A stretch of 64,000 nucleotides of DNA from Nepenthes gracilis (taxonomy: Eukaryota > Streptophyta > Magnoliopsida > Caryophyllales > Nepenthaceae), in assembly GCA_033239525.1 (NCBI GenBank), contig BSYO01000014.1, forward strand, positions 5,002,536 to 5,066,535, given 5' to 3'. The position numbers and the translations under genes were made by a program. Each line of letters begins with the position of its first letter. Within the stretch, counting starts at the first letter, position 1. This document shows, piece by piece, positions 1-64,000 of the stretch. The notes beneath the pieces are model-generated. The model was not told the DNA's origin. It searched no databases and worked only from the letters and a program-made list of their open reading frames with translations.

Positions 1-860
1 TCTGGGTCTCAAAAAAAAAAAAAATGGCAGGTTCTGCTGCTGTTTTGTGAACTCCGGATTGGAGCACTTTGGACGGAGTGCTTTCCTTTTTTCGGAGCTC
101 CAAAAAGCCGGAACATCTTTATTGGGTGTTCCTAATTTCCGGAGTGTCCACCTTGTGAACATTCCGGAGTCCTTATGCTTCACTATTAGGAAGGACGGAG
201 TGGAGCGATCTTTTCCGGAGTGACCTTTCTGCGATCTTTTCCGGAGCTCCTTTGCCTCACCAAATGGTGGACACCTTAGTTCATTGGCGGAGTGCCTTTG
301 AGGACGGAGTGGCTCTCTGTAGCCGGAGTTCTTCTTGAGGCGGAGTGGCCTTTGAAGCCGGAGTGTCTTTGCTGCAGTGGCAGGGTGATTCTCCATTCCG
401 GAGTGGCTTTTCTTTCGGAGTGCTTTTCCCCAAAAAAAAAAATAAAATTCGGAGTGCTTTTTTCCGGAGTTCTTTATTTGCCGGAGTGCAAATGTCCGGA
501 GTGCATTTTTTTGGTGTGATGTTTTCCGGAGTGAAATTTGCTGGAGTTCTTTTTGTCGGAGTGCATTTTCCGGAGTACTTTCTGCTGAAGTGCAATTTTC
601 CAGAGTGCTTAAACCGGAGTGCTTTTTTTCGGAGTTCTTTTTGCCGGAGTCCAAATGTCCGGAGTGCAATTTTTCGGTGTGAAGTTTTCCGGAGTGGAAT
701 TTGCTGGAGTACTTTCTGCCGGAGTGCATTTTTTTCCGGAGTACATTTTGCTGAATTTCAATTTTTCGGTGTGCTTCTTTAGCTGGAATGCGTTTTGTCT
801 CCTTGGACGGAGTGCGCAACCGGAGTGATTTTCTGCGATTTGGGCGGAGTGATCTTAATG
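1..860 (+). repeat. Degenerate CCGGAGTG array (LINE 3' UTR type)
   Basis: The stretch is built of CCGGAGTG-like seeds (variants CGGAGTT, CGGTGTG, CTGGAGT) separated by short T-rich spacers. From about 460 to 780 the spacing is mostly 15 bp. The same type of array follows a LINE ORF2 at 53350-54600 and leads straight into the same type of 3' tail, so I read it as the 3' UTR of such a LINE, 5'-truncated by the window edge. The open frames across it come from the 15-bp period and are not taken as genes. Confidence 0.75.
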
Positions 861-994
861 ACTTGTGTCATATATTTTGGGGTTTCCCTTTTTTTTCTTT
901 GTGTCTTTTTCCAAGTCGGCAAAACACTTGGAAAAAACACAGTCTTTGTACATTTTAATTTAATTTAATGTAATTAATTACTTACCAAAAAAAA
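841..994 (+). mobile_element. Conserved LINE 3' tail module with hairpin and poly(A)
   Basis: Contains GGGGTTTCCC at about 879-888, then a long stem-loop at 901-940 (CCAAGT at 911-916 pairing with ACTTGG at 926-931, extended by T/A pairs and GTGT/ACAC), a T-rich linker, and TTACTTACC followed by poly(A) at 987-994. This is the CGGCAAAAC-loop subtype of the tail found throughout the window. Confidence 0.85.
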
Positions 995-1047
995 GATTAT
1001 GTATTTTTTTCCTTTTCATTTATGAAATTTACTTACAAAAAAAAAAG

Positions 1048-1603
1048 GGATTTCCTCATGATTTGCCAAGGATGAATTCCCGGAATGCCTGGGATGGACT
1101 CCCGGGATCCATCGGATGGTATTTTGCAATCTGTACAGAGTTATGTCATAATATGCTGGGATGGCATTTGTTCGGTATGCAACAAATTACTGTAAATGTC
1201 GAAATGACATGTTGGCCCAATTGTTGTAAAATGTCGGTTTGCTCCTTGCCCTATATGACCCAAGCTGGTTGTGTGCGCTTTTTGCTCGGTATGCAGCAAA
1301 AGGCCGGGATGGCTCTTCGCCCGGTATGCAACAATGTAGCAAAATGCTGATATAGAAATGTTGTACAGAGTCTCTTAACCGGTTGAGTCGAAGGCTCGTG
1401 GCCGGTTTGGATGATGGTTTTTTGGCCGGTTTTTTCCATTTGTAAGCTTTATTTCGGTATCATGAAAAGTTTTTTGGCGGTTCTCGAAGTATACCCTAAC
1501 GTCTATATTCTACCTCTAAGTTGGCAAAACACTTGGAGTTAGAATATTATTTTTGTACTTTTTTTATTTTAATTTAATTTTACTTACAAAAACAAAAAAA
1601 AAA
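1048..1603 (+). mobile_element. Short LINE-type copy with GGAATGG/GGTATGC body and 3' tail
   Basis: The body has repeated CCCGGAATG, CCGGGATGG and CGGTATGCAACAA motifs, a variant of the seed arrays elsewhere. The long hairpin is at about 1507-1547 (CTAAGT/ACTTGG core with TATTCTA/TAGAATA outer stem), followed by TTTAATTTAATTTTACTTAC and poly(A) to 1603. Another poly(A) end lacking the hairpin sits just upstream (TTACTTAC plus A10, ending 1047). No open frame of interest. Confidence 0.7.
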
Positions 1604-1795
1604 GATTTAACACTGACTAATATCTATTTTTTTTACTTTGTATGGCTTATTCGGATACTAAATTGTGACTAGTCCTTACATATCTTTATGTTGTTCGTCA
1701 AAATAATAAAAAAATAAATAACCATAGGAAAACTTTTCTATTATTTTTGTGCCAAGATTTTTAATCAACGAGATATTTTTCTATTGTTCCTAATT

Positions 1796-2301
1796 TTTTT
1801 TTGGTAATTAAGAAAAATTGTATTAGAAAAAAGAAGATTTGTAGAAAATCTATATTCTAACTCCAAGTATTTTTCCAATTTGGACGTAGGATATAGAGGC
1901 CAGGGCATCCCTGAGCACCTTACAATTACAATAAAAATAATGGATATTAGACTAATCTACCCAAGCCTAGAAACCCGGTAAGTTCCAAAGAGCATAAGAA
2001 AGTACACAGCCCTGTTCATCTCGAGCATTTACATCACGGTCATTTGTATTTCGGATATTTGCAACGATCTCGGCCAAAAGCATGATCTCGGTCTTTTGTA
2101 TCCCAACCCATTGCACTGGCACTTTGCCGGCTTCGTGGCCAAAACATATAACTTGGTCATTTGCATCCCAACTCTCTGCATACTTTGCGGCCGAAGCAAA
2201 TCTCTTGGACATTTGCTTCTCAGTTCTTTGCAGAGTACAAAGCCCTTTCCGTCTCGGTCGTTTGCATCACAGCTCTTTGCGAACTTTTCAGCCAAAAGCA
2301 A
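1796..2301 (-). mobile_element. Complete ~506-bp non-autonomous element with target-site duplication
   Basis: The duplication CTATTGTTCCTAATT is at 1781-1795 and again at 2302-2316. On the minus strand the unit starts TTGCTTTTGGCTG, has a repetitive body with about 55-60 bp spaced TTTGCATCAC/CCCAACTCTTTGC motifs (2030-2300), then the tail with the long hairpin (1849-1890 in plus coordinates), and ends TTAATTACC-poly(A). No ORF. It is either a 5'-truncated LINE 3' UTR or a self-contained SINE-sized unit. Confidence 0.85.
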
Positions 2302-2316
2302 CTATTGTTCCTAATT

Positions 2317-3940
2317 AATTATACAATTATTAAGAATTCCTATCGACAATGTAAAAGATTGATGAGTATGATATATTTAATATGTTGATTTCTATAGAAT
2401 ATAAAGATAATAATAAATAACAAGAAAGATGATAACGTTAAAAAATCCTACAATTATATTTTAAGAAAGATTAAATGCTAATTGTATTATTCTTGATGGG
2501 GATGGTTAGAGTGGGTCGTCCTAAAGAGGTGATCAACCAAGGAGAATCGTAGCTGATTGAGGCAAAGGACGGTTAACGTCCCAGTTGATCAGAGAGGGTC
2601 TTCAGTCAGTCAGGGGTGGTCCAAACCAAATGTGGTCCAAGCTAGAAGCAACTCATGAGCTCTTTCCCGTGTGCAACGGTCAATTTCCCTAATTGGCCGC
2701 GATGCTGAGAATGTCCCCCAAAGCCAACCACATTTGAAATGAAAATCCTCAAATCAGTGCACAACTCGAAAGAAAAGCCTCAAATAAGGACATGTCTCAT
2801 AATGAAAGTTTCAATATTCACAGCATGTAATATGTGACGGACCGACCATATTCCACCACATACGGCCGCCGTCAAACCTAACCTTTTCACATATACGGTA
2901 TAACACTAACTTGGTGGACATAAAAATTTTTCCTTTTCTTTTATATATATACCATTCATTTCGTACACAGGATTGTTTAAAGTCGAACTCCTTGAGTTGG
3001 CCACCACAATGTTAAGTCTCACACCTGGCCGGTCAACACCTAGGTTGGTCAAATACCTTAACATGACATGAGATGCTACTAGAAATATCACTTCATTCTT
3101 TCATATTATACTTACAAAAACATGCTAACGTCCATAATTCCTTTACAGCGAACCTGTTTTACAATTTCTTCTCAAAACATCAAAAGAAAAGTACATCAAT
3201 TCTCCACTAATCAGCTTCGGCTAGCTGCCGTCTAGTTACTTCATACAACTCTACTCGATTTCGTCCTCCATAAGCTTCTCACCATCTGAAAAATGGCACG
3301 GGTGAGTTACAAAGCCCAGCAAGGTACCCACATGGAGAAAACATTAATATACATATAATCGAATCAAGTAGAGGTCTATAACATAAACTTAGCATGCGAA
3401 AAGTCATCATATCACTTCTTTTTAAGTTCAGAAATTCTGGTTCTTCTTCTTGTTATTTTTTCTTCAGAAAATTCATAAAAAGCAGAACGAATTACTTGTC
3501 ATCTTTAGAGACCGGACAGGAGCGGACAACATCGAGGAAGGGTTGTGTGCTACCCCACAACCTATGGCCGTATCCTCTCATTATGCTCCCTGAGGGGGGA
3601 GGTAATGCCTTTAATCCTGCATACGGGGCCGTAGTCTGAAAGCTTATGCCACCAAAAGTCTCCCCTGTGGCCCAGGAGGCAGTCTTCGAGTGTCACTCCA
3701 ATATCCGTCATCCATCTTTAACAGCAAGTTTAATGGAAACTCGGTTCTTAGTTCATATCTTTTAATGGCCATCCATTATAGCTCAAAAGTCGAAAGTCGT
3801 AGAGTTCTACTTGCTGTCCGGATTACATACATTTTTTCTTGTTCTTATAGCCTTTGTTCTTAACTTCAAACAATTGAAGTCCGTAAAGCCTTTCATTTAA
3901 CATCTTAAAACCGAAGTTCTTTGTCAATGGCTGGAGTTCT
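2317..3940. other. Unassigned non-coding stretch
   Basis: AT-rich with no long open frame on either strand and none of the LINE 3' modules. Segments such as the GGTAAT/CCTGCAT region at 3600-3630 and the GTGAGTTACAAAGCCCAGC stretch at 3303-3321 look like degraded LTR-retrotransposon or LTR sequence, but I cannot identify a family or LTR boundaries. A TATATATATA run lies near 2941. Confidence 0.4.
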
Positions 3941-4660
3941 TTTTATCAAAAGCCGGATGTCTTTTTCTTAAAAGTCGGAGTTCCTTTTTATCAAAAGTTG
4001 GTTTCAAATTCATGGGACAAATTCCGATTTCAAAACATGCTCTTAAGGCCGATTTCAATTTCATGAACAAAATTTTCAATTTGAAACATGCTCAAAGGCC
4101 GATTTCAATTTCATGAACAATCTCGATTTCAAAACATGCTTTAAGGCCGGTTTCAATTTCATGGGGCAAGTTCCGATTTCAAAACATGTTTTAAGGCCGG
4201 TTTCAATTTCATAGGACACTTGTCGGGTTCAAATTACACCTTGGGGCTGATTTGGAATTTCACTCCTTGGGGCCGGTTTGGATTTCATGCCTTAAGGCCG
4301 GTTTGGATTTAATGGCACACATGCCGATTTGGATTTCATACCTCAAGGCCGGTTGGGATTTCACCTCAAGGCCTGTTTAGAACTTCACCTCAAGGCTGGT
4401 TGGGAACTTCACCTCAAGGCTGGTTTGGATTTCATGGCACACATGGCCGATTTGGATTTCATACCTCAAGGCCGGTTTGGAACTTTCACCTTAACAAAGC
4501 CGAAAGTCATTTATCAAAAGCCAAAGGTTATATATCAAGGGCTGAAGGTCTTTTTACAAAGGTCGGAGGTCTTTTATAAAAAATCGGAGGTCTCCTTCTT
4601 AAAACCTGAGTTCCTTTCCTCAAAAGCCAGAGGTCTTTTTCTTAAAACATGCCATTATTG
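3940..4660 (+). repeat. Two degenerate tandem arrays
   Basis: From about 4000 to 4490 a unit of roughly 45-60 bp repeats, each with (G)GCCGGTTT(C/G)RATTTCAT and often GATTTCAAAACATG. On both sides (3940-4000 and 4495-4650) a shorter unit repeats, with TCAAAAGCCGGAGGTCTTTTT-like sequence. The shared GCCGG seed and position just 5' of a LINE ORF2 fragment suggest relation to the other seed arrays, but the link is not proven. The open frame across it is an artefact of the repeat. Confidence 0.6.
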
Positions 4661-4693
4661 AAGTTCATGCAGATCGACAAATAACCATAATTC

Positions 4694-5062
4694 GTGCATT
4701 TCATCCACTTCCCAGCATCTTGTGCCGTGTGCTCTAATGGTAGGGAAAGTCACAACCATCTTTTCTTTGACTGCCCGTTCTCCTCGGCAGTCTGGCGGCT
4801 CTTGCGCCTTAAAGTTGGACTTATCTGGCCTCATTTTGACTGGCCCTCCAATGTCCTGTGGGCTGCCAGCCGTTGGAAGGGTAGAAGCCTCAAAGCTTGC
4901 TCCTTCCGCCTCACCCTCGCGGCCTCGAGTCTACTATATATGGTGGAGAGAAACCAGCGTATTTTTAAGAATACTGCGCGTAATGAATTCAAATTGGCCA
5001 ATCAGTTTCAAGCTGCATTGGGACAAGTTCTGAGAACTCCGGGTCGTAGCGTATTGAGATAG
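4694..5062 (+). pseudogene. LINE ORF2 C-terminal fragment (zf-RVT)
   Basis: The frame encodes the zinc-binding domain found at the C-terminus of plant LINE reverse transcriptases: CAVC near residue 12, then H and C in HNHLFFDCPFSSAVW, then WAASRWKGRSL and NQRIFKN, matching the ORF2 ends at 38195-38690 and 52809-53294. Endonuclease and RT are absent, so this is a 5'-truncated remnant. It ends near 5062, about 50 bp before a minus-strand insertion. It cannot act alone. Confidence 0.8.
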
Positions 5063-5113
5063 ACTGAGTTTGACCGGATGGAGTATTCCCCTTTTCGCTC
5101 TCCGAGACCGGAC

Positions 5114-6110
5114 TTTCTTTTTTTTTTTGGTAAGTAAGTATTTTGGATTAACGGGAGAAAAATTACAAAAGCTATGTTTTATCTCCAAGTATTTTGACTT
5201 GGATTTAAAAACATAAAATGCTAGGCATACCGAGTAACCGTACAACGAGATAATACCAAAATAGCCTTTAAGAGAACAACGTTCAGAGAAGAACAAAATA
5301 TGTAATATGAAGTTACACAAAGAGAGACACTAAATCATCGCGGAAGCAAGAGCAACTTGTTTGTTTCATTGCTAAGCAACACTGCTCGAGATCACTTGCG
5401 GTGCATCCGGTCCCCACAAGACAGACATATCGCAACTCGCCGAAGATAAAGGAACACAAGCTGCACCAAGATCGGCTTCAAGTCGAATGAGCATCGGGCA
5501 AAGGAACGGCCAAAATTGAATTTAACCACATCGCGGTGGCTCCCACCATGCCTCCAAATATTCCAGAAGCAACTTCAGCTCCCAACATCAGGCCATCAGC
5601 TGAGGAAACAAGTAGCGAATTGTATGCACATCAGCACACCAACCTGGCCAGAGAGGCTGCCCGAATGCATTAGCAGGCACCGGCACTTGTCTAAACACTA
5701 GCGCGGTGCATCAAATCGACAGGCAAGATCCATGACTGCGTCACAAACATCACGGAAAAAATCCAACAAATCGCTGATTTCCTGATTTCACCGCAGTAGA
5801 TCCAGTGAAACCATTCCGGCCACCACGATCAAATCAAAGAAGGACCTAACAGTGCAACCCAAATTGCACTTCAGCAGCCTACAAAGATTCTAATCCGGGG
5901 TGGCGAGCACTATCAATGTTAGCCCTTTTGGCTAGCCGCGTCTACGTGCCTTAGCCCTTTTCTATTCTTTATGTTGCAACTCCTCCATTTCCCGAAGGGA
6001 GGGCAAATAAGTGGTGCCCGGCTTCTTATGGGGTCCCTGTCCAGCAGCCACATCCCCAACAGGAGACACAACTGGAGGATTGAATTCCTCAGGATTACAT
6101 GAGACAGGAC
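5114..6110 (-). mobile_element. Minus-strand ORF1-only LINE, 3' part (rest at 12076-12427)
   Basis: Poly(T) at 5118-5128 followed by GGTAAGTAAGTATTTTGG is the reverse complement of the common tail; the hairpin lies at 5178-5215. About 700 bp of 3' UTR follows, then an ORF1 C-terminus near 5930-6110. The element is split by a plus-strand LINE at 6111-12075, shown by TACATGAGACAGGAC at 6096-6110 and 12076-12090. ORF1 runs into 3' UTR with no ORF2. Confidence 0.75.
5930..6110 (-). pseudogene. ORF1 C-terminal fragment of the split LINE
   Basis: On the minus strand the frame runs through VSCNPEEFNPP to a terminal PSLREMEELQHKE followed by a stop, with a basic stretch (KRAKARRRG) just beyond. Its upstream continuation is at 12091-12412 on the same strand; both pieces meet exactly at the duplicated TACATGAGACAGGAC. 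The basic end resembles the SRRKxKSKK ends of the other ORF1 copies. The part upstream of 12427 is not found. Confidence 0.65.
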
Positions 6111-6176
6111 TCTCATTCTGAAGCTTGGTTTGCAGTGGTGAATGGTTCATTACTGAAAAGATAAGGCCGCCAGCAT

Positions 6177-6206
6177 TGCTAGAGAGAGAAACTCTCTCCT
6201 CTCTCT
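6177..6206 (+). promoter_or_regulatory. 5' UTR GA/CT hairpin of LINE
   Basis: AGAGAGAGAAACTCTCTCCTCTCTCT can fold on itself, and lies about 105 bp before the ORF1 ATG at 6311. Equivalent hairpins precede ORF1 at 8279-8306, 19581-19610 and 22304-22332. Confidence 0.6.
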
Positions 6207-6310
6207 TCGAATTCAAAATTCGAATCAAAAATTCGATTTGAATTTTGAATCTGCCCGGCATCGTCCTCGGCGTTTACTGTCTTGGGTTTCGGGCGGCTCC
6301 GGTGCTTGCC

Positions 6311-6562
6311 ATGGCCGGCCTCCCGGTTGCTTGCCCGGACCCCCCTCACCCGACTATCCGTATCCATCCTTCCGTTTCAGGCTCGAGATTTCGGTCCCGT
6401 GACCTCGTAGCCAAGCGCCTGCGAGTTTGGTTTCTCTTTCTCACCGTCGATTGGGAGCAAGCGGTGGCCCTATGGCCTCGAGAGTGCGACGGCGCTCATC
6501 CTTTGAGTCATCGTTTCTCTCTCGCCTCGTCTCCTTTCATCCTCGGTTTGCGCCAGGGTTAA
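6311..6562 (+). pseudogene. ORF1 N-terminal fragment (83 codons)
   Basis: Starts in GCCATGGCCGGCC, the same context as the ORF1 starts at 8360 and 22384, giving MAGLPVACPDPPHP. The Pro/Ser-rich N-terminal part is followed by a stop, and neither the DUF4283-like domain nor the CCHC knuckle is present; TGCTG/TGGTGATGC-type 3' UTR follows. The minus-strand copies at 28038-30158 and 12428-14085 have the same layout, so this looks like an internally deleted derivative rather than a random truncation. Confidence 0.6.
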
Positions 6563-8249
6563 CTCTGTTCGTCTCTTCCATTGATTGGGATGGGGTTCTC
6601 GAAGGTCTAGGTGATGGCTCGAGGTGTTGATGCCGGATCGTTCCCTTCGTGGACGGTTTGGGGGATGCGTGGTGTTGTCTTTGGTGTGGTGATGCTTGGC
6701 GATGCTACAAGTCTGCTTTGTGGACTGTGAATGCCTCTCAACTATCTCTGGTGCGTTGGGATCTTTCCTTGTGCTTCCATTTTTGGAGAATTTCTTGGTT
6801 GCTTATGGTATGGTTTGTAGCGAATTGCCGGGTCTTTCTACGGGTTGTGGCTTTGGGAGTTGCTTCCACTGGCTCCCTCGGTGGGTCTCACTCTCTGTTC
6901 GGCTTGTTGTGCTGAAAATGTCTTGGGTTCTTTGGATTGACTACCCATTGCCAATGTGATTCACCCCGGTAGAGTTGGGTTGGGGGTGTTACTTCTCTCG
7001 GGTGGGGCTTTCAGGTTGGGAATGTTGAACCGATCGGGATATTTTTTGGCCGCAATGGCTGTCGGTTGAGTTGAGCTCTCGCTAGTTGTTGTCTACGTAG
7101 GGTACTTCCTTAAGTTGATCTTTGATGTATAATTCTATAGCCAATTGGCTCTTGGATTTCACCTCGGGTTCTTGCAAATGACTTTGTAGACTTGTTTGAC
7201 TCTTCGCGGCTCTCGCCTTTGGGGTTCTCCCGGTTGGATGGGTAGGGGCTCGTGCGGCTTGGATTTGGAACTCTACGGTGGAGTGCGGTGGAATTGGCAC
7301 GATCGGGGTCTGGATCTTTGTTGAACCTCATTGGGTCTTTGGTGTCCAGTTGCCTTTTTCCTTTATTGGCGTGGGATTGTGTAGGAGTTGTTTGTAGTTG
7401 GCTGTACCCGGCCATAGTTGGAGGTCAGCTGATGCCGGGGTGCTTTAGTCTTTGATTATGGCTCTTGCCTCATCTTGAGGAAGTCTTGCAGTCAAAAGTC
7501 CTATGGTTGCTCGATCTTTCTTTGTTTGTGTGTCCCATTTGGTTGGGGTGGGGGCCCTGTGTATTTATGGATTGGGACTCTGTGTGGCTGAAGGATGAGT
7601 AGTTTGTGATTCTTTTGGTGCTAAATTCTCCTCGCTTGAGGTGGTGCCTGTCTGCTTCTTTGCTCTATTGTGGTGAAATCAGATTGCAGTCCTTTGATTG
7701 CATTTGTCAGTTTCTTACAACAAGATGTGTTGTTGTTGCTTTGCAACACTTTGCTTGGGATGCAATGTCACTGGGTCCCAGTGGTAAATCTTTAAAATTT
7801 CTTGTATCCAAGATGGTGTATCTATTGCACGCCGAGGAAGATGTAGTTGCATTGTGCCGCTGCTTATGATGCTCGCTGTCTAGCACTTTACTGCAGCCTT
7901 CTTTGGCCCCGCCAAGAAATGCCGTCTTGTTGTATTGATAGCTTGCTTTATATCCCGATTCCATTTTGATTCGGATCTTTGGGTTGTTGGACCCAGATTG
8001 TTAATGAGGTCGGGTCGATGAAGGTGGATCGGATGAAATTCTCGGTCATTGATCGGTGATCCGTGGGTACTCTGGAAGATGCGGCTCTTCTGATGTTTTC
8101 TTTGGGCGCCGTAATGGCCTCGTTGAAAGACCAGCCGAGGTTTTCCGTTGCGGGTTTGATATCCCGAATCCCATGCCGATGGAAGCCGGATCGGTGGGAA
8201 CCCCGGAAGGAGAGGCTTCTAGCGTTTGTTTCTTGGTTTGGAGTTGAGT
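6563..8249 (+). other. 3' UTR of the 6111-12075 LINE (first part)
   Basis: G/T-rich non-coding DNA with recurrent GGTGATG, TGTTG and GATGCT words. Short frames are present on both strands but none matches the LINE proteins. It is interrupted at 8249 by the next LINE and resumes at about 11644. Confidence 0.5.
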
Positions 8250-8278
8250 GCATACCAGAGAGCCAACAGACAGGGTTC

Positions 8279-8306
8279 CTAGAGAGAAGCTCTCGCTTCT
8301 CTCTAG
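8279..8306 (+). promoter_or_regulatory. 5' UTR hairpin of LINE
   Basis: CTAGAGAGAAGC, loop TCTC, GCTTCTCTCTAG: a perfect 12-bp stem, 53 bp before the ORF1 ATG. It is the best-preserved copy of the 5' hairpin in the window. Confidence 0.7.
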
Positions 8307-8359
8307 AAATTCAAATTTGTGCGGCCTTTGGGTTAGCATCTTCTAGTTGCCGCCCGGCC

Positions 8360-10190
8360 ATGGCCGGGTCCTTGGCGGACCCGGATGGGCTCGAGTCTCG
8401 ACTCGCTCCTCTTCTTCCCCTTCGACGCCCTCCGTCTCCAAATCCGTCGGGCGTTCCTACTCTCTTCCCAGTCGAAGAGAATCGTCGATGGCCACCGACT
8501 CCGCACCCGATGCCTCCTTCCCGGCTTGTTCGAAACCTAAGGAGCGCCGTACCCATTAAGCGTGCGTACGGTGATTCTCCTCTTTCCCGGGAACGTGGTC
8601 ATCCAACCCGGATCTTCTTGGCATGGTATGTGATTTATCTTACTACCCCCTCAAAATCCCAATGGTGACACGAAACCCATCTCTCCCTCCCGATGTGGTC
8701 GACTGTGGTAACGATTTTTGGGGTTTTACTCAGCGGGCATTTCGACTCCACCTCATTTCCGCCGTAAAAGCCATAGCAGTTGAGGAAACTATGGACCGAT
8801 TCGGCATCAAGCATATTCTACGGGAACGACGCCGGGTTCTTTTTTCTTCCGTTTCTCATCCTTGGCGTCGATGGACAAATGCCTTCTCGCTGGTCCTTGG
8901 GTGTTCTCTCGGGAAAGCCATCTTTCTCGCCCGGTGGACGCCGGGAATGGTGTTGTCGAAGACCGAGCATATGCGTTTTCCTACCACGGGATTAAGCTGA
9001 GCAATATTCCGATTCGGATTGGACTGCCGGGCTTAGTTGGATTGCTAGCTCCATTGGAGTCCCTTTGCGCCTTGATCCCCGAACCGCTAAAATGGAAAAT
9101 ATCTCCTTTGCAAAAGTCTGCGTGGAGGTTGGAGCGATGGCCCGTTCTGCATTTGCATTGCCATCAATCCCGAACCAGGTTCCAGTCTATCTTGAAGGTG
9201 AATGTGGAATACTCGTGGAAACTCGGTGCGGCATACTGCCTCCTTATGTGGCCATGATGTAGCTAAATGCAAGTTAAGAAGGTCTCTTCATAGCCTATTT
9301 CCCCAAGTCGCCCTCTGCTCTTGGGTCATCTGATCAGTTAGCCCTCATGAACACTCGCTTGTTGAATTGGACTCAGCAGAAGTGAAGGTTCCACTGTCTC
9401 CATTGGGGCCTTCTCGAACCCCCGAGCCTCCCGGTGAGACTTGCTCCGAGAACAACTGGCAACTCCTTCCTGAAGGATGTGAATGGTTGCTTATCTTGAT
9501 TCTTGGTTTGGAGTCCACAGGAATCCCGACATTCCTTATCGAGCCTTGTCTAGTGAAACTTCGCAACTTGGGTCGAATGTAGTCCTGTCTCGGTGGATAC
9601 CGGGCTGGAACTCCACTTGACCCGTATTCTCCAAGGAGTGAACACGATAATTCAATGATTTTGGTGGATGCTGCGTTGCTAGCGATTGGTTTTCGTAAGC
9701 GCCTCCCGCCCCTGCCATGATGCAGCTATGTACTCCAAAATCCCGCTTTCCAATTGGTCCTTCCTACGTTGAGATTCTTTGTTGCGGGGATTGTCTTGAC
9801 CCAACGGGTTCTTTGGTGGGAGGTGAGGCCTGTTGGCGATCTCCGAGGCCACCGAAAAGCCGCTCTTGACCGGGGTGGATGCCCCTTGGATCTGTGTTGC
9901 CGCCAATTGACCGGGTTTCGGTTCTTACCCCGGTCCCCGATCCGAGAAGTTGACACGCTTAAGACTCCTCCATCTATCTCACGCATCTTAACAAAGTACT
10001 CGTTGGATACTCCGCTCCATTTGGGCCATGGCTCGAGTAGTCCAAATAGTATGTGCGTTGCCTCTTCCGGACTCTCACCGACAATTGGAGGTATCATATT
10101 TAGGCCCGCAAGCGAGACCCTCTCGCCTAGATTCTGGCAAACAGTAAAGTCTCGTAGGAAGCGAAATCCGCGCCCAAAACTCAAAGGGTT
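8360..10190 (+). pseudogene. LINE ORF1 (gag-like), decayed
   Basis: Begins MAGSLADPDG in GGCCATGGCCGG context. The DUF4283-like region is recognisable at 8690-9000 (DFWGFT..., SAVKAIA..., GKAIFLARWTPGM), followed by LDPR-AKMENISFAKVCVEVGA (about 9068-9140), which matches the ORF1 at 22384-24009. Further on are PPSISRILTKYSL (about 9970-10010) and a basic end, KSRRKRNPRPK (10150-10180). Several frameshifts and stops separate these blocks; the CCHC knuckle is not clearly readable. Such proteins are thought to bind element RNA. Non-functional here. Confidence 0.75.
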
Positions 10191-11500
10191 AACGCTGCGT
10201 TTAAAGGTTATGGATGGTGCCATGAATTGGGATCGGGTTTCTTGCCCGAGACCGATCATGGCTGGCCAAAGTTATGGATGTGGGTGTCCGGTATTCCCTA
10301 TACAATTGTTGGTATAGAAATGCCTTGCTCGATGCTAAGTGGTTAGGTTCTGCTATGTATCATCTCGCACGACCCGCTTTATGATGCGGAAGGCCGATCG
10401 ATGATTGATCAAGGTGCGATGGTGCTCACACCCCGACTGTCATTGGTCCCAGCCGCAATACTTGGTCAACGATTCCTTTTTCGCTAATGCGGTGATGAGT
10501 TCTTTCGTCTTCGCCGATGATGGTGCTTAGGCTGAAAATGCTTTTATAGATGAGCCTCGTGAGGCTCGGTTTCATGAGGCTGTGTTGGTGATTGATTTGC
10601 TTGACTTTGATGATTGGTGATTTGTGAATTTTGCATTGGATGCTATTGGGGTTGTGGCCATTGTATTCTGGCTGATGATTCGGTGTAGATTGTCGTTCCT
10701 AATGCTGGTTGGTCTTTGAAGACCGGTGGGCAGCTATGTTGGGGCAGCTTTTGATGACCCCAGAGTGAGTTGGAATCTCTTTTTTTTGACTTGGGCTAGC
10801 ACTCGGGATGGGTGGTGCCGTCACCCTCTTGTTGTTGCTAAGGTGCATCGCGGTGCAAAGGATTTGGCGATGGTAGTTGTGCGGCCGGTTTGCCGATTGC
10901 TGCCATCCGGGATCCTTAAGATTCTTTGGTCTTGTTTTCTAACCGCGAAGATGGTCTTCTTGGTTTTTAATCGGGGGCCTCGCTTGCGGTGGAAAGTCTC
11001 GGCTGTTGAGCGGTAAGGTCTTGATGGGCTTGCCATGAGACAGAATGTTGTGTAATCGGGTGTGGATTGAAGTACGATGCCCTGCACCGTGAGGTTGGTG
11101 GATCGGCTTGCTTGTTGTCACCGCAGATGTAGCTTGACCGGTGCGTTTGAGGGGCTGGTGTTCACTGTAATTGGCTTGTTTTTCTTAAGCGACTGATGGA
11201 CCTCTTGGTAGATCTTTGATGAAAGTGTTAATTTTTTGGAGTCCCGATGTTGATGCTCGGTTGATAAGGTGCTTAGCATGGGCTACTACCCCTTCGATTT
11301 TGGATTGGTCCGAGTGCATTGGCAACCGGGCCTTCCTAGGCGTCTTCTATCCAGCTGATGAATGGGCCTGGATGCATTTGCGGTTGCGTGATGATCTGTG
11401 TGATGATTGTGTGTCTCGCTAATTTGTAACTTCAAATTACATAGGTTGTTCTTTTGTGGAACGTAGTCCTCTTAGAGGCTGATTAGGTATTATATGTTGT
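10191..11500 (+). other. 3' UTR of the ORF1-only LINE 8250-11629
   Basis: G/T-rich, non-coding, with repeated TTGGTGATTGATTTG, GATGCT and GGTTTG words. It follows ORF1 directly, with no trace of ORF2. Confidence 0.5.
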
Positions 11501-12090
11501 ACCTTTGCTCCGGGGCATGCCCTAGCTTCTTATGTTTTAGTTCCAAGTCAAAATACTTGGAGATAAAACATTGTTTCTTGTAATTTTTTTCTCCCTATAA
11601 TCCAAAATACTTACTTACTAAAAAAAAAAGTCGGGAGTTAAGTCTCACTGCGTGGTCTTGATCATTCTTGTGGTGGTTTGTCTGGCGATTACACGTGGGC
11701 TTGTGCCCCCCCCGTATTCTGGCCGGGATGGCGGTTAAGGGCGCCTTTCTTGGTGATGCTCTTGGACTATTTTGGTGCATTGGCTGATTTTCTTCGGCCG
11801 CCTCAGATGAGGTCTTGCGGATCTGGTGCTTGAAGTCCAGTGATGTAGCTGATCTTGTGTGTGGTTGCCTATGTGTAATTTCAACTTACATTTGTTATTT
11901 TTTGCTGAACGCTGTTCTCTTAGAGGCTTTTTTGGTATTATCTGTTGTACCGTTTGCTCGGGGTATGCCCTAACTTTTTATGTTTTATTTCCAAGTCAAA
12001 ATACTTGGAGATAAAACATGATTTTGTAATTTTTTCTCCCTATAATCCAAAATACTTACTTACCAAAAAAAAAAATACATGAGACAGGAC

Positions 12091-12412
12091 GGACAGCGGA
12101 ATCAATTTGGTTCAAACAATATGTCTGAGCAATCCGAGAGATAGATTCAGGGGTAAAATCAGGATCAATCTCGGCTGACGGACCAGGAGCAACATTAACA
12201 GGTGAGGAAACTTGGGCCAACACCAGATCATCTACTGCCACCACAGGGAGAGCGACAACAGCAGAGATGTGATCACAACAGGGCTTCTCTGCAGAAGGCA
12301 CCTCATATTTCTCGTCAGGGACACCAGCAGCAAGCATAGGCGCTGATGGCTGCATGTTGGAGTCGGATAATGATTTATTCTCATCCAATGCACATTGTAA
12401 AGCCCCAGACAC
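12091..12412 (-). pseudogene. ORF1 middle/C-terminal fragment of the split minus-strand LINE
   Basis: On the minus strand the frame includes DGVSGALQ upstream and DFTPESISRIAQTYCL, matching the conserved TPxSISRIxxKYxL motif of the other ORF1 copies. It joins the fragment at 5930-6110 across the inserted 6-kb LINE. At 12427 it is cut by another minus-strand insertion, and I cannot find the N-terminal part beyond it. Acidic and Ala/Pro/Val-rich, like the variable linker of the other ORF1s. Confidence 0.65.
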
Positions 12413-12427
12413 ACCATCAGTAACATC

Positions 12428-14085
12428 CTTTTTTTTGTTTTTTGTTTTTTTTGTAAGAAGTATTTTGGATTAACGGGAGAAAAAAATTACAAAAACTATG
12501 TTTTATCTCCAAGTACTTGACTTGGATTTAAAACATAAAATGCTAGGGTATACCCCGAGCAACCGGTACATCAGCTAATACCAAAATAGCCTCAAAGAGA
12601 ACATCGTTCAACAGAAGAACAAATATGTGAAATAAAATGACACAAAAGCAGACACTAAAGCGTCAACCGTGCAAGAATCTGCAAACAACAACGGCCACAT
12701 CACTTGCGGTGCATCCGGGCCCATCTTCATCATGGACATACTGGATCTGCCCAGTATACATGAGCACAAGCTGCATCAAGATCAGCTTCAAGCTAAAATC
12801 GAACCACTTCAGCAATGGCTCCTACCATGCCTTCGGCAGCAACTTCAGCTCCCAATATCAGGAAGGAGCGAAATTGAAAGCATATCAGCACACCGGCCAG
12901 GCTAGAAAGGCCGCCAAATGCATACGCATGGACCAGCATTAGTCTCAACATAAGCACGGTGCATCAACTCAACAGGCAGCATCCGCAGCCTGCAGAACAG
13001 CAACACTGGAGAGAAAACCAGCAAATTAGCAGCAAATTTCACAGCTGCAAATAGATCCATCAAGCCAATCCAGGCCACCACGATCATTACACAGTAAGGA
13101 CCAAACCAGGCAACCCAAATTGCACTTCGGCAGCCTACAGCCATGATCCACTATAAATACAGAAAACAAATAGATGCAATCCAATCGGCAAAAAACAGGA
13201 TGCGGAAGGAGGATGCAGACAAAAGATAGAATAGCCGGGTCAGCAGACCATTAATTCCATCAACTCATGGTCGCACGGAGCACGGGTCACCGCACGTGCG
13301 GATACCAATCAACATATTCCTCATGAGATTTACTCACGTAGGAGGAAAGGAAGATTAATGCATAAAACCATCAGCCTCGCCCCTTCATCAAATCGCAAAG
13401 TGATACTCTACCAACCAGAATCGGGAATGCAGAAACAATCGACCCAACCTCAAACAAAACAAGCTCCAAACAGCCCATCGGGGCGACATCAAGAGCCACA
13501 AAATCAACATTAGAGATGCCGGGGCATCAAGAATCGCGGCGTGGGGCGGCAATGACCCAATCCAGAGGCGGCCAATGCTACCAACTTCAACGGTCCGGCA
13601 AGATCAGAGAGATGAACCAACTTCAATCCACTGATTTCGATAAAGGCCGGTCTTAACCCGGGGGTGAGAAAACCTCCACACCCCGTAAAAATCGGATACT
13701 TGGACTGATTGCTCAGTAGCGGCCAAAATCCATCTCCACTAAATCCCGATCCTTAGAGGCATGATCCACCTCCTTCAAAATTAGCCAGCACCAAGCGGAC
13801 CCACTAGGCAATGAAGATGGGCCAGACTCGTGCCTCAGTGATGAGACAGTTTCAAGTTGGACAGAAACCATCGGTCTTGAAGGGGAAAACCCAACATCTG
13901 CCGCACTGCCACCAGAGTCCAGTGGTAGAGAAGGAGTCCAGGGGAAAACCCGAACGCTGATCATTGATTGTTGCTGCGGGGTTTTTTTGGAGCCTGAGGT
14001 ACTGCTCACTGCTTTTGGTTGCTTCCCTTGTCCTTGCATTTGGGATGGATTGGTCGGTGTCTCTCTCCACTGTCCTTGAAGGGAC
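12428..14085 (-). mobile_element. Minus-strand LINE deletion derivative (ORF1 start plus 3' UTR)
   Basis: The tail is at 12428-12560 (poly(T), GTAAGAAGTATTTTGG, hairpin at 12500-12540). The 3' UTR continues to about 13700 and is similar to that of 5230-5900 (both have ACCAAAATAGCCT and CACTTGCGGTGCATCCGG). An ORF1 N-terminal frame follows at 13713-14039. The right boundary at about 14085 is a judgement: I found no duplication, and a CCGGAGTG array begins there. Confidence 0.6.
13713..14039 (-). pseudogene. ORF1 N-terminal fragment
   Basis: A 108-codon minus-strand frame starting MQGQGKQPKAVSS, Ser/Pro/Gln-rich like other ORF1 N-termini. Its end contains a stretch (SAWCWLILKEVD) that may correspond to SARWADIVRKDS of the ORF1 at 22384. 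It stops before the DUF4283-like domain and then passes into 3' UTR. Assigned mainly by position and composition. Confidence 0.4.
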
Positions 14086-14089
14086 TATA

Positions 14090-15880
14090 TAAAAAAATGA
14101 TTTTTGCTCGCTCCTAGGCTGGAGTGATCTAGCGATGGATGATTCCGGTGCCCCCAAATGCCGAAGTGATTTAATCGTCATTTTCGGAGTGCATTTGCAT
14201 ATGATGCTCCTGGTGCCATAATTGGTTGGATTGCTTTTATTCGGTGCTCTCAAGGCCGGAGTGCTCTTATCCGGACTCCTATGGCCGGAGTGCTTCCTTC
14301 TTAAAAAAAAAAAGGTTTATTGCTTGCTTCATGGCCGGAGTGATCTTGCGATTGATGCTTCCGGTTCCCTTAAAGCTGGAGTGCATTTATCCTTTTTCCG
14401 TTTGTCGTTTCTATTGACCTAATTGGCTGGTTCACTTCTATCCGGAGCACCTAAGGCCGGAGTGCTCTTACTCGGAGCTCTTATGGCCGGAGCGCTTCCT
14501 TGTATCCGGAGTGCCTATGTTTTGTTGTTTCTGGAGCTCCAAAAGGCCGGACTTCTATTTTTTCTTTTTCGGTGTTCTTTTTGTCCTTTTTTCGGTGCTT
14601 TTTAAAAAAATTAAAAAATATATATATATATATTTATTGCATGTTTCTTGGCCGGAGTGATTTTGCGACTGATGATTCCGGTGCTCCTTAAGCCGGAGTG
14701 CATTTATCCCGAGTGGCCGAAAGCTGGATCACTCTTATACGGAGCTCTTACCTAGAGCTCTTTTGGGCGGAGCGCTTCCTTGTATCCGGAGTGCCTAATG
14801 TTTTGTTGTTTCCAGGGCTCCAAAAGGCCGGACTTCTATTTTTCCTTTTTCGGTGTTCTTTTTGTCCTTTTTTTTTCGGTGCTCTTTAAAAAAGAAGAAG
14901 AAGAAGGTTTATTGCTTGCTTCATGGCCGGAGTGATCTTGCGATTGATGCTTCCGGTGCCATTAAAGCCGGAGTGCATTTATCCTTTTCCCGTTTGTCGT
15001 TTCTGTTGACCTAATTGGCTAGTTCACTTTTATCCGGAGCTCCTAAGGTCGGAGTGCTCTTACCCGGAGCTCTTATGGCCGGAGCGCTTCCTTGTATCCG
15101 AAGTGCCTATGTTTTGTTGTTTCTGGAGCTCCAAAAGGCCGGACTTCTATTTTTTCTTTTTCGGTGATCTTTTTGTCCTTTTTTCGGTGCTTTTTAAAAA
15201 AAATTAAAATATATATATATATATATTTATTGCATGTTTCTTGGCCGGAGTGATTTTGCGACTGATGATTCCGGTGCTCCTTAAGCCGGAGTGCATTTAT
15301 CCCGAGTGGCCGAAAGCCGGATCACTCTTATACGGAGCTCTTAAGCCAGAGTGCTCTTATCCGGAGCCCTTAAGGATGGAGTGCTTCCTTTTATCCGGAG
15401 CTCTTAAAGTCGGATCACCTTTATCCGGAGTTCTAAAAACCGGAGTGACCTCTTTGCGAATATTTTCCGTAGTCCCTTTGTTTCGCTAAAAGGAAGGACG
15501 GAGTGGCTTGTGTTCCTTGTTCTCTGTATTGTACAGGTGCTGGGGTATGCCCTAGCGTATTATGTTCAAACGCCAAGTCAAAAAACTTGGAGTTTTAACA
15601 TATTTTTTTGTAAATTTTTTTCCCATTAATCCAAAATACACACTTACTTACCAAAAAAAAAAAAAGGCTTGTGTTCCTTGCTGGCCAGAGTGCTTGATGC
15701 TCTTCTTGGACGGAGTGGCTCTATTTGCCTTTGTGATTGCCACTTTGCTCTCTTCATGCGGATATGCTGACGTGGCTGGGTTCGCCTCTTGACGTGGAAT
15801 TGCTGAAGTAGCATCCTCCTGTTCAGTATTGCTGGCAGTTTGTGTTTTTACGTCTCAATAGCCGATTCCAATTGTGTAAT
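14090..15880 (+). repeat. CCGGAGTG array with an internal ~590-bp duplication
   Basis: Repeated seeds of the form (C)CGGAGTGC alternating with CCGGAGCTCTTA, mostly 15 bp apart (14440-14520, 15285-15450). Within it, TTTATTGCTTGCTTCATGG... recurs at about 14318 and 14909, and TTTATTGCATGTTTCTTGG at about 14631 and 15227, each preceded by an AT run, so a block of about 590 bp is duplicated. It leads to the tail ending at 16028 and is interrupted by the insertion at 15520-15665. Confidence 0.75.
15520..15665 (+). mobile_element. 146-bp 5'-truncated tail copy with TSD
   Basis: GGCTTGTGTTCCTTG at 15505-15519 and 15666-15680 flank a copy that is little more than the conserved 3' module: GGGGTATGCCC, a hairpin of the CAAAAAA-loop subtype (about 15563-15600), TTAATCCAAAATAC, CACTTACTTACC and poly(A). 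It sits inside an array belonging to a relative. Confidence 0.92.
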
Positions 15881-16028
15881 CTTTTATTTATGACTTCTGA
15901 GTCATGTTTAAGGGGAATCCCTCTTTCTATGTTTCTTTTTCCAAGTCGGTAAAATACTTGGTAAAAAATATAGATATTTGTACAGTTTATTTAAATTTTA
16001 ATGTAATTAATTACTTACTAAAAAAAAT
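15881..16028 (+). mobile_element. 3' tail of the 14090-16028 array element
   Basis: AGGGGAATCCC near 15911, hairpin CTTTTTCCAAGT/ACTTGGTAAAA around 15936-15970 with CGGTAAAAT loop, then TTAATGTAATTAATTACTTAC and poly(A) ending 16028. Same subtype as 841-994. Confidence 0.8.
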
Positions 16029-16472
16029 AATTCTTACATAAAGAAACTAAACATCATAATAACAGGGCTTCTTTTAAACATGCGGTTAATCGGAGATTCT
16101 TCCTTAAATCAAATGATAAGAGCAGATGTCATATATAACGTAACATAAGTTCATAAAAAATCTGACATACTTACGTTGCAAACATGCATATACTTGTATT
16201 AAATCATGATCAACAAAAAGGTGAGTACTCTTGCGTTACAAATGTAATCTTAGAAGGGTGAGTACAGTTGCCTGAATTCCTTTACCTTTCCTTGAAATTC
16301 TGGTTTTTCCTTTACCCGTTTCCTTAAGCTTTCGCTTCCTATTTATAGGACTTTGGGTCTGACGGTGGTAGGTAGGGTAGGTCAACTACTTGAGGGTGGT
16401 TGGAAGTAGGTTACCTACTCAAGTATGGTTATTTCTGACTCTACTTTTCGTAGGGGGTTTCTTTATTATTTT

Positions 16473-16672
16473 CGGTTAACTGACCTTGATCGGATATGGG
16501 TTTCTCCTTCATGTTTTCGGTCAACTAGCCTTGACCTGATTGAGCTGTTTCTTCCCGCACATTTCGGTCAACTGGCATTGACCGGATTTTACTTACTTTT
16601 ACGCTTTTCGGTCAACAGACGTTGACCGGATTACTTCCTCAACTTATCTTCCGGTCAACTGGCGTTGACCGG
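16473..16672 (+). repeat. Five ~45-bp repeats each holding a GGTCAAC-N-GTTGACC palindrome
   Basis: CGGTCAAC(T/A)(G)GCRTTGACCGG-like 21-mers start at 16473, 16518, 16565, 16609 and 16652, so the period is 43-47 bp. The last three are near-perfect inverted repeats. TTGACC is the core of the W-box bound by WRKY factors. The cluster lies about 230-430 bp upstream of a TATAAAA. Confidence 0.75.
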
Positions 16673-16903
16673 ATAGCCCTTCATTTTACTCAACTTTTTG
16701 ATTATATAGACTCGATGTCTAAAATTTTCTATATTCTAGGATCTGGACCCTTACATAATATCTTCGCAGAGGGAGAGATTCTCCCTCCTGACCGTTGCGA
16801 CCACCCTGAATCACACCTATATCCTCTTGAGGGATAGAAATGATCCCCTCAGATAGCTTATAGCCCACCTTGCCACCTAAGAAAAGTGGCGAGATCCAAC
16901 GGC

Positions 16904-16910
16904 TATAAAA
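16904..16910 (+). promoter_or_regulatory. TATA box candidate
   Basis: TATAAAA in GGCTATAAAAAGC, downstream of the five palindromic repeats and upstream of a segment that lacks long ORFs. Judged only from sequence and position. Confidence 0.4.
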
Positions 16911-17164
16911 AGCTCTAGAGACACTCCAAAGGGATGATCTCTCCAGTATTCAAACTCGTACAAACAATCCATCCTTCAAGCAACCAATTGTTATTCTTTT
17001 TCCCAATACTCGTTCCTAGTGAGTCTAGTAGTCTGAAAAGTTGCTTTCCACGAGCGCACTACAACCTAAAGCTAGTCCATGCAAAGTGCACCTCTGACTT
17101 AGACTCACAAATTCCCTCCCCTTGCGTCATTCCTAGCATATTCAGTCTTTACCTTCTTAGTTTT

Positions 17165-17429
17165 ATGGTTGCTATTCATTTGTTGCTGAGTTGATCTAGT
17201 CGACTGATTATGTGTCTGATCATCCATTAGATAGATTTCATCTTCTGTTGAGTTTGTCGTACGTTGTCCTCCAAGAGGTTTTTTGTACGTTCTGATGTAC
17301 CACTTGCTCGGGGCATGCCCTAGCGTTTCTGTTTTAACTCCAAGGCAAAACACTTGGAGATAAAACATTGATTTTGTAATTTTTCTCCATTTAATCCAAA
17401 ATACATACTTACCAAAAAAAAAAAAAAAA
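17165..17429 (+). mobile_element. 265-bp 5'-truncated LINE copy with 18-bp TSD
   Basis: CTTTACCTTCTTAGTTTT at 17147-17164 and 17430-17447 bound the insert. It has CTTGCTCGGGGCATGCCC, a hairpin (CTCCAAGG...CACTTGGAG with GTTTTA/TAAAAC outer stem) at about 17332-17368, and TACTTACC plus a long poly(A). Confidence 0.92.
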
Positions 17430-17559
17430 CTTTACCTTCTTAGTTTTGGAAGAAAGATTACTAATTTGAGTGTTGAAAAATAAATCGGGGAGCGCGTTTC
17501 GTCTTTTTCCTCTAACTTATCATCTTTTTAATCCTTTATCTGGAGTAAAAAAAAGGGTG

Positions 17560-18000
17560 ACACCTTGAAGGCCGGGAGTGCTTTTCTTTCACTAAAAGGC
17601 CGGAATGACTTTTTAGCGAGAATTTCCGGAGTCCCTTTGATTCTCTAATAGATAGATGGACGGAGTGCATTCCTTGGTGGCGGAGTGCTTTATGTTCTTA
17701 TCGGACGGAGTGACTATGTGCGTTTTTCTGGAGTGCCTCTTTACCCTCTATTGGACAGGGGTTCTTTTCACTTTAGACGGAGTGACATTGTTGCATTTTC
17801 CGGAGTTCCTTTGTTCCTTTAAAGGGCGGAGTGGCCTTGCTTATCTCTAAGGATGGAGCGGCCTTGCGTGTGGTGTGGTCTGAGCTGATTTGAGATTGCC
17901 ACGCTTGAATTTGTAATCCTGTTATTAATGACTTTCGTATTGGCTTAAGGGTCACCCTGTTTCTATGTTCCATTTCCAAGTCGGCAAAACAGTTGGATTC
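17560..18000 (+). mobile_element. CGGAGTG-array element with broken tail
   Basis: Seeds recur from 17570 to 17875, then AATGACTTTCGTATTGGCTT and AGGGTCACCCT, then the first arm of the hairpin (CCATTTCCAAGTCGGCAAAAC at about 17969-17989). The second arm is altered (AGTTGG) and runs into foreign sequence, so the element is disrupted there. Confidence 0.6.
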
Positions 18001-18322
18001 CGACTTGGCCGTAATCCTGCTGATGGTATGTGCTTTTCAGCTGCTGAATGTCTCCGATTCCCTTTTCTTCGTGGTTGCGGATTTCTAATTGACAAGACGA
18101 GTTCCCTCAGGAAAAGAGATCTGCGACGGATTAGTTTTCTTTGTAATCTAGATGAGAATCGCTCTTTTGTTTTTTTTATACGTTTCATGAACTGGTCAAT
18201 GGTAGTGCTCGGGGTATGCCCTAACGTGTTATCCTACCTCTAAGTTGGCAAAACACTTGGAGGTAGAACATCATTCTGTAAATTTTATCTAATTTAATCT
18301 CATCTTACTTACCAAAAAAAAA
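18001..18322 (+). mobile_element. Small LINE-type copy with 3' tail
   Basis: GCTCGGGGTATGCCC at about 18208, hairpin CCTACCTCTAAGT/ACTTGGAGGTAG around 18233-18268 with TGGCAAAAC loop, then TTACTTACC-poly(A) to 18322. The outer stem CTACCTC/GAGGTAG differs from other copies on both sides. The 5' boundary is not defined. Confidence 0.65.
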
Positions 18323-18507
18323 GTGTAGGATCCAAGCCATGCAGGATGAAAACCAGATCCCACATCAACACAACTCAAGGAGCAGTTGAACCCGAATCCG
18401 TCCAATACTCGGATCTAGGGCGTATCATTAGTGTCGTCTTTGGAAAACTGAATAAAAGGCCTAACCACTATTTCATCTACATCTATCTCATCAACAAACA
18501 TGGTGAA

Positions 18508-18530
18508 AGCTTACCAAAAAAAAAAAAAAA
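18508..18530 (+). mobile_element. Ultra-short 23-bp insertion (AGCTTACC plus poly(A)) with TSD
   Basis: AACAAACATGGTGAA at 18493-18507 and 18531-18545 flank only AGCTTACC and A residues, the last bases of the shared 3' end. Confidence 0.88.
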
Positions 18531-18619
18531 AACAAACATGGTGAACACAACAGCTTTTTTTGGTGAACACAACAGCGCAAACCAGTGTTCCAACAAAGGA
18601 AGTCACCTCCCTTGACAAC

Positions 18620-18900
18620 TTTTTTTTGATAAGTAATGAAATTTTGTAAATAAAAAGAAAGAATACTTTTTTTTTTTGGTACATAAAAAGAAAGAATACA
18701 GAAATAATGTTCTATATCCAAGTATTTTGCCGGCTTGGATTTATAATACCGGCTTTGGGGCATTCCCCAAGTATCATGAAACAATTCACGAGTCTAAAGG
18801 AAGAAAACAAAAATGAGAAAGTAAGAAAAATGGGAAGCATCTTCCAAAAGCCAATAACCTATCTGGTCAAAGCGGGATAAGAGGATAATCTGAATCAGCC
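18620..18900 (-). mobile_element. Minus-strand tail copy
   Basis: TTTTTTTTGATAAGTAATG at 18619-18639 is the reversed poly(A) end, and a hairpin lies at about 18709-18750 (CCAAGTATTTTGCCGGCTTGG). GGGGCATTCCCC follows at about 18757. The copy is itself split by an ultra-short insertion at 18667-18682. Its right end is unclear. Confidence 0.65.
18667..18682 (-). mobile_element. Ultra-short 16-bp insertion (T11GGTAC) with 17-bp TSD
   Basis: ATAAAAAGAAAGAATAC at 18650-18666 and 18683-18699 flank a run of T followed by GGTAC, the reversed 3' terminus. It lies inside another tail copy. Confidence 0.88.
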
Positions 18901-18916
18901 CATTGAAATCTAAACC

Positions 18917-19565
18917 TTTTTTTTTTTTTGGTAAGTAAGTTAAATGAATTAAATGAAATGAAATAAACAAAAACGATATTCCAACTCCAAGTGTTTTGCC
19001 AACTTAGATTTAGAACAACGAGCTAGGGCATACCCCGAGCATCACAATTAACAAAATCAAGGACCGGTGAAAAGAAAAAAGAAAAACCACACCTAGGTGT
19101 AATTTATCTAAAACGACCGTATGCAATCCGGTCCTACCACACATACAAACCTAAAGAGCAGATTCAACAAGAAAAGCACTAATGTGAGCTCCAGCATCAT
19201 CTAACCAATTAGATCCAGAGTCAACAAATCTAGAATTTGCACCTAATACCACTCCGCTCCACAACAAAGGTATTCCAGTGCACTCCGCCCAATGCACTTC
19301 GGATTCTACAATGCACTCCAGCCTCCAGATATAAGTACTCCGTCCAATGCACTTTGGATTCTACAATGCACTCCGGCCTCTAGGTAAAGGTACACTGGTT
19401 TCTGCAAAGCGACACCGATCAATGCACTCCGTCTAATGCACACTGGATTCAACAATGCACTCCGGCTGCCAGATAAGGGTACTTCGAATTCAGCAATGCC
19501 ACACTTTCAACCGAGCCACTCCGTCCAAGTAGACAAAAGCCACTCCACTCCCAAGCCGCTTGGTA
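18917..19565 (-). mobile_element. Minus-strand CGGAGTG-array element with tail
   Basis: Poly(T)-GGTAAGTAAGTTAAATG at 18918 onward, hairpin at 18980-19015 (CCAAGTGTTTTGCCAACTTAG), GGGCATACCCC at about 19024, then unique DNA containing CCTAGGTGTAATT at about 19091, shared in reverse with 49545-49560. The array CACTCCG(T/C)CCAATGCAC follows to about 19560. Confidence 0.7.
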
Positions 19566-19580
19566 AGAGAGAATCCGGAT

Positions 19581-19610
19581 TTAGAGAGAGAAGCTCTCGC
19601 TTCTCTCTAA
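19581..19610 (+). promoter_or_regulatory. 5' UTR hairpin of LINE
   Basis: TTTAGAGAGAGAAGC, loop TCTC, GCTTCTCTCTAAA forms a near-perfect stem (one extra GA on the 5' arm), about 50 bp before the ORF1 ATG at 19661. Confidence 0.65.
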
Positions 19611-19660
19611 AAATTCAAATCTCTGCGTTCTTGGTGCTTGTTCTTTGCACGTCGTCGGCC

Positions 19661-21416
19661 ATGGCTAACACCCCTGTTCCTCCTCAGGCGTCCGCCTCCC
19701 CCGTTCGTCCCCCACCCTCCTCTCCATTGAACATCGTCACTCCTTCTGTGAATCCCATTTCGAATCTGCCTTAGATTCGGATCCAGGGTTCCCTTATTCC
19801 CGAATCGCCTGCGACCCCGAAGCTCGCTCTCGACAAATCTGATGGTGTCGTTGTTCTCCCCCACTCTTGGGTTGATGTCGTCAAGAAGGATGGGGCTGGG
19901 CAGTGCTCCGAGTTGCACTTCTTCTCACACCATGCTTCCGTGTCCTCTGATGGCGCTCTTTCACCCCCGCCAGAGGTCATCGAACAAGGTAATGTATTTT
20001 GGGGCCATACCTTGGTAGGTTATTTTCTCAATATCTCTCCCCATTTCATGGCTGTGTCAAAGAGCTACATGAAAATATGGGCCCGTTGACTCAAGCAAAT
20101 CGGGCAACGAAGGCGGTTTCTTTTCTTTCGTTTCCCCCGGGAAGAGATGTTGAAGAAATGCTTGCGTCTTCCGGACCATGGATGTTCTCGGAAAAGCAAT
20201 CTTCCTCAAGCTGGTTGCTGCTGAATGGCCTTGACAAAAGAGGAACACAAGCGGTTCCCAATTTGGATTAAACAGTCGAACATACCGCTTCGAATTATGG
20301 ACTCAAATTTGGACTTAGCTGGGTATGAAGTGCGATTGGGATCCCTTCTGACTTGATCCCGGGTGCCGTATGGAGAATCTTTCCTTTGCAAAGATGTGTT
20401 GAAGTTGGTGTGGATGGGCGTTTCAGCTCCATATTTGTTCAAACTTGTCCGCTTACGAAGCTATTGCTATGGTGAATGTGGCATATAGCCGGAAGCCAAC
20501 TCGTTGTGCTCGATGCCTTGATTGGTCATATGGAATCAAAATGCATGTCCAAATCCGCAACAATCATCCTAGTACTTTCATCCTAGGCCTTTAGGTTCTG
20601 CCCTTGTCGATCTTGTTCAAAGTGACAGTGTTAGGCATCCTGAAACCATTGATGCAACTGTTCCAGTTTGTTCTGTTTCCTCCACATCTTACCTTAAAGT
20701 GGATACTGGTTGCCAATTGGCCGAGCCTCCAATCGACGCTGATGGTAATTCTGGCCATTGCCCCTCCTTGGCGAAGGCTGACCTTTCTTCCCAGGCCTCT
20801 GCCAATGTGAAGGCCTCCTTGGATACTGGTGGCCTTTCAGATGATCCAACCCCTGCTGATATGGGGGACTCCCATGCCCTAGCGGTCCTTGAATGTCCTT
20901 CCCATTCCTATATCTAATGAAGATCGGTATGCTGCCCTTGGATTGTATCCTCCGGCCCTGGCTGCGGTTAGTTTAACTAGCTCAACCCATCTTTCTCCAG
21001 CTACCTCCGTTGAGCAGAATAATTAGGCCCCCCTTGAGCAATTGAGGACCCAGAATGTTGAGGGGTCTCATATTACAGCTGCTGAAGTGGGAGGCTATGA
21101 CATCCCACCATCTGGCCCTCCTGATGCTCTTCTCATTGACCCTGAATCTGACTTTGATTATGAGGCAACGCCTAGCCCTATTTCTCGCTTGCTATCAAAG
21201 TATGGGCTGGCTTCCCTAAAGCAAGTGGATGCTGGCCCTACCAGCCCATGTGTATCCTCTGCTGAGGTGTGTATAGGCAAGGCCATCGACTACTCTAAAG
21301 AAAAATTCTTAAGTGTCAATGAGGCAATGGCCTTGGATTGTGAGACTTGGAAGCCTTCAAAATCCAGGAAAAAGAAAAAATCTAAAAAACCAAATCATCA
21401 TCAGGCCTTCTTTTGA
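19661..21416 (+). pseudogene. LINE ORF1, first part, decayed
   Basis: Starts MANTPVPPQAS in TCGGCCATGG context. The N-terminal and DUF4283-like regions are frameshifted (19660-20340). A zinc-knuckle region around 20500-20545 (RCARC..., then GHMESKC in another frame) corresponds to RCSRCHLLGHDEAQC at 23230. The last 124 codons are open: TPSPISRLLSKYGL, then CIGKAIDYSKEKFLSVNEAMALDCETWKPSKSRKKKKSKK, closely matching the ORF1 at 22384-24009, then a stop at 21414-21416. A second C-terminal module follows immediately. Confidence 0.75.
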
Positions 21417-22296
21417 TTTCTGTAAAGGACCATGTGGAGAAGAAAGTGGTGGCCCCGTGCGATCATGCTGCTGTGCAGATTGATGCTGAAATTATTGAGG
21501 AAGTCCCTGCCTCTCGTCCTACCCCTAGTTTGGGTAATGCCGGGGTTGCGGTGTGTGACCAGAATGGATTGCTTCCAGTTTCTGCTTCTGACCCAGTGGG
21601 GCTCTCGGATGCTGGCGCTGATTCTGTTTCCTTAAGGCCGGTTGCGATTGAGGGCCGTATGGAAGCCTATGGTCCAGAGGTTGCTGCAATTAGGTTGAAT
21701 TTGCCTGCTGCAGGTATTGATGTGGCTGCAGTGGCTCATGTCCCCTCAGTCTTGGCTCCAGAACTGGGTTGTGTTGGCGGTAATGCTGCTGATCTGTGTG
21801 GTCCTGAACCGGTGGCCTTGCTTTCAAACGTTGAAATCCCCTCTAAACCTGGGTCTGTGCTGGTTCCTCCTGTTGAGCTAACAAGCAATGCTCTTGTTTC
21901 TGCTTGTGGTTATAAGCTGGTTGATTATGATGTAACTCCCGAATTGATCAATCAGCTTACCCGCAAGTATTCCCTGGCCAATCCTGTCCAGGTTGAGCCT
22001 ACATCTGTGGGCCCTTGGAGTCCACAGGATGGTGATCAGCAGGGCGAGGTTCTGGAAACCATTGGTAAGAGTTTGCCCCCTCTAGATCCGGTTGTTTATG
22101 ATCCGGATAACTGTTTCATGGTGGAGACTTCCTTGTCCGGGGAAGATGAGGCTGATGAGGCTGACCCAATGTTTCAGGCCATCCAGTCATTACTCGATGC
22201 TGATGCATCTCAACAACTTTTTGAGGGCTTACATCCTGAACATCAAGACCTTATTCTCGATTTCCTGAACAGATGTTGGTACACTGTTAGCGAGAA
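21413..22296 (+). pseudogene. Second ORF1 C-terminal module, open until the inserted LINE
   Basis: An open frame of about 295 codons, overlapping the stop of the preceding frame in a different frame, so it is either a frameshifted extension or a fused second ORF1. It is Ala/Val/Pro-rich, then has DVTPELINQLTRKYSL, a variant of the SISRIxxKYxL motif, an acidic stretch, and a probable helical segment (FQAIQSLLDADASQQLF). It is cut at 22296 by the LINE with TSD ACACTGTTAGCGAGAA and continues at 25520. Confidence 0.6.
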
Positions 22297-22303
22297 AATG
22301 AGC

Positions 22304-22332
22304 AGAGAGAGAGATGCTCTCTTCTCTCTCTA
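22304..22332 (+). promoter_or_regulatory. 5' UTR hairpin of LINE
   Basis: AGAGAGAGA and TCTCTCTCT arms around TGCTCTCT, 8 nt from the mapped 5' end and about 50 nt before the ORF1 ATG. Its place at the very 5' end is set by the duplication. Confidence 0.7.
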
Positions 22333-22383
22333 AAATTTCAAATTCGTCCCGCCTGCGAATTTGAATTCTCGTCTCCGTCGGCC

Positions 22384-24009
22384 ATGGCCGGCCACCTCGA
22401 TCCCCCCTTGGGTCCTCTCCCGGGCTCCGTTTCCCCTGCCCCCTCTGTTCCTTCCTCTCCAAATGTTTCGGTGCCTTTGGGTCCTCTCTCTCCCGCTCCG
22501 GAAGGCCAGATTTTGGACGCTTCGAAACCTAAGGGTTTCGATTTCATTTCCGAAGGTCAGGCGCAAAGCTCCGCCCGATGGGCTGATATCGTTCGCAAGG
22601 ATAGTATTGAGGCACGAAATGAGCTGAAATTCTTCCCCCCTTTGGCCGGTGGGGCTGACTCGTCCATCATCTCTCCTCCGCCGGAGGTCATCAACGAAGG
22701 CCAATCTTTCTGGAGCTTTACTTTGGTAGCCCACTTCTTTGATTCCCCGCCTCACTATCTGGCGGTCAAAGCCATAGCAAAAAATATTTGGGCCCGATTC
22801 GGTCTCACACATACCGCTGGCAACGAATTTGGTTTTTTCTTCTTCCATTTCTCATCGATGGAGATGATGGAAAAATGTATTCAAGCCGGTCCATGGCTCT
22901 TGGCGGGGAAGGCTATCTTCCTTAAACGGTAGACGCTGGGCATGATTTTGAACAAGGATGAACTTAAACACTTCCTCATTTGGATCAAACTCCTCAATTT
23001 ACCGATTTAGTACTGGACCCATGCCGGCCTCAACTGGGTGGCTAGTGCGGTTGGTATTCCTTTTCAGCTCGACCCCCGGACGGCCCGTATGGAGAACGTC
23101 TCATTCACAAAAATCTGTGTTGAAGTGGGCGTCGATGGTCCCTTTCCCACAAGTATCACCATCAAATCTTGCCATGATTTGGCTCCCATAGTGGTGAAGG
23201 TGGAGTATAGCTGGAGGCCAATTAGGTGTAGTCGTTGCCATCTGTTGGGGCATGATGAAGCTCAATGCTATTCCAAGGATATGAAACCTCCAACAGGTAA
23301 TTCCCGCTCCAAATCCCCCATTTCTGTTCATGTGGAAAAAGTCCAAATGGTTCCCTCGCCATGCCCTGGGCACATGACCGATGATTGTGTTCCCAATTCA
23401 GTGGATGTTGTTGCCTTGAATCATCCGGTTTCCTCCCCGCATCCTATTGCTTCCCCGAAGGATGCTGATGACCTTAGTGGTTGTTGCGTGAGTTGTTCCC
23501 CTATTGGGGTTGTGATGGACTCTCAACCCCTCCCTGGTCTGCTGGCTCTCCCGAGCCCGGTTACCCCTGTTCCTGATCTGGCATCCCAGGCTCCCCTGGA
23601 CCCTATTGCCTGCTCCCTTGATGCATTGCTCTTGGCCCCTGTCCATGGTCTCTGTCTCCAGAGTTCCTCTGATGGCCTTGGGCAACAATTGCGCTCCTCG
23701 GATGCTCCAGGTTGCTTGGATGGCCATCCTGATGTGCAACTAAATGAATTGGTTATTGAATCTGATTCCGACAGTGTTCCGACTCCCAGTTCTATATCTC
23801 GAATTATTAAAAGATATGGATTGGAATCATCTAAGAATGGCGAAGCTGCCCCTGCATCTGAAATCTGTATGGGCCGGGCCGTAGACTATTCTAAAGAGAA
23901 ATTCATAAACGTTGATGAGGCGTTGGCTTTGGAATGCGACTCTTGGAAGCCATCTCGATCTCGTAGAAAGAACAAATCCAAAAAAGCCAAGGCATCCCCC
24001 AGATCCTAG
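22384..24009 (+). pseudogene. LINE ORF1 (gag-like), nearly intact with two in-frame TAG
   Basis: 541 codons in one frame from MAGHLDPP to KASPRS-stop, broken by only two TAG codons (22930-22932 and about 23008). The homologue at 8360 reads ARWTPGM where the first TAG lies, so TGG to TAG is likely. Layout: Pro/Ser-rich N-terminus; DUF4283-like domain about residues 100-235 (FWSFTLVAHFF, GPWLLAGKAIF, LDPRTARMENVSFTKICVEVG); CCHC knuckle CSRCHLLGHDEAQC (C-x2-C-x4-H-x4-C) near residue 285; variable linker; TPSSISRIIKRYGL near 465; DYSKEKFINVDEALALEC; basic end SRSRRKNKSKKAK. Plant LINE ORF1 proteins of this type are RNA-binding chaperones. No ORF2 follows. Confidence 0.85.
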
Positions 24010-25380
24010 GGGTTGTGCTGTTGGTTTCTGCGGTTTTTTTTGGCGTCTAATAATTTCAGCTATGTTGGTTAGCTCTCCTTTTTGTGGCTGGTTGGTTGAT
24101 ACTCCCTTGGGTGCTTGGGAGTGTGTCTGTTGGCATGTCCATCTGAAGGAATGGTTGAATTTTTTGGTGCTGGTGTTGGATGAGCTGTATTTATATTCCT
24201 GCTGTCGCGCCTTTTATGCCTTGCTCTGCATTGCCGAATGCAGAGATTTGGCGATGCTGATTGTTTGATAGAAGAGGCCTGATTGTTGTTGTAGTTGCAG
24301 TAGTGGGTTGACTCTGATATTAGCGTTCTGAGGGCTGAAGCCGTGGATGCTTTGCTGAATTCTTGTTCTGTTTCCCTGTCCTGGTTTGCAGCATGCTGAT
24401 ATTGGGTGGGGCAGTTTGCTGATGCCACTCTGCTGCTCTCCGTGGAATTTTTGATCTGTTGTATATGTATTTGCAGATCTTTGGGGTACTCTTCTTGTTG
24501 TATTGATCAGCCGGCTGGATTATGGTGGGTGTGTGCTGTGGAGATGGTAACTGCCTTGCTGTTAAAATAGTTGGCAGTGGTCATTGGGTCGGTTTTGGCT
24601 GGCTCTCTGTCTGTTGTTGTAACTGTGTAGCTTGACTGATTCTTGATTCTGGTCCTGAGTCTGCAGTTTGCCTGGCCACAGGCCAGCTGCTGAAGGTGCT
24701 TGCCCCTTCTCTGTTTGAGATTGCCGTATGGTTGCTGTGGGCTTGTGTTGTGGTGATGGAGCTGCTATGCTGTGGTGATGTGGCTGCCAATACATTGGCC
24801 GGTTCACTATTTTGCTGATGTTAATGTGAAGCTTGTTTGTTCCCTTGATAGGTTTCTTTGTGGAGTTGCAAACTCTACCTTGGTGAGTCCCTGGTAGTGT
24901 TCTCTGCCACAGCTGCTGTTGAAGGTGGATCGGGCTTTAGCTGTTGCTGGGTTCAACGACTTCGCTCCTGTCATTGCTGAGCCCATTCTGTGCTCTATGC
25001 TGATTTGTTGTTGCGTTAGATGCAGCAGGTTGTGGATATGCTGTCTGCTGGTATGTTGGTTGATGCCTTGGATTTAATGCTTTTGCTGCTATGGGGATGG
25101 GCAGTTTTGCTGATATGGTTGGCTGTTGATGGTGGGTGCTAGGAATGGCTGGCCACTATTCGCCTTGACTGAATCGGGGGCATATTTGGAGCGGGTGGAT
25201 GCTTCTCATGTGTTACCCGGATCGAATACGAAGATGTGGTTGGAGGTTCCCATTTTGATGCTACTACGGTGGCATTTCAGTTTTTTTTGTTTTTAAAGTT
25301 GTATAGTCTACCTTGGATATCTCTCCTTGGTGTGGTTTTCTTTCAATGTCCGTAACTCGTTTCATGATTTTGATCATGTT
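24010..25380 (+). other. TGCTG-rich 3' UTR of the ORF1-only LINE
   Basis: Non-coding DNA dominated by TGCTG, GATGCTG, TTGCTGATG and GTTGCTG words without a fixed period. The minus-strand frames are Gln/His-rich products of that composition. The same texture follows ORF1 or ORF2 in most TGCTG-type copies here. Confidence 0.7.
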
Positions 25381-25519
25381 GATGCTTGGGGTATGCCCTA
25401 ACTCGTTATTCTAAGACTAAGTTGGCAAAACACTTAGAGTTAGAACATCGTTTTTTGTAATTTTTATTCCATTTAATTCATTAAACTTACTTACCAAAAA
25501 AAAACACTGTTAGCGAGAA

Positions 25520-25899
25520 GGCAAAGTCGGAATTCAAATCATCTTATTCCTTGGATGAGAAGGATCAGGACTTCTCCACAAGTGCTTATTTGGCAGCTCT
25601 CAGAATGTTATTGATTGGTGAAGGTTCTCAAATCCACATTGCCTCCTTGTCCCCTGTCATGGAGAAGGTTGTTTTTGGGTACCTGTCCTCTCTGTTGAAA
25701 GAGATATCGACCTTCTCGGCATCTGAATTTAGCAATATGGCGGAATTATTGGCCGGTCTCCACAGTTCTGCCTCTAAGACCTCTCCGATGCGGCATGATC
25801 AAAGAGGTACTGCAGAGGATTGCCCCCATGTTTCGTCAGAGCTTGATGGTACTTGGCAGTATGCCAAGTCCCGGAGAAGGCAAAAATCTAAGCCCATGA
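25520..25899 (+). pseudogene. ORF1 end of the 19575-27517 LINE (continues at 27041)
   Basis: Continuation of the 21413-22296 frame after the inserted LINE: DEKDQDFSTSAYLAALRMLL..., a Leu-rich probably helical segment, then GTWQYAKSRRRQKSKPM, a basic end like the other ORF1 C-termini. At 25899 a copy with TSD TCTAAGCCCATGA is inserted; the native end resumes at 27041 as TIRVPHS-stop (about 27056). Confidence 0.7.
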
Positions 25900-27028
25900 A
25901 GTATCATCACTGATGCTGGAATGTTGATCAGCTCAGCATGCTGGTGGTGGGTGGCTCATGCCGTAATTGGCAGAACTGGTTGTTTAGTGATGTGTTGTGC
26001 CTCCTGAAGGTGTGGCACCTGGTGCTGTTGGACGCTGCTATTCAGTTTATGTCATTGGTAGCTGTGGCCGAATTCAAGCCTGCTGGTGGAGTTGGCTACT
26101 GCTCCTGAAGCTAGTGGTTGATCTTCCCATCTTCACTCTGATATTGCAGCCGGTGGCTGCATATCAGGTTTGACTTGGGATTGTGAGGAGTCTGATTTGG
26201 AGTTTGCTTCGGCTGTCCTAAATTCGCTGGTGCCTAGCCTGAAGTTTTTTTTTTTTCCTGAAGATCTGTGCAGTGGTGTTGGAGCTGACCTGCTGATCTA
26301 GGACTGCTGCTTTTACTTATGCCGATAGTTGCAGTTGGGTGAAGGAACTCAGGTGATGGTGTTGCTAGTGGTGCCGCCGATAGTTACAGGGGCCAGCTGC
26401 TTAGCCCCTGTGGTGATTGTTCCTTGCTGACACAGTTGTCCATTCATTGCCCTGCTGCTGATGATGGATCCACTATCGACATGAGGGAGGATGCCTTGCT
26501 CTCCCTGCTGCTGGGAAAGTGCGGCTGCTGAAAGCAGCTGCAGCCATATGGGATGTTAAAATCTGCATGGGAGGACTGTTCTGATGTTCCTTTCCATGAT
26601 GCCGATGCTGTTGCTGTTCCTGCCTTTGTCACTGCAATGGATGGTTGCTGCAGTCATGAGATGCACTGCTTTTGACTGAGATGCGGACATGGCTCTGCTA
26701 CTGGTTTTGGCTGGGTGTTAATCCAGCTTTAATATTGCCCTTGGTTTGGCATGCTTTTGTTTGGAATAGCTGGGAGTTTTTTTTGTGCTGCTGATGTTGT
26801 TGCAGCCTTTTGCCTGTCGTGCAATGCTGTTGCATATTTATTATGGATGTTTGTAGATCGTTGTCCTCCTAGAGGCGTTTTATGTATTTTCTAATGTACC
26901 GTTTGCTCGGGATATGCCCTAACTCTTCATGTTTTAAATCCAAGTCAAAATACTTGGAGATAAAACATTAAATTTGTAATTTTTTTCTCCCATCATTTCA
27001 AAATACTTACTTACCAAAAAAAAAAAAA
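25900..27028 (+). mobile_element. 3' UTR-only TGCTG-type copy with TSD
   Basis: TCTAAGCCCATGA (with preceding A residues) at 25887-25899 and 27029-27041 flanks a 1.1-kb non-coding unit: TGCTG-rich body, GTCCTCCTAGAGG, GCTCGGGATATGCCC, hairpin at about 26930-26967, TTACTTACC-poly(A). It split the last codons of ORF1. Confidence 0.9.
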
Positions 27029-27517
27029 TCTAAGCCCATGACCATTCGGGTCCCTCATTCATGAGAGCCTGGAGGCATAGGGCCTGGCATGTGGCCGGCT
27101 CTTTGTTTAGGCCTTTCTGCTATTTTTGCTCCTTGCTGCTGTCCATTATATTTCTTTTGCTGATGCTGGACACCCTGGAAGTATATTGCTGATGATGGTG
27201 ATGCCGGTTTGGCTTGCTGACATGGCATGTATATTGCCTTTTATGAGTAAATGGGCTTCTGGGCAGGTTATGCATGCTGATTTGGCTCGTCTTCTTTTTG
27301 CCATTTGGCACACTGCTGTTGATCTATTTTGATTCGGTTGTTTTTCAATATGTCATGCCAAGGTTCATGGTCTTTGATCTGGACCTTTCCATGTGTTTTG
27401 GGGTACTCCCCTTTCCTCTTTGCCCTAATCTCAAGTTGGCAAAACACTTGAAATTAGGTCAAAGTTTTGTAAATTTCCTTTAAATTTAATGCAATTACTT
27501 ACTTACCAAAAAAAAAT

Positions 27518-27773
27518 TATTATCTAGCTGTAAATAGCTCTATGTTGCTGGATAGTTTCTTATATCTATGCTGTCAGCTTTTTTTTTTGGTAAGCATATC
27601 TATGCTGTCAGCATGTTTTTTGGGTGGCTATGGCCTTCCCTGAGGGTGCCCGGTATTTGAGCTATTGGCCTGCCTCTTCTTTTTATTGTGCTCGTGCTTC
27701 TGGTTTCCAGAAGCTATTCTGGTAGGCGTTGCGGTTGCTTCTGCTATGTTCTAACTATGCTTGCTCACAATAG
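27518..27773 (+). other. Flanking TGCTG-rich non-coding DNA
   Basis: Between the tail at 27517 and the next TSD-bounded LINE. It appears to be part of an older element whose continuation is at 32733-33370. It holds the ultra-short insertion at 27579-27595. Confidence 0.4.
27579..27595 (-). mobile_element. Ultra-short 17-bp insertion (T10GGTAAGC) with 17-bp TSD
   Basis: ATATCTATGCTGTCAGC at 27562-27578 and 27596-27612, perfect, with only the reversed last bases of the tail between. Confidence 0.93.
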
Positions 27774-27779
27774 GGGGTT

Positions 27780-28037
27780 GGTCAGGAGACAAGTGACGAT
27801 GATCAGGTGTTAACAGCAGCTGATCCGTTGCCCATTTCACTGCTGTCGGAGATAGAAGATCCTGTCTCCTGGCCAATTGTTGTTGCTGCTGCTGGTCCCT
27901 CCGATGAGCTAAAGGCTTGCCTCGGCCAGCTAGATCCTATCCCTTGTGTGCTTTCAGCTAACTCTGAGTCTCAACCACTGAGTGTAACCAGCAGGGAGTC
28001 TCCCGAGCTGCTGGTTTCTTTGCATCTCCTTGACTCC
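27780..28037 (+). pseudogene. ORF1 fragment (continues at 30175)
   Basis: Open frame with TSDDDQVLTAADPLPISLLSE... and ending VSLHLLDS at the insertion point. Composition and position match the variable linker of ORF1; no DUF4283-like domain or knuckle is present because of 5' truncation. Confidence 0.55.
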
Positions 28038-30158
28038 TTTTTTTTTTTTTGGTAAGTGATTTGGATTAATGAGAGAAAAATTTTATAAGTAGTGATTTAT
28101 TTTCAAGTGTTTTTCCGACTTTGGGATAAATCAAAGTGTTTTTCCGCAAAGGCATGCCCAAGCACATTGATACAATGAATGAAACCAACAGAGAAACAAA
28201 AATGCTGGAATTCACTCAATACAATCAAAACACTCTAACATCAGTAGAGCAGTTCCTAAACAAAACATGCCAATCCACGGGCACAACCAAAAGTTTACAA
28301 CAGGAGATCTATTCACCAACTGCTGTAGCATCAACGCCAATCCAGTAATTCCGGGTCACAGCAGCAAGGAAACTGTCAAGTGACTAATCAGCACTGCCAC
28401 AAATTCCAGTCAGGAGATACATCATACCATGAGAAGCAGAGGATATTCCATACAAATATGCAACAGCAGCTGCCAGTCCATCACAGCAAAAACCGCACCA
28501 AACTACCATCAGCAGCTACTCAGATTCAGCAGCCACCGACAGCAGCAAAGATCAATCACAATGGGCACAGCACATTCTGAATTCAGCCAAAGCATCAATC
28601 GCTTGCATCAGGAAATATGCATCAGCAATCTAAATTGGTCAGCAGGGACAGCACCCGGAATCAGCATCTGCCAGCAGGCCAGTCAGCAAAATCCACGAGC
28701 TCATCAAAAGCAACAGCTGGAACATAAATACCAACCATCCCCAGCACCAAACCTAATGAGCAGATTCAGAGAGACAATCCCTTCCAAACCACTACCAGGC
28801 ACTCAAACAACAGCACAACTCATTTGCAAAGCGATATATACTGATAGCATCAGCTAATTATCCCCAACCAATGTTCAACACTTTCCAGCATCAGAAAAGG
28901 AGACAGTTGGAGGAAACTTGAGAGCAGCATCAGCTAACTGCATCAAAACAACAACTCCAAATGAGCTTCAATCCAGCTTCAGATTCAGCAGCACTCCAGC
29001 ATCAGCCTTCGAGTAACGTAGCCAGCATACCAGCAACAGCAAAACGAAATTTGACAGCAGATCCTTCAGCATACCACTGGGGCACAGTCAGCTTCAAGAT
29101 TCATCATGAACTACCAACCGGAAGAAACAGCAACCCAATCGGCAGCAAGATTTCACTGCCAACATAAAAAAACCAACTGCAGCAGCACCACTACAGATTC
29201 CACTGCCAATAACAGATAGTAAATGGCAAATAGACAGGCCAAGCCTATTCCACCGCCCCAGAAGGTTCACCAGCATCCAAACAAGGCCACGCCAACTCTT
29301 CAGCACCCCAGCATAGAGTTCCAAATCCAGAGCTGCACGGTCCCCCTTCCCGTCCAACTGGAATGAACGCCACAAGTAAAGGAGCAGCAGAGCCAGCATC
29401 ACTGGACAGTCGTCTGCGACAAAACCAAAGAGCAACACAAGAGCCAATTCTAGCTTCAGATAGTCGCACCCAAAGCCAAAGAACAGCAGGCTCAGATTCT
29501 CCCATCAAAAGAGCATCCCAACGATTCCATCTGCAACACTCCAGAAGTGGCAACAGTTCAAGAACGGACAGCAACAAATGCCGGAGCACCACAAGGAAAC
29601 CAGAAACAGGGGCTCTCAGCCCCTTCAACCAGAGCAAGGAAGTCAGTCAAAATCGGAGGCGAGACACCCTAAATAATCGAATTTCAAAACTGAAATTTGA
29701 TATGCAAAATATGGAAATAAAGCAACAGAAAAGGAACCGTAAGAAATCCCAAAGGGAGGTCAGAGCTCCACGCTGATACGGCCGCAATAGATGGGATAAA
29801 GGCTCCTGCAGAAGCCCCAATCAGCTCCAGCCCGAACACCAGGCCAGCTCCAGCAGATGATGAAAAAAGCTAACGAGCAAGGACCTTCATCCCAAACTGG
29901 TACAATGTCTAGGAAACATCCATTACGGACAGAGGTGGTAGTATCGACCCAAGAACACAGCTAAGGGTTCGAATCGAGAAGGAAGGGAAGCAATCCGGTG
30001 AGAGCTACGAGTCTCAGAGGATGAAGACAACGGAGCTTCAGAAGATGCATAGGTCGAGACTGCCAGATCTGAAGCCCGGAAAGGGCAGAGCGGGGAAGAC
30101 GGAAACCGAGAAGGAAACGGGAGGAGCAACCAGGAGACCGGCCGTGGCCGGCTCCAAG
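28038..30158 (-). mobile_element. 2.1-kb minus-strand LINE deletion derivative with TSD
   Basis: GCATCTCCTTGACTCC (28022-28037) and GCATCTCCCTGACTCC (30159-30174), 15 of 16 matching. The minus strand starts with GCCACGGCCGGTCTCCTGG, resembling the ORF1 start of the 6111 LINE (GCCATGGCCGGCCTCCCGG). After about 350 bp of degraded ORF1 start it passes to CAGCAGC/TGCTG-rich 3' UTR and ends in the tail (hairpin about 28094-28134, poly(T) 28038-28050). Same layout as 6111-12075 and 12428-14085. Confidence 0.85.
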
Positions 30159-30174
30159 GCATCTCCCTGACTCC

Positions 30175-30640
30175 AAGGCTGCCTCCTTTGTGAAGGATTT
30201 GCTTCATATTGAAGGCCAACATATCCCTAGTTGTGCTGGTGAAGTCTTGGAGGTTGTCCCATCCGGTTTGCCATCTGAATCTACGGCTGAAGATGCTCCT
30301 ACAGTCGATTCTACTCCCACCCCTCATGCTGTCCAACAGGCTCCTGATGATGACTCTGCTTGTAGGATTGCTGCTGATATAGAACGATTGCGGAAGCAAC
30401 TGATGGAGATAAAAGAGCAGCGTCGCCTAGATCTGCAATTGCCTTGTTGCACCCCAGCTGCCCGTAAATCTAGTCTTGATGGTTCATATTTAGGGAGTGA
30501 GGATGCTGTGCAGGGCATGTCACTACGTGGAGCTAATGCTTCTCCTAGCTGCCATCAGGGACCTCCTGCCCGATGGGCTGATGAAGAACTTTTTGCTAGG
30601 CAGGCACTTAATGGGAGGTTCCCGAAGGCCCGGTGACGTC
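30175..30640 (+). pseudogene. ORF1 C-terminal fragment
   Basis: Continues the frame of 27780-28037: KAASFVKDLLHIEG..., a charged segment that could form a coiled coil (RIAADIERLRKQLMEIKEQRR), then PARWADEELFARQALNGRFPKAR and a stop at about 30636. A basic stretch (RRKSHPK) lies in another frame beyond. Unlike the other copies I do not see the SISRI motif, so its C-terminus is a different version. Confidence 0.55.
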
Positions 30641-31349
30641 GCAAATCCCATCCAAAGAATCTAATGGGCTAAATTTCCACCATTTTTTTTGAATCTTTTT
30701 GCCATGATGCCGTTGGTTTTCTGGCCGAATCCCTCGTTTTTTCCTGCGGAATGATGAGGCTCCCCAGTTTGTGTGTAGGCCCTGCCGGCTGGTGTGGTTT
30801 GGCAGGTGCTGGTGTTTGGAGTTATGCTCTTTGGTGTTTGTTTTTTTCTTTTGCCCTGAGTTGAGGGTGCTGGTGCTGGAATTGATGCAAGCAATAGTCT
30901 GAAGACTGTGCTGCTAATTCCTACTATGGAGGCAGGTTTGCCCGTGTCCTGTGGATATGCTGTTCGCGTTGTGGCCTGGATTTTGACCCCATTGCTAATG
31001 GAAACTGAGGCAAGGTGTTTTTCTTGGCCATATGATGGGGTGCTATGCACGTCTAATCCTATGCTGCTGGCATTTGCTTTCTCTTCGGCTATCCTTACCC
31101 TGATGAAAAACTGTTGGCTTTGTTGCGGCTAGTTGTTGCTGGGTTGTAGTTGGTGCTGGATTGGATGCAGGATCCAAGAGTGTCGGCTCTTCGGCGGGTC
31201 TCCAGGAGGTCTTAACCCCTGTTGTGGAGCTGTAATCAGCTGGTCTGATGGAAGTTGTTTGGTGGTGGCATTGGCACTATCCTACTGTGTTGGTGCTGCT
31301 GCACAAGTGTGCTGCTGTGGACCAGGGTGGTCTATTTTGTAGATGCTTT
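30641..31349 (+). other. TGCTG-rich 3' UTR of the 27774-32717 LINE
   Basis: Non-coding, rich in GCTGGTG, GTTGCTGG and GGTGCTG. Interrupted by a minus-strand copy at 31350 and resumed near 32030. Confidence 0.6.
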
Positions 31350-32025
31350 TTTTTTTGTAAGTAAGTATTTTGGATTAAAGAGAGGAAAAAAATTACAAAA
31401 TCAAATTTTATCTCAAAGTATTTTGACTTGAGGATAAAACATAACCTGCTAGGGCATACCTCGAGCAGCAAGTACATCAGAAAAATCATAAAAAAACCTC
31501 TAGGAGGCCAACGTTCTAAGAACCAATAGAATATGAAAAATATAACAACAACGGACCGAGGAAAACCGCAATCCCTTGCTGCCCAAACAAGCCAAAAGCT
31601 ATAATACAATAGCAACATGATCAGTTGCATCACCCGAAATAGCCAACAGTTCAGCAATCTAACAGCAAAAGAATAACCACCAATCCATACTCAGAATCAA
31701 CACTACATTGGGAGAGACAAGCAACAGTTGAGATCCGAATGCCAGTGCCCACCAGTTGCCATGCTTCAGAAGATCGCCACATCAGCAGTTCCACGTCAAG
31801 AACCAAGCCCAGCCACGAAAGCAAATCAGCAGCTGTAAGAAACTTGTGAGCCGCATGTCAAGACCGGTATCAGAAACACTCCGTCCAACAAATAGCCAAG
31901 AGGCACTCCGGACAATGCACTCCAGCCATAAAAGCTCCGGAGAAGAGCACTCCTGTCAAAGAGCACCGGCTAAACAGCAGCAGTTTTTTTTTTTAATTTT
32001 TTTTTAATTAAAATTTTTTTTCTAC
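31350..32025 (-). mobile_element. Minus-strand 3' UTR copy with both body types
   Basis: Poly(T)-GTAAGTAAGTATTTTGG at 31350-31374, hairpin at about 31407-31442, GGGCATACCTCG at about 31452. A CAGCA-rich body is followed by CCGGAGTG-type seeds in reverse (31878-31960) and a T/A-rich block (31985-32030). Right boundary uncertain; no duplication found. Confidence 0.6.
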
Positions 32026-32340
32026 GGAAATGATAGAGCACCTGCTCATCTGTGTTGCTCCTGAAGGTGGTGGTTTTTCCTTGTGGAAGGCTATTGTGCC
32101 CTCTCTGGTGGAAGGTAAAGTCCGGAGCTTTTTGTTCCACTTTCATCCTGTTTGGTTTAAGTTGTGAATTCTGCACTGGAGGGTTGTTGGTGCTATTGAA
32201 GCTACTGCTGTTACAGCCTTGTGTCCTATCCATGTTGCCTTAGCTGTTGCTTGCTGTCTCTTGCTGCAGTCGTGAGCTGCTGCTGGGCGACAGGAAGTTT
32301 GCAATGCCCAATGCCCTTACATGAACTTGGGGTCCTGGTT

Positions 32341-32359
32341 TTTTTTTTTTTGGTAAGTA
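32341..32359 (-). mobile_element. Ultra-short 19-bp insertion (T11GGTAAGTA) with 18-bp TSD
   Basis: GAACTTGGGGTCCTGGTT at 32323-32340 and GAACCTGGGGTCCTGGTT at 32360-32377, one mismatch. Confidence 0.9.
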
Positions 32360-32732
32360 GAACCTGGGGTCCTGGTTATTCTACCAGCATATGCTGCTGA
32401 TCCCGTTTAGAAGACTGGCTGGAGTTTTGGCGATGCTGATTGGCCTGGTTGCTGATTTGGTGAAGCTACTTCATCCTCTTTGGAAGACTTTGTTGGTCTA
32501 CATAGGAAAGATTTCATGTTTGGTCGATTTTGTGGAGTGGTGTTCCCTTGGTGGACCCTTCTTTTGTATTTTGGTATTATCCGTTGTACCAAGTTGCTCA
32601 GGGAATGCCCTAGCGTTTTATGCTTTATCTTTATGTCAAAATACTTGGAGATAAAGTATAGATTCTGTAAATTTTTTCTCCCATTAATTCAAATTTACTT
32701 GCTTACCAAAAAAAAAAGCATGCTCACAATAG

Positions 32733-33370
32733 TTGTTGTTTGGTGACTGGTGTGATTATTAGACAGGACCCATATTTTGTTGATTATGTTGATCGTATGT
32801 CCTCCTAGAGGAGTTTTTTATTTTTTTCTGATGTATTAGATGCTCGGGGTATGCCCTAGCGGTTTATGTTTTTTCCCAAGTCAAAATACTTGGAGTAAAA
32901 ATATAGATTCTGTAATATTTTTCTCCCTATAATCCAAAATACTTACTTACCAAAAAAAAAGACTGGTGTGATTATTCAGTGGACGTCCTTGAATGTCTAT
33001 TTGGCTGCTAGTTGTTGCTTGTTAATCCTTCCTGATGATGGTTATTATTGTAGCTGATTGGCTGCTGCAGTGGTTGGACCTGCTCCAGCTGGTCTTGCTG
33101 CACTTGTGTCTGATTCTTTGGACCCAGCTACTGTTGGACTGCTGCTAAACTCGATGTTGGTATTGCTACCTGGGTAGTAAGTAATGCTGATCTGTTTGCT
33201 ACTCTTGAAGTGCTGTGCGCCTGACCAATGATGCATTGCTAGAGGCCACTTGTTGAATTTACTTTTGGTCTTCAGCTGGGTGTGATGGTGCAAACGTTTG
33301 ATGAACTTGGTCTGCATTTTTTGCTGCGGCATTGCTGACGTGACATTGCTAACGTGGCATTGCTGAAGTG
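32733..33370 (+). other. Older TGCTG-rich 3' UTR, continuing at 48176
   Basis: Non-coding. Near its end it carries GGCATTGCTGACGTGACATT-type repeats and GGCATTGCTGAAGTG, which is duplicated at 48161 by the inserted LINE stack. The downstream half is a CCGGAGTG array, so this element seems to have had a mixed 3' UTR. Confidence 0.5.
32761..32960 (+). mobile_element. 200-bp tail copy with 16-bp TSD
   Basis: GACTGGTGTGATTATT at 32745-32760 and 32961-32976. Between them: TCCTCCTAGAGGAG, GCTCGGGGTATGCCC, a CCCAAGTCAAAATACTTGG hairpin, TCCAAAATACTTACTTACC and poly(A). Confidence 0.93.
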
Positions 33371-33689
33371 AGGCGGATGCCAGTCGGCTCCGCCCCTACA
33401 TTCTCCATATGGTCCCTGATTCACTAACTGGCTCCCTTGTCAGGCCGGTTAGTGAGGAGGAAATTCGCGCTGCGATTTTCTCCATTAGTGATGACAGAGC
33501 TCCCGGTCCTGATGGATTTATCTCGAAATTCTTTAAGGACTCGTGGGAGATCACTGGACATACTGTTTATGAAGCTATCCATGATTTTTTTCATCATGGA
33601 AAGCTCCTTAAACAGGTGAATACCACTTTGATTAGCCTCATTCCTAAGGTCCAGTCCTCGTGTTCGGTTACTGACTACCGCCCGATATC

Positions 33690-33705
33690 TTTTTTTTTGG
33701 TAAGT
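33690..33705 (-). mobile_element. Ultra-short 16-bp insertion with 16-bp TSD in the RT domain
   Basis: ACTACCGCCCGATATC at 33674-33689 and ACTACCACCCGATATC at 33706-33721 flank T9GGTAAGT. Confidence 0.92.
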
Positions 33706-35160
33706 ACTACCACCCGATATCATGTTGTAACGTCATTTACAAAGTGATATCTAAGATTCTTGCTAATAGAATCAAGGCCACCCTTCCTTTCCTGGTTGAC
33801 AGATGCCAAACGGCCTTTGTGGCGGGGCGGCAGATTAGTGATAATATCCTCCTTGCACAGGAGCTCTTGCAAAGTATCACCTTGGGTTAGACTCGCCTAG
33901 ATGTACCATGAAGGTCGACCTCATGAAAGCTTATGACTCTGTTTATTGGGATTTTATCATCAATGTTCTGACACTCATGAAATTTCCCCCACAAATGGTC
34001 AATTGGATTAGCCAGTGCATACTACCCCGGCGTATTCACTCAATATCAACGGGAAAGTTGTTGGCTTCTTTAAAGGTGGGAAAGGTCTTCGCCAAGGGGA
34101 TCCGCTCTCCTCCTATTTATTTGTCCTTGTGATGGAAGTGCTGAATGGCATTATTGAGGTCAAGACAAGGCGGGATAATAATTTTAAATTCCATTGGAAA
34201 TGCGCTGAAACTCAAATTGTTATGCTTGCTTTTGCTGACGACCTCCTCCTCTTCTCCCAGGCTGATTCCCAATCTACCCAGATCCTCAAGGAATGCCTTG
34301 ATGAATTTCATGCTACCTCTGGCCTCTCTGCTAACCCGAATAAGAGTGAGATCTTCATATGTTCAAAAGATGTCTCTCTTCACCAGGAAATAGCAGCTAT
34401 CATGGGATTTAAAAGGGCAAACTTCCCATCAGATACTTGGGGGTCCCACTGTTACCTCTAGGCTCTCGGTCTTTGATTGCAAATCTCTCACTGATAGAAT
34501 CACTAAGAGGATTACATCATGGAAAAATAGGTGGCTCTCCTTCGGTGGGAGATTGCAACTCGTTGCATCCATCCTCTCATCTATCCACCTCTATTGGGCC
34601 TCTTTCTTTATCTTACCCAAAACCATCCTTAAAGCAATTGAATGCATTTTACGCCGCTTCCTTTGGAATGGTTTTTCTGAAGGAAGAGTCAATGCAAAAG
34701 TTGCTTGGCACGACACATGCCACCCCAAGTCGGAGGGTGAGCTGGGCATTAAGGACTTGTTGGATCAGAATAGGGCTCTCATTTGCAAGTTTCTTTGGCG
34801 TCTTTTATCTAAAGACCCGAACTCAGCCTGGTCTTCATGGATTCACAAGAACAGAATCAAAGACCGGTGCATTTGGACCCTAAAAATCCCGGCAAATGCC
34901 CCTTGGAGTTGGCGTAAGATCATGAAACTGCGGCCTTTTATGCGCGCCTACTCTATCATGGACATTGGGGATGGCTCCGATACCTTCCTCTGGCACGATA
35001 ATTGGCACCCCCTCGGCCCTTTGAGTGAGGTGAGCTCTGATCGTACTCGTCTTATTTCGGGTCTGCACTGAGATGTTAAGGTCGATGCAATTATCAGGAA
35101 CAACAAATGGACCTGGCCCAACCCCTTCGATAATGAGGTGTCCCACCTTGCCATGAACTC

Positions 35161-35181
35161 TTTTTTTTTTTTTGGTAAGTA
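35161..35181 (-). mobile_element. Ultra-short 21-bp insertion with 16-bp TSD
   Basis: ACCTTGCCATGAACTC at 35145-35160 and ACCTTGACATGAACTC at 35182-35197 flank T13GGTAAGTA. Confidence 0.92.
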
Positions 35182-35255
35182 ACCTTGACATGAACTCACC
35201 CAAAAATCCTCCTAGTAGCAATCAAAAAGACTCTTTGAGATGGGCTGGGAATGTT

Positions 35256-37840
35256 TTTTTTTTTTTTTTGGTAAGTAAGTGTGTATTTTGGATTAACGGG
35301 AGAAAAATTTACAAAAGATTATGTTATAACTACAAGTTTTTTGACTTGGAGTTATAACAAAAACGCTAGGGCATACCCCGAGCAATTGGTACATCAGAGA
35401 GTTCCTCAACAAACCTAAGAGGAGCTATCAAGTAGAAGAACAAAAAAAGAACACTGTCGTTACACATAATCAAAATCAAAAAATGCCCGAGAAGACTGGA
35501 AGAACCATCTGGATCTGCCGGCAAACCAGCATCCTAGCAATTCATCTGTACACACCAGGAGTTTCCATCAAATCCCATTCGATCAGCCACAGGTAATGCC
35601 TGTAAAATTCAGGGCGAGATCGCGCCCGAGACAACCGGAGGAACCAGCAGCAGCAAGGCGGACCGCCCCACACATGCCCACGCAATACAGTACAGCCAGG
35701 TTCCAAAAGACATGAGCAGCCATTCCAGCTTCAGCTACGTAGAGGGCTGCGCCAACAGCAACTTCAAAGCTGCCAAAACCGAGAATTGGCAACTGAAGCC
35801 AACGTTTCACCAACAACAATATCAAACCAGCCAAGTCCTTTCCATTGCCACCAATTCCCAATAGAGGCAGCAACCAAACCCTGCACCCGGGCGCAGCCGA
35901 GTAACCCGGCACCAGGAATTCCATGACTAACGAGGCAAAGCATTTACAAGGCAAAAAACAGTCTGCTGCAGCCAATTCAATACAGCAAAGGTCACACCAA
36001 TCAACAACTAGCTGCTACGAGGCACCTGCAATTACATGAGGAGGCAGCACAACCAATCCTTGAGCGGCAATCCCACGATTAATGCGAGAGAGGAACAGGT
36101 AGCCTGGCAACATAGCACCATCCATTTCAGGAGCAAAATCATCATCGGAGGTTACATCATCGACCTTCCACCGGAAGGAACTTGAGACAGCGAAAGACCA
36201 TCTGCTATCATCCAATCAATAGTTCGGCTACAGCCACGTTAGCCCAGAGTAAACTGCTTTGACAAACCAATAAAGACAGCAAAATTCGGACCATATCATC
36301 TTGAGTGAGCAATCAGGACTCATCATCTATTTCTTCGGATCAAACAGAATCATCCGCATCCATCCGTTAGCACAAACAGTTCAATACCATCACACCCAAA
36401 ATAATCACGAACCAGCATTTCAGTAGGTAGAAGAGAACCCCATTACACAGCCGCAGAAGGAAAAACTTCATATGAGAAAATATCAAGAAAATAGGGAGCA
36501 CGCAACCCAGCAACGAAAGGTGCACATAGCACGAAACTCCACCAAATAGCTGCTCAGGATGGTGAAGCAAAGCAACGATCCAACAAACTGGCATTACAGA
36601 CCCTGCTAATAACACAGTCCATATTTCATCTCATGAATCCTGCTTCACATCCCACACCGCATCAAAAATTGCATACAAACCCTGCACAGGATCAGCCCCA
36701 GCCAACAGCAAAGAATTAACACAGCCAACCATTCCCGACTTGGCACCAAATATTACAAGGCGAAATCTTTGGGACAGCATCGATTCGAAGGGTACCAACA
36801 TCATTTCAGCAAGATCAGCCAAGCAATAAACCCGAGGGCACCGGTAGCAACCATCGACACCCAGCTTTACATCAGCATATACAAAAAGACACCATAGGCC
36901 ATTGCATCACCATCTGGCTGAATGCGGCACCCATCACACCTACACCCTCTGATGAGACAATGGACAGCAGACCACAAAAACACAAACAGCTAGATCCGGT
37001 GATCGATTTGGAAGCAGCAAGCAACAAGGCATCGGCACTATGGTACGTGAGCATCTCCTCGAATCAAGAGTCCAGTGAAACCAAAGACATCTCAATCCAA
37101 AACATCAGTATATAGCAAACCGGTCCCCTGCTAGCGGCACCAGCCCAACCCCAGCATCAGCATACAAACCAAATAACGCCAAAACCATGCGACATAGCTC
37201 TTCGCCACCACATGTGAGCCGTTGCCAACCACCACCAAAGTATTCATAAAGGTACAACTACCACAATTAGTGAAGGGGCTAGAGTTTATCCAACATTTCA
37301 TCAGCAAATCCCAGGCACCTCAGTTTTCCAGAGAGCATCACCAATGTATACCCCGCCAAATCAAATACCATCAAATCCAAAGTAACCAACATAACACCCC
37401 TTATCTCCAACTGGGCAAGACATATGTATTATCAGCTCCAGGAGGGCTCCAGCTTGACAACCAGAGAGCCCCCAATTCCACCTTCAAATACAGGATCCCA
37501 CCCGCCCAAATCCAAGCCACCAGCATCACCCAACAAAAGGAAGATGAGCCACCCAACAGGAAACCACCACGAGCACAGCATAAAGAGCGGATCCGAGTAG
37601 AAGCGTCAGACAAAGAGGAGGCAAAATTCCCAAAATCAACCTTTTTTTTTTTTTTTTTTTTTGGGGGGGGTGGGAAGACAGAGCTTCGGGGAGGGAACAA
37701 AAGCAACGCAAGCCAGGGCTGAGAAGCAGCCCGGAGAGTATAACACTGCCAGGCAGGGATCAACCAAAGAAAATACACCCCGCGGAGACAAATGAGGGCA
37801 TCCGGGAGGCAACGCAAGAAAAATGTCAAATAACGACCTT
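35256..37840 (-). mobile_element. Minus-strand TGCTG-type LINE 3' UTR copy
   Basis: Poly(T)-GGTAAGTAAGTGTG at 35256-35283, hairpin at about 35326-35360, GGGCATACCCCG at about 35371. A CAGCA/TGCTG-rich body follows, with Gln/Ala-type frames I reject. A long T-run plus G-run at 37641-37672 is the reverse of a C8-A22 block; the ORF2 LINE at 40785 has comparable A/G blocks right after ORF2, so this copy may start near the end of ORF2. Confidence 0.65.
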
Positions 37841-38029
37841 TTGTTTTTTTTTTTTTTTAAAGCGTGTTAAGGGCAAGCTTTTATAGTGGTAGCCCCACCG
37901 CACTCATGACCCCATAACTGAAACCCCTTGGGATTTTGGGAGGCACAGAGTACCACTTTGGTGCTTCGCAGGGATCGAACCAGGTGGGAGGCACACTTCC
38001 GTGTGTTTAACCACCGGCCCAGTCTGTTT
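37841..38029 (-). mobile_element. tRNA-derived SINE, near full length
   Basis: Minus strand: A-box-like TGGGCCGGTGG (38011-38021), B box GGTTCGATCC (reverse of 37972-37981) 30 bp further, then GTGGTACTCTGTGCCTCCC and GCTTGCCCTTAACACG before the poly(A) (poly(T) 37844-37858). It matches the TSD-bounded SINE at 44285-44489 along its length. The immediate CTTACC before poly(A) is eroded here. Confidence 0.8.
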
Positions 38030-38104
38030 TGTAAAACTGTGGTAAGGGTAAGCTTTTTAACGTGACTGGCCCCACCGCTTCGCGGCCCCATACCCCATAC
38101 CCCA
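38030..38104 (-). mobile_element. 5'-truncated SINE copy
   Basis: GTAAAACTGTGGTAAGGGTAAGC and CCAGTCACG-type sequence match the 3' half of the SINE at 44285-44489 in the same orientation. Its end at 38104 coincides with the TSD of the composite insertion. Confidence 0.7.
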
Positions 38105-38690
38105 GAGATGGGCTGGGAATGTTAATGCAAATTCTCGACTAAATCCGCATACCATCTCATCCATCCTCCCAACCCTAAGGTTACTTGGGCTCAATTGGTA
38201 TGGGGTCCATCACATATCCCCTCCCACGCCTTTACCCTATGGCTCGCCATTAAAGGTAGACTCAATACCCTTGACCGCCTCCATTATATCCCAAATCTTT
38301 CCCCAAGATGCATTTTTTGCAACATAGAAGATGAAGATCTTGGTCACCTCTTCTTCGCTTGCCAATTCTCCAAAACATTATGGGATATGGTTCAAAGACA
38401 ATCCGGTATTTATTGGCCCCATCCAGAATGGAATCAAAACATATCTTGGGCTGCTTCTATTTGGAAAGGGAAAAGCCTCCTGGCTGTCTCCAAACGCTTA
38501 TCTCTGGACGCCACGGTTTACTTTATCTGGAATGAGCGTAATAACCGAATTTTTCAAAATTCCTCTCCCCAAGACATTTCCCAGCTCTTCTCTTTAGTGG
38601 TCACTGTTGTGAGACTTAAATTAATGACCATCTCGATGCCTGATAGGGGTCTTTCTAGGTCGACTCGGATACCTGGGGTATATAAAAAAA

Positions 38691-40784
38691 TAAAAAATAA
38701 AAAAAATATATATAAAAAAAGGATGTAGGTTATGGCTTTTTTCACTCTTGAGTCTGTGTAAAATGGCGATTGCTTTGGCTGGCTCTCCAGTGGTCTGGTT
38801 CCCGATTCCTGTTCGTCTGTCCCTGCATAATCCATTGTATATTGAAATGGGTTGATGTTGGTGTTTTTTTGGTGAGCTTTCCCTCCCACAGCACTGTCAT
38901 CCCTCCCCTTCCCCCCCCAAATAATAATAATAATAATAATAATTGAGTGTGTGGGTGAGTGTGTTGCTTCTGAGATGTTTGGTGCTCTTGCCTGTGTTGG
39001 ATCTGTGTTTGAGGACCCAACCTGTTGGGCGGATTGGTTCCTTTGAAGGGTTTGTGTGGCTGTTGGGTGGTACAGTGTACTGCCGGGGACCTGGAGCATT
39101 CTGCGCTGATGCTCTGCTCCCTCGGTCAGTTGCTGTTGCTGTTTGGGGTCCGGATGGCATGGATAATATGGCTGGTTCTGTGGTCTTAGTTACTGGAGTT
39201 GGCATATGTGTTTGATCTCCTCTGGATGTGCTCAGCTTCAACCCCTCAGTATGTCCAGGGTGGTGATTGGTTGTGTCTCCATCAGTGTTGCAAACAATTT
39301 TGGTTTGGGATTTTAAGTCTTTCCATGCTATTTCAGCACTTCTGGAATATCATTGTATGAATGGCATGGTTGGAATGGTGTGGGTAGAGATGCCTCGGGA
39401 TGAGGTTGCTTGGGCTGTTGCCATCCTAAAACGAGTCGATGATGGCTGTTTGGTCCCTTCCCTGTTACCCTCTAGGCTGTTTTAGTTGTAGGGTATGCGG
39501 GGACTGAAGCTGGGCTTGGTCGCTATGCTGGATTTTGGACCCAATTGCTTCATTTAGGATGTCTGCTGCTAGCAGTTCTGGTTCTTGCTAAGGCTGATGT
39601 GTGCTTTATGGGTGCTGGAGGGTGCTGCTGAAATCGAAGATGGAGGGAGTAGCAGTTGAATTAATGCTTGATGTTGGAGTCTGGAAGTTAATGGCCTTCT
39701 GTTTTTGTGGAAGCTACTGTAATTTTACAAGATGTGGATTAACTGAGTTGTAGCTCTGTTTATACTATCTGAAGCCGATTCTGTTGAAGAGGAGTTTTTA
39801 ATATCGCTGCCTTAATGTCTGGTTCTCTGAGATGGAACTGCTGTGGAATTTTGATGTGTAATGCTGCTGCCCTGCTTCAATCTGGCTGAATGTGGCTTTG
39901 AGTCTGATGCTGTTGATTTCACACCTGATCACTGAAATTGGGTTATTCTGGATGGCTGCTGTTGGGCTGTTCCAGCCCTTTGTTTCAGCGTTTTGCTTTC
40001 ATGTTTTTTCTGCTCATGCGAAGTTGGGATTGAGTTACTGGTTTTGCAAATTCCGGTCATGATGCAACCTGCTGCTCTGGTTTCTTATGCTAAATGCGTG
40101 TGGCTTTGTTAGATCGAGCTGTTGTTTTGCCCTGCAAATGCTGGGATTTACTGATGCCATGTTGGTTGTCTCTTCCCCTGGATGGACGATGGGCTGGTAG
40201 CTGATATTGGCTCTCGGTGGTTGGATGAGGTTGATAATTAGTTGGGCCTGCTTTGTTGCTAAATGTTGAATGGGTTGCTGATGGGTCTCGACTCTGATTT
40301 CTTTTTGGCTGGCTCCCTTTTGTTGGTCTTTGCCGTGACTATATGTGGCTGTTGCTGGTCTTGCTGGTGCAGCACCGCTACATCATCTGTCGGGTTTGGG
40401 CGTGGTGTGTGTATGGAAATTTTGCTGGTTTGCTTCTGGAGGTGCTGGGTCGGGATTGTCCTGATGAGCTGTGGCCCTGTGGCTGGTTCACTGGTGTTGG
40501 TTGCCTTGCCGGCTGCTAGGTGGGATCGTGGCTGCTGGGTTTGCCGAAGTTGCATCTCCTGCTTGCTCCTGTACAATGCATGTCTGGCGGTTTGATCCTT
40601 CGGCCCTGCTGGTTGCGATCTGATGCTGGCGGTGGGGAGGTGGAAGTGCTGCAGTTGCCTATTGCATCCTGCAATTGGAAAACTTGGGATGTATTTAGGG
40701 TGCTAACAGCATTAATTGCTGTTGTTAATTGTTGCAGGGCGTTCGGTTGTGTTAATTCGACATCTCGGGAGTAACTGATGTTGT
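38691..40784 (+). other. TGCTG-rich 3' UTR of the outer ORF2 LINE
   Basis: Starts with an A-rich block (38680-38720) right after ORF2, then TGCTG/GATGCTG-rich DNA with no supported ORF. An (AAT)n microsatellite preceded by C8 lies at 38910-38943. The end CTCGGGAGTAACTGATG (about 40764-40780) aligns with CGGGAGTCACTAATTTTGC at 57378 and CCGGGAGTTACTGATTTTG at 47187, which helps place the entry point of the next LINE. Confidence 0.6.
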
Positions 40785-40981
40785 TAATTTTTAACCCTTG
40801 CTCTTCTTCCACCCCTGACCCGCCAGATGGCACCAATCTTTGTGCCCCCGGGTTAGGCCCCATTGGCTGTGTGTCAAATGGTGGCCCACCATCAAACATT
40901 GGGGGCCGTGGCTCTTCCCGTAGAAATAAAAAAAAAACTCGGGGGGTTAAAAATCCTCCCCCCCTCAACCTTAACCCATGA
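40785..40981 (+). pseudogene. LINE ORF1 C-terminal end
   Basis: An open frame of about 65 codons, Pro/Gly-rich with a basic stretch (GSSRRNKKKTRG) like the SRSRRKNKSKK end of the ORF1 at 22384. Its stop TGA (40979-40981) overlaps the ORF2 ATG (40978-40980) as ATGA. The rest of ORF1 is missing through 5' truncation. Confidence 0.7.
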
Positions 40982-43900
40982 CTAACATTGCCTGTTGGAA
41001 TGTGAGGGGACTTAATGGGAGTGTAAAAGCCCACGAAGTCTGCAACCTCATTTCATCCCATAGGTGTAGTATCGTAGGCTTAGTGGAGACCAAGGTAGCG
41101 GAGAGAAACTCTGTGGCTGTATCCACTAGAATCAAGCCTAACTGGTCTTGGTTTATGAATTACTCTTCGTGTTCTGGTGGTCGGATTTGGGTTGGTTGGG
41201 ATCCCAATCTGATTTCGTGCAATATTCTTTCCTCTGAGGACCAGGTCGTCCATCTTGATGCCCTGCTCCTCGAGGAGAATACCAGTGCATTCTGTCCTTC
41301 ATTTATGGTGCAAACTCAGAAATTTCCCGTAGGCTCCTATGGATAGCCTTCGCGGGGTGTCTAACCATCAGGCGACCTCCCTTGGGCGGCCCTCGGGGAT
41401 TTCAATGCTATCCGGTATCCGTCCGAGGCTCTGGGAGGGATTTGGCATAACAAAAGCTCAATCGAACTTGAAAATTGTCTTAGAGACTGCGATCTTAACG
41501 ATGTGTGTCATGAAGGAATGCACTATACCTGGAATGATGGGCGTGACCCTTCTCTTCGCATCTACAGAAAGCTTGATCGTGTTGTCGCCAATGGACCTTG
41601 GTTTGACAAATTTCGTAGAGCTAAAACCCTTTTTCCCCCTCCCAGGCTCTCTGACCACTCGGCCTGTATTCTAATCCCGATTGGCGATCCACCCAGAAAG
41701 CACGGTTTTTTTCGGTTCAATAATTTCCTTACCAAATCCCTGAAATTTCTCCCTTTGGTTGCTGATGCCTGGTCGGAAGACATCAATGGCTCTCCTATGT
41801 TTAGGCTCGTGTCCAAACTTAAGCTGGTTAAAATTTCTCTGAAAGTGCTCAACGCCCATGAGGGTGATGTTCATGAGGAGCTCATTCGTACTAGGGAGAA
41901 GCTTGACGTGATCCAACGTCAAACTCCCTCTAGTCTAGGAAGTTCTCTTGAGGAGCGGCGCTGTAAGGACGATTACCATGCTGCTCTGGCCAAGATAGCC
42001 GACCTTACTAAGCAAAAAGCTAAGATAAGGTGGCTCAAGGAGGGTGATCAGTGCAATAAATTTTTTTTTAGGACTGTCCATGGTAACAACAATAAGAATC
42101 GGATCTATTCCCTCCTTGATCAAGACGGGAATCCTACCAAAGGGTGTTGAAAACGTTCAGAACCTAATCGTGGACCACTTTAGAAAGGCTCTTGGGGCCG
42201 AGCGTGCGGATTCGCTGATGCGATTAGGCTTCGTCCTTACATCCCGAATACTGTGCCTGCATCCCTTATGGACCCTCTTGTGGCCCGGTAGCGATGATGA
42301 GATCCACAAAGTGATCTTTTCCATCGGTGACTATCGGCCCCGGGGCTGACGGTTTCAGCTCCCTTTTCTTTAAGGAGTCGTGGGATATCATTGGCCCATC
42401 TGTTTGTGAAGCCATTTGTGATTTTTTCAATCATGGAACGCTCCTCAAGCAAATGAATTCGACGATCATCAGCCTGATTCCCAAAATCAAGTCTCCTCGG
42501 ATGGTCTCTGATTTCCGTCCCATTTCTTGCTGTAATGTCATATACAAAGTCATCTCGAAGATTATTGCAAATCGTCTAAAGATGACTTTACCTTATCTTG
42601 TTGAAAAGTGCCAAACGGCCTTTGTGGCGGGATGCCAAATTAGTGACAACATTCTCCTGGCCCAAGAGCTTCTCCACAAGTATCACCTAGGTCATGACCC
42701 TCCACGATGCACTATGAAAATTGACCTCATGAAAGCCTATGATTCTGTTCATTGGGATTTCATTATCAATGTTCTGACCATCATGAATTTTTCGCCCAAA
42801 ATGATAAACTGGATTAAGGAATGTATCACCACCCCCTCGTACTCTGTAAATATTAATGGTAAAGCGGTTGGGTTTTTTAAAGGGGGTAAGGGCCTTCGTC
42901 AAGGTGATCGCATTTCTCCTTACCTTTTTGTCCTGGCTATGGAGGTTTTGAACGGGATCATTGTCTCCAAGACTAGTAGGAACAATAAGTTCACATTTCA
43001 TTGGAAGTGTGAAACGACCCATACTGTTATGCTAGCCTTTGCCGATGACCTGCTCCTCTTCTCTCATGCTGATGTCTACTCTATCCGTATCCTCAAAGAT
43101 TGCCTTGAGGAGTTCTTTTGGCTTTACGGCCTGTCGGCTAACACAAATAAGAGTGAGGTTTTCCTTTGCTCTAAAGACCAATCCCTTAATCAGACTATTG
43201 CTGACATCCCGGGGTTCAAAGTTGGATCCCTCCCCATTAGATACCTTGGCGTTCCTCCGATATCTACTAGGCTATCTATTCGGGACCGTAGGGCCCTCAC
43301 CGAGAAAATTACTTGCCGCATCAACTCATGGAAAAACAGATGGCTGTCCTTTGGGGTCGCCTTCAATTGGTGACCTCAATCCTCTCTACGATTCACCTCT
43401 ATTGGGCTTGATTTTTATCTTTACCCAAATCTATTCTTAACCAGATCGATTTGCATATTGAGGCGTTTCCTCTGGAAGGGTTCAACAGACGGTAAGGCTA
43501 ATGCAAAGGTGGCTGGACCGATCTTTGCTACCCAAAGAGTGAAGGTGGGTTGGGGCTTAAGAACTTGCCGGAGGCACAAAATAAAGCTCTCATCATCTGT
43601 AAGCTTCTTTGGCGTCTCATGTCTAAAGACCCTGAATCGGCTTGGTCTTCATGGATCCACAAGACTAGAATCAAGGATCGGTGCATCGGACCCTCAAAGT
43701 TCCCGATTCTACCCCTTGGAGCTGGAGGAAGATCATGAAACTTCGTTCGTTCATGTGTGCGCATACTATAAAGATTATTGGCGATGGCGGTGACTCCTTT
43801 ACGGCATGACAATTGGCATCGATGGCCCTCTCATTAGGGTTTGCACGGATCGCATTAAAAGACGGTCTTTGGTTTATCCCGGGGACAGCAAGGTTTCTCA

Positions 43901-44770
43901 AATAATCAAAGATGACCAGTGGGCCTGGCCTAATCCTTTTGATCGGGAGGTTTCCAGTCTCGCCACTAACATGCCCCATTACCTGCCAAACAATGAGCAA
44001 AAGGACTCCTTGAGATGGGCTGGAAGCCCTAATGGTGTCTTTTCGTCTAAGTCTGCCTACCTCCTTCTTCACCCACCCAAACCGAAGCTGATCTGGACCA
44101 ACCTTGTATGGGGTCCTTTCCATATCCCTGCCCACTCATTCACCATTTGGTTAGCAATAAAAGGTCGGCTTAATACCTCTGATCGAGTTCACGGCGTTCC
44201 CAACCTCTCACTTACTTGCTCTCTTTGTGATTCTGATGCTGAAAACCATGACCATCTATTTTTCTCTTGCCCCTTCTCCTCCTCTTTTTTTTTTGGTAAG
44301 TTAAACTGTGTTAAGGGTAAGCTTTTTATAGTGACTGGCCCCATCGCACTCGCGGCCCCATAACCCAGAAACCCCTTGCGGGATTTTTTGGGAGGCACAG
44401 TACCACTTGGTGCTTCCGCGGGGGATCGAACCTGGGTGGGGAAGGCACACTTCCGTGTGTTTAACCACCAGGCCAATTCCGCTTCGGCACCCCTTCTCCT
44501 CCTCCGTGTGGATCTCTATCCAACGGATCGCTGGCATCCATTGGCCTTACCCCACGTGGTCCCAAAATGTTGATTGGGCGGCGCAAATGTGGAAAGGCAA
44601 GAACCTCACTGCCCTTTCCAAGCGAATCTCCCTGGCGGCCACTATTTATTATATTTGGAGAGAACATAATAACCGTGTTTTCAAAAATCCTCCCATCAGG
44701 ATGTTTCCCAGATCTCCTCCCAGATCTCAAACGTTGTTCGTGACAAGCTGAAGACTTCCTTACCTGCTGT
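40978..44770 (+). pseudogene. LINE ORF2: AP endonuclease, reverse transcriptase, zf-RVT
   Basis: The most complete ORF2 in the window. Endonuclease: NIACWNVRGLN, VGLVETKV, RIWVGWDPN (40978-41340), then CHEGMHYTWNDG, YRKLDRVVAN and LSDHSACI (41503-41680). RT: IISLIPKIKSPRMVSDFRPIS, KIDLMKAYDSVHW, GLRQGDRISPYLF, FADDLLLFSH (active-site DD near 43040), GSLPIRYLGVPP, open from 42327 to 43373. C-terminus: CSLCDSDAENHDHLFFSCPF (zf-RVT), interrupted by a SINE, then WKGKNL and REHNNRVFKN. Frameshifts lie near 41340, 42150-42330, 43370 and 43800. Known role of the family: nick the target and prime cDNA synthesis. Not functional as it stands. Confidence 0.92.
44285..44489 (-). mobile_element. Full-length tRNA-derived SINE (205 bp) with TSD and LINE-like 3' end
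   Basis: CCCCTTCTCCTCCTC at 44270-44284 and 44490-44504 bounds it. Minus strand: 5' TGCCGAAGCGGAATTGGCC, A box TGGCCTGGTGG (44465-44475), B box GGTTCGATCC (44423-44432), body ending GCTTACCCTTAACACAG, then TTTAACTTACC and A10. The A and B boxes are an internal pol III promoter. The terminal CTTACC-poly(A) is that of the LINE tails. It sits in the zf-RVT of a LINE ORF2. Confidence 0.92.
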
Positions 44771-44804
44771 TGGATGCCCTAACCGCCTGCTGGTTAGGCG
44801 TTGG

Positions 44805-47800
44805 AATTTATTAAAAAAAAAGGGGGGGTTTTGCTGCTGTTGAGGCTGCTGGTCTTATTGGCCTTGTGGGCTATGCTATCCGCGTTTTTGCTTCGCGTTG
44901 GCTTTGGTTGATTTATAAAAAAAAAAAAGGGGTCATCTTTGCGCCTTATGAGGCTGCTGGCCCTTTTGGCCCTGTGGGCTGTGCTCTTGGCGGTTCCGGC
45001 TCGTGGTGGCTTAGAGAAAAAAAAAATGCCTTGAAGTTTCTGCTATGGGTGTTCCGGCTGTAAGGCTCCCCCACTTGTTAATTTTGTAACCCTGTGGTGG
45101 CTGGTCATGGTGTGCTGGAATGCTCTTTGTACTTGATGTGGTGGGTGAAATTCTACTTGCTTCTGATGGCGGGGTTTGGTTTGAGTTTCTGGACTGGACT
45201 GTTGTCTCTCTATTGGTGAGTCCTCACGGATTGGGTGTGCGTTGGTCTGCTTTGTGGGGTCTCTGGGCTTGTGAACGATGATGACGGTGGTTCCTTAAGG
45301 CTTGAAATCACCCCTGTCTGTGGAGCAGCCTTCTGCTGGTTTATACTATACTATGAGAGTGATGAGCATGAGGCTGTTACGATTCTGCCTGATGTTGCCA
45401 TCACGTGCTGTTGTTGATTTTTTTTGCTGTTGGTTGCTAGTGGAACCTTGTTACTGTAGCTTATGGGGTAATGGCTTTTGGGGTCGCTACTGGGGCGGTT
45501 TGATATTGATAGTGTGGTGTGGTGATGGTTGCTGCTATCTATATGCCACCTTCAGCCGATCGTGATGTCTCTGGCCTCCCGCATGCTTGTGGTTATAAGA
45601 AGAAATTCACTGATCCAGGGATTTCTTTCCTGTATTACCATGGCCAGCTGTGTATTATGTATATGCTGTTACAAATTGGGGGTTGGTGACTGCTACTAGA
45701 GCCTTCGGGTTTGGTGCTTGGCTGGTCATGTTGATATACTTATGGATCTCTCTAACATGATGCTGAATCTGTTTTCCGTCCTGTGAGATTGCTGCCAAGC
45801 TGGGACTGGTTGGTAATGCTAATTCTTTGATGCTATTCTGGCATCCCTTATAAGTTTTGCTGGATATGAGCAAGGGTGCTGTGGTAGTCTGTTTCACCTT
45901 TGCTGCCTTTCTTTGCTGGATGATGGGATGATCAGGAATGAATGACAGCGGTAGATGCAGCTGAGGTTTTGGATCAGATACATATTGCTGTTGGCTGGTG
46001 TTCGATTCTGTGCAGGGTTCGTCTGCAATCACTGTTGCGGCGTGGGTTGTGAAGCTGGCAAACTTAATTTCTAATGATGAAGTATGGACCGTGTTGCCCA
46101 TGGTTAGTAGCACGGAATGCTCTGAGATATGGTGGCTGAAGACAAATTGCTGTTCATCAGCTGGCTATGCTGATGGCGGTGATGGTCCTGTTTGTTGGGC
46201 TTCATCTACTGGAGATGGTTGGACGACAGCTTTGGTCTTCGAAGTTGCTGATCCTTCTGGGGGAAGGTCGTAGGCTGCAATATTGATGCTGATTTCTGCT
46301 CCTGAAGTGGTGGTTGTATGCTACAATTCCTTCTGGGGCCATTGCTACTCCACTATTGCTACTACTCCTGCTTGGATGTGTGAAGAAATATTGCTGATGC
46401 TGTCCATAATTTTTTTGTTGATGCTTGGTCAATTTACAAGCTGGCTGTGCTATAGCGTTGTTGCTATCTGTCTCGGGGCTGTAACTGATGCTGGCCCCGG
46501 ATTCGATAGCTATGCTTCTTGGTTGATGTGGCTGTTTTTGTTGTACCGACGTGTTCATTGATGCTGATTAGTAAGCTTCTCACGGTGACCCTCGGTATTT
46601 GGCCTGGCTGCTGTCCTAATATTTGAAGTTCAATTATTTTGGCTGCTGACGAACTCCCACTGGGTTGGTGCACTGACTGTTGCTGGTTTTCTCGGTACTC
46701 TGGCTTGCTTCGTTGTCTCCCGGTGCAGTTTTGTACATAACACTCTTAGGTCATGTTCTGTTGCTGTGGATTCTCGCTGCGGTTTTCGAGCTGCTGTCTG
46801 TCGGCATATTAGCTGCCATTTCCATCTGATGCACGATGGATATGGGGTCATGAGGCCAGCTCCCTTTAGTCTTACTATTGATGCTTGAAGTGTTTTGGCT
46901 GAACCATTTTTAGATCGGACCATTGCTTGATGATGACTTCAGTTCTGCTGGAGGGCTGCAATTCAGCACGGTACCTGCAGAGTGCCACTCTGGATGCAGT
47001 TGCCATCTGCTCTTCCTCATGCGGTTCTTAACCTGCAGCTTTTGATGGCGTTAGGCAGTGGGTGTGATGTTGCCTCTGGTCTTTGTGCTTTGAAGTGGAT
47101 AGTGGTCTTGGTTTCTTCTTTGTGGAAATATTATGTTGCAGTAGAAGCTGATGCATGAGTTCGGTTTGCTGCTGATCCCGTCAACCCGGGAGTTACTGAT
47201 TTTGTTTGAATTTGAAGCCGGGTCCTGCTTGGAGCTTTTGCTTTGAATGAATTATTCCGAAAAACAGATGTGGGTGCTATCTACACTAGGATTTCTTGTT
47301 GCTCTGAGAATTCTTGGTTGTTGCATCTTCTTTGATGCTGCTGAAGCCGGCCGCCGTGGACTTATTCTTTGTTCTCTGTTGGAGCCTCAACGCTGCCCAA
47401 GAAATGGAGGACTCATTGCGGTGGTGGCTCAATTGAAGGAATGACTGGAATTTTCTGCTACATTATTTGGCTTCTGATTCTCTGCTGAAGGTGGCGGTGC
47501 TGATTTGTCACTCGGCAGTGCTATGTCCCTTGCTGCATCCGGTTAAGTGTTGCACTGCTGATGGAGGTTACGCCTGATTTTCAGGCTTTGGTTCATCAAG
47601 TGGTGCTGGAAAGGCCCTGGGCTGGTATGGAATTCCACCTTGGCGTTGATCTTTGAAACAGTGGGTGAATAGATATTTTCTGTTGCCATTTTTGATAATA
47701 CCTTGGATTGGCACATTTTGTTTAGGAACCTTTCTACTGATGTTAGAGTAGTTTGCTTGTTGTGCATGAATTCTAGCATTTTTGTTGCTTTCTGTTGGAT

Positions 47801-47810
47801 TCATTCGTTG
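44805..47810 (+). other. TGCTG-rich 3' UTR of the 40785-47941 LINE
   Basis: Opens with three A-run blocks, two followed by G-runs (44812-44827, 44918-44935, 45016-45027), each next to GAGGCTGCTGG/GGCCCTGTGGGC-like repeats, then about 2.7 kb of TGCTG-rich non-coding DNA. No ORF supported. Its CGGGAGTTACTGATTTTG at 47187 aligns with other 3' UTRs. Confidence 0.6.
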
Positions 47811-48175
47811 TATCAATGTGCTCGGGGAATGCCCCTGCGGTTATGGTTTATCCCCAAGTCGGAAAAACACTTGGTGATAAATCATTACTTGTAAAATTTT
47901 TTTCTCCCCTTAATCCAAATCACTTACTTACCAAAAAAAAAGAATCTGCTGATGTACAATGACTGTGTTCAGTTTCTGTTTCTATTAGATCGCTCCTCTT
48001 AGGGGTTTTTTTGTGGTATTTTCTGATGTACCAGTTGCTCGGGGTATGCCCTAGCAGTTGATGTTCTAACTCCAAGTCAAAAAACTTGGAGTTATTACAT
48101 TATTTTTATAAATTTTTCTCCCTTTAATCCAAAATACACACTTACTTACAAAAAAAAAAAGGCATTACTGAAGTG

Positions 48176-49130
48176 GTGTCCTTCCTGTGTTGAATTGCTG
48201 TTGGCCGGAGTGCTTTTTGTTTGCTAAATGGCCGGAGTGGCATGCGTATGATGAATCCGGAGTTCCTTTTGTTCACTAAAAAGCCGGAGTAGCTTGAATT
48301 TGTTGAGGCCGGATTGCCTTTTGAACTCTTTAAGGCCGGATTGGCCATGTGTGTGGGGAGGCCGGTGTGATTGCTATTGTGGCTTTCAAAAAAAAAATTG
48401 GAGTGCTTTTGCTCACTTTATATGGGGGTAGGAGTGCTTTTGCTCTCTTTATCTGGAGTGCATTGGACGGAGCCAATACTTGCTTACCAAAAAAAAAAAA
48501 GCATTGGACAGAGTGGCATTGCAGAATCCGAAGTACCTTTATCTGGAGGCCGGAGTGCATTATAGAATCCGGAGTGCATTGGATGGAGTGCACTGGAGTA
48601 CCTTTGTTGTGGGGAGGCCGGAGTGATTGCTGTCGTGGCTCCAAAAAAAATGGAGTGCTTTTGCTCACTTTATATGAGGGCCGGAGTGCTTTTGCTGTCT
48701 TTATCCGGAGTGCATTGGACGGAGTGGCATTGTAGAATTCGGAGTACCTTTATCTGGAGGCCGGAGTGCATTGGACGGAGTGCACTGGAGTCGATTTGTT
48801 GTGGGGCGGAGTGGCTTGTGATTCTGGGAGGCCGGAGTGCTTTCACCCACTTTATTTGGAGTGCATTGAACGGAGTGGCATTGTAGAATCCGAAGTACCT
48901 TTGTCCTATTAAAGGGCGGAGTGGCCATGGTTCTCTTTAAGGTTGGAGCGACCTTATGTGTGGTGTGGACGGAGTTGAATTGAGATTGCCACTCTCGTCT
49001 CGTACTTCAATTGCCGCTTTCAGAATGCCGATTTCGATATTGTAATATTATTTTTAATGACTTTCATCTTGGTTTAGGGGGATTCCCTGTCTCTATGTTT
49101 CTCTTACCAACTCGGCAAAACACTTGTTTT
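48176..49130 (+). repeat. CCGGAGTG array with higher-order units and a partial tail
   Basis: Seeds in longer blocks such as GGAGTGCATTGGACGGAGTGG followed by CATTGTAGAATCCG and TACCTTTATCTGG, recurring near 48455, 48575, 48705, 48765 and 48850. After AATGACTTTCATCTTGG and GGGGGATTCCC the hairpin 5' arm appears (49102-49125) but poly(A) is missing; other sequence follows. The host of the 14.8-kb stack. Confidence 0.65.
48473..48500 (+). mobile_element. Ultra-short 28-bp insertion with 13-bp TSD
   Basis: GCATTGGACGGAG (48460-48472) and GCATTGGACAGAG (48501-48513) flank CCAATACTTGCTTACC plus A12. Because the array itself repeats GCATTGGACGGAG, the duplication could be partly coincidental. Confidence 0.7.
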
Positions 49131-49723
49131 GCTAAGCTGTGGAATTTCGGATGGCCGATTGATAGCTAAGGGTTCCTACAACAGATTCATGCTGCTATGG
49201 ACTCTGGTCTGGAATGCTGATGCTGCTGATGATGGTGGATTAGCCGCTTGAGAAGGAGCTGATTTGTCGGTTGCTGGTAAACATGCTGAAAGGCTAGGCT
49301 GCTGGATTCTGGGAGTAGCTGCTAGTCTTGGGAGAAAGAACCTTGCTGCTGTTTATAGCTAATACTGTTGATGTGGGAGGAATTGGTTTTGTCTGATTTT
49401 GGGTGTAGGTTCTGGAAATGTTGATCTGGACCTTGGTGGCTAGATGATGCTGGAGTTCCCATTAGTGCTTTTCTTGTTGAATCTGTTTTTTAGGTTTGTT
49501 TTTGTTGTGGGGCCGGGTTGCATACGGTCGATTTAGATGAATTACACCTAGGTGAGGTTTTTCAATTTTCTTTTCATCGGTTCATGATTTTGTTCATGGT
49601 GATGCTCGGGGCATGCCCTAGCTCGTTGTTCTAAATCTAAGTTGGCAAAACACTTGGAGTTAGAACATCATTTTTATAATTTTTATTTCATTTAATTCAT
49701 TTAACTTATTTACCAAAAAAAAA
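49131..49723 (+). mobile_element. TGCTG-type 3' UTR copy with tail
   Basis: TGCTGATG-rich body, then GCATACGGTC...ATTACACCTAGGTG (shared in reverse with 19090-19140), TGATGCTCGGGGCATGCCC, hairpin TTCTAAATCTAAGT/ACTTGGAGTTAGAA at about 49631-49668, poly(A) to 49723. Confidence 0.75.
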
Positions 49724-50075
49724 AGGATGAAGAGGAAAAAGTTTACTTGCTACATAAGGGGTCGAAGCCCGCTTATTGCCTTCGGGTCATTGAACCCAGC
49801 TAGAAAACGGGAAACAGAGCATTAATCCCCAAAATTCCCAACATTCAGGGGTACAACGCCCTAAATCAACTCTTCATGACTCCATTAGATGATTCCCGAA
49901 GCCCCAATCCATCATTAATCCTAAAGGTGTCGGTCGTTCTTCACGAGCCGAATGTATGCATTCGGTTTCCCCCAAAATTACAACCCTCAATTTCACCATT
50001 TACCCACCAAATCGGTTATAAATTCAAAGGATTGGGCATTAACAATAATAAAGGAAGGATAAATTTTGTGATGGA
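49724..50075. other. Unassigned DNA, left of a TSD-bounded insertion
   Basis: No LINE body words. Contains short frames only. It continues after the 50076-50874 insertion. It could be remnant host intergenic or promoter DNA, one of the few stretches here without a retroelement signature. Confidence 0.4.
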
Positions 50076-50874
50076 ATGCTGCCTGGGAGCAACAAAAGGC
50101 AACTGCTGTCATGGGGATGCCGATCATTTCCCTTGCAAAGCTATGTGCTCTGAATTCATAGCTGCTGTCGAGATACTGGTTACTGGTTGCAATGCATTGA
50201 AGTGTTTCTGGGGCTGCTGTCATGATGCAGCGTTGCTGTGCAGATGCTGTGTTGAAATCCCAATGCTGGTGCATTGATGCAGTAACCCAATTTTAGGCTG
50301 TTTTGGCCTGATAGTGACTTGGGTTGCTGTAGAAGTTGGGACAGCTGCCTTTCTTTTCATTCTTCTGGTCTAGAACAATATGCCCCTCGGTTTGTTGCCA
50401 AGCTATGATTGGTGCTGCTCGCCTTGTTGAGGATTCGATGCATCTCGGATCGGCTGAACAGGGGCCGTGGTGGTTGATGGGGAAGGCTTTGTTAATGTTG
50501 GCAACTAGCTAATGTTGTGGAGGGCTTGAAGTAGTGCTGTCTGTGCCGAGATGCTGTATGCTGCGCTGTTGTGTTGATGTGTTACAGTCTACAGACCTAG
50601 TGGCTGTTTTGTACTATTGCAGATTGCATGATGTGCTGCTGTGGCCCATCTGTACATGATTTGACCCATGTTTCCGTTGTATAATTTGGGTAGTTGATTA
50701 AGTTGTGTCCGGGCCTCTTGTAGGTTCTTTTTGTTTCCTCTCTTACGAGATGTTAGGGGCATGCCCCGATGACTTTGATTTCATTCCAAGTCGAAAAAAC
50801 ACTTGGAGTAAAATCACTGTCTGTATTATTTTCTTTTCCCTTTAATCCAAAATCACTTAATTACCAAAAAAAAA
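50076..50874 (+). mobile_element. 0.8-kb TGCTG-type copy with 15-bp TSD
   Basis: AAATTTTGTGATGGA at 50061-50075 and 50875-50889. Body is TGCTG-rich; the tail has the fully palindromic GGGGCATGCCCC near 50758 and a hairpin TGATTTCATTCCAAGT/ACTTGGAGTAAAATCA around 50780-50815. Confidence 0.92.
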
Positions 50875-50889
50875 AAATTTTGTGATGGA

Positions 50890-51195
50890 GGATTACTGCC
50901 TCATGGTGGTGGTCGACGGTGGCGGCTCCACTTCGTTCTTCCCCTTACGTTCATCTTCTCCCGCCCCCCTTCTCCTACCCCTACCGCCTTCTTAAATAAT
51001 GGAGGCGACTGCTAGGGTTTCGCATGGGAGCCATTCCCCTTTCCTTCTTCGTCACTGTCATCCGCCCATCTTTCTCTCCCTCCTCCTTCCTTCCTTTCCC
51101 TTCCTTCCCTTTTCTTTTCTCTCTTCTTTCCTTTTCTTTTCTTTCCTTCTCCTTTTCTTTTCTCTTCCTTCTTCCTCTTTTTCTTTCCTTTGTTG
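50890..51195 (+). other. Unassigned DNA with a CT-rich tract
   Basis: CCTCATGGTGGTGGTCGACGG-type GC-rich sequence, an ATG in ATAATGGAGGCGACTGCTAGG with CTAGGGTTT (51013-51021), then a polypyrimidine tract 51040-51190 of CTTTTC/CCTTCC repeats. TAGGGTTT motifs are common in plant 5' leaders, so a degraded gene start is possible, but there is no supported ORF. Confidence 0.35.
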
Positions 51196-51199
51196 AAAT

Positions 51200-53294
51200 T
51201 ATACCCTGCTTTGCCTCATCCTAAAGATCAAATCTCCCACCAAGGTTTCCGACTACCGCCCCATCGCGTGCTGCAATGTCATTTATAAGATCATCGCCGC
51301 TCGCCTCCAACCTACGCTTCCTTACCTTGTTGGCAATTGTCAAACCGCATTCATCTCGGGGAGGAGTATTGGAGACAACATCCTGCTGGCTCAGGATCTT
51401 CTCCACAAATACCACCTCAACAAGGGGGCCCCTCGATGTGCTATTAAAGTTGACCTGATGAAGGCCTTCGATTCTATCAACTGGGACTTCATTATTGCCG
51501 TCCTTGAGTTGATGAATTCCCCCCCCCCATTATGGTTAATTGGATCAAACAATGCATCACCACCACCTCTTTCTCCATTAATCTCAATGGCTCACCGGTG
51601 GGCTTCTTTCGAGGGGCCAAAGGACTTAGACAGGGTGACCCCCTCTCTCCCTATCTTTTCATCCCTGGGATGGAAGTCCTGAATGGCATTCTGACGAGAT
51701 GACTAGGACTAATCTTGACTTTAAGTACCATTGGAATTGCGATCGCTCCCGTATTGTGATGCTTGGCTTTGCGGACGACCTCCTTCTTTTCTCCAAAGCG
51801 GACCGCAACTCCATTCAGGCCATTCATGAGTGTCTCAACATCTTCAGTTGTTTGTCCGGCCTTACCCCCAACCCAGATAAGAGTGAGGTCTTTTGTGGCG
51901 CTATTAGTGAGGATACCCTTCATTGCATCATTGACATTCTCGGATTTAAGCGGGGCTCCCTCCCCGTCGGGTATCTCGGAGTCCCCCCTTATCACCACGA
52001 AGCTCACCTACTCCATTTGCAAGCCTCTCCTTGACCGTATTCAACTCAAAATCTCTTCTTGGAAGAACGTGGCTCTCCTTTGCTGGTAGGCTTCAGCTTA
52101 TTTCTTCCATCCTCTCTACTATCCACAATTATTGGGCTTCCATGTTCATTCTTCCCAAATCTATCCTGAACAGTATTAATAAAGCCCTCCGCTCCTTCCT
52201 GTGGCATGGCTCCCTTGATGGTAAATTCTCTGATAAAGTTGCCTGGAAGGATGTCTGCTCCCCCAAAGATGAAGGGGGATTGGGTTTTAAAAATCTGGTA
52301 GCATCCAACAAAGCCCTTCTTTGCCGTCAGTTCTGGAGGATCATCACCAAAGATCCTGCCTCCATTTGGGTCTCTTGGTGTTACATTCACAGACTCAAAG
52401 ATCGCTGCATTTGGACCATAAAAATTCCAGATTCAGCCCCTTGGAGTTGGAAAAAGCTTATGAAGCTCCGACCTGCTCTTCGTCCCATAATCCGATTTCG
52501 TATTGGTGATGGGCGGACACTTTCCTCTGGCTTGATCATTGGCACCCTCTGGGCCCTCTCTGTGATCGGACTAGTGAGAGAATCAGATGTGTTACTGGCT
52601 TGCCCCTGGATGCAAGAGTTAAGAACATCATCACTAATGGTGATTGGTGCTGGCCCAACCAATTTGACACGGAGGTAGCGGATATTGCTGAGCATATGCC
52701 CCCTACCTCCCTGATAGCTCTCGCAAGGACCTTGCCCTTTGGACGCCTGACCACCCTGGTTCTTTCACTACAAAATCCGCTTATAGTATTTTCCATCCTC
52801 CTAACGGCGTGGTGGAGTGGCCTTGTCTTGTTTGGACCCCCCTGTTCATCCCCGCTCATGCCTTTATTCTTTGGCTTGCTATCCATCTCAGGCTCAATAC
52901 CATGGACCGGATCAGCCAGTACCTTCACATCTCCCCAATTTGTGTTCTTTGCTCTAATGATAGTGAAAGTCATAGCCACCTCTTCTTCAACTGTCCTTTC
53001 TCCTCCGCTGTCTGGTGCCTCATGCGCTCCCAGGCAGGTCTCAGCTGGCCCTACCCTCTCTGGTCCTCCAACGTTTTATGGGCTGCTAAACATTGGAAGG
53101 GTAAAAGTCTTAAAGCCAGCCTCCTTCCGCCTCACCCTTGCGGCCACGATTTATTTCATCCGGAGGAGAGGAACCAACGTGTCTTCAAGAACATGCGCAC
53201 CGCAATCCAGTGGCCCATCAAATTACCGCTGCTATTCGGGAAACTGAATCCTCTCATTTTTCTATCGCCCGCAGTGACAGACCGGTTTCGATAA
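51200..53294 (+). pseudogene. LINE ORF2 fragment (RT and zf-RVT)
   Basis: RT motifs: DYRPIACCNVIYKIIA, FISGRSIGDNILLAQDLLHKYH, AIKVDLMKAFDSINWDF (51440-51490), GLRQGDPLSP-like at about 51628-51655, GFADDLLLFSK (about 51765-51800), SLPVGYLGVPP. Then ISSILSTIHNYWASMFILP, SFLWHGSLDG, DSAPWSWKKLMKLRP (52031-52520), zf-RVT CVLCSNDSESHSHLFFNCPF (52940-53000) and WKGKSLKAS, ending near 53290. Frameshifts near 51300, 51520, 51700, 52010, 52500 and 52680. The endonuclease is missing. Confidence 0.9.
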
Positions 53295-53349
53295 GATGGA
53301 GCATCCTCTTACGTCCTGAAAAGGATTCTATCCCCCATTCTTTGTCTTC

Positions 53350-54600
53350 ACCTAGTGCTCCGGTTTCCGGAGCGATTTATGTGCTTCGTATCCGGCGCTT
53401 GTGGACTCGGATTTGAGAGCTTGTGTTCTCAATTCGGAGCTCCCTTGCTTTTGTGACTTTGGCTTCTTTTTAAAAAAAAAAAAAAAATCCTGTACTTGCA
53501 TTTGTGGGCTCCTGTCCCTGGAGCGCTCTCATGCTTATTCTTAATTTCCGGCTTGTGAACTCCGGATTCCGAAGCGCCCTTGCTTTGAGGTCCTTGGCTC
53601 CTCTCCAAAAAAAAAAAGGGACTTGCCTTTGGTCTTTTGTTCACCGGATTTCAGAGTTCTTGTGCGCTCTTGTAACGCCTTCGTGTACTCCGATTTCCGG
53701 AGTGCCTTGTCGCAGCTCCTGTGTTTTTCGATCTTCTTCCAAAAAAAAAAAAAAACAAAAGGGGGGGCTTGCTTTTGGTCTTTTGTTCACCGGATTCCGG
53801 AGTTCTTGTGCGCTCTTGTATCGCCTTCGCGAACTCCGGTTTCCGGAGTGCCTTGTCGCAGCTCCTATGTTTTTCGATCTTCTTCAAAAAAAAAAAAAGG
53901 GGTTCCGGCTTGCCCTCTTCCGGAGCTCCTTATCTGCTGGAGTGCATTTTTTCGGTGTTCATTTTTTCGGTGTGATGTTTTCCGGAGTGAAATTTGCTGG
54001 AGTTCTTTTTGCCGGAGTGCATTTTTCCGGAGTTCTTTCTGCTGAAGCGCAATCTTCCGGAGTGGTAGGACGGAGTGGAGTGATCTATTCCGGAGTGACC
54101 TCCTGCGATCTTTTCCAGAGCTCCGGCATGCCCTTCTCCGGAGCTCTTTATCTGCTGGAGTGCATTTTTCCGAGTACATTTTCTCGGTGCGATGTTTTCC
54201 GCGGTGAAATTTCTTTGGAATTCTTTTTGCCGGAGTGCATTTTTTCCGGAGTTCTTTCAAGCTGAAGTGCAATCTTCGGAGTGCTAAAATCGAAGGGATT
54301 ATTTTTCGGAGTTCCTTTTTGTTGAACTACAAACGTCCGGAGTTTTTTCGTAGTGGATCTTGCTGGAGTTCTTTCTGCCGGGGTGCACTTTTACTGAAGT
54401 GCATTATTCGAAGTTTTCCGGAGTGGAATTTTCCGGAGTGGATATTGCTGAAGTACTTTATTCCGGAGTGCACTTTCTCCGGAGTACATTTAGCTGATGG
54501 GATATTTGCCGGTGTGCTTCTTTAGCTGGAATGTTTTTTGTCTCCTTGGTCGGAGTACGTAGCCGGGGTGATTTTCTGCAATCTAGTCGGTGCGACCTCT
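53350..54600 (+). repeat. CCGGAGTG array serving as the LINE 3' UTR
   Basis: Near the ORF2 end the units are CGGAGC/CCGGAGTGCC with GTGAACTCCGG; two blocks of about 180 bp are repeated (around 53620-53740 and 53770-53885, both with GCTTTTGGTCTTTTGTTCACCGG-like sequence and A-runs). From 53930 to 54260 the period is 15 bp. A 253-codon frame (53504-54265) and shorter ones on the minus strand result from this. Confidence 0.8.
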
Positions 54601-54740
54601 ATGACTTGTGTCATGTATTTAGGGGTTCCCCCCTTTTTTTTTCTATGTGTCTTTTTCCTAGTCGGCAAAACACTTGGAAAAAACACATTCTCTGTACATT
54701 TTAATTTATTTTAATACAATTAATTACTTACCAAAAAAAA

Positions 54741-55204
54741 GAAATTATTATTATTATTATTATTACACATATTATTATTGCTTTTATTATTACACATGTT
54801 ATTAATATTACTATTATTATTCATATATCAATTAATTATTTATCTAATTATAATAACACTTAAAAATTTTTAATATTAATTTTTAATATTTTGACCTCTA
54901 ATATTTAATTGCATAAATATCTTTGAAAAATTTCTAATATACTAATATTCATATAATTTAAATATGTGATAGTTTACTTGATTAATTAAACCTATAATTA
55001 AACTAATTTAATTAAGTATATTAATTATTCTAACTAAATTTAAGAGTCAAAACACTTAAATTCAAATTATTAATTCAAATTAATAACTTGAATATCTAAG
55101 TCTAATCACAAGATTTAATACCAAAAATAATAAATAAAATAATTATCAAAATTAATTAAATAATTTATTTTTATAAAATTATAAACTCAAAAATATTCAA
55201 GATA
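54741..55204. other. AT-rich spacer with (TTA)n microsatellite
   Basis: TTATTA repeats at about 54747-54775, then strongly AT-rich DNA rich in AATTA words. No ORF or element signature. Confidence 0.7.
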
Positions 55205-57167
55205 TTATACACACTTCCTTCATGACCGACCAGGGGACCTACTACTATAGGGTCATGCCCTTCCATTTGAAGAATGCAGGTATCACATACTAAAGGCTCG
55301 TGAACAAAATATTTGAAAAGCAGACCGGCCGAAATGTGTAGGTGTATGTAGACGACATACTCATCAAAAGTAAAACTACGAATAACCATATTTGTGACCT
55401 AGTTGTAGCCTTTGAGGTGTTTCGAGCACACCAAATAATGCTGAACCCTCTTAAGTGTGTCTTAGGGATATCCTTCAGAAAGTTTTTAGATTTCATTGTC
55501 TCTCAATGGGAAATTGAGTGAAACTCGGAGAATATAAAAGTTCTCATAGAATGACCCCACCTCGAAATGTGAAAGATGTCTAGAGGTTGATTGGGAGCCT
55601 GGCAATCCTCTCTCGTTTTCTGGCCAAGTTTGGAGACAAATACCTTCTTTTATTCAAGCCCTTAAGGGGGACGAGAGTAATTCCAATGGACGACAGATTG
55701 TCAAACCGCTTTCGATGAACTGAAAAACAACCTAGCCAGCCCACCCCTCTTGACATTGCCAAGAGAGGTTGAGGAGCTGTACCAATACTTAACTGTTTCA
55801 AAGGCGACACTGAGCTCCGTCTTGAATCGTTAGGAGTGTGACACGCAGCACCCAGTTCACTACGTTAGCAAAACATTAATTGGCACCAAAACCTATTACC
55901 CCCATGCTGAGAAGATTGCATTGGCACTCATTTTCTTAGCCAGAAAACTACAATCCTACTTTTAGGTGCACTGGATAATTAGCCTGACTGACCAGTCGTT
56001 AAAGGGTTTCCTGCAAAAGCCCAATGTTTCTAGGTGGCTGGTTAAGTAGGCTATCAAATTGGGAGAGTTCGATATTAAATACAAGCCTAAGTCAGCCATT
56101 AAGGGAACGACACAGGCCGACTTCATTATCGAGACCACGACCTCAATCCCCAATACAAACTACACTTGCAAGGCTAACCACTGAACTGATGCCCCCAGAT
56201 TGGGTTCTTTACGTGGATGGCTCGTCAACAAACTCGGGTAGTGGGGCTGGAGTGGTCCCGAGGACCCCTGACAAATTTAAAGTGAAATACTCCTTGAAGT
56301 TTGAGTTCCTGGCCACCAATATCGTGGCCGAATATGAAACCCTACTTGCAAGATTGCAGCTTGCTAAGGAGTGCTTGGCTAGACACCTAACTGTATACAG
56401 TAATTCAGGAGTTGGTCTCAACCAGATCCATGGAAGCTTCAAGGCGTCCAATTCTCTGCTGGCCAAATACCTAACTAAGGCAAGGAATGCGATCCAAAGG
56501 TTTGACATGCTCGATGTGGTTTATATCCCAAGGGTTGAAAACTGGAAGGTCGACCAACTTATAAGGATGGCATCGGCAGAGAATCTAGAACAATACTCAA
56601 GGGATATGCAAAAGATATTGAGCATTCCAAGCACAGACGAGCAAAAAGCAATGCAGGTCTCTGACGGTGAAAACAATATGTCACCCTACTGAGGTACCTC
56701 ACAAACGGATCTCTTCCCAAAATCTAGACGAGGCTAAGCACATAAAGAAGACTGTCAGCTGGTATGCCATTGTGGATGGAAGGCCATACCACTGCAAGTA
56801 CTCAACCGCTTACCTCCGGTGCCTTACACCAAAAGAGGCCAACTACGTATTAGGCGAGGTCCACATTGGAATCTGTGGGTCACACATCGATGGTAATAAC
56901 CTAGCCTTCAAAGTGATGTGCCAAGAATACTATTGGTCAACCATGAAGAAGGATGCTGTGGATTTTGTGAAGAGGTGTAAGAACTGCCAAGTCCACAACA
57001 ACCTCCACCAACAGCTGCCGATGGAGTTGCAAACCCTCCAGGCACCCTGGCCATTCGCACAATGGGGACTCAACATTCTTAATCTGGTTCCCATTACATA
57101 TGGACAGAGGAAGTTCGTCATGGTAGGCATCAACTTCTTCACGAAGTGGGTTGATACGGCCCCATTG

Positions 57168-57610
57168 TGGCTTGGGGTAAAGTTTGGGGCGGCAGCGTTG
57201 TGGTGATCCCTCGCTGGCTGAAATCGATGCTGGTATATGTGGTGGGTGTGATGCAGATGCCTTTTGCTTCCTGCTGGTGGAATACTAGGGGTGCCTCTAG
57301 GATGCTGGTAATTTCGTTCTGATGTAGTAAGTTGCTGCGGGGCGATCGGATGTTGTTGATCCAGTCGTTTCGGGAGTCACTAATTTTGCTTCTGCTTATG
57401 TATAATGACAGTGAGCATTTTTTTGTTTTCTATTAGATCGTTCCTCTTTGAGGTTTTTTGAGGTATTCTCTGATGTACCAATTGCTCGGGGTATGCCCTA
57501 ACATCTTATGTTCTAACTCCAAGTCAAAAAACTTGGAGTTATAACATGGTTTCTATAGTTTTTTTTCTCCCTTTAATCCAAAATACACACTTACTTACCA
57601 AAAAAAAAAA
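57168..57610 (+). mobile_element. 443-bp TGCTG-type tail copy with TSD in integrase
   Basis: GATACGGCCCCATTG at 57153-57167 and 57611-57625, perfect. Contains TCTATTAGATCGTTCCTCTTTGAGG, GCTCGGGGTATGCCC, a hairpin TCTAACTCCAAGT/ACTTGGAGTTATAA and CTTACTTACC-poly(A), nearly identical to 48030-48160. Confidence 0.93.
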
Positions 57611-57859
57611 GATACGGCCCCATTGGCCCGAATAACCGAGCAGAATGTCATAGAATTTGTCCGGTAAAACGTAGTATGCAGATTTGGGATTCTAGAGGTT
57701 ATCATAAATAACAACAGAACCTAATTCCCCAGCAAGTGCTTCACCAAGTATTGCACTAATCTGGGTATTATGTTAGTCCACACTTTGATAGCATATCCGC
57801 AGGCAAACGGACAAGTGTAGGTCACCAATTGGACACAACTGCATAGAATAAAGACCATG

Positions 57860-57893
57860 CTAAAGGACGCAGGGGGCTAAAGGACGCAGGGGG
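57860..57893 (+). repeat. 17-bp perfect tandem duplication in integrase
   Basis: CTAAAGGACGCAGGGGG occurs twice in succession within the gypsy pol remnant. Since 17 is not a multiple of 3 it shifts the frame. Confidence 0.9.
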
Positions 57894-58294
57894 CTCTTGG
57901 GTGGAGGAACTACCCCCTATTTTATGGTCATACCGGTCAACTCCCAAAGAGCCGGCATGTGAGACACTTTTCAGTCTATGCTACGAAACTAAGGCTGTAA
58001 TCCCGGTAGAGGTTGGGCTTCCAAGTCTCCGAGTCGAGGGCTTTAACCTGCTCGACAACTCCTTGCAACTCAAGAGAGCACTGGACCTGTTGGAGGAAGC
58101 ACGGAAGATGGCCAGGATGTGCACGACTGCCTACAAACAGTGAATTGCCTGATATTATAACAAAAAAGTAAATGTGTGGCATTTCGAGGTGGAAGACTTA
58201 GTCCTACAGAGCATAGAAGCCATGGGCAAGATAGCCAGCAGGAATAAATTCTACCTGAATTGGGAAGGCCCGAAAAGGAGGAATATCCCTGTTT

Positions 58295-59172
58295 GCAATG
58301 ACCGATATAGAGCAACAATGCCGGTTTGCTTGAAGAGGCGGTTCCCTTTGGAATTCTCAGAAAGGATGCCGTTTTAGCTTTCCCGAATAAAAATAGCAAA
58401 AAAAAGAGTTCGCATTCTGGAAGGTATGCCTTTAACTCCATAGTTTGCCGGAATGATGTTGCTTACCGGTTTGGAGTTTTGTTAGGATGACACCAGTTGC
58501 TGGATTGGTGCATTGTGCTGAAATGGAGGAATCTCCCGGTATGCAAGACTGATGTGTTTTATCTGATGTACCTTATACTCAGGGTATACCCTAACATTTT
58601 ATATTTTAAATCCAAGTCAAAATACTTAGAGATAAAACATAGTTTTTGTAATTTTTTCTCCCTTTAATCCAAAATACTTATTTACCAAAAAAAAGCAATG
58701 ACTGATATGGTGCAACAATGTCAGTTTGCATAAAGTGGCACGTTTTCTTTGGAATTCCCAGAATGGACATCCTCTTAGCTTTCTCGGATTGAACGATCTG
58801 GTTTTTTGCATATTGGCAGAACGGACCACAATGTCCAGAATGGAGCAAATTTGCCGAATTGCTTACAGTGGTTACCTCCTTTTGGATTTTTCAGAATGGA
58901 TGACCTTTTTGGGCTTCATGGGATGGAATTTTCCAGAATGGATTGGTTTCCATTGCCATGCCACCCATTTCCGGAATGGTCTTGGACTGTTGCCAGTATT
59001 GATGGCTTGTATTTTCGTTTGTATTTTTATTTTCATGATTTGTGTCGTAGCGCTCTGGGGATACCCTTACTGCTATATTTTAACTTCAAGTTGGCAAAAC
59101 ACTTGAAAATAGAACATAGGTTTTGTAATCTGTTTTCTTATTTTAATACAATTTAATTACTTATAAAAAAAA
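58295..59172 (+). mobile_element. Two related short LINE-type copies in tandem in integrase
   Basis: Unit 1 is 58295-58694 and unit 2 is 58695-59172. Both start GCAATGAC(C/T)GATAT, then GCAACAATG(C/T)C(G/A)GTTTGC, then a GGAATGG-type body. Unit 1 ends with the CAAGTCAAAATACTT-type tail, unit 2 with the CAAGTTGGCAAAACACTTG type. Alternatively GCAATGACCGATAT is a TSD (13 of 14). Either way the gypsy integrase resumes at 59173. Confidence 0.7.
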
Positions 59173-59539
59173 GAATCGAGAAGACCCATTTCTTATCTCG
59201 GCCATTCAACGAAATGGAACATATAAGCTTCGAACCCAGAACAGCAAGTTGGTCCTAAGGACGTGGAATGTTGTCCATCTGAAAAGGTAGTACTAATAAG
59301 GTTCACACTAGGCCCAGGTAGGTCACACGTGTGCATGAAATTGCATGTAATACTGTATCATATTTAATAAAATGATTTATTTTTCACATATTTCTATTGT
59401 TTTGATTCTTTTTCTTTCTTGCATGAATGATTGCGTGAAATTGTATAAAAGTAGATGACCTAGAAGCCCCTAAGTCGGGTGAAATTGTATGAAAGCAAAT
59501 GACCTAGATGCCCTTAAGTCCGGTGGGCTTTTGCTCACC

Positions 59540-59835
59540 CGTAGTTAAACCTTTGTCCCATATCAAGTAGTCCGTATGCGGTCGAATTAAATCCTGGTCC
59601 CAACTAAGTGACCTGTAAGCAGTCGGATTAAACCTTGGTCTCATACCAAGCAGCTCGTAAGCGATTAGATTAAACTTTGGTCCAAAACTAAGCAGCTTGT
59701 GAATGGTCAAGTTAAACTTCGATCCCATACCGGGCAGCCAATAAGCGGTCAGATTAAACCTCGGTCCCATACCAAGCGGCACAAAAGTAGTCGAATCAAA
59801 TATTGATTCCATACCAAGCGGCATGTTCATCGTTG
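59540..59835 (+). repeat. Seven ~42-bp tandem repeats downstream of gypsy pol
   Basis: (A/G)TTAAAC(C/T)T(T/C)GGTCCCATACCAAG-like units start at about 59544, 59586, 59627, 59669, 59711, 59753 and 59795. Tandem repeats in the 3' untranslated region are usual in Tat-type plant gypsy elements. Confidence 0.8.
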
Positions 59836-60000
59836 AACAAGAAACTTTAGGGGGCTTTCCTAGCACACGTGCGACGACCTCCTCCCGTAGAAGATAGCAC
59901 CGTCAGTTTGCAATAGTCTGTAAATCGAAGCTAAGTGTAGAAGAATGCCACATGCTCCAAGAATATGTAGGACACCCTGAATTACAATCTAGGCCTCACC

Positions 60001-60648
60001 ATGCAAAGCAAAAGCATTATCAAACCACCTAATCTTCTACGGGAGGTGGTATACTTGGATAAATTTGTGGTAGTATTCATTGATGATATCTTGATTTATT
60101 CAAAGAATCATGAGGAGCACGAAATTCATTTGAGGAAGGTACTTCAGGTGCTCCGCGATGAGAAATTGTATGCCAAGCTGAGTAAGTGTGAGTTCTAGCT
60201 CGAAAAGGTGATGTTTTTGGGACATGTGATTTCTGATGGTGGCATTTCTGTGGATCCTAAGAAAATAGAGGCTGTTACAAATGGGAGCAGACTAGCTTCT
60301 GTGATCGAGGTTAGGAGCTTTCTGGGTATGGCGGGATATTACAGGCGTTTTGTAGAGAACTTCTCACAGATTGTTATGCCTCTAACTTGGTTGCTGAAGA
60401 AAGAGGCTAAGTTTGTGTGGACAGAAGAGTGTGATCTGAGCTTCCAGGAGCTAAAGGATCGTTTGACCACCGCTCCGGTGCTGATCATTCCAGGAGTTCA
60501 GGAGACTTTGAGGTGTACTGCGACGCCTCTAAGGCGGGTCTAGGATGTGTGTTGATGCAGCATGATAAAGTTGTGGCATATGGGTCTAGACAATTGAAGG
60601 TGCATGAGAAAAATTATCGTACCCATGATCTTGAACTTGCTGCTATGG
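60001..60648 (+). pseudogene. Ty3/gypsy (chromovirus-like) RT-RNase H fragment
   Basis: RT end: [82 protein letters not shown]. RNase H start: [39 protein letters not shown]. There is a stop at about 60198 and a frameshift near 60515. The wording is that of plant chromoviruses (Tekay/Del/CRM-like) rather than the dual-RNase-H type just upstream, so it is a separate element. It is cut by a minus-strand LINE copy at 60649. Confidence 0.88.
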
Positions 60649-60976
60649 TTTTTTTTTTTGGTAAGTATTTTGGATTAATGGAAGATAAAAAAATTACAAA
60701 AACTATGCATTAATTCCAAGTATTTTGACTTGGAGATAATGCATAAAGAGTTAGGACATACCCCGAGCAGTTAGTACATCAAAATACACACAAAAACAAT
60801 GACACACAACACAGGGTCAAACACCCAGTGGGCATTATATCAAAAATTTATTAAACCAGCAGAGCAACTGGCGCTCAGCATCAGCACAGCTCCTCCCAGT
60901 TGAAGTGAAGAAGCAGAACTTCAACAAAAATCAGCCAAATCAGGCAATTCCAGTAGCAACGCCGCAACCCAAACCT
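60649..60976 (-). mobile_element. Minus-strand LINE 3' tail copy
   Basis: T11GGTAAGTATTTTGGATTAATGG at the left edge, hairpin at about 60709-60745, GGACATACCCCG at about 60754, then CAGCA-rich body. It is interrupted at 60977 by another minus-strand tail; whether the body resumes later is unclear. Confidence 0.75.
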
Positions 60977-63900
60977 TTTTTTTTTTTTTGGTAATTAAGT
61001 GTGTAATTTGGATTATAGGGAGAAAAATTTACAAAAAAATTATGTTATAACTCCAGGTTTTTTGACATGGAGTTAGAACATAAAACACTAGGGCATGCCC
61101 CGAGCATCTGTACGTCATAGAATTCCTCAAAAAAAACCAAGAGGAGCAATCAAACGGCAGAACAAAAAAGAAAAGAAAAAAAAAAAAGAAAAATGGCCCT
61201 CGAGGCTACCAGAGGAGCCAACGTCGGCCTGTGCCTCGCCCGCCTTTCATAGCGTCCAAAAGCGAGACAACAACCCATCCAACATCGCAGCGAAGAGGGT
61301 TGCACTTCAGCATCTATATAGGGGTAGCAAGAGAAGCAAGATCCCAACCCGATCCTCGCAATTGAAGATCGGCAAGAGATTCAGCTTCTCGTAGGGCGCC
61401 AAAGAGCAGGCACATGGCCGAACTGCATACCCACCAGCAGAAACAAAATTCCAGCAGGCATTTATGCAGTGGAAACTGATCCGAACATGGCAAGACCAGC
61501 AACCAAACATAGCTTCATTCAGCAGCTTTCGAGATGGAGCAAACCAGTGATCGAGGACATTTCACTTCAACGCGCCAACATCGCAGCACATAATAGAGCT
61601 GAGGAGTAATCCATGGGCTTCATCAAGATCAGCATGATTGTCCATGCAGCGCCGCTATCACCATCAGCATCAGAAATACTCTCCCATCCGCAATTCGATT
61701 GTGGAGTGCAGCATGAGAGAGCATACTAAGCAGCAGCATTGAATGATTCGGTACCAAAAAATAGCCCCATCAACCAAGAAGCAGATCTCCCAATATCAAC
61801 GCCAACAGCTGTTAGGCCCCATACCAGATAGCAGCAACACTCTTTGACCGCCATCAAAGAAGTCAACCAAACAGCTGCGGGGCCAAGGGAAAGGCAACGA
61901 ATGGGGAATTCGCCCATAGCATCTCTCCAGGAGGCTACGAATCATAACTCAACAATCAGGTGGGACTACTTGATCAGACACAATATATAACCAAGGACTT
62001 ACTCGAGGTCTCAATCACAGATAGCTTACACATCGATGTACCAAACCGTCTGCAGGTCTTCATCAGCTATTATCATTTAATTTAAAAGCAACAGGCAGTA
62101 CTAATCTGACTACAGCCTAAATGCATCATCACACAAGAACTGTGCCATACCCGAGAGTTGCACCAAGAGAGATTAATGAAACAAGACCTCTAAATGCTTC
62201 AATGCATCAAGCGATTACAATACCTCATACGCACAACAACCTAAATCGGGGCGATTGCGAAACAACAGAAAATGATCAGCTACCACAATGCACCACCGCC
62301 ATCATATTAAGCACCCAAAACAGCACGAGTAGTGAACAAAAAAGCAGCTGGCCAACAAACCAATTACAGTATCCCAACACCATTAAACACACGCAACATA
62401 ATGCCACAGAATCTATCCATGCTTCAACTATTGGAAGCTAACAGGTCAGTTCAGAATGAAGCAAGACCACATTCCACATCACATCAACAGTGGGAACCAA
62501 AATCAGCGCAACCACATAGCCCTCAACATGATGAACATGCTATGCACCATGGGTATCAACTCGTCCAACTCCAAGAAGATAGTGCAAAGACGCCAACCCC
62601 GTATATACCAACTATCATCCCCCAGTTTTGCTCCTATCAGCCCAACAGCCAGCACTAGAATGGCAGTAGGGGGGACCCAAAAAGCGGCAGCATCCCAGTT
62701 CATCAACACTGAGGAGGCACAATTAGCCAACCCCAGCTACCAAAAATCGAGCAACAGGAGTAAAATTCTGAATTACTTCCCAGCGAAGCCTGAGGCACCG
62801 GAGCATTAGCAGCAGCATCTAGTGAATAAAGAGATACACCATTGATTTACATCAGATCCAACTCGAAAACCTTGCCAGCATCCTACCACACCAAACTCAA
62901 CAACAAATGGCAGTGACTACATCAGATCAGAAGAGTCCGAGGGCATACACATCCCCATCTTCATGAGCAGCCCAACAGCACGATGGATGGCTTTGGCACC
63001 CTGTTTTTAACTCAGCATATTCAAAAAACAGCATGAACTACTACACCCAATACTCAGCATCATGCCCCTCGCCATACCATTGATATCAAACCGCCAAAGC
63101 ATCACCAGCTAATACCTCATTCAGTATCAGCATAACAATTCAATTCACCAAAACACCGGATCAACTTTTATTCAATGAAAGAGCACCAAATTAGCAGACA
63201 ACCAACCCCGTCCAGCCCCGGCAGATGAACCGGCCACCCAAGAAACACACACGCACACAGAATTTTTTTTTTTTTTTTTTTGGGAGGGGGAGGGAGGACA
63301 GAAGGGGGGAAGGGGTCAAACAGGCGAGAATGCAATTCTGCAAAAGAAGCAGAAACATCAGACATCCAAACAAACCAATTCTTTATTCAAAGACAGTATT
63401 TTAAATTATCTTCTCCGCCTATCTACTTTAATTCTAAACTTACAACAAATTTTTTTTTTTTTTTTTTTTTGGGGAGATGAGATGACAACAGGGATAACGG
63501 CCAAATCGGCACTCCAGCAAATTCGAATCGGCCTTGACGCCAAGCGAGACCAATTCGGCCAAAGATCACAGCCGACCTTGACTGAATCACGGCTCAAAGG
63601 CCTAGTCATCAAACCAACCCGGTCCACAAGCACCATGAGCCAATACTCCTGTAGTTGACCAACAGCCTGCCCCAAAGTTCACCCTCCAGACCATAATGGT
63701 TGTCGCCATACTATCAACACCAAAAAGCTCCATGTTGCAGCAGACACAAGGAATATTAGGAAGCCCCCCATTCCACCAGCATCCCCAGTTTCTACATCAG
63801 CAGAGCAGTGTGCATTAGCGACCCCCAAACATAAACCAGAGCCGAAATTTCCGAAACAAAGCCAGAGTAGGGACAAAACAGCCCCAGCAAAGAGAGCAAC

Positions 63901-64000
63901 TCAGCAGCTGCTCAACACAGTAAGTACAAAGACTGCAAAACTTGCAAGGAATTCCACAGCCGGACTGCAAGCCGGCAAAACACCAGCGAGGCTAAACATT
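60977..64000 (-). mobile_element. Minus-strand TGCTG-type LINE 3' UTR, runs off the window
   Basis: T13GGTAATTAAGTGTG at 60977-61003, hairpin at about 61040-61080 (CTCCAGGTTTTTTGACATGGAG), GGGCATGCCCCG at about 61091. About 2.9 kb of CAGCAGC/TGCTG-rich non-coding DNA follows. Two T-run plus G-run blocks (63262-63296 and 63450-63475) resemble the block at 37641-37672. No ORF supported; minus-strand frames are compositional. Confidence 0.65.

Follow-up and report, generated by a model that had tools for sequence, protein, structure and literature searches.

Whether plant L1 elements recognise a specific RNA end or poly(A) alone is an unsettled question. Ohshima has proposed, in the excerpted text, that stringent recognition is ancestral and was relaxed later in flowering plants (PMC3747384). 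The 64-kb window, which is the whole stretch of DNA analysed here, bears on this question through a structured module that a first-pass annotation placed at the 3' end of LINEs with unrelated bodies.

Copies and architecture of the module

An iterated nhmmer search (>8 bits) gave 36 matches, namely 31 full-length copies, two partial ones (17932-18003 and 49062-49126) and three tail-only matches. The full copies lie between 856 and 61122, 21 on the + and 10 on the - strand, in agreement with the roughly thirty copies on both strands counted earlier; the last one ends past position 60760, where the annotated span had stopped. An Infernal model built from the 31 copies recovered the same 31 at 79-142 bits, a match by construction, and nothing else above 22.4 bits. 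In the alignment, from which the partial and tail-only matches were left out, the module is about 130-140 nt long and has the order originally described: small hairpin, long hairpin, T-rich linker, tail and poly(A). Four loop positions, A67, A68, A71 and C72, do not vary among the 31 copies. The supposedly shared CTTACTTACC occurs exactly in 12 of the 31 only. The copies without established insertion bounds are:

856..994, +, subtype C, body with CGGAGTGC-type repeats that also occur in 53888-54755
1472..1596, +, subtype B
5121..5242, -, subtype A
12445..12574, -, subtype A
15907..16027, +, subtype C
18199..18321, +, subtype B
18620..18785, -, subtype B-like, host of a GTACC-A11 micro-insertion
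18922..19046, -, subtype B
31348..31481, -, subtype A
32580..32715, +, subtype A
49597..49722, +, subtype B
58562..58694, +, subtype A
59039..59172, +, subtype B
60652..60782, -, subtype A
60982..61122, -, subtype A

Support for selection on the long hairpin

Both hairpins had been said to covary, which holds for the long hairpin and not for the small one. Ten of the 16 long-hairpin pairs changed on both sides with pairing kept, and the stem contains 38 both-changed cells against 16.2±3.0 after shuffling. In register 87.7% of the stem cells are paired, compared to 37.5-52.1% with the helix slid, and the signal is gone on sliding. The covariation sum of the long helix is 76.0, against -0.1±14.5 (maximum 50.6) in a home-made tree-aware null that is not R-scape, applied to copies that share ancestry in one 64-kb window; none of 1000 null alignments reaches 76.0. 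The signal also holds when the tree is built without the hairpin columns and in a hand-picked set of 17 divergent copies. With ungapped anchored arms, a pattern present in 30 of the 31 copies and missed by the one at 32580, 42 double-changed paired cells were found against 17.2 (maximum 33) in 2000 whole-arm shuffles.

Pair by pair the picture is different. Among all 9045 column pairs, not one of the 20 helix pairs reaches significance; the best ones, 59-87 and 55-91, have E values of 8-10 over all pairs with P about 1e-3 each, and are outranked by two non-helix pairs. Outside the helices, too, the all-pairs test yields no significant pair. Single-copy folds beat dinucleotide shuffles in seven of eight cases (z -2.9 to -5.5, at most 1/200 shuffles as good), the eighth copy (25386) being no better than chance (z -1.6, 15/200). 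The outer arms annotated near 901, 18233, 27422 and 47844 are present at those places, and the CCAAGT/ACTTGG core, described as kept, is exact in 14 of 30 copies measured and inexact in the rest. Since no tree-aware null reaches the helix sum and sliding abolishes the signal, the data support selection for structure in the long hairpin; for the small hairpin they do not.

The small GGGG/CCCC hairpin shows both-sided change in 0/4 pairs (helix-level P 0.645) and is ruled out as a covarying structure. The differences quoted as its covariation sit in the loop, the exact GGGGN4CCCC form occurs in 5 of 31 copies, and GGGGTTTCCC, given at about 879, is unable to pair as a 4-bp stem around a loop of 4 nt. 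Hairpins placed at 47823 and 50758 do exist, with true starts at 47824 and 50756.

Bodies upstream of the module

Every coding remnant detected upstream of a module is of plant L1-type ORF1 (weak DUF4283) or ORF2 (RVT_1 and zf-RVT, in three pieces each), and the ORF2 bodies share 64-69% DNA identity, which rules out the description of the bodies as unrelated. DUF4283 was detected on two pieces of one ORF1 with a score below the curated cut-off; a search for ORF1 homologues found none at E 1e-3 among 2545 candidates. Among the 120 matches listed for ORF2, those that are named are plants. A second LINE query gave a single match, at 40%. Extended antisense frames that run through A/C-rich stretches were discounted as an effect of composition, a judgement made by reasoning alone. 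The larger elements are:

6111..12075, +, TSD-bounded insertion with conserved 5'UTR (6172-6326), 83-codon stub, module 11941-12072 and 15-bp exact TSD
8271..11629, +, ORF1 element E2 with conserved 5'UTR, ORF1 remnants, T/G-rich 3'UTR and module 11493-11627
19576..27516, +, ORF1 element E3 with conserved 5'UTR (19576-19676), ORF1, second frame and module 27388-27516
22297..25504, +, full-length ORF1-only element E4 with 5'UTR, ORF1, T/G-rich 3'UTR, module 25378-25503 and 16-bp exact TSD
33372..48160, +, LINE-1, 5'-truncated ORF2 body (RVT_1, zf-RVT), interrupted by 35254-38104(-)
40978..47941, +, LINE-2 with ORF2 (EN, RT, zf region), T/G-rich 3'UTR of about 3 kb and module 47804-47940; provisional 5' end, no firm TSD
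51197..54740, +, LINE-3 with ORF2 remnants (RVT_1, zf-RVT), 3'UTR with CGGAGTGC-type repeats and module 54602-54740

The insertion at 6111..12075 probably holds a nested ORF1-only element (about 8251-11629). A search of E2 for ORF2 found none, and its flank match at 8271 (11/15) is at chance level and no better than others nearby. The second frame of E3 gave no RT match; from the TSDs of two later insertions we infer that E3 is one element split by them. The 5' end of E4 coincides with the conserved 5'UTR, its ORF1 shows a weak DUF4283 match and two in-frame stops, and tblastn with 13 pieces found no ORF2 match in it. LINE-1 is probably also interrupted by LINE-2, and its own module is probably 48022-48158, the likely extent of the element being based on a 14/16 flank match. 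For LINE-2, 5' truncation is favoured over a full-length ORF2-only element because the DNA in front of it resembles a 3'UTR and the start of its ORF2 is overlapped by a frame of 68 codons. No element with both a recognisable ORF1 and ORF2 was seen within the 64-kb window.

In a comparison of seven elements the modules align at 68-94% over 103-124 nt, and the 3'UTRs directly upstream can be aligned over 0-61 nt only (shuffled controls 0-36; free end gaps, one shuffle per pair; the upstream part was limited to 40 nt in LINE-1 and to about 270-310 nt in E1 and E3). The bodies seem to be divergent branches of a single plant L1-type LINE group, probably from Nepenthes. Their differences reflect this divergence, fast-changing T/G-rich 3'UTRs, 5' truncation, nesting and the absence of ORF2 from ORF1 elements.

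Insertions and their junctions

The module is carried by ORF2-bearing LINEs, ORF1-only elements, one apparently ORF-less element and many copies truncated at the 5' end, whereas seven micro-insertions hold a piece of its tail only. Of 37 tail matches, 15 are flanked by exact TSDs of 12-19 bp, matches of 10-11 bp being counted as chance. The TSD-bounded insertions measure between 16 and 5965 bp, and each finishes with the module, or with its last few bases, followed by poly(A). Besides those given above they include:

1794..2301, -, 508 bp, module 1795-1922 at end, 15-bp exact TSD
15520..15665, +, 146 bp, module plus poly(A), 15-bp exact TSD
17165..17429, +, 265 bp, module at end, 18-bp exact TSD
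25900..27028, +, 1129 bp, module 26891-27023 at end, 18-bp exact TSD
28043..30158, -, about 2116 bp, module 28043-28176 at end, 16-bp TSD with one mismatch
32761..32960, +, 200 bp, module at end, 16-bp exact TSD
35254..38104, -, 2851 bp, 3'UTR plus module 35262-35398, 19-bp exact TSD
50076..50877, +, 802 bp, module 50742-50873 at end, 15-bp exact TSD
57168..57610, +, 443 bp, module 57469-57607 at end, 15-bp exact TSD

A 12-bp exact TSD suggests an outer insertion of 4944 bp (27774-32717) around the 32580 module. The short copies were considered as a SINE family, which was rejected: the TSD-bounded copies of 146, 200, 265 and 443 bp are 5'-truncated pieces of longer 3' ends. The seven micro-insertions retain just 5-16 nt of the tail, followed by poly(A), and are flanked by TSDs of 13-17 bp:

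27579..27595, -, GCTTACC-A10, 17-bp exact TSD
18667-18682, -, GTACC-A11, A-run near 18677, 17-bp exact TSD, inside the module at 18620..18785
A-runs near 18516(+), 32351(-), 33698(-), 35173(-) and 48489(+), the other micro-insertions

They occur at 7/31 A-runs that follow TACC against 0/50 other A-runs (P 7.6e-4). Junctions were compared for 18 insertions, consisting of 14 of the 15 with exact TSDs (the 4944-bp one left out) and four micro-insertions. A T precedes the TSD in 15/18 and the first TSD base is a purine in 16/18, a pattern that fits an endonuclease with nick-site preference; TSDs starting with at least three A make up only 2/18. One copy of a tRNA-like SINE ends in AACTTACC-A10, with about 8 nt in common with the module. 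Related SINE copies near 37844-38104 have different ends and are not matched by the module model, and with that overlap in one copy only the SINE is at most a candidate module partner.

Possible roles of the module

In view of the above, we consider it probable that a plant L1-type LINE group, in what is probably a Nepenthes genome, is recognised at its 3' end through the module, which would be used for target-primed reverse transcription, including in trans. Recognition by the reverse transcriptase would be the most economical cause of the selection on the long hairpin, and judged from sequence the module is best read as a 3' recognition element of the stringent type that serves both autonomous and non-autonomous L1 RNAs. 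The ORF2 protein would bind the long hairpin and its A-rich loop and position the UUACC-poly(A) junction against the nicked target, where target-primed reverse transcription would start. Early stops would produce the short copies, and any module-bearing RNA could borrow the machinery in trans. Selection for recognition would keep the module constant while the upstream 3'UTR drifts. Sharing of the module does not by itself prove recognition, because every LINE copy must carry the 3' end of its family. A split L1 system, with ORF1 and ORF2 on separate elements that persist together via the common module and one reverse transcriptase acting in trans, is quite unlikely.

The conservation of the module could instead serve RNA stability or 3'-end formation. 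The hairpin, which adjoins the U-rich linker and poly(A), would then protect or process the 3' end of the RNA, by stabilising poly(A), in 3'-end formation or in export, and the reverse transcriptase would not bind it. We regard this as unlikely, even if, in the excerpted text, an ENE beside poly(A) increases the mobility of an Arabidopsis LTR retrotransposon (PMC12501189). That triple-helix element is described there by paired U-rich internal loops flanked by G-C pairs (PMC12501189); by eye none are present in the alignment or folds, and Rfam gave no match at the gathering score in the window and none of relevance when three copies were scanned at E up to 5, so that an ENE is not supported. 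The module may still act as a stabiliser of another kind. Exchange of the 3' end between LINE lineages by template switching or recombination, with spread not by descent, would explain why the same end is found on bodies with non-alignable 3'UTRs, and also the SINE copy with its module-like end. However, LINE-1 and LINE-2 are closest in ORF2 (69% versus 64-67%) and also in the module, with the fewest gaps (82% versus 76-78%), in this one triple, and we find such capture very unlikely. Plain shared descent of recent copies, with a structure that is not under selection, agrees with the relatedness of all module copies and the weak per-pair tests, but it is very improbable given that the long-helix sum exceeds the tree-aware null, also with the hairpin-free tree and the hand-picked divergent copies, and that the module can be aligned where the neighbouring 3'UTR cannot.

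Comparison with known systems

In the literature searched, no earlier description was found of a module built in this way, or of ORF1-only elements that share it. Some grasses and Chlamydomonas are known to have stringent L1 tails, and UnaL2/UnaSINE1 are named among tails of the stringent type in the excerpted text (PMC3747384). Monocot 1a L1 elements and ZmSINE2/ZmSINE3 are described there with one hairpin in about the last 45 nt, a UCU loop and CGAG 3' of the stem (PMC3747384). As far as that description goes, both systems comprise L1-clade plant LINEs with a conserved 3' end, a compensated hairpin, poly(A) and non-autonomous sharers, whereas the module here is about 130 nt long with a long hairpin and an A-rich loop. 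The non-autonomous users are ORF1-only and ORF-less L1 derivatives here and ZmSINE2/ZmSINE3 there. The monocot signature is missing, with TCT in 0/30 loops and CGAG in 2/31 modules, never 3' of the stem. The Chlamydomonas pair L1-1_CR/SINEX-3_CR is by description similar in its L1 clade, common 3' end of about 80 nt and poly(A), but its host is a green alga (PMC3747384). The poplar L1-type LINE Celine, as far as excerpted, resembles the elements studied here in its DUF4283 ORF1, EN/RT ORF2, poly(A), TSDs of about 15 bp, nested clusters and biased TSD junction (PMC11288735). It differs in having a 189-bp 3'UTR, against up to about 3 kb here, and ORF1 and ORF2 in one element, and the word 'hairpin' is absent from the excerpted text (PMC11288735).

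If several L1 lineages of a probable eudicot carry a covarying 3' module, this would mean that stringent recognition has persisted, or has arisen anew, beyond the lineages named by Ohshima. A direct assay could draw on a defined RNA, on stems already pair-swapped in nature and on ORF1-only users, and the micro-insertions are a clean readout of the start site of reverse transcription.

In UnaL2/UnaSINE1 the LINE requires a 3' stem-loop in cis. That system belongs to the L2 clade and has TGTAA repeats, whereas the module here is without an Rfam match. HAL1, the mammalian half-L1, has retained ORF1, lacks ORF2, and has an L1-type 3' end and TSDs. E4 (22297-25504) is HAL1-like, being full-length with an ORF1 and no ORF2 found; it differs from HAL1 in its plant DUF4283-type ORF1 and in the structured module that forms the common end.

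Module copies and hairpin structure

A 3'-end profile grown from 21 seeds matched the window 36 times above a threshold of 8 bits. Full-length copies of the module account for 31 of these matches (21 on the forward strand, 10 on the reverse), in keeping with the first-pass annotation, which had placed about thirty copies on both strands at LINE 3' ends; two partial and three tail-only matches were left out of the alignment. A covariance model trained on the 31 copies recovered these same copies at 79-142 bits, the next-best match in the window reaching at most 22.4 bits. At gathering score Rfam matched nothing in the window; at E up to 5 it returned weak unrelated matches only, in two stretches with three module copies. 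Subtypes were assigned by eye:

Subtype A: short CAAAAW loop, TCTCCC..ATCCAAAATACTTACTTACC
Subtype A': 28043 (-), 47804, 50742
Subtype B: GTTGGCAAAACAC, e.g. 25378, 49597, 18922 (-)
Subtype C: TTTTTCC..GGAAAAA, at 860, 54602, 15907
Relative, listed with subtype C: 27388

RNAalifold folded the alignment into a 4-bp small stem (GGGG/CCCC) and a long stem with a CCAAGT/ACTTGG core, whose loop residues A67, A68, A71 and C72 are invariant in 31/31 copies. When eight copies were folded singly, z ranged from -2.9 to -5.5 in seven and was -1.6 in one. Over both stems 87.7% of cells are paired, versus 37.5-52.1% in slid versions, and 38 cells are changed on both sides versus 16.2+-3.0 when the 3' letters are dealt anew, a shuffle that takes no account of kinship among copies. 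For this reason a tree-aware test was written, R-scape-like but our own, in which parsimony substitutions are moved along a FastTree tree. The summed covariation of the long helix was 76.0 against a null of -0.1+-14.5 (maximum 50.6 in 1000 nulls); the signal persisted with a tree lacking the hairpin columns (null maximum 55.5) and with a hand-picked set of 17 copies, for which the sum was 48.4 against a null maximum of 38.8. The small helix gave P ~0.65 in all three runs. Pair by pair, no helix pair was significant over all 9045 column pairs, the top two ranks being non-helix pairs. The earlier proposal that both hairpins covary, to be checked by RNAalifold and covariation on the aligned 3' ends, thus holds for the long helix as a sum (for 10 of its 16 pairs, one copy or more has changes on both sides), is weak for single pairs and fails for the small helix, where such change is seen in 0/4 pairs over the 31 copies. 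Parsimony counted on average 35.8 one-sided breaks versus 9.2 paired double changes, which would follow if the majority of copies decayed once inserted.

Elements carrying the module

The following features are referred to below:

33372..48160 (+): LINE-1 (probable extent), ORF2-bearing
40978..47941 (+): LINE-2, ORF2-bearing
51197..54740 (+): LINE-3, ORF2-bearing
6111..12075, 8271..11629, 19576..27516, 22297..25504 (+): four ORF1-type elements
6172-6326, 8271-8375, 19576-19676, 22299-22399: conserved 5'UTR, palindrome then GCCATGG
44285-44489 (-): tRNA-like SINE, 205 bp, 15-bp target-site duplication (TSD), inside LINE-2 ORF2

Pfam found RVT_1 on three pieces and zf-RVT on three; two pieces of one ORF1 matched DUF4283 and one piece matched Exo_endo_phos, both below the curated cut-offs. 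At the DNA level the ORF2 bodies share 64-69% identity. They had been described as unrelated; the module-bearing bodies are better regarded as lineages of one plant L1-type group. Over 68% of its length, the reverse transcriptase piece 42315-43370 matches a Nepenthes gracilis protein at 85% identity; the remaining 119 of 120 matches listed lie at 44-54%. This one protein makes Nepenthes the probable host; a second LINE query, with one 40% hit, gave no further indication. A remnant at 56003-57203 has an RNase H-like domain (RVT_3, PF13456) and is probably an LTR retrotransposon with no relation to the module.

Compared between seven elements, of which three are LINEs and four ORF1-type, the modules are 68-94% identical over 103-124 nt, while the 3'UTR upstream aligns over 0-61 nt versus 0-36 in shuffled controls. 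The module is therefore the conserved segment of a rapidly diverging 3'UTR. Within subtypes homology reaches further upstream, as in three pairs where it spans 760, 530 and 300 nt; the long T/G-rich 3'UTRs are linked by patches only. Their sense strand is strongly T/G-rich (6400-8000, 24000-25400, 38750-40750, 44800-47750; reversed on minus-strand elements), which produces long meaningless antisense frames. Downstream of ORF2, LINE 3'UTRs repeatedly contain an A-run that passes directly into a G-run (44813, 44917, 53607, 53886); the tandem units there measure ~108 and ~146 bp, and short CGGAGTGC-type repeats fill subtype C 3'UTRs and other stretches (432-775, 53888-54285, 48203-48323 and others). 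On the antisense strand of the modules, their end reads GGTAAGTAAGTAT, which resembles a strong 5' splice site; antisense insertions could thus supply splice donors.

The 5' end of each of four elements carries the conserved palindromic 5'UTR, and these four copies also served as seeds of the 5'UTR model; the palindrome is AGAGAGAAGCTCTCGCTTCTCTCT in two and a variant in the other two. Element 22297-25504 has its TSD-bounded 5' end where this 5'UTR starts and is therefore full-length, with 5'UTR, ORF1, T/G-rich 3'UTR and module. A tblastn search with 13 ORF2 pieces (E 1e-3) found nothing between ORF1 and module in three ORF1 elements; the fourth start, at 6311, meets a stop after 83 codons, followed by T/G-rich sequence. 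Recognisable ORF1 and ORF2 occur together in no element of the window; a 68-codon frame overlaps the LINE-2 ORF2 start. The ORF1-only elements of this one window are compatible both with half-L1 derivatives and with a split system. In the older ORF1 element (19576..27516), ORF1 is followed by a second open frame (21386-22330, 25485-25910); the first piece of this frame has no Pfam match, and its end, judged by eye, resembles ORF1 C-termini.

Insertions and target sites

Exact TSDs of 12-19 bp bound 15 of 37 tail matches in the window, with insertions of 16, 17, 26, 146, 200, 205, 265, 443, 508, 802, 1129, 2851, 3208, 4944 and 5965 bp. The 205-bp insertion is the tRNA-like SINE, not a module copy; it ends in AACTTACC-A10, its A and B boxes were read by eye, and related copies near 37844-38104 lack a AACTTACC-type end. 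Elements 22297-25504 and 25900-27028 are nested in the older ORF1 element, whose module is 27388-27516. LINE-2 was probably inserted in the LINE-1 3'UTR, which would make 48022-48158 the LINE-1 module; because the flank match (14/16) lies in a short tandem repeat and no TSD of LINE-2 was found, this nesting is only inferred.

Seven micro-insertions consist of 5-16 nt of tail plus poly(A) between 13-17-bp TSDs with at most one mismatch. They lie at 7 of 31 A-runs after TACC versus 0 of 50 other A-runs of at least 8 (P 7.6e-4), and 20 shuffled windows contained none. These insertions indicate a start of reverse transcription in the tail beside CUUACC, with a stop that may come almost immediately. 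Among 18 TSD-bounded insertions, including the SINE, a T directly precedes the TSD in 15 (P 1e-4, A being impossible there), and 16 TSDs start with a purine. Only two TSDs open with at least three A, so pairing between primer and poly(A) seems dispensable; this would fit recognition of the RNA end.

Possible mechanism

We suggest that the ORF2 protein binds the long hairpin, in which the four loop residues are kept, and that binding would place the UUACC-poly(A) junction so that target-primed reverse transcription can begin there. RNAs ending in the module could then be copied in trans, which would account for ORF1-only and ORF-less users. The main alternative is that the hairpin stabilises the RNA beside poly(A), as PMC12501189 describes for the ENE of an Arabidopsis LTR retrotransposon; the paired U-rich internal loops typical of an ENE are not seen in the module.

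Comparison with known systems

According to the Ohshima review (PMC3747384), one monocot L1 lineage shares with ZmSINE2/3 a conserved 3' end whose hairpin shows compensatory changes; the review also describes a Chlamydomonas L1/SINE pair and proposes an ancestral stringent recognition that was relaxed later. The module lacks the landmarks given there for the monocot hairpin, UCU in the loop and CGAG 3' of the stem. Among the literature matches listed there is no report of such a module in eudicot L1s or Nepenthes, nor of an ORF1-only plant LINE; the accessible portion of the Nepenthes mirabilis genome paper reports LTR and DNA elements and leaves LINE ends unmentioned.
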